A stretch of DNA of 64,000 nt from Paramacrobiotus metropolitanus (taxonomy: Eukaryota; Tardigrada; Eutardigrada; Parachela; Macrobiotidae): positions 806,001-870,000 of the forward strand of contig NW_026570279.1 of assembly GCF_019649055.1 (NCBI RefSeq), read 5' to 3'. The notes below the pieces were generated by a model. The model was not told where the DNA came from, did not search any database, and saw only the letters and a program-made list of their open reading frames with translations. The position numbers were made by a program, and so were the translations under genes. Below, piece by piece: positions 1 to 64,000 of the stretch; position 1 is the first letter of the stretch, and every line of letters begins with the position of its first letter.

Positions 1-362
1 AAGCTGCAGTCTTTTGGATCCTCTGGCATTCCATGGTGTCCGTGCTAATGACGTTGCACTCAGGACAAACGGGATTGGTGTAGTTTTGCGCGCATTTTGT
101 TTGCCTTGAATCATCCTTAATCGGCATAGATCCTGGAATGACGGTGTAGGACGTCGGTGGACGCACACAGTCGACAGAAATAGTTTCCCATGTTTTCGGG
201 TCGAATAACAGTTTCTTTGCGAAACTGGCCAGGAAAAGTGATTGACTGAGAAAATCGTTGCCCAATAGAATTTGAAAAGGAAAATCTTTAACAATTCCGA
301 ACGTAACATTTGCTGAATGGATAAGAATTTTTAGTTGAAGCTTACATGCATTTGTCGGGTGC

Positions 363-578
363 ATGATGCTATTGTTCACTGTTGCGAGAGACGGTCCATT
401 TCATTGGAATTGCTCGAATTTCTGCTTGAAGGCGAATTTATCGTTGATGAGAGATACTCCTGGTCCGGTATCCAAAATGACAGTAGTAGGCTCATTATTG
501 ATTGCGAGCGTAAATGCTAAGGCACCGGTCACGAAGCTGCATAGAAGAATAAGCGGTGTGTTGCCGTCAACTTCATGA
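363..578 (-). pseudogene. Retropepsin (aspartic protease) domain of the left Ty3/gypsy element
   Basis: The minus-strand reading contains the retropepsin active-site motif ILDTGPGVSLI, preceded by a beta-strand-like stretch (ALAFTLAINNEPTTVI). This is the normal order for a Ty3/gypsy element, where protease follows Gag and the zinc knuckle. The catalytic Asp-Thr-Gly is intact but the frame is interrupted shortly before and after. The reverse transcriptase expected next would lie beyond position 1, outside the window. Confidence 0.75.
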
Positions 579-615
579 GCCGTGGAAGCTGCGGCTAGAA
601 GTTTAAACTATTCTG

Positions 616-2298
616 CGGATGTTCAGTAATCTGAGCGCGGGAGGCCATTGCCGGTTGGATTGCTCGTTTAGCATTTTGACGGTTGCGGCATTCATCAAAA
701 GTATGGCCAATGTACTTCAAAAAACTGCAGAACTTACGCCGATTTCCATTGAATCGATTTCCTCCTCGTCCTCTGTATCCTCTTCACCGTTGATTTCGAT
801 GATGGAACCCTCTGTTGTACGTCTGGTAGCCTCGACTGTCGCTCCGGCCAAAGTTCAGTTGCGAGAATTGACGTTCTATGGCAGCCATTCGATCGTCAAG
901 TTTTGGCTCATTCTTACCCTCAAAAGTACTGGTGAACAAAACGGCGACAACGGGATTCTTGATGTGCTCGGCAACTTCCTTGCGGGTGTTGTTTGCTTCA
1001 TATTCTTTCTCACGTGCAACAGTTTTGAGTTGTCCAAGGAATTCTGTAGGTGTGGTAGGCATTTTCTGTACGAAACCGGATTTAATGCTAGTTGGAAGGC
1101 CATCGAAGAGTTTGTTGACAATCTCTCTTTGGCTGGATTGGTCACTAATGGAATTGAGGTAGCGCATTACGTTGGAGTAGTATTCGTTGGGATTTCCGGC
1201 GTAGGTCAAGGACTTTTTCGTGTCTTTCGCCAAATCGTAGTCGCATATCTGCTTCGCGAAGGCTTCTCTTAGGGCTTTCCTCATCAACTGCCATGTGTTG
1301 GTGGTAGCTGGAATGGTGTTGTAGATTCGCAAGGCTGTTCCATTGAAGCACCGGTACAGGTTGTGAAGGGCGTTGTCGTTGGACCACAGGTGTTGCTTGG
1401 CACACATCTCGAACTTAAGGAGCCAGTCTTCAAAGTCTTCATCTTCATCGTTGGAAAATTGCAGCAATTCTTTCGTTGGAACTTTCTTTTTGTTTGCGGC
1501 TGACATCTGTTGGATCACGTCTGAGGTTTTACTGGCATTGTCAACGAGGTTTTGGAGTCGGTAGTTTTTGGTGGTAAGCTGTGCGACATTGCGCTACAAT
1601 GCATTGATGGCGTCAGCGTAACTATTTAAAACGTTACCAGAAGTTTCTCGGATTTCCTCTGTTGTATCCCTCATATCCGCTGCCTGTGATGCGCGCTGGA
1701 CGGCACTCTGTGCTTTCTCAAAGAAAATACTGACAATTGCTTGTTCGTCCGTGGATGACGGAAGGCGAAATTCTCACCCGGCTGTTCCTTTAACGTCATC
1801 AAAGAATTTCTGGACAATTGCTATGTGAACTTTTGGTATACGAAAAGAAAAGGGAATTGCTGATCCCGTGGATTCATCGGCGTTGGACATGACGGAACCG
1901 TTATTTGCATTAGTTTCTAGGGTTTGCTGCTTGTCGGGAGGGCCTGGCGGTTAGTTCTCAATGGCCAGTTGCAGTAGCGAATCCTCATCAACTTCCAGGA
2001 TAGCGGGATTCTGTTCGGTATCGCTTGGAACCGTTGTTAGCTCGAGTTGATCCACTGGTACGGCTACGTCTTTATGGGGACGATTGGCTTGTTCTAAATT
2101 GGCGTATTGTTCCTGTAGAGTAAGTGTAGGAAGTTGGACACGAGACCTTGTTGCGGGTTGTGTGACGATTGGATCGGAAGGAGGTGAGGGAGGGACGGGG
2201 ACGTTGTCAGGGTCACGAGAGGGACGCTTATGTTCAGGAAATTCCTCATTAATGGTGCGGTCGTCGTTTCGTCTTTTGGATATGACGAACGGGAACAT
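616..2298 (-). pseudogene. Ty3/gypsy-type Gag, decayed
   Basis: This is retrotransposon Gag read on the minus strand. The best-preserved part (1518-784, about 240 residues) has the helical retrotransposon-gag pattern (EDWLLKFEMCAKQ, then LYRCFNGTALRIYNTI, LREAFAKQICDYD, YLNSISDQ, LFDGLPTSIKSGF), followed by a charged RGY/RNQR tail. Upstream segments of the same protein lie at 2298-1951 (proline-rich, acidic) and between 1950 and 1519. They are separated by in-frame stops near 1951, 1775 and 1597, so the gene is broken. Downstream, near 700-660, a CCHC zinc knuckle is recognisable (FCSFLKYIGHTFDEC) but its second cysteine reads leucine. The gene heads an element whose pol continues off the left edge. 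I am confident of the family; the true start was not identified. Confidence 0.8.
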
Positions 2299-2496
2299 TG
2301 AGTTTTACCATAGCGGTGTGGACTTACCCAAAAAGGTCAAGGCAGAGGTGCATAGATGTAGGTTATACTGTTGGGTTATACGGGTAGCGTATATAGCGTA
2401 GACCGAAAGGTCGTGTTGGATGCAGATGTTGCAGATGTTGTAGATAGGTTCGTGCAATACAGGTAGAATGCATAGCGAGCACCTGGAGCCACCCAG

Positions 2497-3060
2497 TTGA
2501 TACATGGTGGTTTGCGTAAACCTTTATTCCATGTATTGCTCAGCGGTAGAATGGTATTGCACCAGCGAAAGAAAAGGTCTTATATAGCAAACGGTGTACA
2601 GGAGATGGCAACGCATGCATGTGATTACGCTTCTAGCGTTCTACACTTCTGACGCTTGAGGCGGTTTGGGGAAATGCATATGATGTAAGCGCTTTCACTT
2701 TAAACAAGGATCTGCTCTAGGGCATATTATTCATACTATCGTAACAAAGAGTTTAATAACCGAAAGCCCCGTGTGCTGTACTGCCCTTTTATGCCTTTGG
2801 CCACCGAAGGCCACGAGTGCGGTTCCCGCCTTTTCGAGCCTTTGGTTACCGAAGACCACGCGTGCGGTACCCGCCTTTTCGAGCCTTTGGTAACCGAAGA
2901 CCATGCGTGCGATACCCGCCTTTTGGAGCCTTTGGTCACCGAAGACCACGCATGCGGTACCCGCCTTTTCGAGCCTTTGGTAACCGAAGACCATGCGTGC
3001 GATACCCGCCTTTTTAAGCCCTTAGTAACCAAAGGCCACGCGTGATATGTCCATGCTTTT
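2497..3060 (-). repeat. Probable 5' LTR region of the left Ty3/gypsy element (boundaries approximate)
   Basis: Upstream of gag, the minus strand holds a TATA box (CTATATAAGA, near 2583) and about 60 bp further a polyadenylation signal (GGAATAAAGG, near 2525). This is the U3-R-U5 order expected of an LTR. Upstream of the TATA box lies the 45-bp tandem repeat listed separately, which would then belong to U3. I could not fix the LTR ends or the primer-binding site because the 3' LTR is outside the window. Confidence 0.45.
2815..3030. repeat. 45-bp tandem repeat, about five units
   Basis: Units spaced exactly 45 bp share the core CGAGCCTTTGGTAACCGAAG followed by ACCAYGCGTGCG. Because 45 is a multiple of three, every frame is open on both strands, which creates spurious short reading frames here. 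The array sits upstream of the TATA box of the probable LTR and may be a repeated U3 enhancer. Confidence 0.85.
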
Positions 3061-5371
3061 AAGCGTTTTCTAACCGAAGAATTTCGGTTTAACCTGTTTC
3101 TAGATAACCGTATTCCCCTTTGAATAAGACTTACTTCACATATAAAATCGTTTCACTTCAATTCGTTTAGCAAAAAAAACCCAGCCGACAGGAACCGCCT
3201 TTGCACTGCAGCGCGGCGCGTAAGCGCCCCGCGCTGTGCTTGTCCTTACTTATGAAAGATCGAAGCATAATCACGATCAGAGATATAACAGTTTGACTGC
3301 AAGCTAGGGTGAAAAGAAAATCTGCACAAAAAATGAATAATATAAATCGTGAGAATTCTTAAAAAAAATACTCGCAGGCATTTCTGCCTGGCAAGTCTGC
3401 TCGCAACTTGTGAACTTAATTTTGCCAGCTACGTTTATACTGGAATGAGCGCCCATTTGCAGATATTATAACAGCTGAACGCTTGGGATTTCATTCTGAA
3501 ATCACGACCGCCATCCTGCGACCAACATGTGACATGTCATAGCGACAACAGATGTAAATGTAATGTGAAAACAAATGGTTTGTTTTTAGGCAAGCGAGAA
3601 ACCGTTAAAGCTGCCTTATTTCTGTACCTGGTTTTACTGTAAACAGATCTGCTTTTAATTAGTGTAAACCTGCGCAGGCGAATTGTTGCGGGTCAACTGC
3701 TCTGTGAAAGCCATACGCGACGCGCTAGCGGCAGTCGGGTAAAAAAAACATGACGTCACGGCGCGTAACCAGGTAAACAATTTGACTGGAAAACCAGAAT
3801 TCTGGGATGGGTTTCAGCTTGCTCGTTTGTGTAACAGTTGCGCTTCGACGTCGAAGCGCAACCGTCGAAGCGCAACCGCTACCCAAACTACGAGTAACTC
3901 GTAACTCTTCTGCACAGATCAACAAAATTTCTGTTTGTTTGAACCAAAAGTGCATCCAGCAACCCAGATTCACATTCCTAAACTCAGAATTATCTTTTTT
4001 GACGTATTACCACATTAAAGCAACAAAAATAAATTTTCCAGTTACACTTCAGTTTTTCAGTTGTTCAATTTCTTTCTGGGCACAGAAGCGTACTCGACTT
4101 TCGATTGGACGATAATGTTTTCGCTGAGTCATGGATAGATTTTAACGCGTTTCTCCGTTACCCGACGCGCATCGGTTACCCAAATGCAATTGGCCTATAC
4201 CATTATACAGATCTTTTGAACTATTTAGTAATCACAATAATTACAAGGCGGCCGCCTCGCCTAACGGTTTATTTTTGAAATACGTTGCCATTTAATAACG
4301 CAATTTTTCCAAAGTTAGTATTGTCACAAAAAATTCTTGGCACTAATCGCGCAGTTTCCACAACAAATTCTTGGCAATTTTTCAAATCAAACGCGATCTA
4401 TTTTCGGCACTTGCAACTGAGCGGCAAAGAAATCTAAGCTGATTAGAATAAGACATATTTCACAGTACACACACCCATACGTTTTTCTAATCCTTTTTTG
4501 ATCGGAAAGTAGAGGGGATCTTACTCTGCCAGCAATGCCTCTGCGCATATGTGCATTTGGTGGCGGTGCCCGACGAACAGACAACGCATTTCGCATGAAC
4601 ATAAACGACCTTCGCTACGCTTCGGTCAAATAACAGTACTTCGATGCGCCTAAGAGGCCGATTACATGGAGTACAAAACTAGAAATACCGGTCCGCCGTG
4701 GTGGAGGTACTGGAGGGTTAGACTACGCACTGCTGCTTCATTGAGAATTATTAGTGAATGGATTGATCTTCTACAGATACATGCGTGGCACCCTCAACAT
4801 GCGGCACGTTATGTGTTAAGCTGCTGATTGTTTAACGTCGGTGATACTGATCGGTGTTTCAAGCTAGTGCTCAATTTGATCGGTCTTTTGAGCGCATCGA
4901 AATAGTTCCAGACCGCATTACTTAAGCACAGCTTAATAACAGCGCATGGAAAATTCTACTTAAGGATACCGCAGAGCATCGTGTATCATTATATTATGTT
5001 GTCAAATAAATGCCAGATCGAATATTTGATGAAACGCCTCAACGGCCGGAAGAATCCACCAAAGTGCAAGATCTTCCAAGCATTTTCCGTTAAAAGGCAC
5101 AAAAAGTGTAAACCCGAAATCAAGTGGAGGTAAGCACATTTCTTTTAATCAAAGTAGTTCTTTTATACAAAATTTAAGTGTTACTTGAATGCAGTCAGGC
5201 GCTTTTGCTTCGGCGTACCGCGCTACTGAATATGCACTCCCAAGATAGAAAACGGGAACATATTCAGATTTTTTGGCGATTAAGATACGGAGCGGAAAAT
5301 ATATATACCCATAGGAAAATATAGCAAAAGTAAGTTCCCAGGTAGATTTTTGAGAGGTATCTCGTTGGTTC
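3061..5371. other. Intergenic, no gene recognised
   Basis: I see no conserved protein, RNA gene or clear transposon here. A small nested duplication of a GTCGAAGCGC unit lies near 3838-3880 and makes a short palindrome. Several short open frames have no recognisable domain. Confidence 0.6.
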
Positions 5372-5377
5372 GGCCAC
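5372..5377. repeat. Left target-site duplication of the Polinton (GGCCAC)
   Basis: The 6-mer immediately outside the left terminal inverted repeat is identical to the 6-mer at 23118-23123 immediately outside the right one. Confidence 0.9.
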
Positions 5378-5449
5378 AGTAGTAAGGCAGTAAGGATAGC
5401 AGCATTTTCAAGAAAAGTGCGGCAGTCTGGCTGCTTCTCTGATTGGCTG
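5378..5449. repeat. Left terminal inverted repeat of the Polinton, 72 bp
   Basis: This 72-bp stretch matches the reverse complement of 23046-23117 with two mismatches (near positions 13 and 16). It then diverges abruptly after ..TGATTGGCTG. It is short for a Polinton, whose terminal repeats often run to several hundred bases. Confidence 0.92.
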
Positions 5450-5678
5450 CTCACGAATGAGCCCCCGAGACAGGGCTGCTGATCTGGCTGCTACCGGCTA
5501 GCGGTGTCCCGATGGCTGGCGCCGACCTAGTGACCTTCTGTCTGCTTTTGTCTGACTACGTAGTGAAGGTCTCCCTGCCGGTCATAATTACAAAGACAAC
5601 CTACTGTAATTAGCTGATCTTTTTATTTTTTTAACTGGTTACTGGCACAATTTGCGGAACACAGGCACAACACACGCT

Positions 5679-5885
5679 TCACAAAATACAGGTCGCATTC
5701 ACATAATAAACAATGGCCGCATGTTTATACAGCTGTCGTCGCTTGTAGCGCTGCTGGTCGGCGTCGTCGTTCTCTCGCGGTCGCTTCTGGCGGGACTCAT
5801 GCCGGATATAACTATTATATCCCTTCTTCCCGGTGGTGTCCTCCTGGTCGGTGTCCTGGTCGGTGTCGTCGGAAAGGTCAGACAT
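5679..5885 (-). CDS. Small acidic-then-basic protein, unknown
   Basis: From the ATG at 5885 the minus strand encodes about 68 residues. They begin with an acidic stretch (MSDLSDDTDQDTDQED) and continue into a basic one (ESRQKRPREN, RYKRRQLYKH). The open frame extends upstream of the ATG for about 40 more codons rich in Asp, Glu and Ser, up to a stop near 6005. The true start may therefore be elsewhere or spliced. I recognise no domain. The charged composition would suit a nucleic-acid-associated protein of the Polinton, but this is only inference. Confidence 0.3.
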   Translation of the reverse strand: MSDLSDDTDQDTDQEDTTGKKGYNSYIRHESRQKRPRENDDADQQRYKRRQLYKHAAIVYYVNATCIL

Positions 5886-6008
5886 CAAATCGTCGGTACC
5901 ATCTGGTTCGGATAACGAATCGGAAACATCCGATTCGCTTTCCGAATCATCCGGTTCGTCAGTGCGCTCCGTAAAACCGATCGAGAGCCGCCCCGCCGAT
6001 CTCTAAGA

Positions 6009-6141
6009 GTTACCGATGTGGTCGTACGTGCACATCCTGTATACTGCCATTTCTCACACGAATGGCTATGATTGTACTAATCAGTGAGCCATTCGTGAGA
6101 AATGATACTACAGGATGTGCACGTACGGCCACATCGATAAC
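6009..6141. repeat. Long imperfect inverted repeat (hairpin), arms about 60 bp
   Basis: The left arm from 6009 (GTTACCGATGTGGTCGTACG and onward) pairs with the right arm ending at 6141, with a few mismatches and only a few unpaired bases between the arms. It includes the shared segment CGTACGTGCACATCCTGTA. See findings. Confidence 0.85.
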
Positions 6142-6269
6142 TCGAAGTTACGGGCGGCTTCCGGATCTCCAATATGGGTTTTTAACCGCAATCGGAGGGC
6201 TTCCGCGCCTTCTTTAAAGGCGATGCTCCTGCGCACGTCAATCGGTGAAATCCGCCACTGGCGGGCCAT
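6108..6269 (-). CDS. Small open frame, unknown (possible exon)
   Basis: From the ATG at 6269 the minus strand encodes 53 residues with ordinary composition (MARQWRISPIDVRRS.., AARNFELSMWPYVHIL). The frame is open further upstream, up to a possible splice acceptor (GGTGTTTTAG) near 6290. It ends inside the long inverted repeat, so the tail may come from that insertion. I do not recognise the protein. It could be an exon of the charged protein that follows on the same strand. Confidence 0.25.
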   Translation of the reverse strand: MARQWRISPIDVRRSIAFKEGAEALRLRLKTHIGDPEAARNFELSMWPYVHIL

Positions 6270-6702
6270 AAACTCCACGTCCCCTAAAACACCTTAGGTT
6301 TTAAACATAAACCAGCTTCACTGGTTATAAAATTTTTTAAAATTACATAATGTTATCTGAGGGAAAAACCGCTATTTCAAAAATAAAATTAATTTAATAA
6401 AAATAATAATAAATATAAACTCACCACGAATGACTTTGAGAGATGGCATTGTTTGGAATAACGAAGGGAAAAACTCAAAAAAAAAATTGCAAAATGGATC
6501 TCTGAGCGTATACGGTTTAGCAAACCAACCAGCAGAAGTTCTAACAAAATGTGACGGTATCTGATGCCAAAATTTGCTCTTTTTATACTAAGTGAAGAGG
6601 ACGTACACCCATTTGATGAAAAATATCTGGGGCGCATGTCCTGTACTGTGTATTAAACTAGGTTAGAATACGGTGCGAAGAGTAGTAACGGTGGACACCC
6701 TG

Positions 6703-6785
6703 TGCACATACTGAATCGGTAGAGTGATCACGTACACATACTGAATCGGTAGTGATCACGTACACATACGAAATCGGTAGAGTGA
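6703..6785. repeat. Short tandem repeat, about 30-bp unit, three copies
   Basis: The unit CACATACTGAATCGGTAG followed by a TGATCACGTA spacer occurs three times with small length variation. It lies in an otherwise gene-poor part of the Polinton, between the left end and PolB. The rest of 6300-7085 shows no recognisable gene. Confidence 0.75.
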
Positions 6786-7085
6786 ATCCGTTACTGAGCT
6801 CGAGCAAGTTCTACCACCACGTTACCAAAATTCAGACGGACTGTTACTCGGTGTATTGGGCCGATACTCTCAACCACACCAACAGGAATACTGAGTTTCC
6901 TGCTAGTGAGTTGCAAGGATCGGGCTTTCGTAGCCTCTTTTGCAATAACAACCACAATTGTGAACAACACAACATACCGCTTATGAATAGAAAAAAATTA
7001 GTTTATTCAGTAACAAACAGCCAAACAACCCGGGTTATAACAGTTGGCGTTCTGGTAATAAAAACTGTACCAAAGATCAAACAGC

Positions 7086-10000
7086 TTATTGTTTAGTACC
7101 GAAAGGTAGTGTCGTAAAGTCGGGAAGCAGCATGCGTTTGTCGTAAACCATTTTCAGCTTCTTGAACAAGCGAACCGTGTTGATTTCTTGGGTCTTGCCA
7201 TTGCGTTTAATGTATTCAGGATAGATGATCTGAACATGGGATTCCGTCCCGTCCAAAGGCGCTTCAGTTTTCAAAGTCCAAGGCCTGTCCAGTCCTGGCA
7301 AAGGATTTGGTGACCTCATCAAAGTCCAAGATGTCCTCCGTGTACCCGTTTTGTGTAAGGCCTTTTGCCTACGAATATTAAGATGTCCTGCATACACTGT
7401 AATTACTGTGCATACTGTATAGTATGTGTATACTGTACATACAACTTGGGCATACCTTTAGCTCGATCCGGCCAGTGTCAGTCTCGTAGCTGTACACCAT
7501 GGGGCCGCAGGACACGAACTTCATAATGTGACTCTCGCCGGCCTGCAGTTGGTTGTCCCAGTCGCCTAGGATACTACCGGTTTCCGGCACCCAGTCCCCG
7601 GGGCGGGTGAGGAAGACAACGGAATCGGTATCATAGTACATCAGCCGGTCACCCAGCTTCTCCATCATGTCCAGGAGGATGAGGCGTGCATTGGCAGTAG
7701 TGAACGCAGCCAAGGCGACGTTTGTAGCGTTACTTCCTTCATTGTAGTCTTCTCCCTTGGAGTAGGTCACCATGAGGCAGTCCTCGTTGACGGCAAACAC
7801 ATCATGAATTTCAACGGTCTTGGAGCGGATCATGTCCAAATAGTCCTTGGTTTTGTAGACGAACTTGGTCATAGTCATATCATCCCGCTGTCCTTGCTTG
7901 CCCCATAGGTAGTTCAGACAGTTCTTGACCACATTACGGCGCCCAGCATCGTAGATCATGGCTTCCGGATCAAGGTCGATCCCCTCACGTTCTTTGACCT
8001 TGCGGATGAAGTCATCTTTCTGTTGGGGAGTTTTACACCAGCTGGGCCACCCGCTGGCTTCCATCTTGATTTTCAGAAACTTGTTGATGTACGCAGCATA
8101 AACGCCGGCTTCCAAGGTGTCCCAGTGCCATACCTCGTACACTTCCTGCACGGTGTATCCCCGGTCGATAGCGTGGTGGAGCTCCGGGGTGGTCCACACC
8201 TTCGATGCAGCGGTCAGCGTCGCTATGCTGGCAATAGTCGTTGTACTTAGTGTCCGCACACGTACGGCAAAGCGCAAATACCAACTTCTTGTTGATAGTA
8301 GCAGGAAGAACAGGGTACAAACACTGCGGTGGTGGTAGTATCTTGCACGACACCAAGCCATAATACTCTTTCACGTCCTTGAAATCCGACAATATAACTG
8401 TTGGGTGGCCGATAGGGTACGTCTTGGTCTTGTTGACGAAAGGGTATAAGCTGACAACGTCGAAGTGCATAATCATTTCCCCCGGCTTCACTGCGTAGTA
8501 TAAGCGACTGGCATTAGTACGACCACCTTTAAAGGCGTCCCGGGGATTCAGGGGCTCGCGGAGGTTTTGGCCAGACAAGAAAGTACCAATGTCCGTATCC
8601 TTACGCTCATTTTCCATTCACACTCCCACTTGGTAACTACTGTATACTTCTCATCTTCCAGGTAGCGTACACGGTCCAAGTATTCCTCGTACACTTCACT
8701 CATCTTTTTACGAGAGAAAGGGGATCGATCTTCTTCTTCGGTACATTCGGGATGTCCGTGGAATACACAACCGTTATATTCGTACACTGTACGAGTTGCG
8801 GCATCATAACCGTCCACGTAATACGGGCCAATGTGCACTTCCTTGCCATTCCGACCATGCTGAATACGCCCACCCAAGTCACGGTTCAACATTTCTAACC
8901 ACTGAGTTGCTTGAACACTGGTACGTCGGTTCCGGTGAGGTCCATGGGAGGACAATACAGCTAGTTTCTCAGGTTCCAAATGAAAGGTACGGTAGTAACG
9001 GTTGCAGGCAGATGACATGGTGATACTATCCAGCGGGTTTAGATTAGTCAGAGCGACAAAGTCATCAACGAACTTCAGGGCACAACGCCGGAGCACGGTG
9101 ACGTCATTCGAGCAGTAGGCCATGATTTCCGCACGGAAGTCGAACTGCCCACCCGCAGCGGCTTTTGCTTCAGCGTACCACTTTAGAAACTCCTCTTTAT
9201 CTTTCTTTTCAGACCGTCAAAACGTACATTTCCGGTTCGGGCCACGGCAGTACCTTATCCCAGTTTTCAGGTCGATTGAAGTGGTGAGGGAAGTCGCCCT
9301 TCTTGACCTCCACTTCTAAACCAACCGCTTTCGGTAAACTGCTGAGTTTCATAGGCATAAAATTTAACGTGTCACGGGAACACATATTCAAGGACCGATA
9401 ACGCAGTTCCAACAGCTGATGCCCCTCTTAATAACTTCCACACCACGCAGCTTATTATCCAAAAGGTGTTTCAAAGGAAATGACCGTCATATCCCCGGAA
9501 GTTGTGAGCAATAATCGTGTAGTGATTGTGTTTCTCCGAAAATAGCCATTCACCAAACTGCTGGGCAACATCTCTTGTCATTGGTTGACCATCCGCCGGA
9601 AATCGAAACTCCGTGCCGTCTTCGTACTGGGCCACAACACAACTCGGTGTATGTCCATTAATTGGATCATTAAATGTCTCGTAATCAAAGAAGATGTATC
9701 GCTTTGGTCGCTCTGGTTGATCCGTTGATAAAGGCTTTGGAAAAGTCTTGATATAACACTTATGTGTGGCTTGAGAAGCCCATTCGCGGCAGACCGTGCA
9801 AAACATCTCCCCACACTGGTGCTTTTCATTTGGTCGACGTGTTAAGTTTACAAAGCGTCGGCAGTCTTTACAGTAAAGATCTGGGAACAAAAGGTTTTCC
9901 ATTGCGGCGAACAGCTCTGTGAACGTTGAAACATTCTTGGTTGTTGAATGTACGACGACAATCACCACAGTGAACAACGGACCCTTGGACGCAGTCACTA

Positions 10001-11421
10001 GCTGCCCGATAACACAACCGACAGTTTCCACCGCATCGATGCCGCTCTTTGTGACTGTAGGGTACATCGCACTCGGAGCAAAAGTATGACGAGTTAAAAT
10101 ACCGGTGGCAGTGGTTACGAGGTCAAAGTGGTTCTTCTCCAACAAGACAAAGATCTCCAGCATGTTCTTTGTTTTCGTCTCTGGTACACGAGCAATAATA
10201 GTATTACCGTGATCCGCCGAGATCACCTTTACTTGAAATTCGGGGAAGCACTCGTGTTGTAAAGAGGACAGGTCATTGAGGTCATAGCACCGTCCTAATG
10301 GTAAATCAGCTAACCGAATAATCTCTCTGGCGTGGCTGGTCAATTTGTTGATCCCCTTCTCACTGTACAGATGTTTCCACTGGCTTTTGTACGCTCCTGA
10401 ACATCGTGCGTCAAACGGTACTTGCCCAAGTACAATGCGGCGGGTAAACAGTAGTTGTTAGGCACACGAACTGTAACAATGGACTTGCTGAAACGCTTAG
10501 CATCGCGTGCCACGTGACGGTGTATGCACTTCCAGTTCCCTCCACTTGGCATGATGGTGCGAAAATGCGGATTGAGAAGGTATCGTCCAGCACCATCCGC
10601 CCGGAGTTGGCCTTGGTACAGACAGCAACAAGGTCATCGACACTGAAGTCCGACAATTTCCGCATCGACAAGTAAATTGGAAATTCTAGCGATGCACAGC
10701 CAATGGAAATGGTAACACGGTCAGATGGTTGAAACTGAGCCACGCAGAGATTCAATATGGATTCCAGCAGTAAAGGCAGAAGCAAGACAGTTTCTTCCTG
10801 GGAATAAATACGCGGCAGGGTGGCGATCTCCACACGGTACTCGTACTCGGTGCTGTTGAATTTCTTGAACTTGCGCTCTTTGTTCTTAGTCAGGCTGAAT
10901 AGGGCTGAGAAATCCGGAATATCACTGATTTCTTCCAGTGCCTACAGATATATAACATGTACTACAAGGTGAATGGCTTATTAATTACAAAAACAATTAA
11001 GTGACCTGCATTTTACGTAAATTTTCTTATAATTGTTGTACAAAACCGACTTGTTTGTTTTGCGAAAACAAACAATTGTAAAAAAAAACTAACTTTTCGG
11101 ATTCTTGATATTTACTTTGAAATGGAGGTATTGAAATTTATAGTAGGTATCAGTTACGATCGTTTCAAAAAAAAACAAAAAAAAAGAAATCCAGATAAGC
11201 GAGCATTGAAATTTAAGCTATTTTTAACAAAAAAACTATTCTTATCTTCAAACGTCACTCACCCAATCATCCCAATCACCAGTCGCAAGTATGGCATCGG
11301 TATCCTGACGATCCGCATCGGTGATAATGTACGGTGGCGATGGTGGAAGATTCCATGACCCTTCGTCGAAAATAGCATCAGTGTCCATACGATCAACATC
11401 CGCAAGCTGATAGTCGTCCAT
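7086..11421 (-). pseudogene. Polinton protein-primed family B DNA polymerase, spliced, several frameshifts
   Basis: Replicative polymerase of the Polinton. The likely first exon starts at the ATG at 11421 (MDDYQLADVDRMDTDAI). It is acidic, has two DRxDTDAI repeats, and ends at a GTGAGT donor near 11263. Exon 2 begins after ..ATCTGTAG near 10941. Family landmarks follow in order: an N-terminal SIVTVRVPNNYCLPAALY segment; exonuclease motifs FFDYETF, HNFRGYDGHF and AYCSNDVTVL; polymerase motif A DVVSLYPFVNK; a motif-B region RRNVVKNCLNYLWGK; motif C YYDTDSVVF; and a C-terminal exon after an 87-bp intron (7455-7369), ending LPFGTKQ. Frame changes occur near 10500, 10343, 9470, 9200, 8600 and 8200, so the copy is broken or poorly assembled. 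All catalytic aspartates seen are present. Its promoter is described separately. Confidence 0.93.
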
Positions 11422-11473
11422 GATGACCGTCAAAAATAAGCTCCAACTGCGATTCAGCCAGAGCGACGCACGG

Positions 11474-11509
11474 CTTTTAAATAATTTTGATCGCCAGCGG
11501 TACTGGCGG
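11474..11509 (-). promoter_or_regulatory. PolB promoter: palindrome plus TATA-like box
   Basis: On the minus strand the palindrome CGCCAG-TACCG-CTGGCG (11508-11492) is followed about 9 bp later by TATTTAAAAG (11483-11474). This is about 55 bp before the PolB ATG. The same arrangement precedes the IAP gene at 12726-12691. Confidence 0.65.
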
Positions 11510-11815
11510 TTGACCTAGTTTATGTCTAGTCTCATTCAGCTGGACTGGCGATTGACCTAGTTTGTGTCTAGTCTCATTCAATTGGACTGGCGATTGGCCT
11601 AGTTTGTGTCTAGTCTCATTCAGCTGGACTGGCGATTGACCTAGTTTGTGTCTAGTCTCATTCATTTGGACTGGCGATTGGCCTAGTTTGTGTCTAGTCT
11701 CATTCAGCTGGACTGGCGATTGACCTAGTTTGTGTCTAGTCTCATTCATTTGGACTGGCGATTGGCCTAGTTTGTGTCTAGTCTCATTCAGCTGGACTGG
11801 CGATAACCGTCTACC
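11491..11815. repeat. 42-bp tandem repeat carrying ACTGGCG half-sites, eight phased units
   Basis: ACTGGCG begins at 11502, 11544, 11586, 11628, 11670, 11712, 11754 and 11796, always 42 bp apart. The first unit is part of the PolB promoter palindrome. The remaining unit sequence (ATTGACCTAGTTTGTGTCTA and GTCTCATTCA) is also conserved. The array gives a 124-residue open frame on the minus strand that I regard as a by-product. See findings. Confidence 0.92.
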
Positions 11816-11927
11816 ATTCACGGCTATTGGTCGCCACACATGTTTGAACATGTACGCATCTTACCCCCTTTCTTTTGTTTATTTTCCCCACCCCTTTCTT
11901 TTTATTTATTGTTTTGTAGCATTTAAT

Positions 11928-12653
11928 TTAACAAATAATAATTGTGTTGCACTCCCAGACACGAGTGCGAGAAATAGGACAATGATACATACGCATAGAA
12001 CACGCATCGCAACAGGCTGCATGACCACAAGGTTGAAAAGCACACTTTATATCAGCATTCAAACAAATAGTACATTGCGGCTTCTCTGAAGTCTCTTTAC
12101 GCTCAGCGTAGACGGCAGCCGCCGCGGTGGCCACTTGCTCCGATTTCGCAAAGGCTTTGGCGATGATTTCTTCCGCATATTGTAATCCTTTTCCTGTTTC
12201 ACGAAGCTGCAGTTGTACGACCCAACACCATGACGCGTGTTCATCCCATGGAATATCTTCAACCTGCCAGTTTTCCAGATAAATGTTACAGAAAAGCACT
12301 GGACCCGATCCTTTGGTCCAGTAAAAAGAATCCCGCTTCGGCCATTTCTCGGGGTGTTGTTTAAATGTCCAGTTGTAAAATGTAGCGAATCTCGCTTTAA
12401 CATCAGCCATTGGGGGGTGTAACAAAGATCCAACTCTGGGACAGTCGGTTGCTTCCATGTCGTGTCGCAGGACAAGGTTTTCATCCCTTCCCAGTCATGC
12501 GTAGTCCACGCACAATATGCACAACCGACTTCATCGAAACTGCTTAAAAAACAGACCGGCAAGTACCAGTCCGGATGGAGCCGTCAAAGGCCATGGCCAA
12601 CTGACAAATGACCGAACACGGTTTTCAACAATTGTCATATCTGGTCGCGCCAT
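11928..12653 (-). pseudogene. Inhibitor-of-apoptosis-like protein: BIR domain plus C-terminal RING, frameshifted
   Basis: From the ATG at 12653 the minus strand encodes a BIR domain (VRSFVSWPWPL, LAGLFFKQF, DEVGCAYC, HDWEG, then RHDMEATDCPRV), with the zinc ligands C-x2-C, H and C all present. A mid-region with FYNWTFKQHPEKWPKRDSFY follows. The C-terminal C3HC4 RING is CTICLNADIKC..CGHAACC..C..CPIS, where the last zinc ligand reads Ser and not Cys. The frame changes at about 12560 and again about 12480, so the protein is not continuous. IAPs block caspases and act as ubiquitin ligases. A viral-type IAP would keep an infected cell alive. The 275-residue scale fits baculovirus-type IAPs. The family call is firm; function in this copy is doubtful. 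Confidence 0.85.
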
Positions 12654-12690
12654 TTTGAACGAATGAAGTTCATTACACGCTTCGCGAGCG

Positions 12691-12726
12691 TTATATATTG
12701 TTGGTATCGCCAGTTGGTACTGGCGA
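12691..12726 (-). promoter_or_regulatory. IAP promoter: palindrome plus TATA box
   Basis: The perfect inverted repeat TCGCCAGT-ACCA-ACTGGCGA (12726-12707) is followed 9 bp later on the minus strand by TATATAA (12697-12691). This is about 38 bp before the ATG at 12653. It matches the PolB promoter layout. Confidence 0.7.
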
Positions 12727-12802
12727 TGAGTCATCACTCAGCATTACGTCTAGTACATCTTTTGTCAGCTGGTTGGATTCCGTTATGCGGGTTACGTTGG
12801 GC

Positions 12803-12907
12803 TTAGCAAAGTGGCCATATTTCTAAAATATTAAAAATCAGTAATAAAATGGTGATGAGAATTCCAAAAATAATAGAAATTATCTCTTTGATTGTAGGTT
12901 TATCCAT
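12803..12907 (-). CDS. 34-residue single-pass membrane protein
   Basis: From the ATG at 12907 the minus strand encodes a short charged N-terminus (MDKPTIKE), a strongly hydrophobic stretch of about 22 residues (IISIIFGILITILLLIFNIL) and a tail EIWPLC. Its start codon overlaps the end of the protease gene (ATGGATAA). This supports its being a real gene despite its size, because several other genes in this element join the same way. It could be a viroporin-like or virion membrane peptide; nothing in the sequence settles this. Confidence 0.45.
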   Translation of the reverse strand: MDKPTIKEIISIIFGILITILLLIFNILEIWPLC

Positions 12908-13405
12908 GATTTATTAGTGATTTTATGAATTCGTTGTCTCTTAGTTTTGCGCTTATACGGAAGAATTTATTGATAAATTTGCATACGAATTTATCATTCA
13001 CCCCTTTATGCTTGGTGAATGCCGACATCAGATCCTTATACGAAAAACCGTAGCATCGCAATAATACATAAAACATACAGTACTGACCGCATACGGTGCT
13101 GTCGGTGTTTTGTCTTGTAGTATTGGACATAATGACGTAATCATCACCCATCCATTCTGCAATATCCGACGAATATTCCGCAGGATTACGGCCATACAGA
13201 ATCAAACGCTTCTAACATGTTTGGCGAACGCAGAAGAAGGACACCAGTGCTCACCGGGACTCCCCGTTTTTTGTGTGTTTACGATATATGCACCGGGGTA
13301 TTGTTTTTATGCACGGGGTATTGTATTGTTCTGGTAACAAAATATCGCGAATTTACCAGATATCACCAACAGAAAAAGGGATTTTTCGATTTCTAAATTA
13401 TTCAT
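12900..13405 (-). pseudogene. Adenain-type (C5/C48-like) cysteine protease, frameshifted
   Basis: Capsid-maturation protease of Polintons. It starts at the ATG at 13405 (MNNLEIEKSL), which overlaps the major-capsid stop as ATGA. A histidine region GEHW lies near 13265-13250. The nucleophile region TDSTVCGQYCMFYVLLRC follows near 13100-13050, and the C-terminus ends at 12900. The His and Cys catalytic neighbourhoods are both visible but in different frames, with breaks near 13310 and 13205. Total length, about 165 residues, is normal to slightly short for the family. Confidence 0.8.
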
Positions 13406-14743
13406 GCAAAATCAAAAAGTACTTGTCTATTATTGTTTATTTCAATAATATTATCGTAAACTAGCATGGCGATACATACAGCTGCTTCTGGTAATGGTTT
13501 GGCAAAACGCATGCTCATATTTAAATTACCTTGCCGAATGAGCGATAAAGCACCACGTCCTGTATGTCCTCTCGTAAAATCAAAGCCGTAAATACAAAAT
13601 CCACCTAAATTATAATCAGATCTGTCAAAGGGTAGCTCTCCAAAACCTTCGTGAAGGCGCTCCAATGTATCAAAAAGCCCTTCGTACGGCTCCAAACTAG
13701 CCCCGTTTTCGAAATCCATATTATATCCCCGAGTTGGAAATATTTGCCCGTCTATTTCTGCATGCAAGTAAGCCAAACTGAAATGATTAAAGCATACGGC
13801 GTCGAAGTATATTCCCCATTGAATGCCCTACTCGGTACCATAGCAAAGAGCATAACCTTGGGTAATTGACCAATAACAAGGTTGGGCCAAGTATGTTGCT
13901 GCTGTCCAGCAAACAGAGTGGTTTGCATGGCAACACGTTCAATGTGGTACTTGGCATTTGTTGTAACTAATTGCTTAGTTAAAGCCCTAGAAAATCGGGC
14001 GATGGCTCGTATTTTCTAATTTTTAAACGAGGGTTTTTGATAATTACAGTTTTTGGTTTTGATAAATCGCTGTCCGTCATAAAGACTAGACTGTTTTTAT
14101 TACGCACTAATTTTATGCTCAACTCGACACCTGGTATCAGTGGTTTGTCCTGTTGGAACAAATCACAATGCAGCTTTCCTGATAATTGCAGTGGGCGGCA
14201 CGCTCGAAGCCACATTCGTCTTAACTCTGCTCCCTTGATAAAAAAGATCTTTTCATTGTTAACTTTGGCTTCGTAATATGGATCTTGCTTCCACAGTAAT
14301 GTTTCCATGGCAAACCCGGACAGTTGTAATTGTGAAGCCTGCGCTTGCTTAGTGTAGCCTAGAAGATTTTCAATGTACCCCCGCATATGGTACATGGAGC
14401 TGCTGTCAGAAATATTACGACCACCCAGAGTGACAATTACCTGTTCAAATAAACTATCGAGAATATTATTTACGGTTGTCAAGCAGGCATCATCCGTGGG
14501 CATATCACCTTTAGAGTCAGTTACATACAGATCACAAGAAAATCGGACATCTGCCAAACTAATAAGTTCTGTTTGACACGGAGCAATGGTAAAAACATAA
14601 TCGTTGGATGTGTCCGACGGGGCTTGCGTTGGCCCGATATCATAATCGCGGGTATTCCACCTTTCGGTAAGAGTCGCCGGAAGATAGAATAAATGGCTCT
14701 CTAGGAGCATAGAAGGTTCGGAACCGCTTTCAATAAGAGCCAT
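13402..14743 (-). pseudogene. Polinton major capsid protein (double jelly-roll), two frameshifts
   Basis: Main virion protein of Polintons, often annotated in invertebrate genomes as F54H12.2-like. It begins at the ATG at 14743 (MALIESGSEPSMLLE). Segment 14743-13979 carries the first jelly-roll landmarks (DDACLTTVNNILDSLFEQV, YIENLLGYTK, FIKGAELRRMWLRA, FQQDKPLIPGVELSIKLVRN). Segment 13776-13402 carries the end of the second (YGFDFTRG, GRGALSLIRQGNLNMSMRF, NIIEINNNRQVLFDF). Between them the open frame moves at about 13979 and about 13785, so the copy is broken although little sequence is missing. Total coding length is about 445 residues. The stop overlaps the protease start. Confidence 0.92.
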
Positions 14744-15085
14744 TATAGTTTGTCTTTAAGTGCGTCAATTGCAAGTTGTCGCTTTGTAAGGACTACTTTG
14801 CGTCGTTTTCGGCCCTTAATACCCGATCCTTGCTGTTGTTTCAGTTTGTCACTAACATGTTCTACAGCTTTGTCGATTGCTGATTCCACAGCTTTATGTG
14901 CCATATTTTTCATATGCGGTTGGGCTTTTGTTATTAAATTGTATATGGGGCGCGGCTTTGCTGAAAATACCTTTAGCAAAACCGATAACTTTCCCCAAAG
15001 CCAGCACCGGACATGGGGGCACCGCGGTATACCGGCATCCCAAACCCATGTTGCCGGCTAAAGGCTTGTAAATAACGATTTTCAT
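14743..15085 (-). pseudogene. Small basic virion/core-type protein, one frameshift
   Basis: The gene starts at the ATG at 15085 (MKIVIYKPLAGNMGLGCRY) with a Gly/Pro/Ala segment typical of the small minor virion protein that neighbours capsid genes in many Polintons. The frame then changes near 14980 into a helical segment (HKAVESAIDKAVEHVSDKL) and a basic nuclear-localisation-like cluster GRKRRKVV. Its stop codon shares a base with the major-capsid start (TAATG). It may correspond to the adenovirus pVI/pX-like proteins; this is by position and composition, not motif. Confidence 0.55.
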
Positions 15086-15199
15086 CAAACTTGTGCTCTT
15101 GAAGTACCATTTTTCAGCGTTTCTTGGGTCGAAAATGTAACTTTATTATCGTGGTACCTGGATGAAACGATACTTCTGTCCCTAAATCATCTGCGAGTT

Positions 15200-15836
15200 T
15201 TAATTCAATGGTCTGAAGGTGTGTTTGGCAAGTGGCACATAATGGGGATTTTCGTAAATTAGTGTAGTCTCGGTGTGAGAACTGGCGACGGTTGCAATTG
15301 TTCGTAGCAACGGTACCATTGCATCGCCGACGAACCCGTGCTCAATAATGTCGCAATAACCATGCAACACGACTCTGTTTGCCCGGTCGTAAGTGGTACG
15401 TTTGACCACCGGCACCGGCGTAAAAGTGCTCTTGCAATAGACCCAGCGCCCTCGTATACTCTGATCCCTGAAACGTGAGCTCGGCATCAGGATTTACCAC
15501 CAGCTGTGCGGAGCTACCAGTCACGTCAATATGTCCAAAGATGGTGTCTTTGTCACGCAGTAGAAGGTTTATTTTCCGAATTAGTTGATTCTCGTCATTG
15601 TATGACTCTTTATTTAAATACCGACTGTGTCTCGGCGTAGTCGTGGTTTTAACTAGCACTGCCAAACCCTCAGTAAACCTGAGACGCATCGGTGGTAAAA
15701 TAATTTCGGAAAGACCGACTTCCCAGTTTCCATCAAGATCAATACCTTTGGCTAGCAAAGTTGTGAATTTTCCACAACGATTTGCGGGATAAATATTGTG
15801 AGATGCGGAAGACGGTAGTGTCATATAAAAACTCAT
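15200..15836 (-). pseudogene. Polinton minor capsid (penton-type) protein, one frameshift
   Basis: Starts at the ATG at 15836 with the characteristic MSFYMTLPSSASHNIYP. NRCGKFTTLLAKGIDLDGNW and EVGLSEIILPP follow, a well-conserved signature of the single jelly-roll penton protein. After a frame change near 15450 the second half continues with GYCDIIEHGFVGDAMVPLLR and ENPHYVPLAKHTF, also typical. Total is about 210 residues before the stop near 15200, which is on the short side. The gene sits between integrase and the basic protein, as in many Polintons. Confidence 0.85.
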
Positions 15837-15966
15837 TTTAGATCTTCTTTGTTTTCCCAAGAGTCGTAAGCGGGACCGTAACCGTACCAACGTATAAGGT
15901 ATTGCTGTTTTCCCTTGTACATTCTCTCCCTTAATATACGTGATATACGATGAAACGGTCGCTCGG

Positions 15967-16888
15967 TCATAATAAATTTTGACAGTTCGCTGGCATAAAA
16001 TCTCCATCAATTTTTTCACCTCCTAGATCCTCCAAAGCGTAAATGTAATGATTCTGTCGTTTTTTAACTTGTACAATTTTAAAAATTTCTTCAGTGTAAT
16101 TGGTTTCGTATCCCTTTTCGAACGTCTGCTTGCGTTTTGCTATACGCACGTGATCCCCTACCTGAAAAATAGGATTTTTTGCCTGTGGCTCTTCTATCAT
16201 ATCTTGACGTATAATGCGCGCTTCATCTACATCCACTTGACTGGGGGCAAACCCTGTACTAGAGTGAACAGAATTATTATATGATTTTAAAATCTCTGGT
16301 AAAATATCGAGATACTTGTAAGTATTATTCTCTGTCATGTACACGTAAAGACGTTCCTTAATTGTTCGGTTAAAACGTTCTACCATGGCGCATTTAACAT
16401 CGTCGTTCTTTGTTGTAAAAAAATCTGATATTGTGATCAGTAAAAAATTGTTTCAGTTGTTTATTCACAAATTCTTTACCGTTATCGCTTTGGCAGCGCA
16501 GTGGTCGATCAGATTCTTTATAAATATTACACAGAGCACGAATAATTTCTTCGGGTTTCTTCGATTTGACGGGCTCGGCCCAGCCGTAGCGAGAGAAACA
16601 ATCGACACAAATCAGTAAATACTTAACGTCTTTATTATCATTCGCAAATTTTTGCATATCTGCCAAGTCAATTTGGTGCTGGTCACCAATATTAAATGAT
16701 AAAATCTTCCGACGTTTAAATTTCGACCGAAAGGGTTTATGTTGAGTATAAGCGTCTTTGCTTTGCAAATACTCTTCCACTTGCTGACGAGAAAATCCAT
16801 GATTTTGCGCTTCCCGGTACAAACGCTCGATGCCTCCCAGACTACCAGGATTAGAAGCATCTAAATAAATGTCGTCCAGTGTTGCCAT
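15967..16888 (-). pseudogene. Polinton retroviral-type integrase, one frameshift
   Basis: Inserts the element into the host chromosome. It starts at the ATG at 16888, overlapping the preceding stop as TAATG, with the typical MATLDDIYLDASNPGSLGG start. The rve catalytic core shows the first Asp in HQIDLADMQ, the second in CQSDNGKEF and the Glu in MVERFNRTIKERL, so the DDE triad is complete. The frame changes between FYNKERR and MVERFN, near 16390. The C-terminus has a VGDHVRIAKRK SH3-like strand pattern, and I see no chromodomain. Length, about 305 residues, is normal for the class. Confidence 0.92.
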
Positions 16889-17856
16889 TATGCGTACCTG
16901 AGCCAACCACCCTTCTGTGTCTTTTGCTTCTTTTTAGGAGGACCAGTAGATTTTGTGGTTTTACGCCTTAATAAGTCATAGCTCCTTTCAACGCCATTCT
17001 TAAGGGTGCGTGTTTCCGTTGGTTCTGTATAGGTCAACGCTTTGGCTGTCGGAGCCGCTGGTAAAGCCTTCGAAGTTGATGGGGCGGGTAAAGCTTTTAA
17101 ATTTTCCGGTACAGGTAAGGCCTGTGAAGTCGAAGGGGCCGGTAAAGCCCTGGATGTAATCGCTTTTCTATCGGGAACCTTATACGGAGCCGCTTTTTTG
17201 CTGCGTGTAATTGGACCAGAGCTTCGCGGTGCAACCACAACGTCAATCCGGTCTGTAGGTAGCGACACGGGTAGTGGTTCGTATTCGGGAGGTACATACT
17301 CTAATGACCCATCATCAGGAAACTCTACGATGGGTGAGGATGGTAGCTTCTTTTTTGGTTTTTGCCCTTTGGATATTGGCTTGGGGCGTGGACTTTTATA
17401 CACATGTTTTACCAGTGTCTCTCTAGGTACATACTGTGGTACGTATTGTACAACTGGATCACGTTCGATATACTGTACAACGGGATCGCGCTCGATATAC
17501 TGCACAATAGGTTCGCGTTCAATATATTGTATTGTGGGCTCACTTTGGATATATACCGGCTCACTTGGTAGATACTGAATAACCGGAGGTTCGGTCGCTT
17601 GTACCGATCCATCAGTAAGTAGGGGCGCAGCTTGAGTACCATAGTTTCTCTGCGAAGGCACGCTTGGTATGTGTTCGTTAACTTCAGATCTTATAACCCG
17701 TGGTTCATAGTTTGCAGGCTTAGTCTGATACGCGGCTCGAGCCAGCAAATCATAAGTCATGGCACTGCGAATTTTTTCAACCTTTTTCCATGATGTGGCT
17801 TTGGTCTTGCCGGGAGCAGAAAATTCGGACTCAGGTACAAGAACGTAGGTCTTCAT
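16888..17856 (-). CDS. Repeat-rich basic protein of the Polinton, unknown
   Basis: A single open frame of 322 residues from the ATG at 17856 (MKTYVLVPESEFSAPGKTK). The middle, residues about 95-140, has tandem repeats of the type QYIERDPVVQYIERDP. Further on come Pro-rich RALPAPSTSQALPVPE repeats (about 235-275). The C-terminus is very basic and ends KTTKSTGPPKKKQKTQKGG. It lies between the small hydrophobic-tail protein and integrase, joined by ATGA upstream and TAATG downstream, and is one of the few Polinton genes here without a frameshift. I recognise no domain. A scaffold or DNA-binding virion protein is possible. Confidence 0.7.
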   Translation of the reverse strand: MKTYVLVPESEFSAPGKTKATSWKKVEKIRSAMTYDLLARAAYQTKPANYEPRVIRSEVNEHIPSVPSQRNYGTQAAPLLTDGSVQATEPPVIQYLPSEPVYIQSEPTIQYIEREPIVQYIERDPVVQYIERDPVVQYVPQYVPRETLVKHVYKSPRPKPISKGQKPKKKLPSSPIVEFPDDGSLEYVPPEYEPLPVSLPTDRIDVVVAPRSSGPITRSKKAAPYKVPDRKAITSRALPAPSTSQALPVPENLKALPAPSTSKALPAAPTAKALTYTEPTETRTLKNGVERSYDLLRRKTTKSTGPPKKKQKTQKGGWLRYA

Positions 17857-18173
17857 TTTGTTATAAATGATGCAACAAGTGTTCCTAGAATTGGAAGTAG
17901 AGCAGCTAAGAATCCTCCTTTTTGCGCTAAAATTGTTCGCTTTTTAACGTGTGAAAGTTTTCTGTCGGCTAAACACTTAATTATCGGTGCAAAACGTCGT
18001 GCTCTGGCTAAATCAACTTTACTCAAAGCCATTGGTTGCTTCACCAATTTTAAACAAACTTCTTCAATTGCTAAAATTTGTTTTTTAGAAGCAACCTGTA
18101 AAAAATATCTACGCTGTCGTGGATTCATAATTTCCAAAGCGCGTAGTATACTGAGAACGTCTTCTGGATTCAT
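17853..18173 (-). CDS. Small Polinton protein with C-terminal hydrophobic segment
   Basis: Intact 106-residue frame from the ATG at 18173 (MNPEDVLSILRALEIMNP). The first 80 residues are helical and basic. The end reads LAQKGGFLAALLPILGTLVASFITK, a KGG-prefixed hydrophobic stretch of a kind I associate with small proteins next to the ATPase in Polintons and related virus-like elements. A membrane-active or minor virion role is plausible. It starts 8 bases after the ATPase stop, and its own stop overlaps the next gene as ATGA. Confidence 0.65.
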   Translation of the reverse strand: MNPEDVLSILRALEIMNPRQRRYFLQVASKKQILAIEEVCLKLVKQPMALSKVDLARARRFAPIIKCLADRKLSHVKKRTILAQKGGFLAALLPILGTLVASFITK

Positions 18174-18181
18174 TTTTCCTC

Positions 18182-18803
18182 CTATATTTTCCGGTAGTCA
18201 AATATGTTTGACTGTAGCCTTAGCTTGTCAGGTGTATCAGGACGGAGATTTATTACCAAATAACCAAAAGGTTCCTTTATAGCCTTTTTGTATGCATCAC
18301 ACAAATGCGGCATACCTAGCTGGCGAGAAAGTAGTTTAATCTGTTGTACATCACGTACAGATTTAAATAAAATTAAATATTGTGAGTTAAGAGGGATATC
18401 TCTTATGCTTTTACCTTGTTTATATAAATTTTGCGATATAAAGATAACGGAAACATTTTTATGATGCACATCTCTAGTAAATATTGTCGAACACTTTGCG
18501 TTTTTTGATATTTTTTCCATGAGATTATCAAGAATAAGTAGCGTAGGCGTATTTCTATCAAAAAAATTTTCATCTTCCAAGATTTTATCCATTCCTGGCA
18601 CTAGCTCGATGGACTTAACAAAATTATTGAATGCCTCTTGCCATGTACCGTACGCATAGACTATACGTACGGGCGCGGGCGTGAAATTTTCGGGAATACT
18701 CCGCAAAAGTTGCATCGTATGTCGATTTCCCGGACATTGTTGGACCAGAAATATAAAGTGAACAAGGAGTTTTAAATCTGAAATCAAAAGTCACCTTTTC
18801 CAT
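18182..18803 (-). pseudogene. FtsK/HerA-type DNA-packaging ATPase, one frameshift
   Basis: Genome-packaging motor of Polintons. It starts at the ATG at 18803 (MEKVTFDFRFKTPCSLYI). The Walker A loop is GPTMSGKSTY. The frame changes just after it, near 18720. The continuation carries NFTPAPVRIVYAYGTWQ, the Walker B strand TLLILDNLM, VSVIFISQNLYKQGK as the sensor-like strand, and DIPLNSQYLILFKSVRD. These are all in the order known for the family. Length, about 205 residues, is near the usual size. It lies between the TBP-like gene and the small hydrophobic-tail protein. Confidence 0.88.
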
Positions 18804-18903
18804 TTTAAAAACTCCGTTTTCAAACCGATATTTGTATGCTTTATTTATGAGAAATTTTATCAAGAAACTCCAAATTTTGACTTTGAAAAATTCTGTTATT
18901 GAT

Positions 18904-19455
18904 TCAGATTCTGGAGTTTTCAGTTGAAGAATCTAGGAGTTTTATTATAAATTCAAAAACTTCTCGAATTTGCTCCGAAGAAGTACAACCAAGGACTACA
19001 CAGCTACCGGTATGGAACATATGAATGGTGGCGTACGAAAGCCTTAATTTTAGTGCTGGAAACAGCTCTGGTTCTAATAGACGTTCCACGGAGAAGTTTT
19101 TTGCTTTCTTGTAAAGCTTTACCAAGTTAACGTTGTGTGTATGATTGTACGTGCAAACGGTATTTGCGACACTGCTGTCCTTAATGTTTAACTCTATGCC
19201 TTGAGTATAAAGCATCATTTGATAACATTTTAGAAGTGAATACGACCCTGTAATACTTTTAGCACCGTTTATTATAGCCTTACCATTAGGAAATAATTGA
19301 CAGAACGTTTTGTTTTGTAAACTTAAAGTGACAGCATTAAACCCTTTAACGGACTCTGTATTAAGTGGAAATGATTTCCAAACTTTCTCCAAACAAATCG
19401 CTTTGTCGAATTGGACGGAAAGAATGACGTTACGGATATCCATGGCTACGAGCAT
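18904..19455 (-). CDS. TATA-box-binding-protein-like protein
   Basis: An intact frame of about 183 residues with the two-repeat TBP saddle. Repeat 1 has DIRNVILSVQFDKAICLEKV, FNAVTLSLQ and LFPNGKAIINGAKS. Repeat 2 has VANTVCTYNHTHNVNLVKL, the diagnostic EPELFPALKLRL, ATIHMFHTGSCVVLGC and EQIREVFEFIIKLL. These line up in order with cellular TBP strands and helices, including the PELFP loop and the G-x-hydrophobic-GA turn. It is very divergent, and the second GAK reads GCT. The start is ATG at 19455 or 19443 (GCCATGG context). A TATATAAAG box lies 27-35 bp upstream. It is inside the Polinton and co-directional with the ATPase. TBP binds TATA DNA to nucleate transcription, so the element may control its own promoters. 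Confidence 0.85.
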   Translation of the reverse strand: MLVAMDIRNVILSVQFDKAICLEKVWKSFPLNTESVKGFNAVTLSLQNKTFCQLFPNGKAIINGAKSITGSYSLLKCYQMMLYTQGIELNIKDSSVANTVCTYNHTHNVNLVKLYKKAKNFSVERLLEPELFPALKLRLSYATIHMFHTGSCVVLGCTSSEQIREVFEFIIKLLDSSTENSRI

Positions 19456-19481
19456 TAATTGCGACAGTGTCAACTTGGAAC

Positions 19482-19490
19482 CTTTATATA
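19482..19490 (-). promoter_or_regulatory. TATA box upstream of the TBP-like gene
   Basis: TATATAAAG on the minus strand lies 27-35 bp before the first ATG of the TBP-like gene. Transcription starting about 30 bp downstream would leave a very short leader. No CGCCAG palindrome is seen here, unlike at PolB and the IAP gene. Confidence 0.6.
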
Positions 19491-19633
19491 CCTTTCAAGC
19501 TAAGACTGTCACAAATAATGGCTTCTTAGCCTTTTTTTCGCAACAAACAGAACAAAGTAAATGCTAAGTAAGATGTGCTAATAAAAATTGAAGCATCCAG
19601 TCAGACAACAATATCCCGTCCCCAGTGCTGGAT

Positions 19634-20077
19634 TTAGATTTCCTCCATGAGATCGATGAATCCCTGATATGGTAGTTGAACGGTGCGCCGAGGTTGAGAG
19701 AAACGAATCATGCGTCCGTATTTCGGGTGGATGCTGACAGTAACATCCACACAGCCCTGACCCGGCAGAGAAAACTTTTCAGCACCCTTGTCGATAATGG
19801 CCCGGTCCATACAATCCTGCAGTGTCCCGTTTCTAATCATCCCCAACAAACAGTTGATATCGGCATACGCCAGGCAAACTCCTTTGTCCATAGCCTTCTT
19901 CAGCCCAGAACCGTCCGGTTTGGCATCGAACACTAAAAAGAAGCAAACATCCTTATGGTTCCAAAACATACCAACTACAGCGTTGATTTTGTAGATAGTA
20001 AAATCTTCATGCAACCCCCAAAACTTCCAAAGCCCGTACTGAAGCCATTTTGATGTGAACAGGAGAGCGGTCGACAT
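19634..20077 (-). CDS. Unknown Polinton protein, possible tandem PC4-like fold
   Basis: Open frame of 147 residues from the ATG at 20077 (MSTALLFTSKWLQYGLW). The frame is open further upstream, where a GTAAGT and a possible acceptor suggest a spliced start. Two segments resemble the end of the PC4 single-strand-binding fold (a short strand, a basic turn, a strand and a helix). These are KKAMDKGVCLAYADINCLLG, and CVDVTVSIHPKYGRMIRF followed by RRTVQLPYQGFIDLMEEI. If right, this would be two PC4-like units in one chain next to the TBP-like gene. The resemblance is by eye only; the protein could equally be an unrelated Polinton orphan. Confidence 0.4.
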   Translation of the reverse strand: MSTALLFTSKWLQYGLWKFWGLHEDFTIYKINAVVGMFWNHKDVCFFLVFDAKPDGSGLKKAMDKGVCLAYADINCLLGMIRNGTLQDCMDRAIIDKGAEKFSLPGQGCVDVTVSIHPKYGRMIRFSQPRRTVQLPYQGFIDLMEEI

Positions 20078-20136
20078 CAAACTAAATGTTTTTTGAAATG
20101 TAGCTACGCTTGAAGACTTACGATGTTGAAATTCCA

Positions 20137-20328
20137 CTAGCGAAAGAATTCGACTGGCGATGGAGCGCCAGTGACGTCATAGGCGCTGTATTTGGATAGT
20201 GTATCGATGTACTTTGTTTCTAAGCGGTAAAGCAAAGCCTCGTCCTGTGCAATTTTCCACACGTCACCATTCGTTTGGTCGTTGGCAAGCGAAACAATGG
20301 CCGAGGTGCATTCGTGATGGAATTCCAA
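20137..20328 (-). CDS. Small open frame, unknown
   Basis: About 63 codons (MEFHHECTSAIVSLANDQT.., YIDTLSKYSAYDVTGA) on the same strand and directly upstream of the preceding entry. It could be an upstream exon of that gene. It also spans a CGCCAG/CTGGCG inverted repeat (20152-20172), so it may instead be promoter DNA. No domain is recognised. Confidence 0.25.
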   Translation of the reverse strand: MEFHHECTSAIVSLANDQTNGDVWKIAQDEALLYRLETKYIDTLSKYSAYDVTGAPSPVEFFR

Positions 20329-20339
20329 GGGTAACGGAT

Positions 20340-21773
20340 GAAAATTAAAGTTCTGAATGGATGCCAGTCAACGACGTAAATCATCCCACTTTAGATCCCT
20401 CAATAAAGTAATTCCTTTTTTGGGAATTCTCGCGCGACTATTAGAATTCGCATCGGTACTTGTAAAACGGTCGATTAGAATGACAATGACCCGTTAACAG
20501 TTATGCGTTTCGCCAATAAGCCATTGCCGAAATCCTCGTGAACGAGGATTTGTTGTGACAACGATCGCCGTCAACAGAAACAGGTATGTTGTACGAATCA
20601 TCACGCACAAAACTGAGAATCTGCAAAAATTCCGCGATTGAGAGTGAGTCTTGAAAATCACTATGGCGATGATTTGATTCTTAATCTGCATTATCAAATG
20701 GAAGAAGAATTTTGGACTCGCGAGTTAGAAAACCGACAAATGCAATGCTATAGCAAATGACACTGCGCCGTAGGATCGCTTTCGCTATTGCGATCACATT
20801 CGCGATCTTACACCTACCGGTGTCAGAAATCAAAGAGAATAACAGTGTACCGGAACCGAAACAGCACTGTCGACATCAGAATGAAGAACGCTGGTTTTAT
20901 TTTCTCCACTTCAGTGCGCAGTAAATTTCACCTGATTAATTAACTTTTAGTTTTTTTTATTATGGCCGTTAGTATTGCTGAAAAAAAACTTTCTCATAAT
21001 AAATAGCAACCTGAAAGGCTGCAACTATTTGTAACTGATGCACTGCAAACATAGGTCTACCTGTAACTGGTGCTGCAATGTTAAATAAGGTTACTTCTCA
21101 GCTAACGAAAAAAATGTCGCATGATTACTGTACCCCTTGATTACTAGGAACTCTGACAACTTACTATCGGAATAAAACTATGTCTGTTTGATCTTAAATT
21201 TTTGTATGTTGATACGCAAAAACCGCTGGAAACCACAGATAGCACTTTTTCTACGCAGCTATCCACCAAGGTAAAAATAGCATGTCCCATGACACATTCT
21301 ATAGCAGATTTTACGAACACTGGAGATTTGGCATGGCGATCGCACATGCTATCACTGCGATAGCGAAAAAAATTCGCTATGGTATTTACGGACACGACAC
21401 CGTGCGATCACAGTAGCACGATTTACGGACTCGAGGAATACAATTACTGCTGCAATCACCATCGTACATGTCATGGTAGACCATTTCAGGACGATCTCGT
21501 GTGCTATTCGTACTATCGCGATCGTCGTAGTAAATTTCAAGACTCACTCTGAAAGTGACAAAGACTTCTTGTAACAACGGAAGCCGATAATTTGAATTTC
21601 TTCAGAATCTAAAAACTTTAAATGGAACGATCCAGAAGAGTATTCCCGTTGCGCTGGAGTAAAAGTTAATTCTGAAAGGTCAAAATCCATTCTGAAAGCG
21701 CAGTGCCGAAACACTAACTGTCGACAGCAACTATCTTGTGGAGAATTCGTAATAGCCGACGAAAACGTGGTCA
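20340..21773. other. Right-hand non-coding part of the Polinton
   Basis: No conserved protein is seen. Short inverted repeats are common: AATCCTCGT-GA-ACGAGGATT near 20531, and TTTCAAGACTCACTCT near 21536 with its inverted copy near 20640. There are also several GCGATCACA/GCGATAGCG motifs (20770-20815 and 21340-21410). Their role is unclear. Confidence 0.5.
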
Positions 21774-21975
21774 TCGCCAGTTTGGATTAGCCATTGTCAA
21801 ATGAGAGAACGGGACAGAATCTAGGTCAGCGACAGTTTGGATTACCCATTGTCAAATGAGAGAGAATGTGGGTGAGCGCCAGTTTGGATTAGCTAAGGAA
21901 CAAAGAATCTAGGTCAGCGCCAGTTTTGGATTACTCATTGTCAAATGAGAGAGAATGTGGGTCAGCGCGAGTTTG
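21774..21975. repeat. Irregular repeat of CGCCAGTTTGGATTA plus TTGTCAAATGAGAGA blocks
   Basis: Five CGCCAGT-like half-sites start at 21777, 21832, 21879, 21920 and 21968 (two are degenerate), mostly followed by TTTGGATTA. The spacing is 41-55 bp. The array lies just upstream of the plus-strand BIR gene and shares the half-site with the PolB array. Confidence 0.75.
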
Positions 21976-22075
21976 ATTTCTGAAAACGACGTGGTCTATC
22001 TTAGCTGGCTGGAATAGGAATTCATTCGCAATTCTGAAAGCCATGGATTAGTACAAAGGTGGTTTATTAGGCGCT

Positions 22076-22809
22076 TTGATTGGAGAATGCATCGGAACAC
22101 CCCTGAGACGCCCTAACTCCTGCCACATGAACTTGGCGGGAGTGCGGAGCAAGGTCTCGACTTACTGGGAGAAATTCTTACTAACGCACGCTTACGGCAA
22201 GTCTCTACTGGATACCGGCTTCTTTTTCTTTGGAGAATGCCGCTTGCACGACAATGTGTAACCTTTTACCACAACTACACTAAACGCCGAGCTTTTGGTG
22301 AACTGTGTATTATTGCCAGTTGGAAACTTTCTCCCCCAAAAGACTGGACCGCTGCGGCTACGACAGTCCGTAACCGGGGCGCAGAGTGTAACGCTGCCAT
22401 TTGGATAACAACGTTTCCCTTGTACTTCTACAATCGTACGGAGCGCAGGAGCAGGAGCCTGGTCCAGATTCTCAGGTATACCTGACGAAATGGTGGGCAT
22501 CTAGGACGGCCAGGAGCAGGTGTATACCTTAGCCGACGAACTGTACAAGTACGTTTTCACACTCACAACCCCAACGGACCACTCAGTACTTTTGAAAATT
22601 GGCCACACCTCCTGCCTTCTGCCGGCGCCGTGGCGAGGATCGGACTGTACTACACCGGATCTGATGAGACAGTTAAATGTCATTTCTGTCGGTTTACAAT
22701 GAGCAACTGGACACCGGGAGATCCATACAATGACCATCAGAAATTTAACCGAAATTGTATTTTTGTCAAAGATTGTACTGCTACTCCTGCGTATGTTCAT
22801 GCGGTCTGA
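22076..22809 (+). pseudogene. Second IAP-like gene: degenerate BIR followed by an intact BIR, no RING
   Basis: The clear part runs from 22576 to a stop at 22807. A BIR domain reads STFENWPHL, then GLYYTGSDETVKCHFC, NWTPGDPYNDHQKF and NRNCIFV, with C-x2-C, H-x6-C spacing and the conserved Trp and Gly. About 320 bp upstream (22155-22261), RSKVSTYWEKF and LLDTGFFFFGECRLHDNV resemble the first half of another BIR, but the frame then breaks and the zinc cysteines are not found. No RING follows; the sequence runs into simple repeats and the right terminus. It is the only recognisable plus-strand Polinton gene. The second BIR is a confident call; the gene model is not. Confidence 0.7.
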
Positions 22810-22894
22810 TTTGTTTTACTTTGTTCGTTGTTATTCGGTGAAAACAAAACAAAAAAGGGTGGGGAAAAATAAACAAAAAAAGGGGGTAAAGTAC

Positions 22895-23003
22895 GGTTCG
22901 GCCGGCCTCGGTTCGGTCCTGAACGGTTCGGTTCGGTTCTGACCGGTTCGGTTCTGGCTGGTTCGGTTCTGGGCGGTTCGGTTCTGATCGGTTCGGTTCC
23001 GAT
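22895..23003. repeat. 15-bp tandem repeat next to the right terminus
   Basis: About seven units of CGGTTCGGTTCTGAC with small changes lie between the BIR gene and the right inverted repeat. In the reverse frame they encode RTEPx repeats, which I regard as meaningless. Confidence 0.85.
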
Positions 23004-23045
23004 CAGAGAAGGGGGCGTGTCTGACCAATTAGAGAAGGGTGGAGT

Positions 23046-23117
23046 CAGCCAATCAGAGAAGCAGCCAGACTGCCGCACTTTTCTTGAAAATGCTGCTATC
23101 CCTATTGCCTTACTACT
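23046..23117. repeat. Right terminal inverted repeat of the Polinton, 72 bp
   Basis: Inverted copy of 5378-5449 with two mismatches, ending ..GCCTTACTACT, followed at once by the GGCCAC target duplication. Confidence 0.92.
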
Positions 23118-23123
23118 GGCCAC
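23118..23123. repeat. Right target-site duplication of the Polinton (GGCCAC)
   Basis: Identical to 5372-5377. The duplication proves the boundaries and shows that the element inserted as a unit. Confidence 0.9.
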
Positions 23124-26100
23124 TCCGGACAACCGATGGTGAGCTAAAGCTGCAAGTGAACGTGGCGTAATCTGTGTTCTGTTCCAACAAAGTTTGTTTC
23201 TTTTACTGAATGTGAATTGATAAATGATCTGTTATCAGGTAGACACAACGCAACGCGTCATTGCGCAACCATAAATACGCTTAGGTTATAGATAATAGCT
23301 TTATTTGTTGCCTTCTTTCCTAATAAAAGTAAGTATTGATCAAATTTTATAGAGACAGATAAAAGTTGGGAACAATGCATCGACGCATTCATTTATTCTT
23401 CTTAGTAGACTACAAGTCTGCAAATTTTTTAATTATTGATAATAATTAACATTGGCAGAATTTTGCCTAAATGTACATAATGTGGTCCAATGTGAGTGGT
23501 GGCCGAATAAGCGTAACCGAAGTGTAAATGGTCGAAATCATCGGTACCATCCGTTTCGACATCTGTTTCGGTCCGAATGCATTGTCGGATCTCGGATGCG
23601 GTTACGAACACCATTTCAATCCGTGTTCGTATTTGGTTCCGTATTCGTAGTGTTTAGATTACTTTTATTATAGCTAAGTAAACAGTTTTCAAACTAATCC
23701 GATTGTTTTATTTGGTACGCCAATAAAACTCCAGGGAAGAATTCCTGTGTTGTGGTAACTGCCATGTTTTTATCGAATGGTTAGGAATTTAGGATGTAAG
23801 CTGCCTACGATGTGGTAGGATATAAGCTGCCACTGCCAGAGGCACGTGGCACTTTCAACTTTTATACCTTGCCAATCGGCAAATTTTTCTTGCCCCCCCC
23901 CCCCCTCTCGAGTATTGCAGATTAAATCTTTTTTAGGCGTGGTGGGGTAGTATGTATCTGGACCAGCTTATACGATGAGTTGTGAGCGAACCGGATATGG
24001 CTCAGTGGCTCACTGTGATTTAACTATGCAACATCGAATCGTCACCTAGTATCCCCACTTTCATCAGGAAAAAGCAATAAAAAAACATAAGTATGGACCC
24101 AAAAAACGTGCCATAGTTAGGTTTTATTGACAGTAGTTAAACTCTCCTTTTACCCGTTGACGGGCGTTGGTGTCTGGAGGCGACAAGGTGTTTGGGATTT
24201 TTTTCTCAGCGATCGGCAACAGTTAATCGTTATCCCATAACGTAATAAGCAATAAAGGAGTTTAAAGCAGCATTAAAAACATAATTTGAACTTGTGTCTT
24301 AAGTTAATTAAGAACAATCGATGCGCGAAAATCGCTAATTTTGAACTTTCTGGCCTCTCGTAGGTTTTGCTTATAACTAACTAGTGGATGAACAATGGAT
24401 GCACGCAGTGCAAAGGCGGCTCGGCGTGTTCATCAAGGCAGCAACTGCAATGTTAAATTGCACAAAGGCTGCTTTGTGAAATGCCATATGAGAGAGTGAT
24501 GAAAGTTTGCGAAGGCATATTGTCAGCATCGCTCGCTTTCTATGTTTTATATATGTACAGAGTAGTAGTGGTCAAAATGCAAAGAAAAGGGTTTCAGCAG
24601 TTTTTAATTTTTTTTTCTGACCAGTTGTCAACAAATTGACCACTTAGGTAATACTGTTTTAAAGCACTTTTTTGGGTATTTATTGAAGCAATTGATTTTA
24701 CGTATTTCCTGTTTTTTTTAGTTATTACAAAATTGAACATTTGTATGCAGTAGACTATCCATGGCCATTGTTGTCAGCAGACGACATAGTCGCCACCACC
24801 GATGATCAGCACAAGCTCACAAAAATTCTCTTTCTTAAATGAATTTTTTTATCGGGAAATCCCGATTTTCAATGGGAAACTCACAATCCTTCGGGTACCG
24901 CCCGCTGGAGGGTTAAGGTAAGTGGCCCGGTAAATGGTACCAAATTCTTGTACATATTCGAAAATTTTCACTTTCGCGCACTCCCAAACGCTTTTTTTGC
25001 TTATGACATTCTGTAACCATACACCATCTGTATACATATGTAGGCGTGAAAACCGTTTGTGCGCGCAACATCCAGTTTGACAGTTACTGCCTTAAGAAAA
25101 TCCTAACAAGTTTAATGGGTAATTACATGCCGGGGTCCAAAAGTCCCGATATCAGCTGATTTTCTCCAAATTTTGCATGAAAACGCACATATGCAACACT
25201 GTATTCGAATTCCAAAATAAATCAAAAAAGTTTCAAAATTTTAAAAAATTTGAAAATTTGAAAATATCTTTAACTGCAAAACTCACACAATACATAAAAC
25301 GATTTTCTATATAATCGATCTGCAATTCTGACAGCGAAAAAAGAGGTGACAGTTTTTATCTTGAGTAAAAATAGGCCTTTAGCTTTGTGCGCAAGGCAAG
25401 CAGCAACTTTCACTGTGATAGACTCGTAACCGTACACAACTGTTAACAACTTAAAACGTTAACAACAGACTGTTACTTGTTAACGTTTTCATGATACAAG
25501 GTAGCCTCCCGCCTTCGGCGGTCGGCACGTTCGTACAGGACTTAGGGAAAATTACTTACTGTACGACTAAACTTTTAATTAAGTACATGCTTACTTCATT
25601 AACCTGATCATGTTAATTTTAAACTAACTGCTAGCTGCGTGGTAACACTTATTTTGTTTTGCACGTAAGAATATAGTACCACCTCTTAGAACGTCACTGT
25701 ACTTACTCATTTACGATACGTACTTAAGAACAACCGAAATGTTTTCTGATCAAAGCCTTTTTTAAAAAATCAAACGTCAGAAGGCACACCTATGGAAAAT
25801 TTGGAAATTTTCAAGACTAAACTTGACTTAACCCGACCACGCGTCGATTTATCCATAATAACCAAGGAAAAATACGTTTTGAACGGTGAGCTTGTATAAA
25901 ATACAAGGTATCGGTCGGGCTAGCGCGCGACCAGTTGTGTTTGAGGTAATGGAGATGTTGAACAATAGTAGTCTTGAATTTCTGGAATCTTTTCGAGTTT
26001 GCATTGTTTTTGTCAATTTTATTTTTTATTTTGCTTAATTTATTATGCGCTTATAGTTTTAGTGTAAACTCGCTTTCTATGATGCTTCAGGAGAAGTATG

Positions 26101-26853
26101 AATAGGTGAACTATCTGTAGTCTGTACCGGCTGTGGTGAGCTGTCGGGCGTTTTGGGCTTTCTGAGATAAACCTTATTGCCTTAGGTGGCTTCGAGTATC
26201 ACTGTCTGTTAAAGCGACCGGAAATGCTAATCTTAACAGTTTCTCAATTTTCTGAAAACTGATTTGATTGCGTGACTGATTTTACTAATTTCGATTTATT
26301 TGAAAATTATCGATTAAATGAGTTCACCAAACTGTTCAAATATTTAGAAATAGTACGTTGCGGTAATTTGATTTTGTAGTTTTTCAGTTCTGAATTATTT
26401 TGAGTAGTTTTCTGAACCGCTAATTATTACAATCAGATTTATGAGCCGTATTACCGCTTGTCGCAGTTTTCATGTCTTTGGTTCTAAAGTTTCAACTATG
26501 ATCAGACTGCGAAACACCTTTCCTGATTACCTTTGCGCAGCTTCTCAGCTCACTTTTCTATTTCCATGAATGTATCTTTTAAAAGTAGTATATCTAAATA
26601 TTTACAACTGTTTTCAAAGCGTGGAAATACTAAAAAATAGAGGTAGGAGCTACTACTCGTAGTAACGCTACCGCGAAATTAACCTCTTTTCTGTCTCGTA
26701 ATTTGCACCGAGTGCGAGGTGCTGCAATAAGTCTTCGTCAAGACTCAAGAGCATAAAATTTGTCTGAAGCCACGAAGAGCGTACGTCACGCTTTTCCATT
26801 TCCACAATCCCAATACCATTTCCCAGTGGTGTTGGCGCTCGCGCTCGTGCATA
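23124..26853. other. Intergenic, no gene recognised
   Basis: About 3.7 kb of AT-rich DNA with no conserved protein or RNA gene that I can support. A run of about 13 C lies near 23885. Short open frames lack recognisable motifs. Confidence 0.6.
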
Positions 26854-26858
26854 ATGTG

Positions 26859-27216
26859 TGTGAGACCGGGATCACTAGCGTTCACGTCAGTGGCGCTACG
26901 CCTGTGGCGCTACGCCTTCGGATTACGTGTCTGTGTTGTGTCTCTTCTGATTGGCTTGAGTTGTGTTAGTGGGCGCGGCACAGCACGTGCTGCACAGTGA
27001 TACACACTGTTGAATGGGCTCTACGCTTAACGATCGAGCTGCGCCGATCCGTGTTGATTTTCTGTTGTCGGAATTTTCAATATTATTAAACGTTAGCGAT
27101 TACGGTGCGACGTTTTGTGTTTCCGCATAGCTCGCGATCCAGATCGTATCGCTCGCTCCACAGGATAGATTCCGTTTCTGTCTCTGTCTCTGGATCCATT
27201 CTGGATCTTGCATTAG
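26859..27216 (+). repeat. 5' LTR of giant element copy A
   Basis: Begins TGTGAGACCGGGATC and ends ..GCATTAG(A). The last A could belong either to the LTR or to the target duplication. It contains a CACGTG E-box near 26989 and no clear TATA box. Confidence 0.92.
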
Positions 27217-27217
27217 A

Positions 27218-27231
27218 TGGTAGCAGAGCCG
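27218..27231 (+). promoter_or_regulatory. Primer-binding site, initiator tRNA-Met type
   Basis: TGGTAGCAGAGCCG directly follows the LTR. The first 11 bases are complementary to the ..CTCTGCTACCA 3' end of metazoan initiator tRNA-Met. The same site follows the LTR of copy B at 59795. Confidence 0.75.
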
Positions 27232-27392
27232 ACAGCGGTTCTCTGATTCGAATTGATTTGATTTGTGTCAGGCAAATTTGGCCTGTTATTCGCTGTGACC
27301 AGTAAGGCACAGGTCTGTACGGACAGCAAAGCGCACACCACAAGCGGTGCAATTTCCCCATCGGACGCGGATAACCAGCTTCGGTTTTCGGT

Positions 27393-27541
27393 ACGGTATC
27401 TTCAGCGAAGAACCGTGCTGTTTCCTTAGCTGTGAAAGAGTACAAGAGTTCAGTCGTCAGCGTTCCTCGGTGTAGAGTCTTCAGCGAAGACCTACACTGG
27501 TGTCGCTGATACTCGGCAAGGATTCAGCGAATCCTAAGCCG
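27393..27541 (+). other. Three consecutive leader hairpins with UUC-AGC-GAA apices
   Basis: Hairpin 1 (27393-27416) pairs ACGGT with ACCGT and TCTTC with GAAGA. Hairpin 2 (27470-27497) pairs GTGTAG with CTACAC and GTCTTC with GAAGAC. Hairpin 3 (27514-27541) pairs CGGC with GCCG and AGGATTC with GAATCCT. All share the TTC-AGC-GAA tip while the stems differ, and all three recur in copy B. Confidence 0.75.
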
Positions 27542-27829
27542 TGGGCCACAAGCGGCGAAGCGCTAAAAGGGGCGCACGGAAAAGACCAGATCAGACTCCT
27601 CCAAACTGGAGTAGAGCACCATTACTGTTGCTACGGCACAGCCGGCACAGTAACATACTGATAGCGCGGGGCACGCTACGGAACAGCGGCGACGCGGGAG
27701 CGGAGTTGGAAGAAGAATCTGGATCATTCGGATCATTTTTCCCGTGGAACGTGGAACGGACGGACGGTTAACAGGTAGAAAACCGTTATTAAATACGGGA
27801 TTGGCTAGACGTTAAAATTGGTAATTTTC

Positions 27830-28016
27830 ATTGGTCCGTACTGAGCTGAGCGTAGAAGTAGGCGGAGTTTTGCACGCGGCGCGCTTGTCTGGCCGTTGAC
27901 CGTGACGTCAGGCTGATATAAAATTTAAATGGTTTAACGTGATTGGTCAGTTATCTGAGCCGTGATTGGCCGAAATTTGAACTAAATATTTTGAGCTAGC
28001 GGACCAATCAGAACGA
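27830..28016 (+). promoter_or_regulatory. Putative internal promoter in the leader (CCAAT, CRE, TATA)
   Basis: About 600-800 bp after the LTR are CCAAT boxes in both orientations, a CRE (TGACGTCA at 27903-27910) and, 6 bp later, a TATA box (TATAAAA at 27917-27923). Copy B keeps the same CRE-TATA spacing at 60484-60504. The LTR itself lacks a clear TATA. Confidence 0.5.
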
Positions 28017-28096
28017 AGTAAACAACCAGAATGGGGATTTTCCGTTGAACTCGAGTCGTAATGGGAAATTTGATTTGAGATGAGATAATCGAGCGG

Positions 28097-28502
28097 GAAG
28101 TGACCTTTTGAGTTGAGTTGAGTTGGAAAGTGACCTTTAAGACTAGAACGTGACCTTTGACTTTGAAAAGTGACCTTTACTAAAAAGTTGGAATTGTCGA
28201 AATTGACCTATTCAAGTGACCTTTATGATCTGAAAGCGACAAACGGTGACCTTTATCGAAGTGAAATTGAAGTGAATAGTAGTACAGCGATATCAGCAGC
28301 TGTAGGATTTCATTTGTAAACGTGTTTTGAACTGTAAGAACGGTTTCGAAGTTTTGTCTGAGGAGTGACCTTTAGAGCAAATCTCTCGAACTTTTTACCG
28401 AAAAAGTGACCTTTAAACGGAACTTAGCCGAAGTTCTTCAATCGAAAAGTGACCTTTAGCAAGGATTTAGAAAAAATTTCTAAGTACAAAGTGACCTTTA
28501 GG
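28097..28502 (+). repeat. Leader array of ten TGACCTTT octamers
   Basis: Ten exact TGACCTTT sites, mostly GTGACCTTT, lie irregularly spaced in about 400 bp immediately before gag. The reverse complement is AAAGGTCA. The array is conserved in copy B (60680-61200). See findings. Confidence 0.92.
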
Positions 28503-28575
28503 ATATTTGAATAAAACCATACAATAACGTGTGTGTGAGAACAATTGGCAGGAGCGTCAAAGTTATCCGATCAAC

Positions 28576-31500
28576 ATGGACAAAGACAAAGAGGACCCGA
28601 CATCTACCAGCAGTCAGGGAAGCAAAAGCTCCCGTAGCTCACAGCAAGGCGCACCAAACCCGTATAAAAAGGATTTGCACACGTACTCACGTCCAGTTGG
28701 ACATGAGCGGAACACTCGAGCGCCTAAGGCATTCGAGAAGAAGGATTCGCGAGGCTCTGATAGCACTTATCAGAAGGCGCTCGAGGCGGTCGCCAACCAG
28801 GAAAGTTCCAGTGACGACCAGAAGCACACTCCCGCGTCTACGGCGGGAAGTGATCCGATGAACCAGACAAAGGTCACCGGGGAGGATAAGTCCACAGGAA
28901 GAATAGCGGAACTAGTTGGAGCATCACAGTCGGATGCTACCACTAGCGGAATGAATGAGCAGGATAAAAACGTGAACCTGACTCAAATGGAAGTTGATAA
29001 GACAAAGGTCGCCGAAGAGGAACTCGTTGAACTGGGTCTGGATGACCTTTCACTGAACGATAAGACCGCAGGCGATGACCTTTGGGGAACTCCAATGGTC
29101 TCTGACGAATCGAACGAGTCCTACTTCACGGATGATGAAGCGACGATGAACATGTCCTTCCAAACTGCGATGAAGGAAGCTGACCGCGCTGAAGGCATGA
29201 CACGATTCAAGGACATGCCAGAGCACCTCATTGAACGGACACAAACTGGAAAGGTCATCAATGTACGACCGCCGTCACCGAACAGCCGCACGTCAACTTT
29301 GAGGAGAAGTGTCAGCGAATTGGAAAATGAACTGGAAGTTAACGAACGTCAGGCGGACAAGCGGAAACAGGAATACCGAGAAAGACTGACGACACTTGAG
29401 AACCGCCTGTTTGATCTGGAGCAGCAACAGGATGACCTTCAAAGTGCCGCAGACGGTTGGAAAGTGAAATATGAAAGACAAAAGGAACTGGCCGAAGAGT
29501 ACCTGAAAATGGTTGATGACAGAGAAATGGAAGGTCATCTTGCAGTCAGTGACCTTAATGAGAGTTTGTCAGAAGAATCAGCTGAAAGGTCACGGCACTT
29601 GGCAGAATTGAAGGATGAATGTGGCTCATTGAAACTTAAGGTCACTGAAGCGGAAGCTAAGAGAGACGAATATGCGGCTAAACTCGTCGACGCTACGCAG
29701 CGACTGTTGACAAACACCAATGAAGTGTTTAAGCTCAGAAACGAATTGAAGCTACGAGACGAGAGTATCGGAACTCTTCAGAAAGAATCACAGGACCATC
29801 AGAGAAGAGCCGATGACGCCGTCAAAGTGGCTAAGGACCTGCGCGATCTAACAGCCACCGAACGCGCACGGTTGAGCAATGAAATCAGACAGGTCATGGA
29901 GGAGAATAAGGTGTTGAAAGAAAATATCGGAAAGGTCACCGAAGAGAATACCGAGCTGAAGGAAGCCGCTAAGACATCTGCCGAACAGGGCATGAGATGG
30001 GAACACGAAGCACACCTCTTGGACGTAAAGGTCACGGCACTTGAACTGAAAGATAAAGAGTGGCAACAGTCGGTTCATCAGAAGACACAAGAGATCATCA
30101 GACTCAACACGGAGCTGATCGATATGACCCAAACGGTAATGACAAGGGAAGATGAGGTCACCCAAACAAAGGACCAGCTGAAAGCGGCAGCCGATGAGTA
30201 TTCGAAACTGGAGAGAGACGTGACCCAGTTGGCGGAACACATTGCAAAAGTGGAGAAAGATACTGAAAAGGTCATCCAGGACAAAACGCTTCAATTACAT
30301 CAGCACATGTCGAAGGTCAACCAAGAGAACCAGAACTTGAAGAACGAGAAAGAACAATCCGACTTAAGGATTAAGCGTCTCGAAGATGAGAATAAAGCCC
30401 TTCAAATGTCCAACAAGCATAAAGATGAACAGCTCCTACAACATGGAGTTAGAGCAGCGACAGTGGAATCACCGCCGCCCAGTTACAGCAAGGCGCATGA
30501 AACGGGCACGGGCAAAAGCTTTCACTTTGACATGCCACTACGAACTGGCACTGGTAAAGGAAGCGTCAAAGCGGAAAGAGACGGTGAAAAGGGCAAAGAT
30601 GACAAAGAGCCACCATCAGGAGGTTACCCACATTCGAGCAATGCCGATCCTTCCCAGTTTCCCCCGCATATGGAAACGAACATCTTCATAGATGAAAGGC
30701 AAAGAGACAGACCGTCTAGCCGACAAGAGCGCCCAAGGAAATCACGTTATGGAAAAGCGAGACGAAACCAAAACGATGATGAAAATAGCGAAGAAGACGA
30801 TGACCAGAGAGCAGAAAACACAGCGGTGCAATTGACAAAAGCGCTCAACTCGATGGCTAGGAAAACACCACTCATGACCCTTGATGGCAGTCGTGACACT
30901 GTGAGTGGATGGACAGGACTGGTAAAAGAAACCCAAAGAACCTACCAGCTAACGGACGACCAAATTATGATCGAGATTGCTATTGCGGTGAAAGGTCCTG
31001 CCAAAACTTGGTTCGAAGGCGAAAAGGACATCGCAGCAGAAGACGGAATTGAACACTCAATAACTGAATGGATGGATAAATTCAAAGATGAATACGGCGA
31101 CAGAGACGAAGAAGTCTTAGGCTTACGTGAGGCCTATGCAAGGAAATTTGAACTCGGGAAGGAATCGCTTGACCAGTACTACCAGGCGATGATGCGCTTC
31201 AAGGCAAAAAAGATCATCACCGAAAAGCAAGCAGTCGGCTTCCTAATTGAAGGATGTAGAGTGGACAACGAACTCTACAAGGCACTGCGTATACAGAAGT
31301 GCAAGACGCCAACGGACGTGAAGGACTTCTTCCGACATTGGGCAACGGGCGAAGAAAAGTACAAGGCGCCGAAAGGCCAACGTAATCAGGAATACGTGAC
31401 CATCCGGCAAGGCCAAGTTGAAAATGTACCGCAACAGAGGATGGCGGCTGCACCAGTCCAACAGCCAGTAGAATGCCGTGTGGAGACTCCGGTCAGAGAG

Positions 31501-32208
31501 GTCACAGAAAAGGTGACCTTTATCGACAGTCAGACGGGTCAACCGATAACATACTCGATGGTGGCGGCGATACAGGCAGCAGCTCAAGTGAGGCCAGTAG
31601 CCCAGAATGTAGCTCCCCAGAATGTAGCCCCACCGGCACCACAGAATATGGCCCCTATGAACGTCGTGTTACCACAACAAGGAGGGGGTAACGGAAACTT
31701 CGGCGGAAATGGATACGGAAATGGAAACTGGAACGGAAGTCAAGGAAACTTTCAAAATCAAGGTCAAGGTCAAGGCAACTTCCAGCCAAACAGAGGAAAT
31801 CAAAATAACTTTCAGCAGAATCAAGGGTCACGAACAGAGTTCAAGTTCCAGATGATAGACGGATGGGTGGCAAACAATGTGCAGATGTGCCAGTACTGTA
31901 TGTATGGCAACCATCAGACCCAGGGATGCAAGTTCGCCAACACACTACCGGACCAGAACCCGAACCTGTTTGCCTTTAACGAGTGGCAACGACTGCGCGG
32001 GCTTGGCGGTTGGCGCCTAGCGGTGAATAACGGATATGACCTCATCACCCAATGGTACCAGCACAAAGCAAACTTCCGAAACCAACAAGGGAATGGAAAC
32101 GGCAACTATGGAAATGGAAATGGCGGTGGCCAGAATGGCGGCTACGGCCGTGGTGGCTTCGGCCGCGGCGGCTTCAGAGGAAGGAACAGAGGCTATGGCC
32201 GAAATTAG
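28576..32208 (+). CDS. Gag polyprotein of the giant element
   Basis: From the ATG at 28576 (MDKDKEDPTSTSSQ), which copy B shares, a 1,210-residue structural protein. Residues about 1-215 are Ser/Thr-rich and disordered. About 230-640 is a long heptad-rich coiled coil. About 780-930 is the retrotransposon-Gag helical domain (GSRDTVSGWTGLVKE, GPAKTWFEG, LREAYARKFELGKESLDQYYQ). About 1015-1100 is Gly/Asn/Gln-rich and prion-like. Then follow a CCHC knuckle CQYCMYGNHQTQGC and a Gly/Arg-rich tail. After the TAG at 32206 the same frame and composition continue for 57 codons to 32379, so the stop is probably recent or read through. The size is about three times a usual Ty3/gypsy Gag, mainly because of the coiled coil. 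Confidence 0.9.
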   Translation: MDKDKEDPTSTSSQGSKSSRSSQQGAPNPYKKDLHTYSRPVGHERNTRAPKAFEKKDSRGSDSTYQKALEAVANQESSSDDQKHTPASTAGSDPMNQTKVTGEDKSTGRIAELVGASQSDATTSGMNEQDKNVNLTQMEVDKTKVAEEELVELGLDDLSLNDKTAGDDLWGTPMVSDESNESYFTDDEATMNMSFQTAMKEADRAEGMTRFKDMPEHLIERTQTGKVINVRPPSPNSRTSTLRRSVSELENELEVNERQADKRKQEYRERLTTLENRLFDLEQQQDDLQSAADGWKVKYERQKELAEEYLKMVDDREMEGHLAVSDLNESLSEESAERSRHLAELKDECGSLKLKVTEAEAKRDEYAAKLVDATQRLLTNTNEVFKLRNELKLRDESIGTLQKESQDHQRRADDAVKVAKDLRDLTATERARLSNEIRQVMEENKVLKENIGKVTEENTELKEAAKTSAEQGMRWEHEAHLLDVKVTALELKDKEWQQSVHQKTQEIIRLNTELIDMTQTVMTREDEVTQTKDQLKAAADEYSKLERDVTQLAEHIAKVEKDTEKVIQDKTLQLHQHMSKVNQENQNLKNEKEQSDLRIKRLEDENKALQMSNKHKDEQLLQHGVRAATVESPPPSYSKAHETGTGKSFHFDMPLRTGTGKGSVKAERDGEKGKDDKEPPSGGYPHSSNADPSQFPPHMETNIFIDERQRDRPSSRQERPRKSRYGKARRNQNDDENSEEDDDQRAENTAVQLTKALNSMARKTPLMTLDGSRDTVSGWTGLVKETQRTYQLTDDQIMIEIAIAVKGPAKTWFEGEKDIAAEDGIEHSITEWMDKFKDEYGDRDEEVLGLREAYARKFELGKESLDQYYQAMMRFKAKKIITEKQAVGFLIEGCRVDNELYKALRIQKCKTPTDVKDFFRHWATGEEKYKAPKGQRNQEYVTIRQGQVENVPQQRMAAAPVQQPVECRVETPVREVTEKVTFIDSQTGQPITYSMVAAIQAAAQVRPVAQNVAPQNVAPPAPQNMAPMNVVLPQQGGGNGNFGGNGYGNGNWNGSQGNFQNQGQGQGNFQPNRGNQNNFQQNQGSRTEFKFQMIDGWVANNVQMCQYCMYGNHQTQGCKFANTLPDQNPNLFAFNEWQRLRGLGGWRLAVNNGYDLITQWYQHKANFRNQQGNGNGNYGNGNGGGQNGGYGRGGFGRGGFRGRNRGYGRN

Positions 32209-32379
32209 AGAGGCGGCGGAAATGGAGGCGGAAACTACCAACAGGGTGGTGGCCAGCAAAACGGAGGTGGCCCGGTAAACGAGCAAGTGCAAGGAAATGT
32301 GCAAGGAAATGCGCAAGGAAATGTGCAAGGCGCACAACAAGGAGGGGCGCCGGTTCAGGGAAACGGGCAAGATCAGTAG

Positions 32380-33215
32380 GCACCGGTGAGCCTACTGATC
32401 GACCCGACCCTAAACCACCGGATAAAAGGGAAAGGTCACCACTGCAGAATGGTACTGCAGTGAATGTGACCACTGCAACGGCTATACGGATGCCGTCAGC
32501 GCAAAAGGAAACGGCTAGATGGATGCCGCCACAGCAAAGAGAAACGGCTATATGGATGCCGTCATCACAAAAAGGAAATGGAACGGTTATAAGGATACCG
32601 TCACAGAATCAAAGGTCACCGCAGAATGGCACTGCGAGTTGAAACGTTCAAGTGGACCAAAGGTCACCGCAGAATGGCGCTGCGAGTGGAAGAGCGCAAC
32701 GGGACCAAAGGTCACCGCAGAATGGCACTGCGAGTGGAAGCGCGCAACGGGACCAAAGGTCACCGCAGAATGGTACTGCGAGTGGAAATTGTCGTGACGG
32801 TAGCGCGACACTGCAAAAAGTGCAGCAAAATGAAAGGTCACCGTACTGCAGCGAAGAAGTGCTAGCGCAACGACGCGCACAACGAAACGCGAAGATTAAA
32901 CAGACGCTCCTGAACCAAAAGAAATCGCAGAACGATACTGCGCAAGAGGAAAATGAGCAACATGCGAAATTCCGAAGGTATTTGGCAGAAAATGACAAAA
33001 CGAATGAGCCATGTTGCGACTGTCACGGGGAGATAAAGCCTAAGTTCTGGAATTGTTCCGAGGACGAGGAAGAGAAGCTAATAAGGCAAGAATGGATTAA
33101 GCAGAATATCACCGTTATTAGTAAAGATGAAAGGTCACCTTCTGTTGGAAAAGTTCAAGTGAAAGTCAAGGAACAAGTGCGAACGCTAAAGGTCACGGTA
33201 AAAATGCCGTGCTAA
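32380..33215 (+). CDS. Repeat-encoded charged protein, unknown
   Basis: A frame different from gag is open from before 32380 to 33215, broken only by TGA at 32640-32642. Its first half is four 48-bp direct repeats starting at 32614, 32662, 32710 and 32758 and encoding DQRSPQNGTASGSAQR-like units. Each repeat contains one AAAGGTCACC. The second half is charged, with cysteines in PCCDCHGEIKPKFWNC. I recognise no domain. In position it is where a protease would be expected, but no DTG or DSG motif is present. Confidence 0.45.
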
Positions 33216-33934
33216 AAGGTCAAGAAACAGACTTGACACTGCGAACAGCGCAGCAAAAGAATAGCGAACTGGCACAACAAAACTCCGACGACTCACTTGT
33301 GGATGCAGTAACGCTGCAACGGAAGGAAATCTGGCGAAAAGTGGCATACAGACCCAATGAAAATCACGGGATGTGGATACCCGTAACCCCGAAAGCGAAG
33401 CAGAAAGCGGGAATGTCACAAGAGGATTATTGGGACATGCAGGAGTTGCGAACACAACATGAGAGGAAACGATTAGAAGAGTTAGTTTTCGGGAAACCAG
33501 CACAAAGGTCATTGAACCCAGTCCCAGCATTTGATCCAGCTGAATATAAGAAGGCATTCGCCGACGCGAACTATCCACGAAATGCACCGCCAAAGGACAA
33601 ACCACTGAATTATGGAGAAAAAGTCCCCATACAAAAGTTGACGGGCGGCGGATTTGTCATGAAGCGCAACGAAAGGTCACAGGACTTAGCGCAAAACGAA
33701 CAAAGAGGAAGGTCAAACGAGATGGCGCAAACGCAACAGAGTAGCGCAGTCGAAAGGTCACGGGACTTATCACAAGCACTGCAAAAGTATTCCACTGCAG
33801 AGGCACTGGAAATAAAGACGGCTAAAGTGTGGAAGAATAAAAAGAGTGAAAGGTTACGGGTATTGAAACGAATAGCCAAAAAGGAACAGATGTTTACAAG
33901 TGAAATTCGTAACAAGGCGCTCGAACGGTTGTAA
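33209..33934 (+). CDS. Unknown charged protein upstream of pol
   Basis: Open frame of 241 codons, overlapping the previous frame end slightly. It has a compact central part (GMWIPVTPKAKQKAGMSQED, AFDPAEYKKAFADANYPRN) flanked by Gln/Arg-rich stretches in which NERSQDL and VERSRDL are spelled over AAAGGTCA sites. It has no recognised domain. It may be a segment of a larger Gag-Pol linker broken by frameshifts. Confidence 0.4.
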   Translation: MLKGQETDLTLRTAQQKNSELAQQNSDDSLVDAVTLQRKEIWRKVAYRPNENHGMWIPVTPKAKQKAGMSQEDYWDMQELRTQHERKRLEELVFGKPAQRSLNPVPAFDPAEYKKAFADANYPRNAPPKDKPLNYGEKVPIQKLTGGGFVMKRNERSQDLAQNEQRGRSNEMAQTQQSSAVERSRDLSQALQKYSTAEALEIKTAKVWKNKKSERLRVLKRIAKKEQMFTSEIRNKALERL

Positions 33935-33991
33935 GGTCACCGAACACAAAAAGAACCAGAGGTCATCGAAATATCCTCTGAGGGCAAAAGT

Positions 33992-34753
33992 GTGACTCCA
34001 ATTGAATGTGAGGAAGATACCACAGCACAGGAAAAGGTTAAACCGCAAGCGAGTCAACGGACATTAACCTCAGACGAACGAGCCAGGAGTTGTCACCACG
34101 GCTACTTTGAGGACCCGCGCAGAATACAACCACAATGGGAATGTGCAGAATGTTGCGAAAACGCCTCCCAAGATGACCTTTTACAATGGCCGAAATGTAA
34201 TGCCGCAATAGCAGACCTTAAAGGTCATGCCCAAAAGGAAGTAAAAAGTATCATGCGGACAAACGAAATGTGGAAGCCACACATTGAGCGGTATCACTGT
34301 AACAGATACCGGACTTGGTTGTCATGCGTGAAGAGCTTCATTATCGGGAGTGGAAGATGGCTAAATCATTGGTTACAACGTGTCGAGAAAGGAATCCAGG
34401 ATCCTCTTGATCCGGTAGCAACCGAAAGGAGATTCGAAAGAGAGATAGAAGAGATAAACGAGGAAGGAGAAATGTGGGAAGAAGCGAGAGTTGACCTCTT
34501 CTGGGACTTCCGTGTGAACCACATGTATAAAGGTGAAGGGAGAACGATCATCTTCCCGGCAGGACTTGGTACCCCTGTCTACGAATCACTCGAAGTATAT
34601 CACAACGCGTTAAAAGAGGGGAACGAAGAAGTATTCCAAAAATATTGGAATAAATTTGAAGAAGAGATCCCCAGATTCGACGTAAAAGAGATGCGAGAAT
34701 TACAAGTGACCCGGAAAAGAATGTTACCGGGATTAATGCAAAAAAAAAGGTGA
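33992..34753 (+). CDS. Unknown Cys-rich then helical protein upstream of pol
   Basis: Open frame of 253 residues. Near residues 35-70 a cysteine/histidine cluster (CHHGYFED, WECAECCENA, LLQWPKC) could bind zinc. The rest is ordinary folded-looking sequence (WLSCVKSFIIGSGRWLNHWL, GRTIIFPAGLGTPVYESLE). It overlaps the next frame by 4 bp (34750-34753). I do not recognise the family. Confidence 0.45.
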   Translation: MTPIECEEDTTAQEKVKPQASQRTLTSDERARSCHHGYFEDPRRIQPQWECAECCENASQDDLLQWPKCNAAIADLKGHAQKEVKSIMRTNEMWKPHIERYHCNRYRTWLSCVKSFIIGSGRWLNHWLQRVEKGIQDPLDPVATERRFEREIEEINEEGEMWEEARVDLFWDFRVNHMYKGEGRTIIFPAGLGTPVYESLEVYHNALKEGNEEVFQKYWNKFEEEIPRFDVKEMRELQVTRKRMLPGLMQKKR

Positions 34754-35373
34754 CCTTTGCACCAAATCTAGATGGAGTGGACTACCCAGAACGAGGTGGT
34801 GATACGTGGTGCATGTATGAAATGATTCCGAGCGACGAATGGGTCACCGAAGAATTAATGGCAAATTGTGTCTTCATTGGTCCGAACCGACCTAAAGGTT
34901 ATGAAACGGTCCAACAGGACGAAGCCGATAAAGGGACTGTAAAAGAAGCAGACAAAGAGGAACCAGTCAAAGAGATAGTTGAAGGAGGATCGAACGAAAC
35001 GGAAGAAAGTTCAAAGTCGGTCTTTGACATCGCACAGATGTTAACGGATAGAGGTGAAATGTGGAAAAAGTTCAAAGAAGAAGTGGAAAGAATATCGAAT
35101 GAACAGCAAAACCCAGTAACTGAGGCAAAAAACGGGGAAAAGTCACTCGATTACGGTGAGGAATGTCCGCCGGTCGAGTCGTCCGAAAATCCATTAACGA
35201 GCCTTGAAGGAATTGACGAACTGGAAAAGTCAAAATCAGAAGAAGAAAGGTCAAACTCCGACCAATCAGAAAGGTCACCAACGAGAATTCGAGTAGCAAG
35301 GAGTCACCCGAGAGTCGCCGCACGAAATGGCCGAAAAGCAAAGGTAGGGGACAAACCCCTGCTCAAAAATTAG
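34750..35373 (+). CDS. Unknown acidic protein upstream of pol
   Basis: Open frame of 207 residues. The start is folded-looking (DYPERGGDTWCMYEMIPSDE). The rest is acidic and Ser-rich, ending in a basic stretch (RVAARNGRKAKVG). Sequence from 35374 to 35591 continues the acidic, Ser-rich character (SSDNSTLSEDSGVSDLSEQE) in shifted frame. No domain is recognised. Confidence 0.4.
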   Translation: MTFAPNLDGVDYPERGGDTWCMYEMIPSDEWVTEELMANCVFIGPNRPKGYETVQQDEADKGTVKEADKEEPVKEIVEGGSNETEESSKSVFDIAQMLTDRGEMWKKFKEEVERISNEQQNPVTEAKNGEKSLDYGEECPPVESSENPLTSLEGIDELEKSKSEEERSNSDQSERSPTRIRVARSHPRVAARNGRKAKVGDKPLLKN

Positions 35374-35591
35374 AAAGCGAAAAAACTTAGTGATTCGCGG
35401 TAAACCAAAGTGACCTTTCATCAGAAGATGAAGGAGTTGATGAGCGCCCACTCGAAAAAGCTGACAAAGGTCAAGCTACTGCACAGGGATGTGAGAGCAG
35501 TAACTCGGACTCTGAGTGGACGAGTTCAAGTGACAACTCAACACTTTCGGAAGATTCAGGTGTAAGTGATCTTTCAGAACAAGAAGATTTA

Positions 35592-38500
35592 ATGGACTTG
35601 GATGAAGATGACGAAGTAGATGAGGAAAAGGAAAAAGAGATTAAAGTCAGAAGATTGAAAGTGGAAAAGGCTAGAATGTCGAAAGATGTGATCAAAGTCT
35701 ACAGTGACCAGAGAATCAAATTGAAACCGTCAAACTGCACACGGGTAAAGGTCAAGATGGGAAAATATGCACCGGCTCAAAACAAGTTGATGTTTACACC
35801 GGTTCCACAAGTGGAAGCTGAGGTGCAACCGTTGGCAGGAGTGACGGACCACAGGGGAAAATACTTCGAAATCGTCATCGCGAATCACAGTAGCAAATAC
35901 TGAATCGTGAAGAAAAATCAGCTTCTCGGATACGTTGAACCGTATGAACATATGGAAAATGTAAAGGTCAACGCAGTGACAGTAAAAAACGTACTCGAAG
36001 ACCCTGATGTGGACGATACAACGAAAGCCGAACTTACAAAGATAATTGAAAATTTGAAACTAGGACTTGACCTTACCCAAGAACAGAAGAACGACGTGTA
36101 TAACGCTTTCTGGGAGTTCTGGAAGGTCTTACCCACATCAAAGAAGCAATATAGAGATGTGAAAGGGGTCACTCACTTAACTGATACGGGAGATGCGAAA
36201 CCAGTTAAATGTAGCCCGGCCAGAACGAGTTGGACAGGCCGTGAGTTTATAACGAAGCATATTGAAGAGATGTTGGCACAAGATGTAACTGAGCCGTCAG
36301 ATGCCGAGTGGAGTTTCCCAGTCGTATTGGCAATAAAGAAAAATGGCGACGGAACAATGGGAACCAGATTTTGTGTCAATTACATCATGTTTAACAAGCT
36401 GACGAGAAAGAATAACTACCCACTACCGAATCCGGATGAGTTGCTCGACGCGTGTGCAGGCAACAAATATTACGGAAAAATGGACTTACAAAGTGAATTT
36501 TGGCAGATCCCAATGGATCCAGCGTCAATTAATAAGACAACCTTTGTAACGCAAGACGGAATGTATCGGTTCAAAAGAATGCCATTTGGAGTTTGCAACG
36601 GACCAGCAACATTTCAGTTGTGCATGGACAAAGTACTTTCGAAAGCGAAAAGAAAGGGTTGCGTTTTTGGGTACATTGATGACGTGATCTTCGCCAGAAA
36701 AACTTGGGAAATTTTCATGCAGAATTTGAGAAAAGTCCTAATGAGTCTAGTTGAGGCGGGATTCACAATAAAGCCAACGAAATGCGAATTCGGAATGAGA
36801 CAAATGGGATTCCTGGGTCACATACTCAGCGAAGACGGAATTCGCATGGATCCGGAAAAGGTCACCGCGGTCTCAGAATTCAAACGACCTCAAACAGAAA
36901 GGCAGTTAAGGTCATTCCTTGGACTGGCAGATTATTATCGCAAGTTCATAATGGGATATGCACAGAAGACCTGCCACTTGTATGAATTGCTGAGACAAGA
37001 TAAGCACGTGAAAAAGGACTGGACAGCAGTACATGAGGAAGAGTTCAATAGCTTGAAAAAGTTGTTGTGTGAAGGTCCAGTATTGGCAAAGTTTGACCCT
37101 GCAAAACCGACGTCGAATGCGACGCGAGCCTAGAGGGAATTGGAGCCGTACTGTCACAAGATGGACATCCAATCGCATATGCGAGCCGTGTCCTGCATGG
37201 AGCTGAGAAAAATTACGGTGTGACGGAATGGGAATGCCTGGCAGTTGTGTTCGCTGTCAGGAAATTTAAACCCTATATCGATTACGCAGAATTCACCGTA
37301 AGGACGGACCATCAGGCGCTGACTAACCTGCTGAGGTCAGAGACCAATAAAGTTGTTGGAATGAACCCGCGTCTGACAAGATGGGCAATGCCACTACGAG
37401 GTCATCAGTTTAAAATTGAATACAAACCTGGAAAGTACTGTGACAACGCGGACGCGTTATCAAGAGCGCCAATTGAAAGTCCGACGTGTCAAGAAGAGGA
37501 ATTTGATGAGATTCCAAACTTCGAGGATTTTAAGAAGGAATTCGACACGAAAGAACCAGCTATTGAAATTGGACAGCTGTTCCTACAGATGGTGGAACAA
37601 CGAGAAAAACGATTAAAGGTCACTTCAGCTACGGCGAATGAGTCGGCTGAAAATGAAGCGAAAGTGAACCGAGTGAAAAGCTGGTTGCCCACCGTTAGTG
37701 ACTTAAAGGTCACCGGACTTGACGTGGCATCTAAAATGCAGAATGAAAAGGTCACGGGATTCGATGTTGGACCAGAGAATAAAGATGACCTTTGGGAAAA
37801 GGATAAGGTGACACAAGCGTTGAATGAGTGCCCGATTAAGTTGCTGAGATTCCCAAAACAGATGAAAAAGAGCTACAAACCGTTACCACGCTGCAAGGTC
37901 ATCAAAGATTGGAATGAACTCAGCACAGCGACAGTCCGCATCGTCAACCTGCAAGGTGACCAAGAAGAGGTAGATGACTCAAACTTGCAACTGCGGAATA
38001 AGCAGCTTAAAGACCCCCATCTGGCAATGATAATAGACGAATTGGAACATCTACCAGACGCGGAAACAAGATCGAAATTTGAAGTGCATTACCAGTTGTG
38101 GAATGGTATATTATACCGAGTAAAGGACAAAAACGTGAGACTTGAAAGGTCATACGTGGCACCGCTGTCAATGCGAAGAGCGATAATCCACGCATTGCAC
38201 GACGAGAAAGCAGCAGGACATTTGGGATTTTAGAAGACATTGACAGCGATTCGACTCCGATATTACTGGGACAGGATGAGTACAGATGTGAAGAATTACA
38301 TACTCGCCTGCCAAGGATGTCAGTTTTGTAAAACACCGAGGAAGTGCCCGCCGGAAAAACTGCAAGAGATAAAAGTCGGACATCCGTTCTTCCGAGTATA
38401 TGCTGACTTGAAAGGACCTTTGTTACCGACCAAGAAACGAGGATATAAATACATAGCGGTGTTTATTGATCAACTGACGAAATACGTGATTGCGGTACCA

Positions 38501-39388
38501 ATGAAGACGGCAACGGCTAAAGAATTCGCGAAAGTGTTTGTAAAGCACGTAATATTGGTACACGGAGCACCGCACATCCCACATACGGATCGCGGACGAC
38601 ACTTTACAGCTGAAGTATTGGCAAAGGTCACCAATGTGTTCAAGATTAAACACACATTCGGAACGGCATATCACCCAGAAGGTCAAGGCCAAGTTGAAAG
38701 GCAGATGCAGACAATTGAAACTGGCTTGGCACAATATCTGAAGGCGGGAAATGAACGAAAATTTAACAAGTATCTCCCATACGGTATTTCGGCAATGAAC
38801 AGAGTCGTGCACGCCACAACGGGATATTCCGCATACTATATGCTACACGGCAGAGAAATGACAATGCCGGAAGATGTGGTTACGAAAACGAATATACCCG
38901 ATGATTATGGAACTCCAGACGAATGGGTGGAGACCATGAAAAAGAACTTGACCTTTGCCGAAGAAGTGGCGAGATGTAACATCAAAGATGCTTATGAGAA
39001 AAATGCGAAAATTTACAATAAGAAGAAATCGGAACCGAACTTCAAAGTGGGAGATTTTGTATTGATACGATTACCAAAGGATACGAAACAAGGGAAGAAA
39101 GAAAACCAATCGGACTTTAAATCGAAATACGATAAGGTGTGGAAGATTCTCAGTTTCCCGCGACCAAACGAAGCCGAGGTTATTGAGCAGAACCCGAAGA
39201 AGGAAGCAGACTTGAAGGTGGTTTCGATCGACCGGTTGAAACCCTGGCACCCTCCATTACCAGATGAGGAAAAGGTAACAGAGCGTACTCAAAAAGATTC
39301 GGAAAAATCATTTTCGAACCACCTCTGCTACCCGAAACGGGGAAAGCTAACGAAAAGAAGACGAATCAGAGCGGAGTCCGAAAAATGA
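35592..39388 (+). pseudogene. Pol of the giant element: RT, RNase H, integrase (Ty3/gypsy type)
   Basis: Reverse transcriptase lies at 35907-37110 (HLTDTGDAKPVKC, YGKMDLQSEFWQI, MPFGVCNGPATFQ, catalytic YIDDV at 36672-36686, GFLGHILSEDGI). RNase H follows from about 37118 (CDASLEGIGAVLSQDG, TEWECLAVVFAVRKF, RTDHQALTNLL). The integrase zinc domain (LHDEKAAGHLGF, CQGCQFC) and DDE core (YADLKGP, HTDRGRHF, GQVERQMQT) run to 39388. Breaks are a TGA at 35901, a frame change near 37110 and a TAG at 38231 inside the zinc domain. No aspartic protease motif is seen upstream of RT, although the segment just before RT resembles the usual protease-RT linker. The family call is firm. Confidence 0.93.
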
Positions 39389-39437
39389 CTCAGTCACACA
39401 ACAGAAGCCATTTTTCGAACCACCTCTGCTACCCAAA

Positions 39438-39839
39438 ATGGGAGAAGGCCAAACGAATGGGTTAAACGGAGATAAACCGAGAAAGAATAAAGGAAGAAAG
39501 CGGAAAGAAGATAAGGATTTCGAAACAGCAGTTACAATCAAGTTGAATGCAGAAGCTGGAAATTTGGCAGAAAGGTCACCAGCTATCGGAGAAGAAATCG
39601 AAGTAGCAGAACGCGCTTCGCAAAAGGACTTTGAACCGAATCAAAAACCTTTTCTCGAACTACGCACTGCTACCGACAATGAAAATGACCTCATAGAAAG
39701 GCGAAAAGAGGAAATAGAGGCGGTCAGATCAAAAGCTGAGCAATTGGGCCGCGATATAGCGAAAGCAATCAATGAGCGAAAGGTCAAGCAGAAGAAGAAG
39801 AAACCAACTCCTACGGAACTGCTAACCCAAAAAGGCTAA
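39438..39839 (+). CDS. Small basic, Lys-rich protein after integrase, unknown
   Basis: 133 residues, strongly basic at both ends (RKNKGRKRKEDKD and NERKVKQKKKKPTPTELL). It is preceded by a 30-bp direct repeat shared with the integrase tail (CGAACCACCTCTGCTACCC at about 39317 and 39417). It may be a continuation of pol after a stop. No domain is recognised. Confidence 0.35.
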   Translation: MGEGQTNGLNGDKPRKNKGRKRKEDKDFETAVTIKLNAEAGNLAERSPAIGEEIEVAERASQKDFEPNQKPFLELRTATDNENDLIERRKEEIEAVRSKAEQLGRDIAKAINERKVKQKKKKPTPTELLTQKG

Positions 39840-40030
39840 CCTGAGGACGCAGCCGAGCAAGACCTTCTTGATCGGATAACTAAAGGACGCGAAAACAAAT
39901 AACTCAGATAAATATGATTAAGGGGATTTATGGCAATAAGAATAGGAGATGAGAAGGTGTAAAAGAAAGGTCATCACCGCGCAAAAGTTAATCAAAATTG
40001 TTTCATTGTTACAGAAGGTAAGCTCAGTTA

Positions 40031-41065
40031 ATGGACAGATTGGAACGACAGAATTCAGATAATTCCGATTCGGAAAGTATTGGAAACCCACTAAAGACAT
40101 CGACACCAATAAGAATGGAAGGGGAATACGGTTACGACACCTCATACGGTGAAGGATCGACGTCGTCAGTGGGAACGGCTCAGAATGAACCCGGAACAGT
40201 TCAAGGAGGTTACTACGGCGGCCAGGGGTATTACGTGTATCACGATCCAGGACAGCAGACGAATTACCAGGACACGGTTAACTGGGTGCACCACGGCTCA
40301 CCAGCCGGAACCCAGTATTCGGGACAAGCAACGGGCGCCCCCTATCAACCGTATCCGGGATCGTATACCCCACCGGCGGGACCATCGCAGGTGATAATGG
40401 GACCGGCAAGAATGTTGATGCCGCCACCACAACAGACTACACCGAGTCGATTAACGGGACACGGAGGATTCAGCGGAATGCTAGCGACTCCAGTACAGTC
40501 ACAAAGGTCATCTCCGATATTACCGCCTTTCCCGGAGAAGGGAGGCTTGTCATTGTCGGACATAGGAACGCCTCGCATGAGAACACCGCAGCAACTGGGA
40601 GCGCAGCGCCCTCATCGTAATTCGCCACACAGAGGAGGAAGGCGACCGAGAGGCATTTTACCATCACTGGGTCCCAACCTGGATCAGACTGGACCAGATG
40701 GACTACGACTTACGCCCTCAGGCAAACCCTCAGTACACGAATACGCACCGAAGCTTCCCTTGGATTTGAGAGACGATGACCCGAACCTGAATTTAATTGT
40801 GGATACAAAGGATAAACTTACAAAAACCGACTTAGAAGCCATTCGCGACTTCAATAGGAAATGCCGTAACCTTTACAAAATCCACATGAGAGTTGAAGAT
40901 GAACACGCATGGTATGGAAAGTTAATCAGTCTGGAAGCTGTCATCAAACCATGTCACATTGCCATGAAAGATAAAACCAAACAGGTTGAAGCAAAGCGTA
41001 AAGAATACGCAATACAAGTTGCATCGATGTGGCAATATCATCCGACGATAAAAGGTAGAGTCTAG
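40031..41065 (+). CDS. Accessory ORF 1 of the giant element: low-complexity plus C-terminal domain
   Basis: Intact frame of 344 residues from the ATG at 40031 (MDRLERQNSDNSDSES). Residues about 30-130 are Gly/Tyr/Gln/Pro-rich (VQGGYYGGQGYYVYHDPGQQ), of the kind seen in condensate-forming proteins. Residues about 240-344 look folded and helical (DLEAIRDFNRKCRNLYKIH, WYGKLISLEAVIKPCHIAMK). It starts about 640 bp after integrase. I recognise no family. By position one would look for an envelope, but there is no signal peptide or membrane span. Confidence 0.6.
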   Translation: MDRLERQNSDNSDSESIGNPLKTSTPIRMEGEYGYDTSYGEGSTSSVGTAQNEPGTVQGGYYGGQGYYVYHDPGQQTNYQDTVNWVHHGSPAGTQYSGQATGAPYQPYPGSYTPPAGPSQVIMGPARMLMPPPQQTTPSRLTGHGGFSGMLATPVQSQRSSPILPPFPEKGGLSLSDIGTPRMRTPQQLGAQRPHRNSPHRGGRRPRGILPSLGPNLDQTGPDGLRLTPSGKPSVHEYAPKLPLDLRDDDPNLNLIVDTKDKLTKTDLEAIRDFNRKCRNLYKIHMRVEDEHAWYGKLISLEAVIKPCHIAMKDKTKQVEAKRKEYAIQVASMWQYHPTIKGRV

Positions 41066-41075
41066 ACAGTGGCCG

Positions 41076-43640
41076 GTGACTGTTGAAATGATCCTTAGAT
41101 ATCTCAAAGTGTTCCCGGAAACAAGACAGATGCCGACTACCAGCGTCGCGGGACTATCTGAACCCATAGCTGAAAAAGACGCCCCGGTCGATGAAATGAC
41201 GGACGAGGACCTTTTGGCAACGAAGAGGAAGATCGATGCCGAATTAACTGAACGAGCAGAAAGGTCACGGGCCAGCTCGACCGCAGGATCAGTACGTGGA
41301 CGTACTAGTTCGGTTACAGAACCGTCCTGCGGGACCACAAAGAGTGGAAAAAGAGTAAGGTCACCGACGATAAGCTCAAAAGAAACTGGCAAAAAGGAGC
41401 AACGTACTAAAAAGGTCACGACGACTAAAGCACCGCCGGCTAAGCCACAAGGCCCAGTCCCAGTGGGTAGACAGAGTGTGCCACCCACGCCGGCTGGAAC
41501 AGAAGGTCAGATTCGATTCCCGAAGTGTAGAAGTTTTACGGCCAAATACACTGGGACAGACCATAAAGAACGAAAGGTCACGGCGCGTATAGTCGATAAG
41601 AAAACGAATAAAGAGATCGACTCGTATAATCCGTTCGCGGATAGGTCAGTTAAGGATGCCATTGGGGAAGAGTCAAAAACGGTAGTCAACGAGGCGTTAC
41701 AGTTTGTTCCCCCAGAAGAACGTCATAATCCAAGAGTTCTCATTCAGATGATGAAGCACTTGGTATCTAAAGTTGCGACCGAAGAAGATGCATGGATCCG
41801 TATCAAAGTGGGCACAAATGACGACCACTTGGCATATACATACACCGTGGACGGCAAATTGTTGACCAAAGAGAGGACCCGCTCAAAGCCGTCGGCAGAT
41901 CCAGACCCAAAGAAACGGTCGTTAGATGATTATGAGTCGATCCTGAGATATACAGATGCGACAAGTAGAAAGGTCACCCTCAGACTTTTCGCTGGTAACG
42001 GAGAAGTTGTGGAAACCATAACTGCAGTGATAGTTGACCCAATAACAGGAGACCCGATTCCATATGCTCCTTGGGGTGTATCAGAAGAGAGTGCCCAAAA
42101 TGCGAATCAGGCAGCCATTGAGCAGTTATGGAACCTGATACCTGAAAGTGACCGGGAAGATCCGGTAGTCCAAACGAGCACATTGATCAGCATGATGAGG
42201 CATCGAGCGGAGATCGACGAGGCGCATTTCCGACTCACAAGACGAATGGAAAACGGATCGTACAAAACGGTGTTCTACGACGTTAAAAAAAACCCCGTAT
42301 GGGAGGTCGTCTCACCGGGACAGACGAAAGAAACACCACACTTGGAAATTCAGGATGAACAGCCCCCGGCACAAGAAGGCGGAGCCGGAGAAATGGAAGA
42401 GGCCCCAGTCGCAGAAGTTGAAGAAACTGGGGGCACCAGACGATCATCGAAGCAGGATGAGTCGGAAGATGAAGAAGACGACGAGGATTCGCCAGACGAA
42501 TCAGCCGAGGAAGATCAAGAAATGGTTGCTAGGCGTAAAAAGCCCTCAAAAGAAGTCAAACCGAGAAAAGCGCCTAAATTGGAAGAAGCCATGAACCGTG
42601 AGAATCCTAAGAAAGGCGATTTCCTAAAGAAACGAAGGGAAGCAGAAGAGAAAAAGAAAAAGAGTGGTGATGAAAGCGAGGACACAGCAACCAAGAAAAA
42701 GAAGACGGAGAACACGAAGAAGGAAAAACCGCCGTCTCACGATGTCGAAATACTGGACGAATCAGTCGGCGAAGTTGAGGAAAGGTCATCGACACCTACG
42801 ACTTCAAAGAAAGTTATCCAATCGGCTACATCAAAATCAAAGGTCACTGAGCCTGAGTCGCCAAAAACCAAAGGAAAGGTCATAGCAGTGAAACAAGCTG
42901 TCCCCATTGTCATTTCTGCATCCACGCCAAAAGAGCGCAAGGACAAACAAATTCGTGAGAAAGCGAAACGGGAGACGTCGCGTGAATCGGAGGCATCGGA
43001 AGTAAGTCTACCGAGCACTTCGACAGTCAGTACGAGGTCATATACGGATCCAAAGACAACCCGGTCAAGGACCACAGAACCAAGAAGCCTAGCGGAGGTT
43101 TTGGATAAAGGGAAAAAAGCAAAGAGCGAACCCGTAAAGTCCAAAAAGAAAGGGAAGGAGGCCATGAAAATCGACGCACTGGCGATGGCCACTTATACCG
43201 AACCAGACGGTGACAGTGAACTCGATTTCTCGGGGGACGAAATGGAATTCGATGACCCGGACAATGATAATATGACCACGGTCGACGAAATCGTCGATGC
43301 GTTCGATGGAGCCGAAAAAGAATTTGCGCGGATAAGAACAGCGCCAGTGACAAGAAAATTTAGAGCGGGTCTCAAGAAATACCTAAAAGAGAAACGCCGC
43401 AGCTTCACCAAACAGAAATTCGATGTGGTATTGGAGTATGCGCGGAATGCGGGAAAACTCATTCAGAAACACCCGAACTTTGCATACAAGGCCAAGCTGT
43501 TCAGACCGACAAGTTCAGACAAGGCGTTGACGACTCCGAACGAAGATATCCCAATGCGAGTGGAAAGGGCAATCTCGGGAATGACAAGCCCGTTGGGATC
43601 AACGAGTCACCGGATTAGCCAGTATATCAATGCAGTTTGA
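41076..43640 (+). CDS. Accessory ORF 2: large protein with a duplicated about 110-residue domain and a long charged region
   Basis: Open frame of 854 codons. Two related modules follow each other. The first (about 160-265) has KVTARIVDKKTNKEIDSYNP, then VNEALQFVPPEERHNP and LIQMMKHLVSKV. The second (about 300-410) has ETITAVIVDPITGDPIPYAP, then IEQLWNLIPESDRED and LISMMRHRAEI. Between residues about 420 and 720 it is Glu/Lys/Ser-rich and disordered, with NLS-like clusters. The last about 120 residues look helical (VTRKFRAGLKKYLKEKRRSF, VVLEYARNAGKLIQKHPNF). There is no signal peptide or transmembrane segment. A nuclear or particle-associated role is possible but unproven. Confidence 0.65.
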   Translation: MTVEMILRYLKVFPETRQMPTTSVAGLSEPIAEKDAPVDEMTDEDLLATKRKIDAELTERAERSRASSTAGSVRGRTSSVTEPSCGTTKSGKRVRSPTISSKETGKKEQRTKKVTTTKAPPAKPQGPVPVGRQSVPPTPAGTEGQIRFPKCRSFTAKYTGTDHKERKVTARIVDKKTNKEIDSYNPFADRSVKDAIGEESKTVVNEALQFVPPEERHNPRVLIQMMKHLVSKVATEEDAWIRIKVGTNDDHLAYTYTVDGKLLTKERTRSKPSADPDPKKRSLDDYESILRYTDATSRKVTLRLFAGNGEVVETITAVIVDPITGDPIPYAPWGVSEESAQNANQAAIEQLWNLIPESDREDPVVQTSTLISMMRHRAEIDEAHFRLTRRMENGSYKTVFYDVKKNPVWEVVSPGQTKETPHLEIQDEQPPAQEGGAGEMEEAPVAEVEETGGTRRSSKQDESEDEEDDEDSPDESAEEDQEMVARRKKPSKEVKPRKAPKLEEAMNRENPKKGDFLKKRREAEEKKKKSGDESEDTATKKKKTENTKKEKPPSHDVEILDESVGEVEERSSTPTTSKKVIQSATSKSKVTEPESPKTKGKVIAVKQAVPIVISASTPKERKDKQIREKAKRETSRESEASEVSLPSTSTVSTRSYTDPKTTRSRTTEPRSLAEVLDKGKKAKSEPVKSKKKGKEAMKIDALAMATYTEPDGDSELDFSGDEMEFDDPDNDNMTTVDEIVDAFDGAEKEFARIRTAPVTRKFRAGLKKYLKEKRRSFTKQKFDVVLEYARNAGKLIQKHPNFAYKAKLFRPTSSDKALTTPNEDIPMRVERAISGMTSPLGSTSHRISQYINAV

Positions 43641-43655
43641 AACGATGGGAGAGGA

Positions 43656-44943
43656 ATGATAAAGGAAATCGATACGGCCACTGAGCGTGTTTTGCCACGG
43701 ATGATTAGGCAGAACGTCCTTTCGACAACGAATGCGAACAAAGGACAGCCTATCAGATATACAAGAGTGGGTCTGATACCACCGGAAAGACAGATCCACT
43801 GTCATATGTCTGACAGTCAAGATACGGAAAAGGTCACAGTCCCACTGAGTGGAGATCCATCAACTCCGATATTGAATCAGATCGCACAGAAAATGGCTGA
43901 AGAAGAAGCAGCTCGGCTTAAATCGCAGGCCCCGAAAGTGCCGAGCACCAGGGGGCCGATGGATGACGAAGCGGAGGAAAGCGATGACGATACTACGACA
44001 CCGGCGCTCCCCGAGTCTGTGACAGAAAAAAACGACCAGTCAAGATCAAGAGACATCTGGAACTGTCGCAGAAGTTCAACCGAAAGGTCACGAGACTTCA
44101 GACAAACGGGAGAAAGAAAAGGTCATGCTCCCGATGGACAAGGCAGCGGCAGAAGCAGAAGTGGTCTCCGCGCGACAAGTGTTTCAGAAATCATTGTTCA
44201 CACCATTAAAGGAAGTCTTTGAGAAGGAGCGGTCGAAGTCGGCTGGCGATGTGGGAGGTCAAGAGACTTTGCCGCAAGAAGAAAAGAAGACAGCAGAACC
44301 AAAATCGGCGGGGTCATCATCAGGATCATTGGCAAAGCTGAGGATTGACAAAACAGCGACAGCTGATCCAACGGACTCGGCATCCTCCCAGAAGAGTAGC
44401 GGTACGCCAGTAAAGGAGGCTACGGATTATACGTTAGGACCAGCATTGGACGTGAATAATCGTACATGGAACGAAGTCCAGGCCGCGCTCCAAATCATTC
44501 GAGAAAAAGAAATGCTTGGTACGGATCTGAAAAGACAAGTTGCAATAAATTCGAACGGAAGGTCGTCACTTAACATGACTGAACGAGCCCTGAAACGAGC
44601 ATACAAGGAAGGAAAGTTGGGATGTAAATACAGCAAGGACAACAAAGTCGTCTACTACCTTCCGAAACAGGGTCAGGAACGACCGCCCAGACTGAAAATG
44701 GAACTAGAGGCCTGGAAGATAGCCATCACAGACGTGGTTTTGGACGCCATCGGCGGTACCAACGGAGCGTCATGGAATGACCTTTTGAACTTCATGGCCG
44801 TCCATTATGAATAGGGAGAGCTGAACGTTGAAAACGAAAAAGAGTGGATTAAGGATGCCGTCGAAGCCTTGATCGCAGACGAAGTACTTCATATTAATCC
44901 AGATGGACGAGTCGACTTCAAACCGTATAAACCACCGGCGAAG
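43656..44943 (+). pseudogene. Accessory ORF 3: disordered region then winged-helix-like domain, one frame change and one TAG
   Basis: Frame 43656-44222 encodes an acidic, disordered stretch. Frame 44125-44814 continues and becomes folded: NRTWNEVQAALQIIREKEML, NMTERALKRAYKEGKLGCKY, DNKVVYYLP, then WKIAITDVVLDAIGGTNGAS and WNDLLNFMAVHYE. After a TAG at 44812 the same frame goes on for about 42 codons (ELNVENEKEWIKDAVEALIA, VLHINPDGRVDF). The helix-helix-strand-wing pattern appears twice and suggests tandem winged helices, by eye only. The TAG interrupts the second one, so it is probably a recent nonsense change. Confidence 0.45.
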
Positions 44944-45308
44944 GAATCTGAGTGAACGGGACGGGTGTAATATGCAGCGAGTAATGAACCCTGCATATTA
45001 CAGAAAAAGCATAAAACAGTACAAAACGAAAGAGAAAGTGTTACGGGAATGGGAAAGTGAAAAGTTTAACTTGAACAGCGATTAGACTAATAGAAAAGGT
45101 CACAGTAGTCAGAAAGTGCTGATAACGTGAGAAAGGTCACCACGTTACAGTGATAGAAAAAGCAACAGGAGCTAGGAAAGTCTCAGCTCAGTAACGGAAT
45201 AGGCGTAAAAATGATAGAAAAGCCTTAATATGAATAAGAACGGAGAAGAGTGACAACAAAAAGGTTACTTTGATGGATTGCTTTATAATTGCAGATTGAA
45301 GCGGAAAA

Positions 45309-46296
45309 ATGGAAAAGAAAGGTCAAGCCGTTTCTAAACGTTCAGAACAGCGGCAGACATTGATCGGTCTACGGGCTATAACCCAAAGTGTCCGGACTGT
45401 TTACGGAATGACAAAAAGGTTGATAAGAAATTCCCGCGCTACGCATGCATTCACAAGCTGGAGGACCCACATATTGTTTCACTCGTTGGGGTCTCGGAGG
45501 CCAAACGTGGGAACCTGGACGTCTTCCGCAACCTGATAAGCGCAAGGAATTACGGCAGCATCCCAGTGGAAGAGCGAATGCTGCTTGAGGATCGCTACCG
45601 GGAAGCGATCCAGAATAACGAAAGCGGTTGGGATGAGACTTTGAACCGTTGAAATGCCCACAAACGGATGCATACCGAAAGAAGATCGAAGAAGATCAAG
45701 AGAAGATGCGATTTCAGCAAATGGAAGATGAAATCCGCGCGAAAATTAATGCGGAAAACAAAAGAGCGAGCGAACAGGCTGCACGGGAAGCGATACCCAG
45801 TTCTTCTAATCCAGCCGTACCTACAGCTAGCCTACACGAAGACGAAATGCAACTCGTACGACAGTCGCTCATCATTCAGATCGACACGCTGATAAGCGAT
45901 CCGGCCGCCATGCAACAGGACTTATTCGACGCGCTGTTGCGGGAAAAGCTGAGACTGCAGAAGGGTTTCGCGCCAGCACCATACATAAAGAAGGAAGTCG
46001 AAAGACGTATGGATGAAAAACGTAAATCTCGCCAAACTGAAAGTGACGTGCTCCAGGCGCTCAGAAGTTTAAACGGGACGAAGGTTTTATTCGACCTCGA
46101 TCACCTCCGCATAGAGAAAGGTCACGCGGACATTCACGTGAACATGAACGGACATCTGAACGACGGAGTGAAAGGTCACGTGAACACTCTCGTGAAAGGA
46201 CACGTGACTACCCCAGTGAAGATCCAACACGCGAACGTTCTCGCGACCGAGACTACCGTGGCGGAAGAGGATGGGTGCGCCATGGAAACGAAATAA
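45309..46296 (+). pseudogene. Accessory ORF 4: zinc-like Cys cluster then helical protein, frame change near 45655
   Basis: The first part, read from about 45367, is GYNPKCPDCLRNDKKVDKKF and PRYACIHKLEDPH, a C-x2-C..C-x-H cluster that could bind zinc. ARNYGSIPVEERMLLEDRY follows. The frame then changes and continues as KCPQTDAYRKKIEEDQEKM, helical to about residue 160. It ends in repeats HVNMNGHLNDGVKGHVNTLV spelled over GTGAAAGGTCACGTG sites. No family is recognised. Confidence 0.45.
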
Positions 46297-47883
46297 CAGA
46301 AATGTGTATTCAGAGGAAAATCGATACGGCAAAGATTTTGGCAGCGACGAGAGAACGCGAAGAGAAACGGCGTGCGGAGACGTTCCGTACAGAGCCTGAA
46401 AAGCAAGGGCATCAGGTGCCGATGGGAGTTGCATTCCGGAATCGTAATGTTAGAATGTCAACACCTGAAAGGTCATGGGATAAAAGACGCGAACATACGC
46501 GAAACCGAACGCCAGACCCACATGATAAGAGATGGCAAGAACGAACCAAGTACTACGCGGGTTTTGAATCTGGCGCAAGCAAAAGGTCATCAAGCGCAGA
46601 GCGGGAAGATTCACCCCCGAAATATCAGCGAATGGAGTCAACAGTCCATGTGGTGGATCCAATTGTAAGCGCCGTTCAAGAAGACGACTTGATGGAAGGG
46701 ACCAACTCGATTGCGGAAGCGTCTCAAGAAAACGTAACCCATCGACGAAATGTGATTCTTGATAGCGACCTTCAACCGGCTACACCGGCGAGTAATGAAA
46801 CGTCGCAGCCTGAGTCAGGAGAGCGACGTGAACTAGAAGGTCAACGTGAACCGGATAATCGTCGCCAGGCTGATCAGCGACTGAACTGCAAAAGAACTAC
46901 GCAAAAGAAATTAAAGAGGGAGTGGAACAAGGAATTTTTCGTCGGTTATTCATCCACCGCGATTCGGCACGGGACTGTTATCTCCCTATCAGACGGAATG
47001 GGTTACACAGTTTGGTGGATTTGAGCCTATCGGATGTGCCACTGGATACAATGGACCCAATCGGGATGACCCGATTTTATTATCGCGACTACCCGGAACG
47101 ACAAGAATACGTAGCCCAGTTTGTTTTACGATATGTGAATCCGGCTTTCAAGTTGCTAGCAGCAAGAGCATCGATCGGATTACAGGTGGATCCGAAAGAC
47201 TATGCCGCAAAAAGGATGGGGCAAAAGGTCTTTGCTGCACGACTGGCACATTACAAGACACAGAACCAGTTGCTATCAAATACGATGAGAGACGATATCC
47301 CACCATTTTTCCGATCTCATGTCGCCAAACTGGGAGAACCGATGGAACACCTCAGCATAGCTCATACTGCTCGGAAGGCGCTAAAGAAGTGCAAGACACG
47401 GATGGAAAAGGGCAACTTGACACAGCGCCATGCCTCCCAAGTTGAAGAAAGGATTAATAAGATCAAAGATTCCCTGTGAAGTGACTACGTCGAACCAGTG
47501 GACGGGGTGGAAACGTATATTGACGAATTCTTGGTGAAGAAAAGTGATCGGCGCCCGGAACGTGCTCCCAACCAGATAGGACGACGTGGCCTGCGGAATC
47601 AGCGCCTACGAGATAATCTCGCTGAAGTACAACGGCGACTGGCGGATGACCCTAATAACCGAAGACTGCGGTTAGAGGAGAACGACGCACGCCATCAAGT
47701 TGAGGCGGTTAAGCGAAGTCGTCAAGGAAAAGGTCGTGGCCAGCGCGAAGTTGACCCGTCAAAGGCCATGGAAGTCGACCCCATGGAACCAGTTGACCGA
47801 ACATCTGACCGTAATCAACCTGAAAGTGCTAAGAAGCGCCCGCCCAGAGATGGCGAGGGCGATTCAAATGAAATGGAATAGTG
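46275..47883 (+). pseudogene. Accessory ORF 5: Arg-rich region then helical domain, frame changes
   Basis: Frame 46275-47024 is Arg/Glu-rich (AATREREEKRRAETFRTEPE). Frame 46922-47479 carries a folded part (MTRFYYRDYPERQEYVAQF, LRYVNPAFKLLAARASIGLQ, HTARKALKKCKTRMEKGNL). After a TGA at 47477 the same frame continues to 47883 with an Arg-rich coil (RRGLRNQRLRDNLAEVQRR) and ends in a DP/ME-rich tail. I recognise no domain. It is the last coding stretch before the 3' non-coding repeats. Confidence 0.45.
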
Positions 47884-48049
47884 CCGATCGTTAGGATCCC
47901 ACTATTAAAAGGACGCCTACGGCATTTGTCGGTACGTCACAAAGATGAAAATGGTGTTGTATAAAGGGCGTGACATGTGACATATTAACATTAACTGTAT
48001 TCGTGTATTTGTTGTTTGCAGCGTTTATAGCACAGAATTGCCTAAAGAA

Positions 48050-48520
48050 ATCATGTGGAATATCTATTGGGGTTGAAATTGATTCGGTCTATAAAGCCGG
48101 CCCCAAGGGAGTAGTTACGGCAGTTAGCCGGCTCTCCTCCTTAAGCGATTCAGTGTTATAAATTGACAAATGAAACTACGGTAATCAAGCCGGATCTCTT
48201 GAATACGAAACGGGGCCACAAGCGGCGAAAAAGAGAAAAACAACAGGTGGAATATTGATGAGGTTAACTTAATGCGGCAACCAGCCGGCCTCATTAGAGT
48301 TGTTACGGTAAACTGTGCCGGCACTCTTTTTCAGCGATTCAGTGTTAAAATTAAAACGAGAAAAACTACGGTAACCAAGCCGGATTTCTTGTAATAACGT
48401 AAGCCACAAGCGGCGAACAAGAGTAAAAGATCAAATGTGGAAATTTCATGGGGTAAACTCAATGCGGTAACTAGCCGGCCCCATCAGAGATGCTACGGTA
48501 AACTCGCCGGCACTCTGGCC
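48050..48520 (+). repeat. About 175-bp tandem repeat, two to three units, in the 3' non-coding region
   Basis: Units share TCTATAAAGCCGG/ACTTAATGCGG-type starts, then AGCCGGC, GCGATTCAGTGTTA, ACTACGGTAA-CAAGCCGGAT and GCCACAAGCGGCGAA. The last motif also occurs in the 5' leader at 27546. No coding function is evident from 47884 to 49315. Confidence 0.7.
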
Positions 48521-48629
48521 GCCCGAGGCATGTTGAAGTTGGATGTGCGACGGAAAGATCAAATCAAGTCTTTACCAGGGAGGCAAGGAAAGAAGTGCTT
48601 GAAAGCCGCAGAAAATTGGCTAAGTACCT

Positions 48630-49045
48630 CCATGACCTTTAATGGAAGTTTGAACAGAAGAGGGATGACCTTTGAGATCATCAATTGCCCAACAGAGTCA
48701 CCGTAATGGAATTCAAGTCGCATGACCTTTGGGACCATTAACCCAAAATGAGTCGCACATCTCAACGGATCATCTCAACAAAGGATGACCTTTACCAGGG
48801 AGGCAGCGAACTACGCTTGTCTACATGACGTCCCTCCATGACCTTTATGGATCTCATTTTGAAGTCGTACAATTGATACGCACCTTTTTCCAAAGACTGA
48901 AGCAGTATTCTTAAGTCGTACTTGATACGCACCTGATTCTCAAGCGGATTGTGATGAAAAGTCGCATTATGGATGCGCAGGATTGCTCAACAGAGCGGAA
49001 TGGGCCAATGTGCGGAAGACGGTGGACAGGACCTGTGACCTTTAC
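48630..49045 (+). repeat. 3' cluster of six TGACCTTT octamers
   Basis: Exact TGACCTTT occurs six times between 48633 and 49043 in non-coding DNA. Orientation is the same as in the 5' leader, whereas inside the reading frames the reverse complement is commoner. Confidence 0.85.
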
Positions 49046-49315
49046 GAGTCAGAAATGGAGGATCCTAGTCTACATTTTGATTAATACTTTTGTTGATCTG
49101 TTTAACTGTTGATCTGTTTTATGATAGTATTTTTATAATTGGATCTCTTTATTCACATCGTATTAAACGGAATTGTGCCTTATGGAATTGATGTGATAAA
49201 ATGGATTAAGAGAATTTGATGTTTTTGAGCACGCACAGACACTGGCGACCGTCGTCTTCTCGTGGATTCGGGAGTGTGTCCAGCCTCACAGGAGCTCGGC
49301 ATCCCCCCAGAGGCA

Positions 49316-49673
49316 TGTGAGACCGGGATCACTAGCGTTCACGTCAGTGGCGCTACGCCTGTGGCGCTACGCCTTCGGATTACGTGTCTGTGTTGTGTCT
49401 CTTCTGATTGGCTTGAGTTGTGTTAGTGGGCGCGGCATAGCACGTGCTGCACAGTGATACACACTGTTGAATGGGCTCTACGCTTTACGATCGAGCTGCG
49501 CCGATCAGTGTTGATTTTCTGTTGTCAGAATTTTCAATATTATTAAACGTTAGCGATTACGGTGCGACGTTTTGTGTTTCCGCATAGCTCGCGATCCAGA
49601 TCGTATCGCTCGCTCCACAGGATAGATTCCGTTTCTGTCTCTGTCTCTGGATCCATTCTGGATCTAGCATTAG
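49316..49673 (+). repeat. 3' LTR of giant element copy A
   Basis: Same length as the 5' LTR, with five differences by eye. It is followed by ATGTG (49674-49678), the partner of 26854-26858. I see no convincing polypurine tract just upstream. Confidence 0.92.
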
Positions 49674-50162
49674 ATGTGGTTCGCAACCACCGCTAGTATT
49701 ATTATGAGCGTGTGTTGTGTTGGGCCAGGCTTAAATTCTCATGCTGTGCATGTAAAACATTATCGCTTAGGTGCTAATGTGATGAAAAATAATGAAAGGG
49801 TTATAGCTTTTTTTTAGGTATGCGTACACGGTACAGCTGTATCAGATTTTACCGGACCATAAATGCTGTTTAAGATATGAAATTACGACTGCAAAACTTC
49901 GGGTAGGCGGGTTTACTGGAACTGCTCTGAAATTTTATTTTTCGTTTCTTTAAACGTTGAAATGCTGAAATACAGAGGTAATGCAACAACTGTATCAGTG
50001 GCTAAGCTAATAATGTCCGTAAATTAAAAATACTCATACAATAATTAGAGAAGTATATAAATCTATCCTGGTAACACCCATCAGCTTAATTACTGATAGA
50101 TCTTTCGAAGATTTTTTAAAACTTTTCGGAGCTGTAGTAATTTTTTTCAAGAGCGTCTTAAT

Positions 50163-50825
50163 CTATTCTACGATCTGCCCCATTTTTTTAAAAAACCTAT
50201 GAATCTTGAAGTACTTCTTGAATTGCAAAGGTTTCAAGAGGTAATAATGTATAAATCTTATAATAGAGATAACGGATAACAGACCCAACTCCAGATTCGG
50301 TGTAATGTCATGATCTAAAGCATTAACAAGCGAATAAATATGACCGATAGAAATCACGTATCCTTCCGTACAGATCAGATGATCTAATAGGCAACAGCCA
50401 TTTCCATAGATATAAGCGTACAACGCTGACATACTGCTTAGGAATTAAAAGTTACAAAACAAACTGCTGGTCCTCTTTGTGTACAAACAGCCACTCTCGC
50501 ACCCCAATATTAGGAGATCAGTTTTCAGGCGTGAACATTTTCTCAGTCTCATTGGCGTAAGTATCAACACGTGCAAACAAACTCTTTTCTTACGGCGATT
50601 TTTAGCGGAGTAGATCGACACAAATCGAACTGAGATCCCATTTGATTCAACAGCGCTCTTGAGATCTTTACTGTAATCGTCGTGGGTCAGATGTTGGGTC
50701 TGCTGGATCAGACGAACATGCTCATACAGCGTACAGTAAACGCTCACTACTGTATGACAGCCTACGAGAACAACCATCGCCACATTCCATATCTGCATCA
50801 TTGTAACAGTTCTCGTCAAGAACAT
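50163..50825 (-). CDS. Possible host gene, two exons, membrane-protein-like, partial
   Basis: The upstream exon (50825 down to about 50595) starts MFLTRTVTMMQIWNVAMVVL, with a hydrophobic stretch like a signal anchor, then an ordinary segment to SIYSAKNRR followed by GTAAGA. The downstream exon begins after TTCCTAAGCAG near 50430 and encodes YVSALYAYIYGNGCCLLDHL, then LELGLLSVISIIRFIHYYLL, hydrophobic again, ending KKMGQIVE. The splice signals and hydrophobic pattern suggest a small multi-pass membrane protein or receptor fragment. No family is assigned, and the model is unproven. Confidence 0.3.
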
Positions 50826-51059
50826 GCAAACATGAGAACGCTTAAGCAGTTGTGAATAAGGTAAGCTATGGAATGGTGATAATCAGTGATCCACGCGACT
50901 GGTGCCATCCTGCAGGCAGGCGCCACCACACACGCGCATCTGTCTATCCCGCACCGGCAGCATGCAGGCGGCTTGCTACTGACCGCCCGGCGTCCCTTGC
51001 AAGGCTATTATTCTGCCTCTACCTAGTTAGACGTTTCCGTTCGTTTCCGTTAGAACGTT

Positions 51060-51465
51060 AGACGTTTGCCAAACGCTGATTCTCGAACCTTCCCGTTTCT
51101 TTCGACGATTTTTTACAGTTAAATGGTTTACTTTCTTCAGTCTACACCCATACTCGTACGCAGTTTTCTTTCAAGTCAAGGGTGTCCGTGTCACACAACT
51201 TTAATGTATCGGGATAAGACCAGGGCCACACACGATTGACCACTAAATCGCATAAAGCACAGACTGATATGGTATTGGTAATCCTTTGCCAAACACTGAT
51301 TCTCGAACCTTCCCGTTTCTTTCGACGATTTTTTACAGTTGAATGGTTTACTTTTTATAGTCTACACAATTATGCATTTTTCTTACAAGTTCGTGGTCAC
51401 CGTGTCACACACCAGCGGGGTAAGACCGGCGCCACACACCATTGACCACTACATCACATGAAACT
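51060..51465. repeat. Tandem duplication of about 220 bp
   Basis: The block GCCAAACGCTGATTCTCGAA..TTTTTTACAGTT starting near 51067 recurs near 51287. Related sequence continues for about 170 bp after each (both contain CGTGTCACAC and CACGATTGACCACT-like segments). It is a local duplication, with no coding content recognised. Confidence 0.8.
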
Positions 51466-51469
51466 GGCT

Positions 51470-53060
51470 TGCATGGGCTGAGGCCCGCTGAGGTGATTGT
51501 GAGCTGACCGTAAAAGTACATTCAGCGGACCAATTAGGATGCATATTAGAGATATTACCATAATTTGCTTTTCTTACACAGAAATGTTTGTAGTGAAAGC
51601 TGGTTATTCGCTTATGCTACGAGTCTACGACTGCTCTCCTCGTACGCCGCATATAACTAGGCTCGTCACGATTTGGTTATCGCCTGGAATTTGAAGAAAA
51701 CAATTAACCTATACACCGTCGGCGTCCTGCCGGTGACACGCGATTATGCGGATTAAGTCTTAAACACTGTCATTCAGTACTGTAAATTACAGTACTTTCG
51801 GAATTTGAGCTTTTACCGATTGGCTTTTTAGGTTCTCGAGTTCACCAGATTGACCGCGGCTACGCAGATAGTGTTTTATTTGGCTTTGGATTTGTGCTGG
51901 GAACTCTGTCCGCTGGCATCTGCTTTTACGTCCATAACAAATTTTTTTCTAACAATGGATTTATTATTTCCAAATTTCCAAATTTTCGATGAACCAACTG
52001 AAGTAACTAGCCAAGACCCAATTGCGTGCATTGACAGACCGAGCGTGGCGTGGCTTCGATACAGGCACAGTACGAAGAGTAATAACTTCCGGTTCCGTTG
52101 GCGCACCTGTATCTGATCTTTCACAAACGTTTTAACTGTGCGCACAATCACCTGCATCTCAGAATTATGGCACTCTGTTGTTCCAGATTAGTTTTAGCCA
52201 TCAGCTGCGCTAATCAAACCAAAAAAATGTAAAATTTATGCGAGACGTCTTTGGTTGGTCCGTAACCCTGAAAAAAGCTTAAATTTCAAAGACATTAACA
52301 TAAGAATACAAAACGCTTCTTCATAAACTTAATGTACTCTGACATCTATAAAACTACCTTAAGCGTACCTAACCAAACAAATGCGGCGTAATACCGCAAC
52401 TTATTGTTTTTATGATCCTTTCAACTTACTGTAATCGACTGAAGCGTAGGAAAGGTCCTCTATGTTCAGCGTATGAAAATGACTGGATAATAAGCTGATA
52501 ACCGAGCGGTGGTAACTGAAGTACATACCACTAATGTGCAATGCACATATAAACGTCCACATCAGCAATCGGAGCGAAGTGGACAATTACAACGCAATCA
52601 ACGTATCTGCCACACGTATCCGCAAGACACTTATATGGTTGAAAAGCACAGCATTTGGTACAAAGATATCAAATTTAACAATATAACAAAACTAAGGACA
52701 GTGATTAAGCAGCATATAAGAAAGTGCACTCGCTTCTGGCGGGCACTGCATGACTCAGCCGCCCGGCGCAGTGGCGAATTTAAGGGGGGTCTCGAGGGGC
52801 CATGCCCCCCCCCCCGTGGTCTGCGGATTTGGGTACTTCAAAATGAGCAATGGTACCCCCTTCGGAAATTTATGGGTGTATTCTGAAAAATTGTCCCTTA
52901 GCGAACTCCACACGTGGGAAAAGTAAAATTATCATCAGATACTTTCAAAATATAATTTCATGATTTTTTTAGAGGGTTTTCTCGCGACTCGCAGGCTTCG
53001 CGCTCAGCGCGGAAGTACTCTGTAGTCTGTGGTAAGTTGGTAACATGGTACCGGTAGGTA
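51470..53060. other. Intergenic, no gene recognised
   Basis: No conserved protein is seen. Near 52771 CAGTGGCGAATTTAAGGGGG followed by a C-rich run resembles the terminus of some TIR DNA transposons, but no partner end was found. Confidence 0.5.
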
Positions 53061-53062
53061 TA

Positions 53063-53115
53063 TACCATGCAAGAAACTGCTTCCGCTTTGCCTCCGCGTT
53101 TCTTGTGGTCTGCGG
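53063..53115. repeat. Inverted-repeat arm flanking the minisatellite (partner at 55043-55095)
   Basis: The reverse complement contains CAAGAAACGCGGAGGC followed by an AAGC..TTTCTTGCATG segment. It matches the plus strand near 55053 (CAAGAAACGCGGAGGCGAAG ..CTTCTTGTATG) at roughly 80%. The two arms face each other across 2 kb. Confidence 0.6.
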
Positions 53116-53634
53116 TCGTTTTCTCGAATGATTTTGAGTAATTTAGTTTAGTATTACTGCGTGCACTATTTGCGATCACTATCAAGATTCAGATCTATAT
53201 TGCCACGAATGGGATACACCAGAGCCGGCAAACCAGAAAAGACTGACCAAAACCAATATTATATTCTGAAAGCCCGTAATCGAAAACCCGGCCAGATAGT
53301 ATTCATTTCTTTTAAGACCTCTCCCGATCCGAGCGCCACAGCGGAAGAGTTTTGGCTACCTTCACCAAATGTAACTAAATTATTATAATAATAATTATCA
53401 TCGTGGCATTTTTAACCAGGCAATGTTGCCACGTAAACCAACTGAAATATAGCTAAAAAATGAAAGTCATTTCTATTATTTAAATTATCAGAATTAATTT
53501 AATTAGCAGACCGTTATTACGACAAGAAAGACTACGTAGGTAACGTTGTCATCGAAGACAATTTCTGCACAAAAGCCGGCCGACCAAGCTACCGATAGGG
53601 TCAAGTGTATGGGACCCGTTAGGCGCGCGGGTGA

Positions 53635-54790
53635 CCTGAGCTATCCCTGCTGTCTGTCCAGTGTGCAGAGCCCGTGAGGTGAACGAGTGACCGAGCTACC
53701 GGTATTGCTCATTGTACGGGACCCGATAGGTGACCGGGTGACCGAGCTACCGGTACTGTCCAGTGTACGGGACCCGTTAGGCGAACGAATCACCGAGCAG
53801 CCCGTACTGTCCAGTGAACGGGACCAGTTAGGTGAGCGGGTGACCAAGCTACCAGTACTGTTCAGCTTACGGGTCCCTTTAGGTGGCCGGTAGCTTGGCC
53901 ATTCGATCGCCTAATCGGGTCGGTGCACTGGAAAGTGCCGGTTGCTCGGTCACCCGCTTACCTAACGGGTCCGGCACTCAGGACACTACTGGTAGCTCGG
54001 TCACCAGCTAGCTCGTTTGCCTAACGGGCCATTTGGGCTCTGGACAGTACCGGCTGCTTGGTCACCCGCTCACCTAACGGGCCACGTACCCGGGACAGTA
54101 CGGGTTGCTCGGTCATTCGTTCCCCTAACGGGCTCTGTGCACTACACAGTACTGGTAGCTCGGTCACCCGCTTACCTAAAGGGTACCGTACACTGAACAG
54201 AACCGGTAGCTCGGTCACCCGCTACTGTCCAGTGTACCGGACCCGTTAGGTAAGCGGGTGACCGAGCAACCGGTACTGTCCAGTGCACAGAGCCCATTAG
54301 GCGAACGAATGATCGAGCAACCGCTACTGTCCAGAGTGCGAGACCCGTAAGGTAAGCGGGTGACAAAGCTACCAGTACTGTTTGATGCACAGAGCCCGTT
54401 AGGGGAACGAGTGACCAAGCAACCGGTACAGTCCAGGGTACGGGACCCGTTAGGTAGCAGGTCACCGAGCTACTGGTACTGTCCAGCGCACAGAGCCCAT
54501 TAGACAAACGAATGACTGTTCAGTGCACGGAGCCGTTAGGCGAACGAATGACCGAGCAACCGGTACTGTCCAGGGTACGGGACCCGTTAGGTGAGCGGGT
54601 GACCAAGCAGCCAGTACTGTCCAGCGCAAATGTCCCGTTAGGTAAAGGAGCTAGCCGGTGACCGAGCTAGGGGTGCACAGAGCCGGTTAGGCGAACGAAT
54701 GACCGAGCTACCGGCACTGTCCAGGGTACCGGACCCGTTAGGTGAACGCGGAACCAAGCAGGCGGTTCTGTCCATTGCACAGATTCGTGA
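53635..54790. repeat. 51-bp minisatellite with two orientation switches
   Basis: The unit GTGACCGAGCTACCGGTACT-GTCCAGTGTACGGGACCCGT-TAGGTGAGCGG repeats with mutations. It runs forward to about 53895, inverted from there to about 54228, and forward again to about 54790. Degenerate inverted units continue at 55200-55530. The 51-bp period keeps all frames open, so the short frames here are artefacts. Confidence 0.88.
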
Positions 54791-55993
54791 TATGCAGAAC
54801 CAGTGACCGAGCTTCCACTACCCAGATTGATCAGGTTAAGGTTCACAGATTCATGAATTCAGTTGTGAGAATTTATGGTGATTTGAGAGAATCACGAACT
54901 GATTAAAAAATCATACGCGTATAAAAATCAAATCCGTGTTTCATATAAAATCCGTTTTTTGCGCTAATACGATGTACCGATCATGCTGCGAAAAAATATG
55001 TTTTTTTAATAAATATTCACTGAAAAGTAAATAAAGTGGCCGTTGACCTCAAGAAACGCGGAGGCGAAGCCGAGGCTGCTTCTTGTATGCACATAATGCA
55101 CTAACAAATTGTAAGCAGTTGTGTTACTTAACATTTTCACCCCCTATCATGATTTGCGCTCAAGAAAACAACGATAATTTGGTTACTCAAACTCTCATTC
55201 GGCTCTGTGCACTGGACAGTATTGGAAATTAATCACTCACTATGGCAAGTGAACAGTAGTGGACCACCACTAATTTCGTTACGTACCCACCTAACGAGCG
55301 GTGTGCAATGGTTATTTTCAGTAGGTCGGGCACCCACTCGCCTACCGGCCTCTGCACACGAGAATAGTGGTACTCCGGTCACTCACTACTCCAGTTTCAA
55401 TAGTAGTAGCTTAGTTACTCGTACGTTACCACCCGTTTAATTACTGACTCACCTAGCGAGCTCTATGCACTAGAGAGTAGTGGTAGTGTGGTTACTTATC
55501 CATCTACCGAACTAGTAATTTGATCACTCAATTTGTACACTAAATAGTACTGTTATTTCCGTTATTCGATGATCCGAACCGCTGTGTGGGGAGCGGCGCT
55601 GATCTGGAATGCGGTGTCTTCCAGCAGGTTTGAGCCCCGATCCAGATTCCGAATCGATACTTGCCTTGAAATGGGCCGACTAAAGCGTACACTGGACCGT
55701 CTAAATGAAGCCACAAAGACTGACATGTCCCACGCTTTCGGAACATGGCGAACTGCTTCTGTGGGCACACCAGGTGCCTAGCTTTGGTCAAACCGGTTAC
55801 GGGTGGCTGTTTCCGTTGAAGCTGATGTTGGGCATAAGCCGGTGATTAAGGAACGAAGCGCTTCAGGCGAGGAAGCTGATGTCAAATAGGTGGAGGAGCT
55901 AGCTCCGCGGTGCGTCATCCCAAGGCTGACAAAGAGGACGGGCCGGTTGAGTGGAACCAGACCGGGTGACTCATTGTGACGTTACAGATGGAC

Positions 55994-56515
55994 TCAAATG
56001 TTTCCCGAAACACTAGATTCAACTTGCAGAGATCTTTTGCAAACATCCGCGCCAACGATGCCGGAAGAACGTGCCGAATTTTTGGTATTTACAGTGCATT
56101 TGCTAAACGAAATAGCGCCTTGTTTTTTTGGGATTAGTCGTAGCGGTGAGCGCACATCATGAGGGCTGCGTTCTTGTGTAAGATTCTCAGCCACTATCAG
56201 AGTGTGGATCCGCATCTGCCCACCGAATACCGCGTTCGGCATTACAGCCACATACCCACTACCTGGCCGTTTATTTTGAAAGGCCAAATAGGAGTCAAAA
56301 CGGATGTACAGCATGCTTTTGACAGTGGCCGTTGTTAAAATGGCATTCCACCCGGCACAGACCACCCGCAGTCGGCACTGATCAACGGTGTGCAGGCACT
56401 GGAAAACCTCGGTTAAGATTTCCACTGGCGACTGTGACAACGCTTCTGTAACTGAAGAATCCGGACCCAAAGGAAGCGCCAAAGGAAGCGAAAGACCGTT
56501 CAGCATCCGTGGCAT
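55994..56515 (-). CDS. F-box protein, N-terminal part (host)
   Basis: From the ATG at 56515 (MPRMLNGLSLPLALPLG) the minus strand encodes 173 residues. Residues about 28-75 are an F-box (SPVEILTEVFQCLHTVDQCR, LRVVCAGWNAILTT), the Skp1-binding module of SCF ubiquitin ligases. The substrate-binding part that should follow is short and turns into unlikely sequence after about residue 135, so the gene is truncated or frameshifted. The frame upstream of the ATG is not obviously coding. The VCAGWNAIL style is one I loosely associate with an expanded tardigrade family. Confidence 0.65.
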   Translation of the reverse strand: MPRMLNGLSLPLALPLGPDSSVTEALSQSPVEILTEVFQCLHTVDQCRLRVVCAGWNAILTTATVKSMLYIRFDSYLAFQNKRPGSGYVAVMPNAVFGGQMRIHTLIVAENLTQERSPHDVRSPLRLIPKKQGAISFSKCTVNTKNSARSSGIVGADVCKRSLQVESSVSGNI

Positions 56516-56924
56516 TCAGTTGCCGTCTATGTCTGGTTTCGGACGCTTTCCCCGGGTGGGAATTCGTGCTCGCCTTGCCGTTTCTTTCCTTCTGTGCACT
56601 TTTGTTACGAGGAGGGAACAAGCATCTTCGGTAGCGCGTTCGAATCGTCAAGACTCTTTGAACACTGTGCGTCAAGTGTGCGACAGCATGATTCACTTAA
56701 CAGCCAGCCGTGGAATATTGCCCATCTGCGTGCACCTCACCGTCAACCGGGGGTGGGGGCCCTGACTGACAGTGACCAGTTAAGCGTGGACTGCCAGCCT
56801 TCCGCGGTTGACTGTTAAGCCAGATTTGCAGCCACACGAGTGTTCAAAGTGTCTTGACCATTCGAACGCGCTACCGAAGATGCTTGTTCCCGCCTCGTAC
56901 ACTAACAACTTAGCACTACTGGTA

Positions 56925-57460
56925 CGGCTAAGGCTATTTTGCCGCAGTAAGAACTAAGAACAATATGCGGCAATATAGCTGGTTGGCTATTTTGCCGCAC
57001 AATACGGCTCAGTAGCCATAGGCTATTTGGCCGCAGTGCCAGCGGCATGCTACCTCTTTAACTATTTTGCGCCACACTGTAGTCATAGGTTATATGAGTA
57101 CGTACCTAAGAAACCTAAGAATAGGATCTAAGATGAACCTAAGAATTATGTATACGCTTTATTTGTAAGCTACCGTAAAACGAACAGAAAAACTTAAGAA
57201 AATTATAACCCAAGAATAAGACCTGAGAATAACATAAGACTAACCTAAGAGGAACCAAAGAAGTATAACCTAAGAAACCTAAGAATAACGCAAGAATAAT
57301 TAAGAATTACCTCAGAATAATACCCAAGAAACCTAACTTGTAAGAAATTCATCAAACATACTGCAGCAAAATAGCTGACCAGCTGAAAAGCCGCACTGTG
57401 CGGCAAAATAGCAAAAGGCTAATTCTGCCGCAAAAGTTGCGGCAAAATAGCCATTCCGTT
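56925..57460. repeat. Possible MITE-like block bounded by GGCTATTTTGCCGC motifs
   Basis: GGCTATTTTGCCGCA is repeated at the left (56931 and 56984) and its inverted form TGCGGCAAAATAGCC at the right (about 57432). More degenerate copies (GCGGCAATATAGC, GGCTATTTGGCCGC) lie between. The interior is a diverging repeat of CCTAAGAATAA. There is no coding capacity. Confidence 0.5.
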
Positions 57461-57603
57461 AACCATTAACGTGCAAGACTGCAAGCGAGAAAAATGTAAC
57501 AAACTACAGAGTAGAATCACCAAGTCAATCTCAAAACTGAATGTCATTATAACTTCATTTTGGGCAAGATTTTCAGATTAAATTTTTTTGACACTCTACT
57601 AAC

Positions 57604-57914
57604 CTTGATCTCCATAGAACGGGGTAGCATTCTTTTTTGAGTAATACAGATCAACTCGAGATACGAAGGCCTGGTTAAATGGAACCCATCTTTTCTGTCT
57701 GCCTGAGCATCGATAATCTACGAGGACTCCGCTTGTAGAGTTAGCTATTACTAAGCCACACTCGGACACTAAGCCACACTCGGACACTCCATCTTCTCCA
57801 AGGACCTCGACGACGACTGTGGAACCCCGTCCTTTCGTCTCCATCGACAGTGGACACGAGCATGTCGTCAATGACTCGTCATCAACTGACCACCTAAACG
57901 CTTCTCTCCCAAGA
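57604..57914 (-). CDS. Host exon of an unrecognised gene family (paralogue of the plus-strand gene at 58.3 kb)
   Basis: The open segment is bounded by a splice acceptor (TTTATTTTAG, ending at 57915) and a donor (AAG then GTTAGT at 57603). It encodes FRWSVDDESLTTCSC, STVVVEVLGEDGVSECGLV, a 6-residue tandem duplication (SECGLV twice), SGVLVDYRC, and GRQKRWVPFNQAFVSRVDLY. The same order of blocks is found on the opposite strand at 58400-58957. This may be the N-terminal module of the F-box family nearby, because both sit in one cluster, but no domain name can be given. Confidence 0.6.
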
Positions 57915-58321
57915 CTAAAATAAATCAAGCAAGTATGTACAACTTACTTTACAGCAACACTATAAAATCGACAAGAAAAAATAGCGCACGATAGTCCGAA
58001 TACGGCAAACATTTCACTAAAAAATGCTTTAAGGTGGCTGTGTATGTGTGTGGTGTACGATTGGCTGCTGGTTTTGAATAAGGGGCGCACATCTGTTACG
58101 GTCATAGGTCATACCCTTTACTGCCAATGTTGGAAGCGAATAAGTGTGGACGGCTGTTCAGATGAGATGCTGATAAAACAGTTACGCTCCACTCTCCCGG
58201 GCCCCCGGCACACAGCATAACGGAGTATTGCAGAGACACACAGAACCACCGCGTACGGCAATGCATTTATCAAGAAACAGAGTAAGTACTGTTACTGAGC
58301 CAGCTGAACACCGCATGTGAT

Positions 58322-58957
58322 CGCAGTTAGTGCTAAACGAAAAGAACTCTGAAGTTCTATATGATCCAGTTGCACATTTGCATAAATTTCGTCCAAAAAC
58401 TCAGTATAATTCGTTTTGGTTTGATGAGCAAAGCATCGTAATGGTAACGGATAACAACATAACCCTATCTAATGGCCCTTCTGGGTCGACGATTGCAAAG
58501 GAAACGCAAGGTTGCACCGTCGTCGAAGTCCTGAGAGAAAATGGAGCGCTGGAGTGTGGCGTAGTATCAGAAACTTCCAAAAGCGGAGTGCTTTATCAGA
58601 TGGCGCTGGCTAAGCGCGCATCGTCCATCGACGGAGGAACAAAACGAACCCGGATGTACGCCTTAATGCCGAAATCTGAACACACACCGCGCTTTGCGCG
58701 CAAGCCAAAAACCAACTGGTCTCTGTAGGCAGCGCAGCTGCCTTACAGAGCCATCAAAACGCATGAAAATGCCCAGACAGGAAAAAACCCAAAACCAACC
58801 AATGACAGAAGGGCTGAATCATAAGCCCGCCCTGACAGCTTGTAGACTTCCGATGCGCAGGCAGTCCGGCCAAATGGATTCCTTTGGACCAAGCCATGTT
58901 TTCTCGAGTTGGACTCTACGATTCTCAAGAGCAGTTGCCCCGATCTGTGGAGGTCAT
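58322..58957 (+). pseudogene. Plus-strand paralogue of the preceding exon, interrupted by about 250 bp
   Basis: After a possible acceptor near 58321 the frame encodes FWFDEQSIVMVTDNNITLSN, TVVEVLRENGALECGVVSE, SKSGVL. Related sequence then resumes near 58840 with VDFRCAGSPAKWIPLDQAMF and SRVGLYDSQEQLPRSVEVM, followed by a GTAAGT donor at 58958. The minus-strand paralogue has these blocks contiguous, so about 250 bp near 58595-58840 is an insertion here. The two paralogues are head to head about 400 bp apart. Confidence 0.6.
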
Positions 58958-58989
58958 GGTAAGTGTCTTAGCAGTTAGGAAAGTGGCCT

Positions 58990-59385
58990 GCAGTTGTCTG
59001 CTAAGTTTGCAACTAAAGATTCTTTAAGAAAAAAGCCCCTGAAGGCACTCGCAGTCCCAGGGAACCTTCTTCAGTTCGCACGTAAATTGCTAAAAAACAT
59101 TCCAGAGATCTTTTGGAGGTGGTCTGTCGAAATTTATCAACCTTTTCTAAAGGTCATCCACCGTTCTGCCAGCTTCTCGTGGGAGATCGTTTTGGAGACA
59201 TGTGCGAACCCGGACCCGCTTCTATATTATTTGCCACTGCAGACTTTCGCAATCACCTTCCCTTAAGAAAATCGTTAAATACCGCTATCCTAATTGCCCT
59301 GTCAAACAGTTTCATGCAGCCTGCGTTACCGCACAGCGAACAAAAGCGGAAGCGTTTGCGTGTAGCATCTGCGAATGACCAGGAT
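58990..59385 (+). pseudogene. Further exon remnants, including a PHD/RING-like half finger
   Basis: KKPLKALAVPGNLLQFARKL and LLKNIPEIF (about 59030-59115) look like the continuation of the plus-strand gene. Between 59270 and 59369 a frame reads VKYRYPNCPVKQFHAACVTA and then FACSIC before a stop. This matches the second half of a PHD-type zinc finger (H-x2-C..C-x2-C). The parts are in different frames, so I take this as decayed exons. Confidence 0.35.
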
Positions 59386-59439
59386 TTTGTACCACAATCG
59401 TTATCATAAGTCCAAATTTAAATACCGCTTTTAAGACTG

Positions 59440-59793
59440 TGTGAGACGAGGCTTCACTAGCGTTCACGCCCGTGGCGCTAGGCGCTACGCCTTTGGATTA
59501 CGGTCTGTGTTGTGTCTCGCTTCTGATTGGCTTGTGTTTTGTTAGTGGGCGCGGCATAGCACGTGCTGCACAGTGTTACACACTGTTGAATGGGCTCCAC
59601 GTTTTACGATCGAGCTGCGCCGATCATTATTGATTTTCTGTTGTCTAGACTTTCAATATTATTAAAAGTCAGCGATTTACGGTGCGACGTTTGTGTTTCC
59701 GCATAGCTCGCGACCCATATCGTATCGCTCGCTTCTACGGGATAGATTCCGTTTCTGTCTCCGTCTGTGGATCTATTCTGGATCTACCATTAG
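59440..59793 (+). repeat. 5' LTR of giant element copy B
   Basis: Starts TGTGAGACGAGGCTTCACT and ends ..CCATTAG(A), followed by the same TGGTAGCAGAGCCG primer site at 59795. It is diverged from the copy A LTRs by small indels and substitutions. Confidence 0.9.
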
Positions 59794-60679
59794 ATGGTAG
59801 CAGAGCCGACAGCGGTTCTCTGATCTGATTTGATTTGTGTCAGGCAAAGTTGGCCTGTTATTTGATACGTCGCCCGTGACCAGTAAAGCACAGGTCGGTC
59901 CTACAGCAAAGCGCACACCACAAGCGGTGAACTGCCTCATCTGACGCGGATTTCCAGCTTCGGTTTTCGGTACGGTATCTTCAGCGAAGAACCGTGCTGT
60001 TGCCCCAGCTGTGCAAGAGTTCAAGAGTTCAGTCGTCGGTGTTCCTCGGTGTAGAGTCTTCAGCGAAGACCTACACTGGTGTCACCGATACTCGGCAAGG
60101 ATTCAGCGAATCCTAAGCCGTGGGCCACAAGCGGCGAAGCGCTAAAAGGGCGCACGGATTTGCCAGATCAGACTCCTCCAAACTGGAGTAGAGCATTACT
60201 GTTGCTACGGCACAGCCGGCACAGTAGCCTACTAATAGCGCGAGGCACGCTACGGAACAGCGGCGACGCGGGAACGGAGTTGGAAGAAGAATTGGATCAT
60301 CTGGATCACTCTCCCCGTGGAACGGACGGACGTGGAACGGACAGACGGTGAACAGGTAGAAAAACCGTTATTAATTACGAGATTGGCTAGTTGATAAATT
60401 TGGCAATTCCTATTGGTCGTACTGAGCTGAGTGTATACGTAGGCGGAGTTTTGCACACGGCGCGCATGTTTGGCCGTTGACCGTGACGTCAGGCAGATAT
60501 AAATTTTAAGAGGAGAAACGTGATTGGTCAGTTATCTGAGCTGTGATTGGTCGAAACTTGAACTGAATATTTTGAGCTAGCGGACCAATCAGAAAGACAT
60601 AAACAACCCGAATGGGGATTTTCCGCTGAACTCTAGCTGTAATGGGAAACTTGATCTGAGATGAGATAATTGAGATGGA

Positions 60680-61200
60680 AGATGACCTTTTGAGTTGAGA
60701 CAAAGGAAAAGTGACCTTTGATCGAATTGAGCTTAAAAGTGACCTTTAACCTGATTTGAGCGGAAAGTGAACTTTTTACAGAAATTGAGTTGGAAAGTGA
60801 CCTTCTGAGTTGAATTGAGTCGGAAAGTGACCTTTGAGATCAGAAGTTGACCTTTGACCTAGAAAAGTGACCTTTACTGAAAAGTTGGAATTGACCAAAT
60901 TGACCTAGTTACGTGACCTTTATGGCCTGAAAGTGACCAATAGTGACCTTTATCAAAGTTAAATTGAAGCGAATAGTAGCACGGCGATATCAGCAGCCGT
61001 AGGATTTCATTCGTAAACGTGTTCTAAACTGTAAAAACGGTTTCGAAGTTTTGTCCGAAAGTGACCTTTTAGGGCAAATCTCTCGAACTTTTTATCGAAA
61101 AAGTGACCTTTACACGGGACTTAGTCGAAATTTTTCAGTCGAAAAGTGACCTTTAATAAGGACTTAGAAAAATTTCGGAGGTACAGAGTGACCTTTAGGA
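60680..61200 (+). repeat. Leader array of TGACCTTT octamers, copy B
   Basis: About a dozen exact TGACCTTT sites and two one-base variants (near 60768 and 60796) occupy the same position as in copy A. Individual sites have been gained and lost between copies, but density is kept. Confidence 0.9.
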
Positions 61201-61271
61201 AAATTGAATAAACCATACAATAACGCGTTTGTGAGAACAATTGGCAGGAGCGTCAAAGTTATCCGATCAAC

Positions 61272-64000
61272 ATGGACAAAGACCAAGAGGAACCGACATC
61301 TAACAGCAGTCAGGGAAGCAAAAGCTCCCGAAGCTCACAGCAAGGTGCACCAAATCCGTACAAAAAAGATTTGTACCCGTACTCGCGTCCGGTTGGAGCG
61401 CCCAAAGCATTCGAGAAGAAGGACTCACGAGGCTCCGATAGCACTTATCAGAAGGCGCTCGAGGCGGTCGCCAATCAGGAAAGTTCCAGTGACGACCAGA
61501 AGCACACTCCCGCGTCTACGGCGGGAAGTGACCCGATGAACCAGACAAAGGTCACTGGGGAGGAGAATTCCACAGCAAGAGGAGCGGAACCAGTTGGGGC
61601 ATCATAGTTGGATGCTACCACTATCGGAACTACTGAGCAGGATAAAAATGTGAACCTGACTCAATTGGAGATGGAAATGACAAAGGTCACCGAAGAGGAT
61701 CTGGCCGAACTGGGATTGAGCGACCTTTCGCTGAACGACAAAGCAGCAGATGATGACCTTTGGGCAACTCCAATGGTCTCAGATGAATCGAACGAATCGT
61801 ATTTCACGGACGATGAAACGACCATGAATATGTCGTTCCAATCCGCAATGAGACAAGCTGACCGCGCTGAAGGGATGACACCTTTCAAGGACATACCAGA
61901 ACACCTCATCGAACGGACACAAACGGGAAAGGTCATCAACGTACGACCGCCGTCACCGAATAGCCCCACGTCAACTCTGAAGAGACGCGTGAAGGATCTG
62001 GAAGATGAACTCCATAATAAGGAGGACCAGACGGCGAGACGAAAACAGGAATATCAAGAGAGGCTGACATCGCTTGAAACCCGGCTGTTTGAGTTGGAAC
62101 AACAACGGGGTTACTTGGAGAGCACAGCAGAGGAATGGAAAGTGAAGTACGAAAAGCAAAGGGAACTGGCCGAAGAGTACTTGAAAATGGTTGATGACAG
62201 AGAAATGGAAGGTCATCTTGCGGTCAGTGAACTTAACGAGAGTATGTCCGAAGAATCAGCTGAAAGGTCACGGCACATAGCCGAATTAAAGGACGAATGT
62301 GACTCACTGAAACTAAAGGTCACCGAAACTGAAACGAAAAGAGATGAATACGCAACCAAACTCGCCGAAGTTACTCAGCGGTTGTTGACGAACACCACTG
62401 AAGTCTTCAAGCTCAGGAATGACCTGAAGCTCCGTGACGAGAATATCGGGACCCTCCAGAAGGAGTCATACGATCACCAGAGAAGAGCTGATGAAGCCGC
62501 TAAGGTGGCAAAGGACTTGCGAGATCTTACAGCCACCGAAGGTGTACGGCTGAAGAATGAAATAAGACAGGTGATGCAAGAGAACAAGGTGTTGAAGGAG
62601 GACAACAAAAAGGTCACCGATGAGATCAAAGAGTTGAAAGAAGCCGCCAAGACAATTGCCGAGCAAGGCAAGAGGTGGGAACATGAGGCACACCTCCTGG
62701 ATGAAAAGGTCACGGTGCTCGAGTTGAAAGATAAAGAGTGGCAACAGACAGTTCATCAGAAGACACAGGAGATCATTAAACTCAACACGGAGTTGATCGA
62801 TATGACCCAAACAGCAATGACAAGAGAAGATGAGGTCAATCAGACAAAAACCCAGCTGAAAGCGGCAGCCGATGAGTACTCGAAACTGGAACGAGATGTG
62901 ACCCAGTTGGCGGAACACATTAGGAAAGTGGAAAACGATACCGAAAAGGTCATCCAAGACAAAACGCTTCAATTGCATCAGCAAATGTCGAAGGTCAACC
63001 AAGAGAACCAGAACCTGAAGAATGAGAAAGAACAATCCGATTTAAGGATTAAGCGCCTCGAAGATGAGAATAAAGCTCTTCAAATGTCCAACAAACATAA
63101 AGACGAACAGCTCCTACAACACGGAGTCAGAACAGCAACAGTGGAATCGCCCCTACCCAGTTACAGCAAGGCGCATGAAACGGGCACGGGCAAAAGTTTC
63201 CACTTTGAGATGCCGCTACGAACCGGCACTGGTAAGGGAAGCGTTAAAAACGAAAGAGATGGCGAAAAGGTCACAGATGACAAAGAGCCACCTTCAGAAA
63301 GCTACCCGCATATGAGTCGAGGTGACCCTTCACAATTTCCCCCGCACATTGAAACGAATGTGTTTATCGATGAAGGACGACGAGACAGACCCCCCCAGCC
63401 GGCAGGAACGTCCGAGGAAGTCCCGTTATGGAAAGGCGCAACGAACTCAAAACGATGAAGGAAGTAGCGAAGAAGACGATGACCGGAGAGCAGAAAACAC
63501 AGCTGTACAATTGACAAAAGCACTCAATTCAATGGCTCGGAAAACGCCTCTCATGACCTTCGACGGCAGTCGCGACACTGTGAGTGGATGGACACGGTTG
63601 GTAAAGGAAACCCAAAGGACTTACCAGCTGACGGACGACCAAATTATGATCGAGATAGCCAGTGCAGTGAAAGGTCCTGCAAAAACATGGTTCGAAGGAG
63701 AAAAGGACATCGCAGCCGAAGATGGAATTGAATACTCAATAACAGAGTGGATGGACAAATTCAAAGACGAATACGGTGATCGAGATGAAGAAGTCTTAGG
63801 TTTACGTGAGGCCTATGCAAGGAAATTTGAACTCGGAAAAGAATCGCTGGACCAGTATTATCAGGCGATGATGCGATTCAAAGCTAAAAGAATCATCACG
63901 GAGAAACAAGCAGTCGGATTCTTAATTGAAGGATGTAGAGGAGACAATGAACTCTACAAGGCATTGCGGATACTAAAGTGCAAGACGCCAACGGACGTGA
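61272..64000 (+). pseudogene. Gag of copy B, one TAG and one frameshift, runs off the window
   Basis: Same start as copy A (MDKDQEEPTSNSSQGSKSSR). A TAG at 61605-61607 replaces a CAG Gln codon of copy A, and the frame then continues to 63458. At a run of seven C near 63391 one base is in excess relative to copy A, which shifts the frame. The Gag domain resumes in the other frame (GSRDTVSGWTRLVKE, GPAKTWFEGEKD, ARKFELGKESLDQYYQ) to the window edge. The coiled-coil region is well conserved between copies, and copy A lacks the four residues HERN deletion seen here near residue 40. Confidence 0.88.

Follow-up and report, generated by a model that had tools for sequence, protein, structure and literature searches.

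The gypsy element of Drosophila carries an insulator array of about a dozen Su(Hw) sites in one leader block, and in the transposons with factor-binding arrays that are known to us, these arrays lie in non-coding blocks. NBRE sites are found singly or as a few copies at host genes, and bacterial DNA uptake sequences and Chi are short exact words that occur across coding DNA in several frames and on both strands. In Arabidopsis, an 8-9 bp motif has accumulated densely in one family of the VANDAL transposons (the VANC/VANDAL system, named also for the anti-silencing VANC proteins), where it forms same-orientation arrays in non-coding parts, and a related family has another motif (PMC5735166).

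The DNA analyzed here, a 64-kb stretch from the tardigrade Paramacrobiotus metropolitanus (the window), contains a Ty3/gypsy-type LTR retrotransposon of 22.8 kb at positions 26859-49674. Its internal part is dense in the octamer AAAGGTCA or, in the opposite orientation, TGACCTTT, a word identical to the NR4A response element NBRE. The element resembles gypsy in its class and in having a cluster of factor sites in the leader, but the sites of gypsy are confined to that one block, whereas those of the window element run over the coding body. It shares the octamer itself with NBRE sites, although here the octamer forms a dense array within an element and the receptor is putative, and its likeness to uptake sequences and Chi is statistical only, as those belong to bacterial chromosomes and other machinery. 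With VANDAL it has in common a short dense motif, same-orientation non-coding arrays, and another word in a relative; however, VANDALs are DNA transposons with a mainly non-coding motif, whereas this is an LTR retrotransposon with most of its octamers in ORFs and a putative binder (PMC5735166). No title on this element or motif was found in the literature searched, the scope of which excluded most subscription journals and all preprints.

Structure of the element and distribution of the octamer

The assignment to Ty3/gypsy follows from the domain order RT, RNase H, integrase and from a gypsy-class RT, as judged by Pfam and solved relatives, the two best of which are the RT/RNase H 4ol8 (E 1.8e-42) and Ty3 Gag-Pol 7q5b (E 1.7e-41), together with LTRs, a short target duplication, and a primer-binding site. 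The LTRs (26859-27217, 359 bp, and 49316-49674, both on the forward strand, as are the primer-binding site, the genes, and the leader and 3' arrays below) are 98.6% identical, with 5 mismatches in 361 aligned positions, and are flanked by a directly read 4-bp target-site duplication, TGTG, at 26855-26858 and 49675-49678, the exact edge of which is ambiguous because the LTR also starts with TGTG. Directly after the 5' LTR lies TGGTAGCAGAGC (27218-27229), read directly and presumably a primer-binding site of the initiator-Met type.

A leader array of ten TGACCTTT in a single orientation (28101-28499) precedes a gag-like ORF with nine octamers (28528-32208, stop to stop, ATG at 28576), in which a coiled-coil-like N-terminal part and a CX2CX4HX4C knuckle were recognized by eye and a Pfam search returned no match. 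The N-terminal extension of pol (32040-35903) carries octamers all along and is split among several frames in the window copy; frames around RT that stay open for as much as 3,124 aa occur elsewhere in the family. It is followed by reverse transcriptase (35904-37133; RVT_1, E 6.6e-25), RNase H (37097-38233; RT_RNaseH, E 1.6e-30), and integrase (38234-39388; Integrase_H2C2, E 1.3e-8; rve, E 2.3e-11). Downstream are the ORF3 region (40022-44814), for which several of the other copies have frames of ~1,640 aa, the ORF4 region with overlapping frames (45637-47479), and a 3' array of six TGACCTTT, again in a single orientation (48633-49043). Pfam searches gave no match for the ORF4 region, nor, as regards a possible envelope gene, for any of the nine ORF pieces 3' of integrase.

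Exact octamers numbered 102 in the window, compared to a mean of 3.05 and a maximum of 7 in dinucleotide shuffles (n = 100). The internal part (22,098 bp) accounts for 76, located between 28101 and 49043 and compared to 6.7 expected from an order-3 Markov model, and the octamer is its top-ranking 8-mer. Neither LTR contains one, and the remaining 36,618 bp of the window contain four, at 2332, 5873, 21675, and 59149. The spacing is approximately one octamer per 300 bases within and outside genes (gaps of mean 279, median 168, and at most 2,051 bp), and all 11 of the 2-kb bins are occupied. These counts bear out the first-pass annotation, made from the letters of the sequence, in its report of ten sites in the leader and six at the 3' end, of dense sites between them, and of about four outside the elements. 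The pattern also extends beyond the interval 26859-49673 given there, as a second forward-strand copy, truncated where the window stops (59435-64000), has 22 octamers in 4.6 kb.

The word is sharp, each one-base neighbor occurring 0-7 times against 76 exact matches, and, as expected of an NBRE, AAGGTCA is preceded by A rather than C (76 AAAGGTCA against 3 CAAGGTCA in the element). The base that follows the octamer, +9, was C in 111, T in 39, A in 27, and G in 1 of 178 cases from three copies. The leader contains short tandem repeats, one 48-bp coding tandem repeat holds four octamers, and three minisatellite loci also contain the octamer.

The octamer in coding DNA

In 19 stop-to-stop ORFs, we counted 52 AAAGGTCA and 9 TGACCTTT, some of them twice where ORFs overlap, whereas 300 synonymous-codon shuffles gave 5.8 and 0.44 (maxima 11 and 3) and codon-order shuffles of the same ORFs 0.96 and 0.14. 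These counts lie far above those of sequences encoding the same protein, with approximately 9-fold enrichment for AAAGGTCA and 20-fold for TGACCTTT, in each frame open to them. Ten motif-bearing copies displayed a similar pattern, with 22-42 AAAGGTCA against 2.0-5.3 expected and 7-12 TGACCTTT against 0.12-0.47. The UTRs contain only TGACCTTT (10 and 6), and the ORF regions contain mainly AAAGGTCA (32 and 19, versus 8 and 1 TGACCTTT). All three reading frames are used, in agreement with the first-pass annotation, which had also explained the flip of orientation in coding parts as avoidance of a TGA stop. Frame 0, in which TGACCTTT would make TGA, is indeed empty in the ORFs of the window copy and of the motif-bearing copies, but most of the flip is expected from codon usage, the shuffles giving a ratio of ~13:1 and the element 5.8:1.

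Comparison of copies provided further evidence. Where the encoded peptide is identical, octamers were unchanged in 14 of 15 cases from copy L048 to L039, which belong to two lineages (remaining 8-mers, 338 of 1699; p 2.4e-9 by Fisher's test), in 14 of 14 from L051 to L037 (418 of 1675), and in 14 of 16 from L039 to L048 (342 of 1716). Without the peptide filter, the values were 13 of 17 against 7.3% (L048 to L039) and 12 of 23 against 7.2% (L039 to L048). Two lineages with ~60% aligned identity have kept their octamer density, at 48-51 and 51-55 per 10 kb, respectively. The retention of octamers far above other 8-mers in peptide-identical stretches, together with the shuffles, strongly supports selection on the nucleotide sequence and not on the encoded protein, as had been supposed from the use of the frames. 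Computation shows that the array exists, that its letters are selected as DNA, and that either orientation and every frame open to it are used. What sets the element apart from the arrays known to us is the selection of an 8-bp word through ~20 kb of a mostly coding retroelement, overriding codon choice.

Lineages and a second word

The array is common to two diverged lineages, both dense in octamers. A third lineage, with an RT 89% identical to that of the window copy and a gag-pol layout shared with the octamer-bearing copies, has 0-7 octamers per 10 kb in five copies and is enriched, in genes and leader, for a different, degenerate word, AG[ACT]T[CG][AG], the shape of which was fixed after inspecting copies L042 and L044. 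The ORFs of two third-lineage copies contain 184 and 162 such sites against 103 and 94, and chosen leader stretches of five copies contain 23-46 against 4.1-7.3 expected, each count exceeding the maximum of 300 simulations. A mild excess is also present in lineages S95 (80 versus 63) and S83 (73 versus 58). Markov, neighbor-sharpness, and gapped-word counts revealed no other sharp octamer in the third lineage, and only the degenerate search yielded a word.

Retention of this word between third-lineage copies has moderate support, with 70 of 149 sites kept for L042-L043, 70 of 167 for L044-L046, and 81 of 134 for L043-L044, all exceeding the median for like patterns (0.36-0.39); the AGNTSR form ranks 40 of 909, 115 of 911, and 1 of 823, respectively. 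Where octamers could be aligned, their fifth base had changed from G to A in 10 of 21 cases in L044 and 9 of 18 in L042, compared to a generic G-to-A of 17.7%. In L043 and L046 this change is weak (6 of 19 and 5 of 20) and is exceeded by change at position 4 (8 of 19 and 11 of 20).

The order of the lineages is one of pairwise identity only: in a 300-aa comparison of RT, all three lie at nearly the same distance from one another (S83 to S95 mostly 88-90%, S83 to S89 87-88%), and in gag-pol the third lineage is nearer the window copy than is the octamer-sharing lineage. No gag-pol stretch tracks the word, 3 of 110 bins being flagged, all isolated. A neighboring lineage in the same genome seems to use another word, offering a natural experiment on how mobile elements keep and exchange the proteins they need.

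Candidate binding factors

We consider it reasonably probable that the internal 22 kb is a distributed array of putative binding sites for a sequence-specific protein that binds double-stranded DNA, a form of recognition favored over an RNA motif because both orientations are enriched, and the factor is probably an activator or anti-silencer. Such a protein would bind octamers along the element body, copies holding more of it would propagate better, and the most likely benefit would be that the bound factor keeps the body transcribed or outside silent chromatin. The octamer is best fitted by a host NR4A-type receptor, and the other-word lineage by an element-coded factor with drifting specificity. 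A rather doubtful extension is a family-wide self-recognition code, in which the word along the whole length, coding DNA included, would serve a factor by which 'self' is marked and silencing relieved, with lineages switching word, partly at the same positions, as specificity drifts; if true, LTR elements of animals would have an equivalent of the VANC system of plants, one that reaches into coding DNA as well. The octamer is also a specific bait for its putative protein, in an animal group with little-studied transposon control.

It is very improbable that the counts reflect compositional bias, protein repeats, or the spread of simple sequence: the tandem repeats of the leader and the 48-bp coding repeat would fit, but codon-preserving shuffles, the use of frames, peptide-controlled conservation, and a sister lineage near-free of octamers despite the same gag-pol layout all argue against it. 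A function in RNA had been raised earlier in the form of packaging or export, and could also lie in UTR copies of TGACCTTT pairing at long range with ORF copies of AAAGGTCA, which the division of orientations between these regions would permit. We regard a role in RNA as quite unlikely, given that TGACCTTT is enriched within ORFs as AAAGGTCA is, that the dominance of AAAGGTCA there is predicted by codon usage, that wobble-pairing A-to-G variants are also rare (7, 3, 2, and 2 against 76), and that the degenerate word of the third lineage would self-pair unreliably. The spread over the whole length and both strands resembles uptake sequences or Chi more than an enhancer, and the sites could accordingly serve a DNA step of the life cycle, be it the binding of Gag or integrase to cDNA or recombination among copies, and have no part in transcription or silencing; this too is unlikely, since gag-pol is more alike between motif-sharing lineages only in the few isolated bins mentioned above.

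Turning to the identity of the factor, the first-pass annotation named a nuclear receptor, and the host NR4A (Hr38/NGFI-B) receptor is a tentative possibility, the element then being an extended series of NBREs through which it exploits an activator of the host, one that may respond to stress. The word is an exact NBRE; genome-wide, AAAGGTCAC has 19,414 matches against 3,461 for the reversed control, an excess traced in part, whereas CAAGGTCAC, one base off and presumably an SF-1/ERR-type site, has none (1,895 against 1,871). The genome also encodes a candidate NR4A-like receptor, predicted from three exon-like matches at C45:296815-298439 that are 83, 76, and 67% identical to the NR4A1 DNA-binding domain over residues 3-31, 24-72, and 59-90 (six best other matches, 53-60%), and a copy without room for ORF3 still carries the array. 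Plausible as this makes a receptor, sites spread over coding DNA and a lineage nearer the window copy in gag-pol that is enriched for AG[ACT]T[CG][AG], which to our knowledge matches no receptor half-site, speak against a simple story of a conserved receptor.

Possible, but doubtful, is an element-coded DNA-binding protein, perhaps ORF3, that recognizes the array and counters silencing in a VANC-like manner, words and protein co-evolving to give the differences between lineages. The word differs by lineage while density stays high, the change at position 5 in L044 and L042 is partly in register, and the ORF3 end evolves fast (in 17 pairs of matches, paired by position, among the matches listed, identity to the window copy is 85-89% for RT but 35-49% for ORF3). 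In two S83-type copies, C206 and C73, an ORF3 match of 30 and 32% identity, respectively, follows ~8.55 kb downstream. These were, however, the only 2 of 20 S83-type RT matches (RT 95-100%) with an ORF3 match among the matches listed (145 of 275 candidates scored). Nor does ORF3 change together with the word: S83 has the octamer, yet the ORF3 of S83-type copies is the most diverged. In the one S83 copy whose 3' end was read, there is too little space for ORF3, so that this copy would have to borrow the protein, and L043 and L046 depart from the position-5 pattern.

Some further observations are counterpoints to an array of binding sites. Ordinary enhancers need no sites over 20 kb of coding DNA, and the shared orientation of the leader (10 of 10) and 3' (6 of 6) arrays, of which local duplication could be the cause, is not required by a strand-blind binder. 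Likewise, neither ORF3, the best element-coded candidate, nor any gag-pol stretch follows the word. The model of ORF3 from a relative has a mean pLDDT of 39.4, and its use was limited to the succession of helices and strands; it tentatively suggests two helix-helix-helix-strand-strand units, possibly winged helices, in the C-terminal part. A Linker_histone match to the ORF3 region (E 0.12) fails the cut-off, and a PDB profile match to Arc repressor was also observed (E 0.042).

The element family and its octamer array

An LTR retrotransposon of 22.8 kb occupies window positions 26859-49674. Its LTRs are 359 bp each (5 mismatches in 361 aligned positions), and reading the sequence placed TGTG at both outer edges and, directly after the 5' LTR, a primer-binding-site-like TGGTAGCAGAGC of the initiator-Met type. 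The element contains a gag-like ORF, and the order of its RT, RNase H, and integrase is that of Ty3/gypsy elements; the best solved relatives are 4ol8 (RT/RNase H) and 7q5b (Ty3 Gag-Pol). The host is the tardigrade Paramacrobiotus metropolitanus: a predicted P. metropolitanus protein, LOC129590918, is 91% identical to part (30%) of the RT ORF, and for two further ORFs all nine matches with names were from P. metropolitanus. The family is common in the genome, with at least 102 RT matches for the window RT (102 scored of 1,598 candidates) and at least 131 for an RT query from another lineage (131 scored of 1,410 candidates). The pol region of the window copy is interrupted; elsewhere, among the matches listed, open frames around RT reach 3,124 aa. 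Strand asymmetry is also strong at window positions 28001-48000, where the sense strand is A-rich (AT skew of +0.22 to +0.40 in 2-kb bins).

The octamer AAAGGTCA, counted with its reverse complement TGACCTTT, forms an array in this element. There were 102 matches in the 64-kb window compared to 3 in shuffles, with 76 in the internal 22,098 bp of the window copy, none in the LTRs, and 4 in the other 36,618 bp. One-base neighbours of AAAGGTCA occurred only 0-7 times each in the window copy compared to the 76 exact matches. The following base (+9) was C in 46, T in 22, A in 8, and G in 0 cases (C 111, T 39, A 27, and G 1 in three pooled copies, n=178), with little preference on the opposite side. 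Genome-wide, AAAGGTCAC occurred 19,414 times versus 3,461 for its reversed-letter control, whereas CAAGGTCAC, one base off, displayed no excess (1,895 versus 1,871). The 131 listed RT-bearing copies, at 46 each, would supply only about 6,000 of the roughly 16,000 excess occurrences, so the rest must be explained by copies that are truncated or unlisted, by other sequences, or by an inadequate control. A minisatellite with GTGACCTTTGTGACCTTT was observed at three loci, on contigs C22, C326, and C428, packing 12, 20, and 11 octamers into 3 kb, and BLAST of these loci against the available retroelement pieces detected no similarity. A partly inverted satellite with a 51-bp period lies between both retroelement copies at window 53582-54643.

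Selection on the octamer at the nucleotide level

The first-pass annotation had noticed the octamer in all three frames and proposed that selection or amplification acts on nucleic acid rather than protein; the frame use holds, and codon-preserving shuffles yield far fewer octamers. In the window copy ORFs, which overlap so that some sites are counted twice, AAAGGTCA occurred 52 times compared to 5.8 in 300 synonymous-codon shuffles (maximum 11), and TGACCTTT 9 times compared to 0.44 (maximum 3); the excess involves both strands. We then examined the 5' 10-kb stretches of 15 further copies, chosen, not randomly drawn, from the 102 listed, five for each of three groups that differ in how similar their RT is to that of the window copy: S95 (95-96%), S89 (89%), and S83 (83%), copies within a group being close kin rather than independent. 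The lineages differ: octamers per 10 kb numbered 48-51 in S95, 51-55 in S83, and 7, 0, 6, 5, and 0 in the S89 copies L042-L046. The ten motif-bearing S95 and S83 copies, with 60 codon shuffles each, agreed with the window copy: AAAGGTCA occurred 22-42 times (2.0-5.3 expected) and used all three frames, while TGACCTTT occurred 7-12 times (0.12-0.47 expected) and used the two frames that create no TGA. In overlapping 3' frames of one S83 copy (L052, 154-585), the octamer would encode repeated KGH and ERS peptides, so that protein sequence there may be influenced by the DNA word.

Approximately 40% of aligned bases differ between S95 and S83. Among octamers with alignable flanks, 13 of 17 from L048 (S95) were intact in L039 (S83), compared to 7.3% of other 8-mers, and in the reverse direction 12 of 23, compared to 7.2%, indicating that single sites also turn over. 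When the comparison was restricted to windows with identical encoded peptide, 14/15 octamers were unchanged from L048 to L039 versus 338/1,699 other 8-mers (Fisher p 2.4e-9). The same test gave 14/14 versus 418/1,675 from L051 to L037, 14/16 versus 342/1,716 from L039 to L048, and 26/28 and 25/26 versus 3,041/5,654 and 3,413/5,401 for two close S95 pairs. Against S89 copies there was no conservation, either at identical peptide (0/5 and 2/4 octamers unchanged) or without this filter (0-2 of 20-22 intact versus 9.4-9.6% of other 8-mers).

A probable degenerate word in the S89 lineage

S89 elements share the gag-pol layout of motif-bearing elements and, over most of gag-pol, are nearer to S95 than S83 is. 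An exact replacement octamer was looked for in S89 copies and none was found. A degenerate-word search controlled by codon shuffles returned AGNTSR-like words (z ~15, L042 and L044 pooled); the word shape was chosen from these two copies, and L043 and the leaders provide the fairer tests. In ORFs, AG[ACT]T[CG][AG] occurred 184 times versus 103 in L042 and 162 versus 94 in L043, with a mild excess in one S95 copy (80 versus 63) and one S83 copy (73 versus 58). Among 2,304 patterns of the same shape, AGNTSR ranked 1 in both L042 and L043, 6 and 3 in S95 and S83 copies, where AGGTCA accounts for most of it, and 1,585 in ORFs totalling 5.8 kb on the window minus strand at 7.0-20.3 kb, a mobile-element-like block rather than a host-gene control. 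In the five S89 leaders, as delimited by us, the word occurred 33, 44, 23, 33, and 46 times compared to 5.5, 6.3, 4.1, 7.3, and 7.3 expected from a first-order model, exceeding in all five the maximum of 300 simulations (13, 16, 11, 16, and 16). Counts in the leaders of the window copy (11 versus 4.1, largest simulated 15) and second copy (17 versus 5.3, largest simulated 12) imply that the word is present in S95 leaders too.

The degenerate core was in register at 4-6 of 18-21 S95 octamer positions in S89 copies compared to 0.7-1.0% of other windows, a background that is too lenient because a single transition turns AGGTCA into AGATCA. A sounder comparison is octamer position 5, which had changed from G to A at 10/21 sites in L044 and 9/18 in L042 versus 17.7% generically, more weakly in L043 (6/19) and L046 (5/20), where position 4 changes more (8/19 and 11/20). 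This pattern is suggestive of in-place switching of the word. Retention of the degenerate word between S89 copies was moderately high, and it is likely, but not certain, that this lineage uses another word.

The block at window 7381-20176, minus strand, resembles a Maverick/Polinton or large-DNA-virus insertion with IAP and TBP. Three of its ORFs match type-B DNA polymerase and one matches rve integrase; another has a RING domain and, below threshold, a BIR match (IAP-like), and a further, divergent ORF is similar to TATA-binding protein.

Candidate factors and the molecule that is read

We somewhat favor a model in which a DNA-binding protein would occupy the octamer array, which would serve transcription or anti-silencing. 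Two candidates nearly fill the probability of this model. One, put forward tentatively, is a host NR4A-type receptor: the NBRE, the NR4A response element, is AAAGGTCA, and an NR4A1 domain query matched three collinear stretches at C45:296815-298439 (83, 76, and 67% identity) that span both fingers plus the residues that follow, above the six best other matches (53-60%). The other, about as tentative, is an element-coded protein, possibly ORF3, the long ORF 3' of integrase. Among the matches listed, ORF3 frames of about 1,640 aa are open in several other copies; a low-confidence model of a relative predicts helix-helix-helix-strand-strand twice in the C-terminal part, and a linker-histone profile match was sub-threshold (E 0.12). 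However, the divergence of ORF3 does not parallel the word. Pairing RT matches with downstream ORF3 matches by position gave 17 pairs, in which identity to the window copy was 85-89% for RT and 35-49% for the ORF3 end; in the S83-type copies on C206 and C73, the ORF3 match lay about 8.55 kb downstream of RT with 30 and 32% identity. At least 2 of 20 S83-type RT matches (95-100% to L039) had an ORF3 match, with none for the other 18 among the matches listed (145 of 275 candidates scored). The one S83 copy whose 3' end was examined (L052, on C9) has 15 octamers in 1.8 kb and an alignable 3' UTR but no room for a 1,640-aa ORF3, implying that the octamer can do without ORF3 in cis; S83 copies without ORF3 could borrow the protein from elsewhere.

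It is unlikely that the octamers instead serve a DNA step of the element life cycle, and a function in RNA is more improbable still. A word read in single-stranded RNA should show enrichment in sense orientation only, yet inside ORFs both orientations exceed expectation, TGACCTTT by the larger factor, arguing for reading as double-stranded DNA; the ratio of AAAGGTCA to TGACCTTT in ORFs was 5.8:1 versus about 13:1 from shuffles, i.e., no surplus beyond prediction. Counting against the double-stranded DNA reading, all 10 leader sites and all 6 3'-UTR sites are TGACCTTT. Short tandem repeats in the leader may be a partial cause of the one-orientation leader sites. Same-orientation arrays are reported in PMC5735166 for the motif of VANC21, one of the anti-silencing proteins of plant VANDAL transposons, and in this the leader and 3'-UTR octamers are alike.

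Seven S83-type RT stretches (C1:2168648, C1:2489080, C3:1427920, C9:941606, C41:687232, C206:4982, and C508:11002) are identical over 300 aa, which suggests a recent S83 burst. Given the diverged downstream ORF3 match on C206 and the absence of room for ORF3 on C9, this burst may include both longer and shorter elements.
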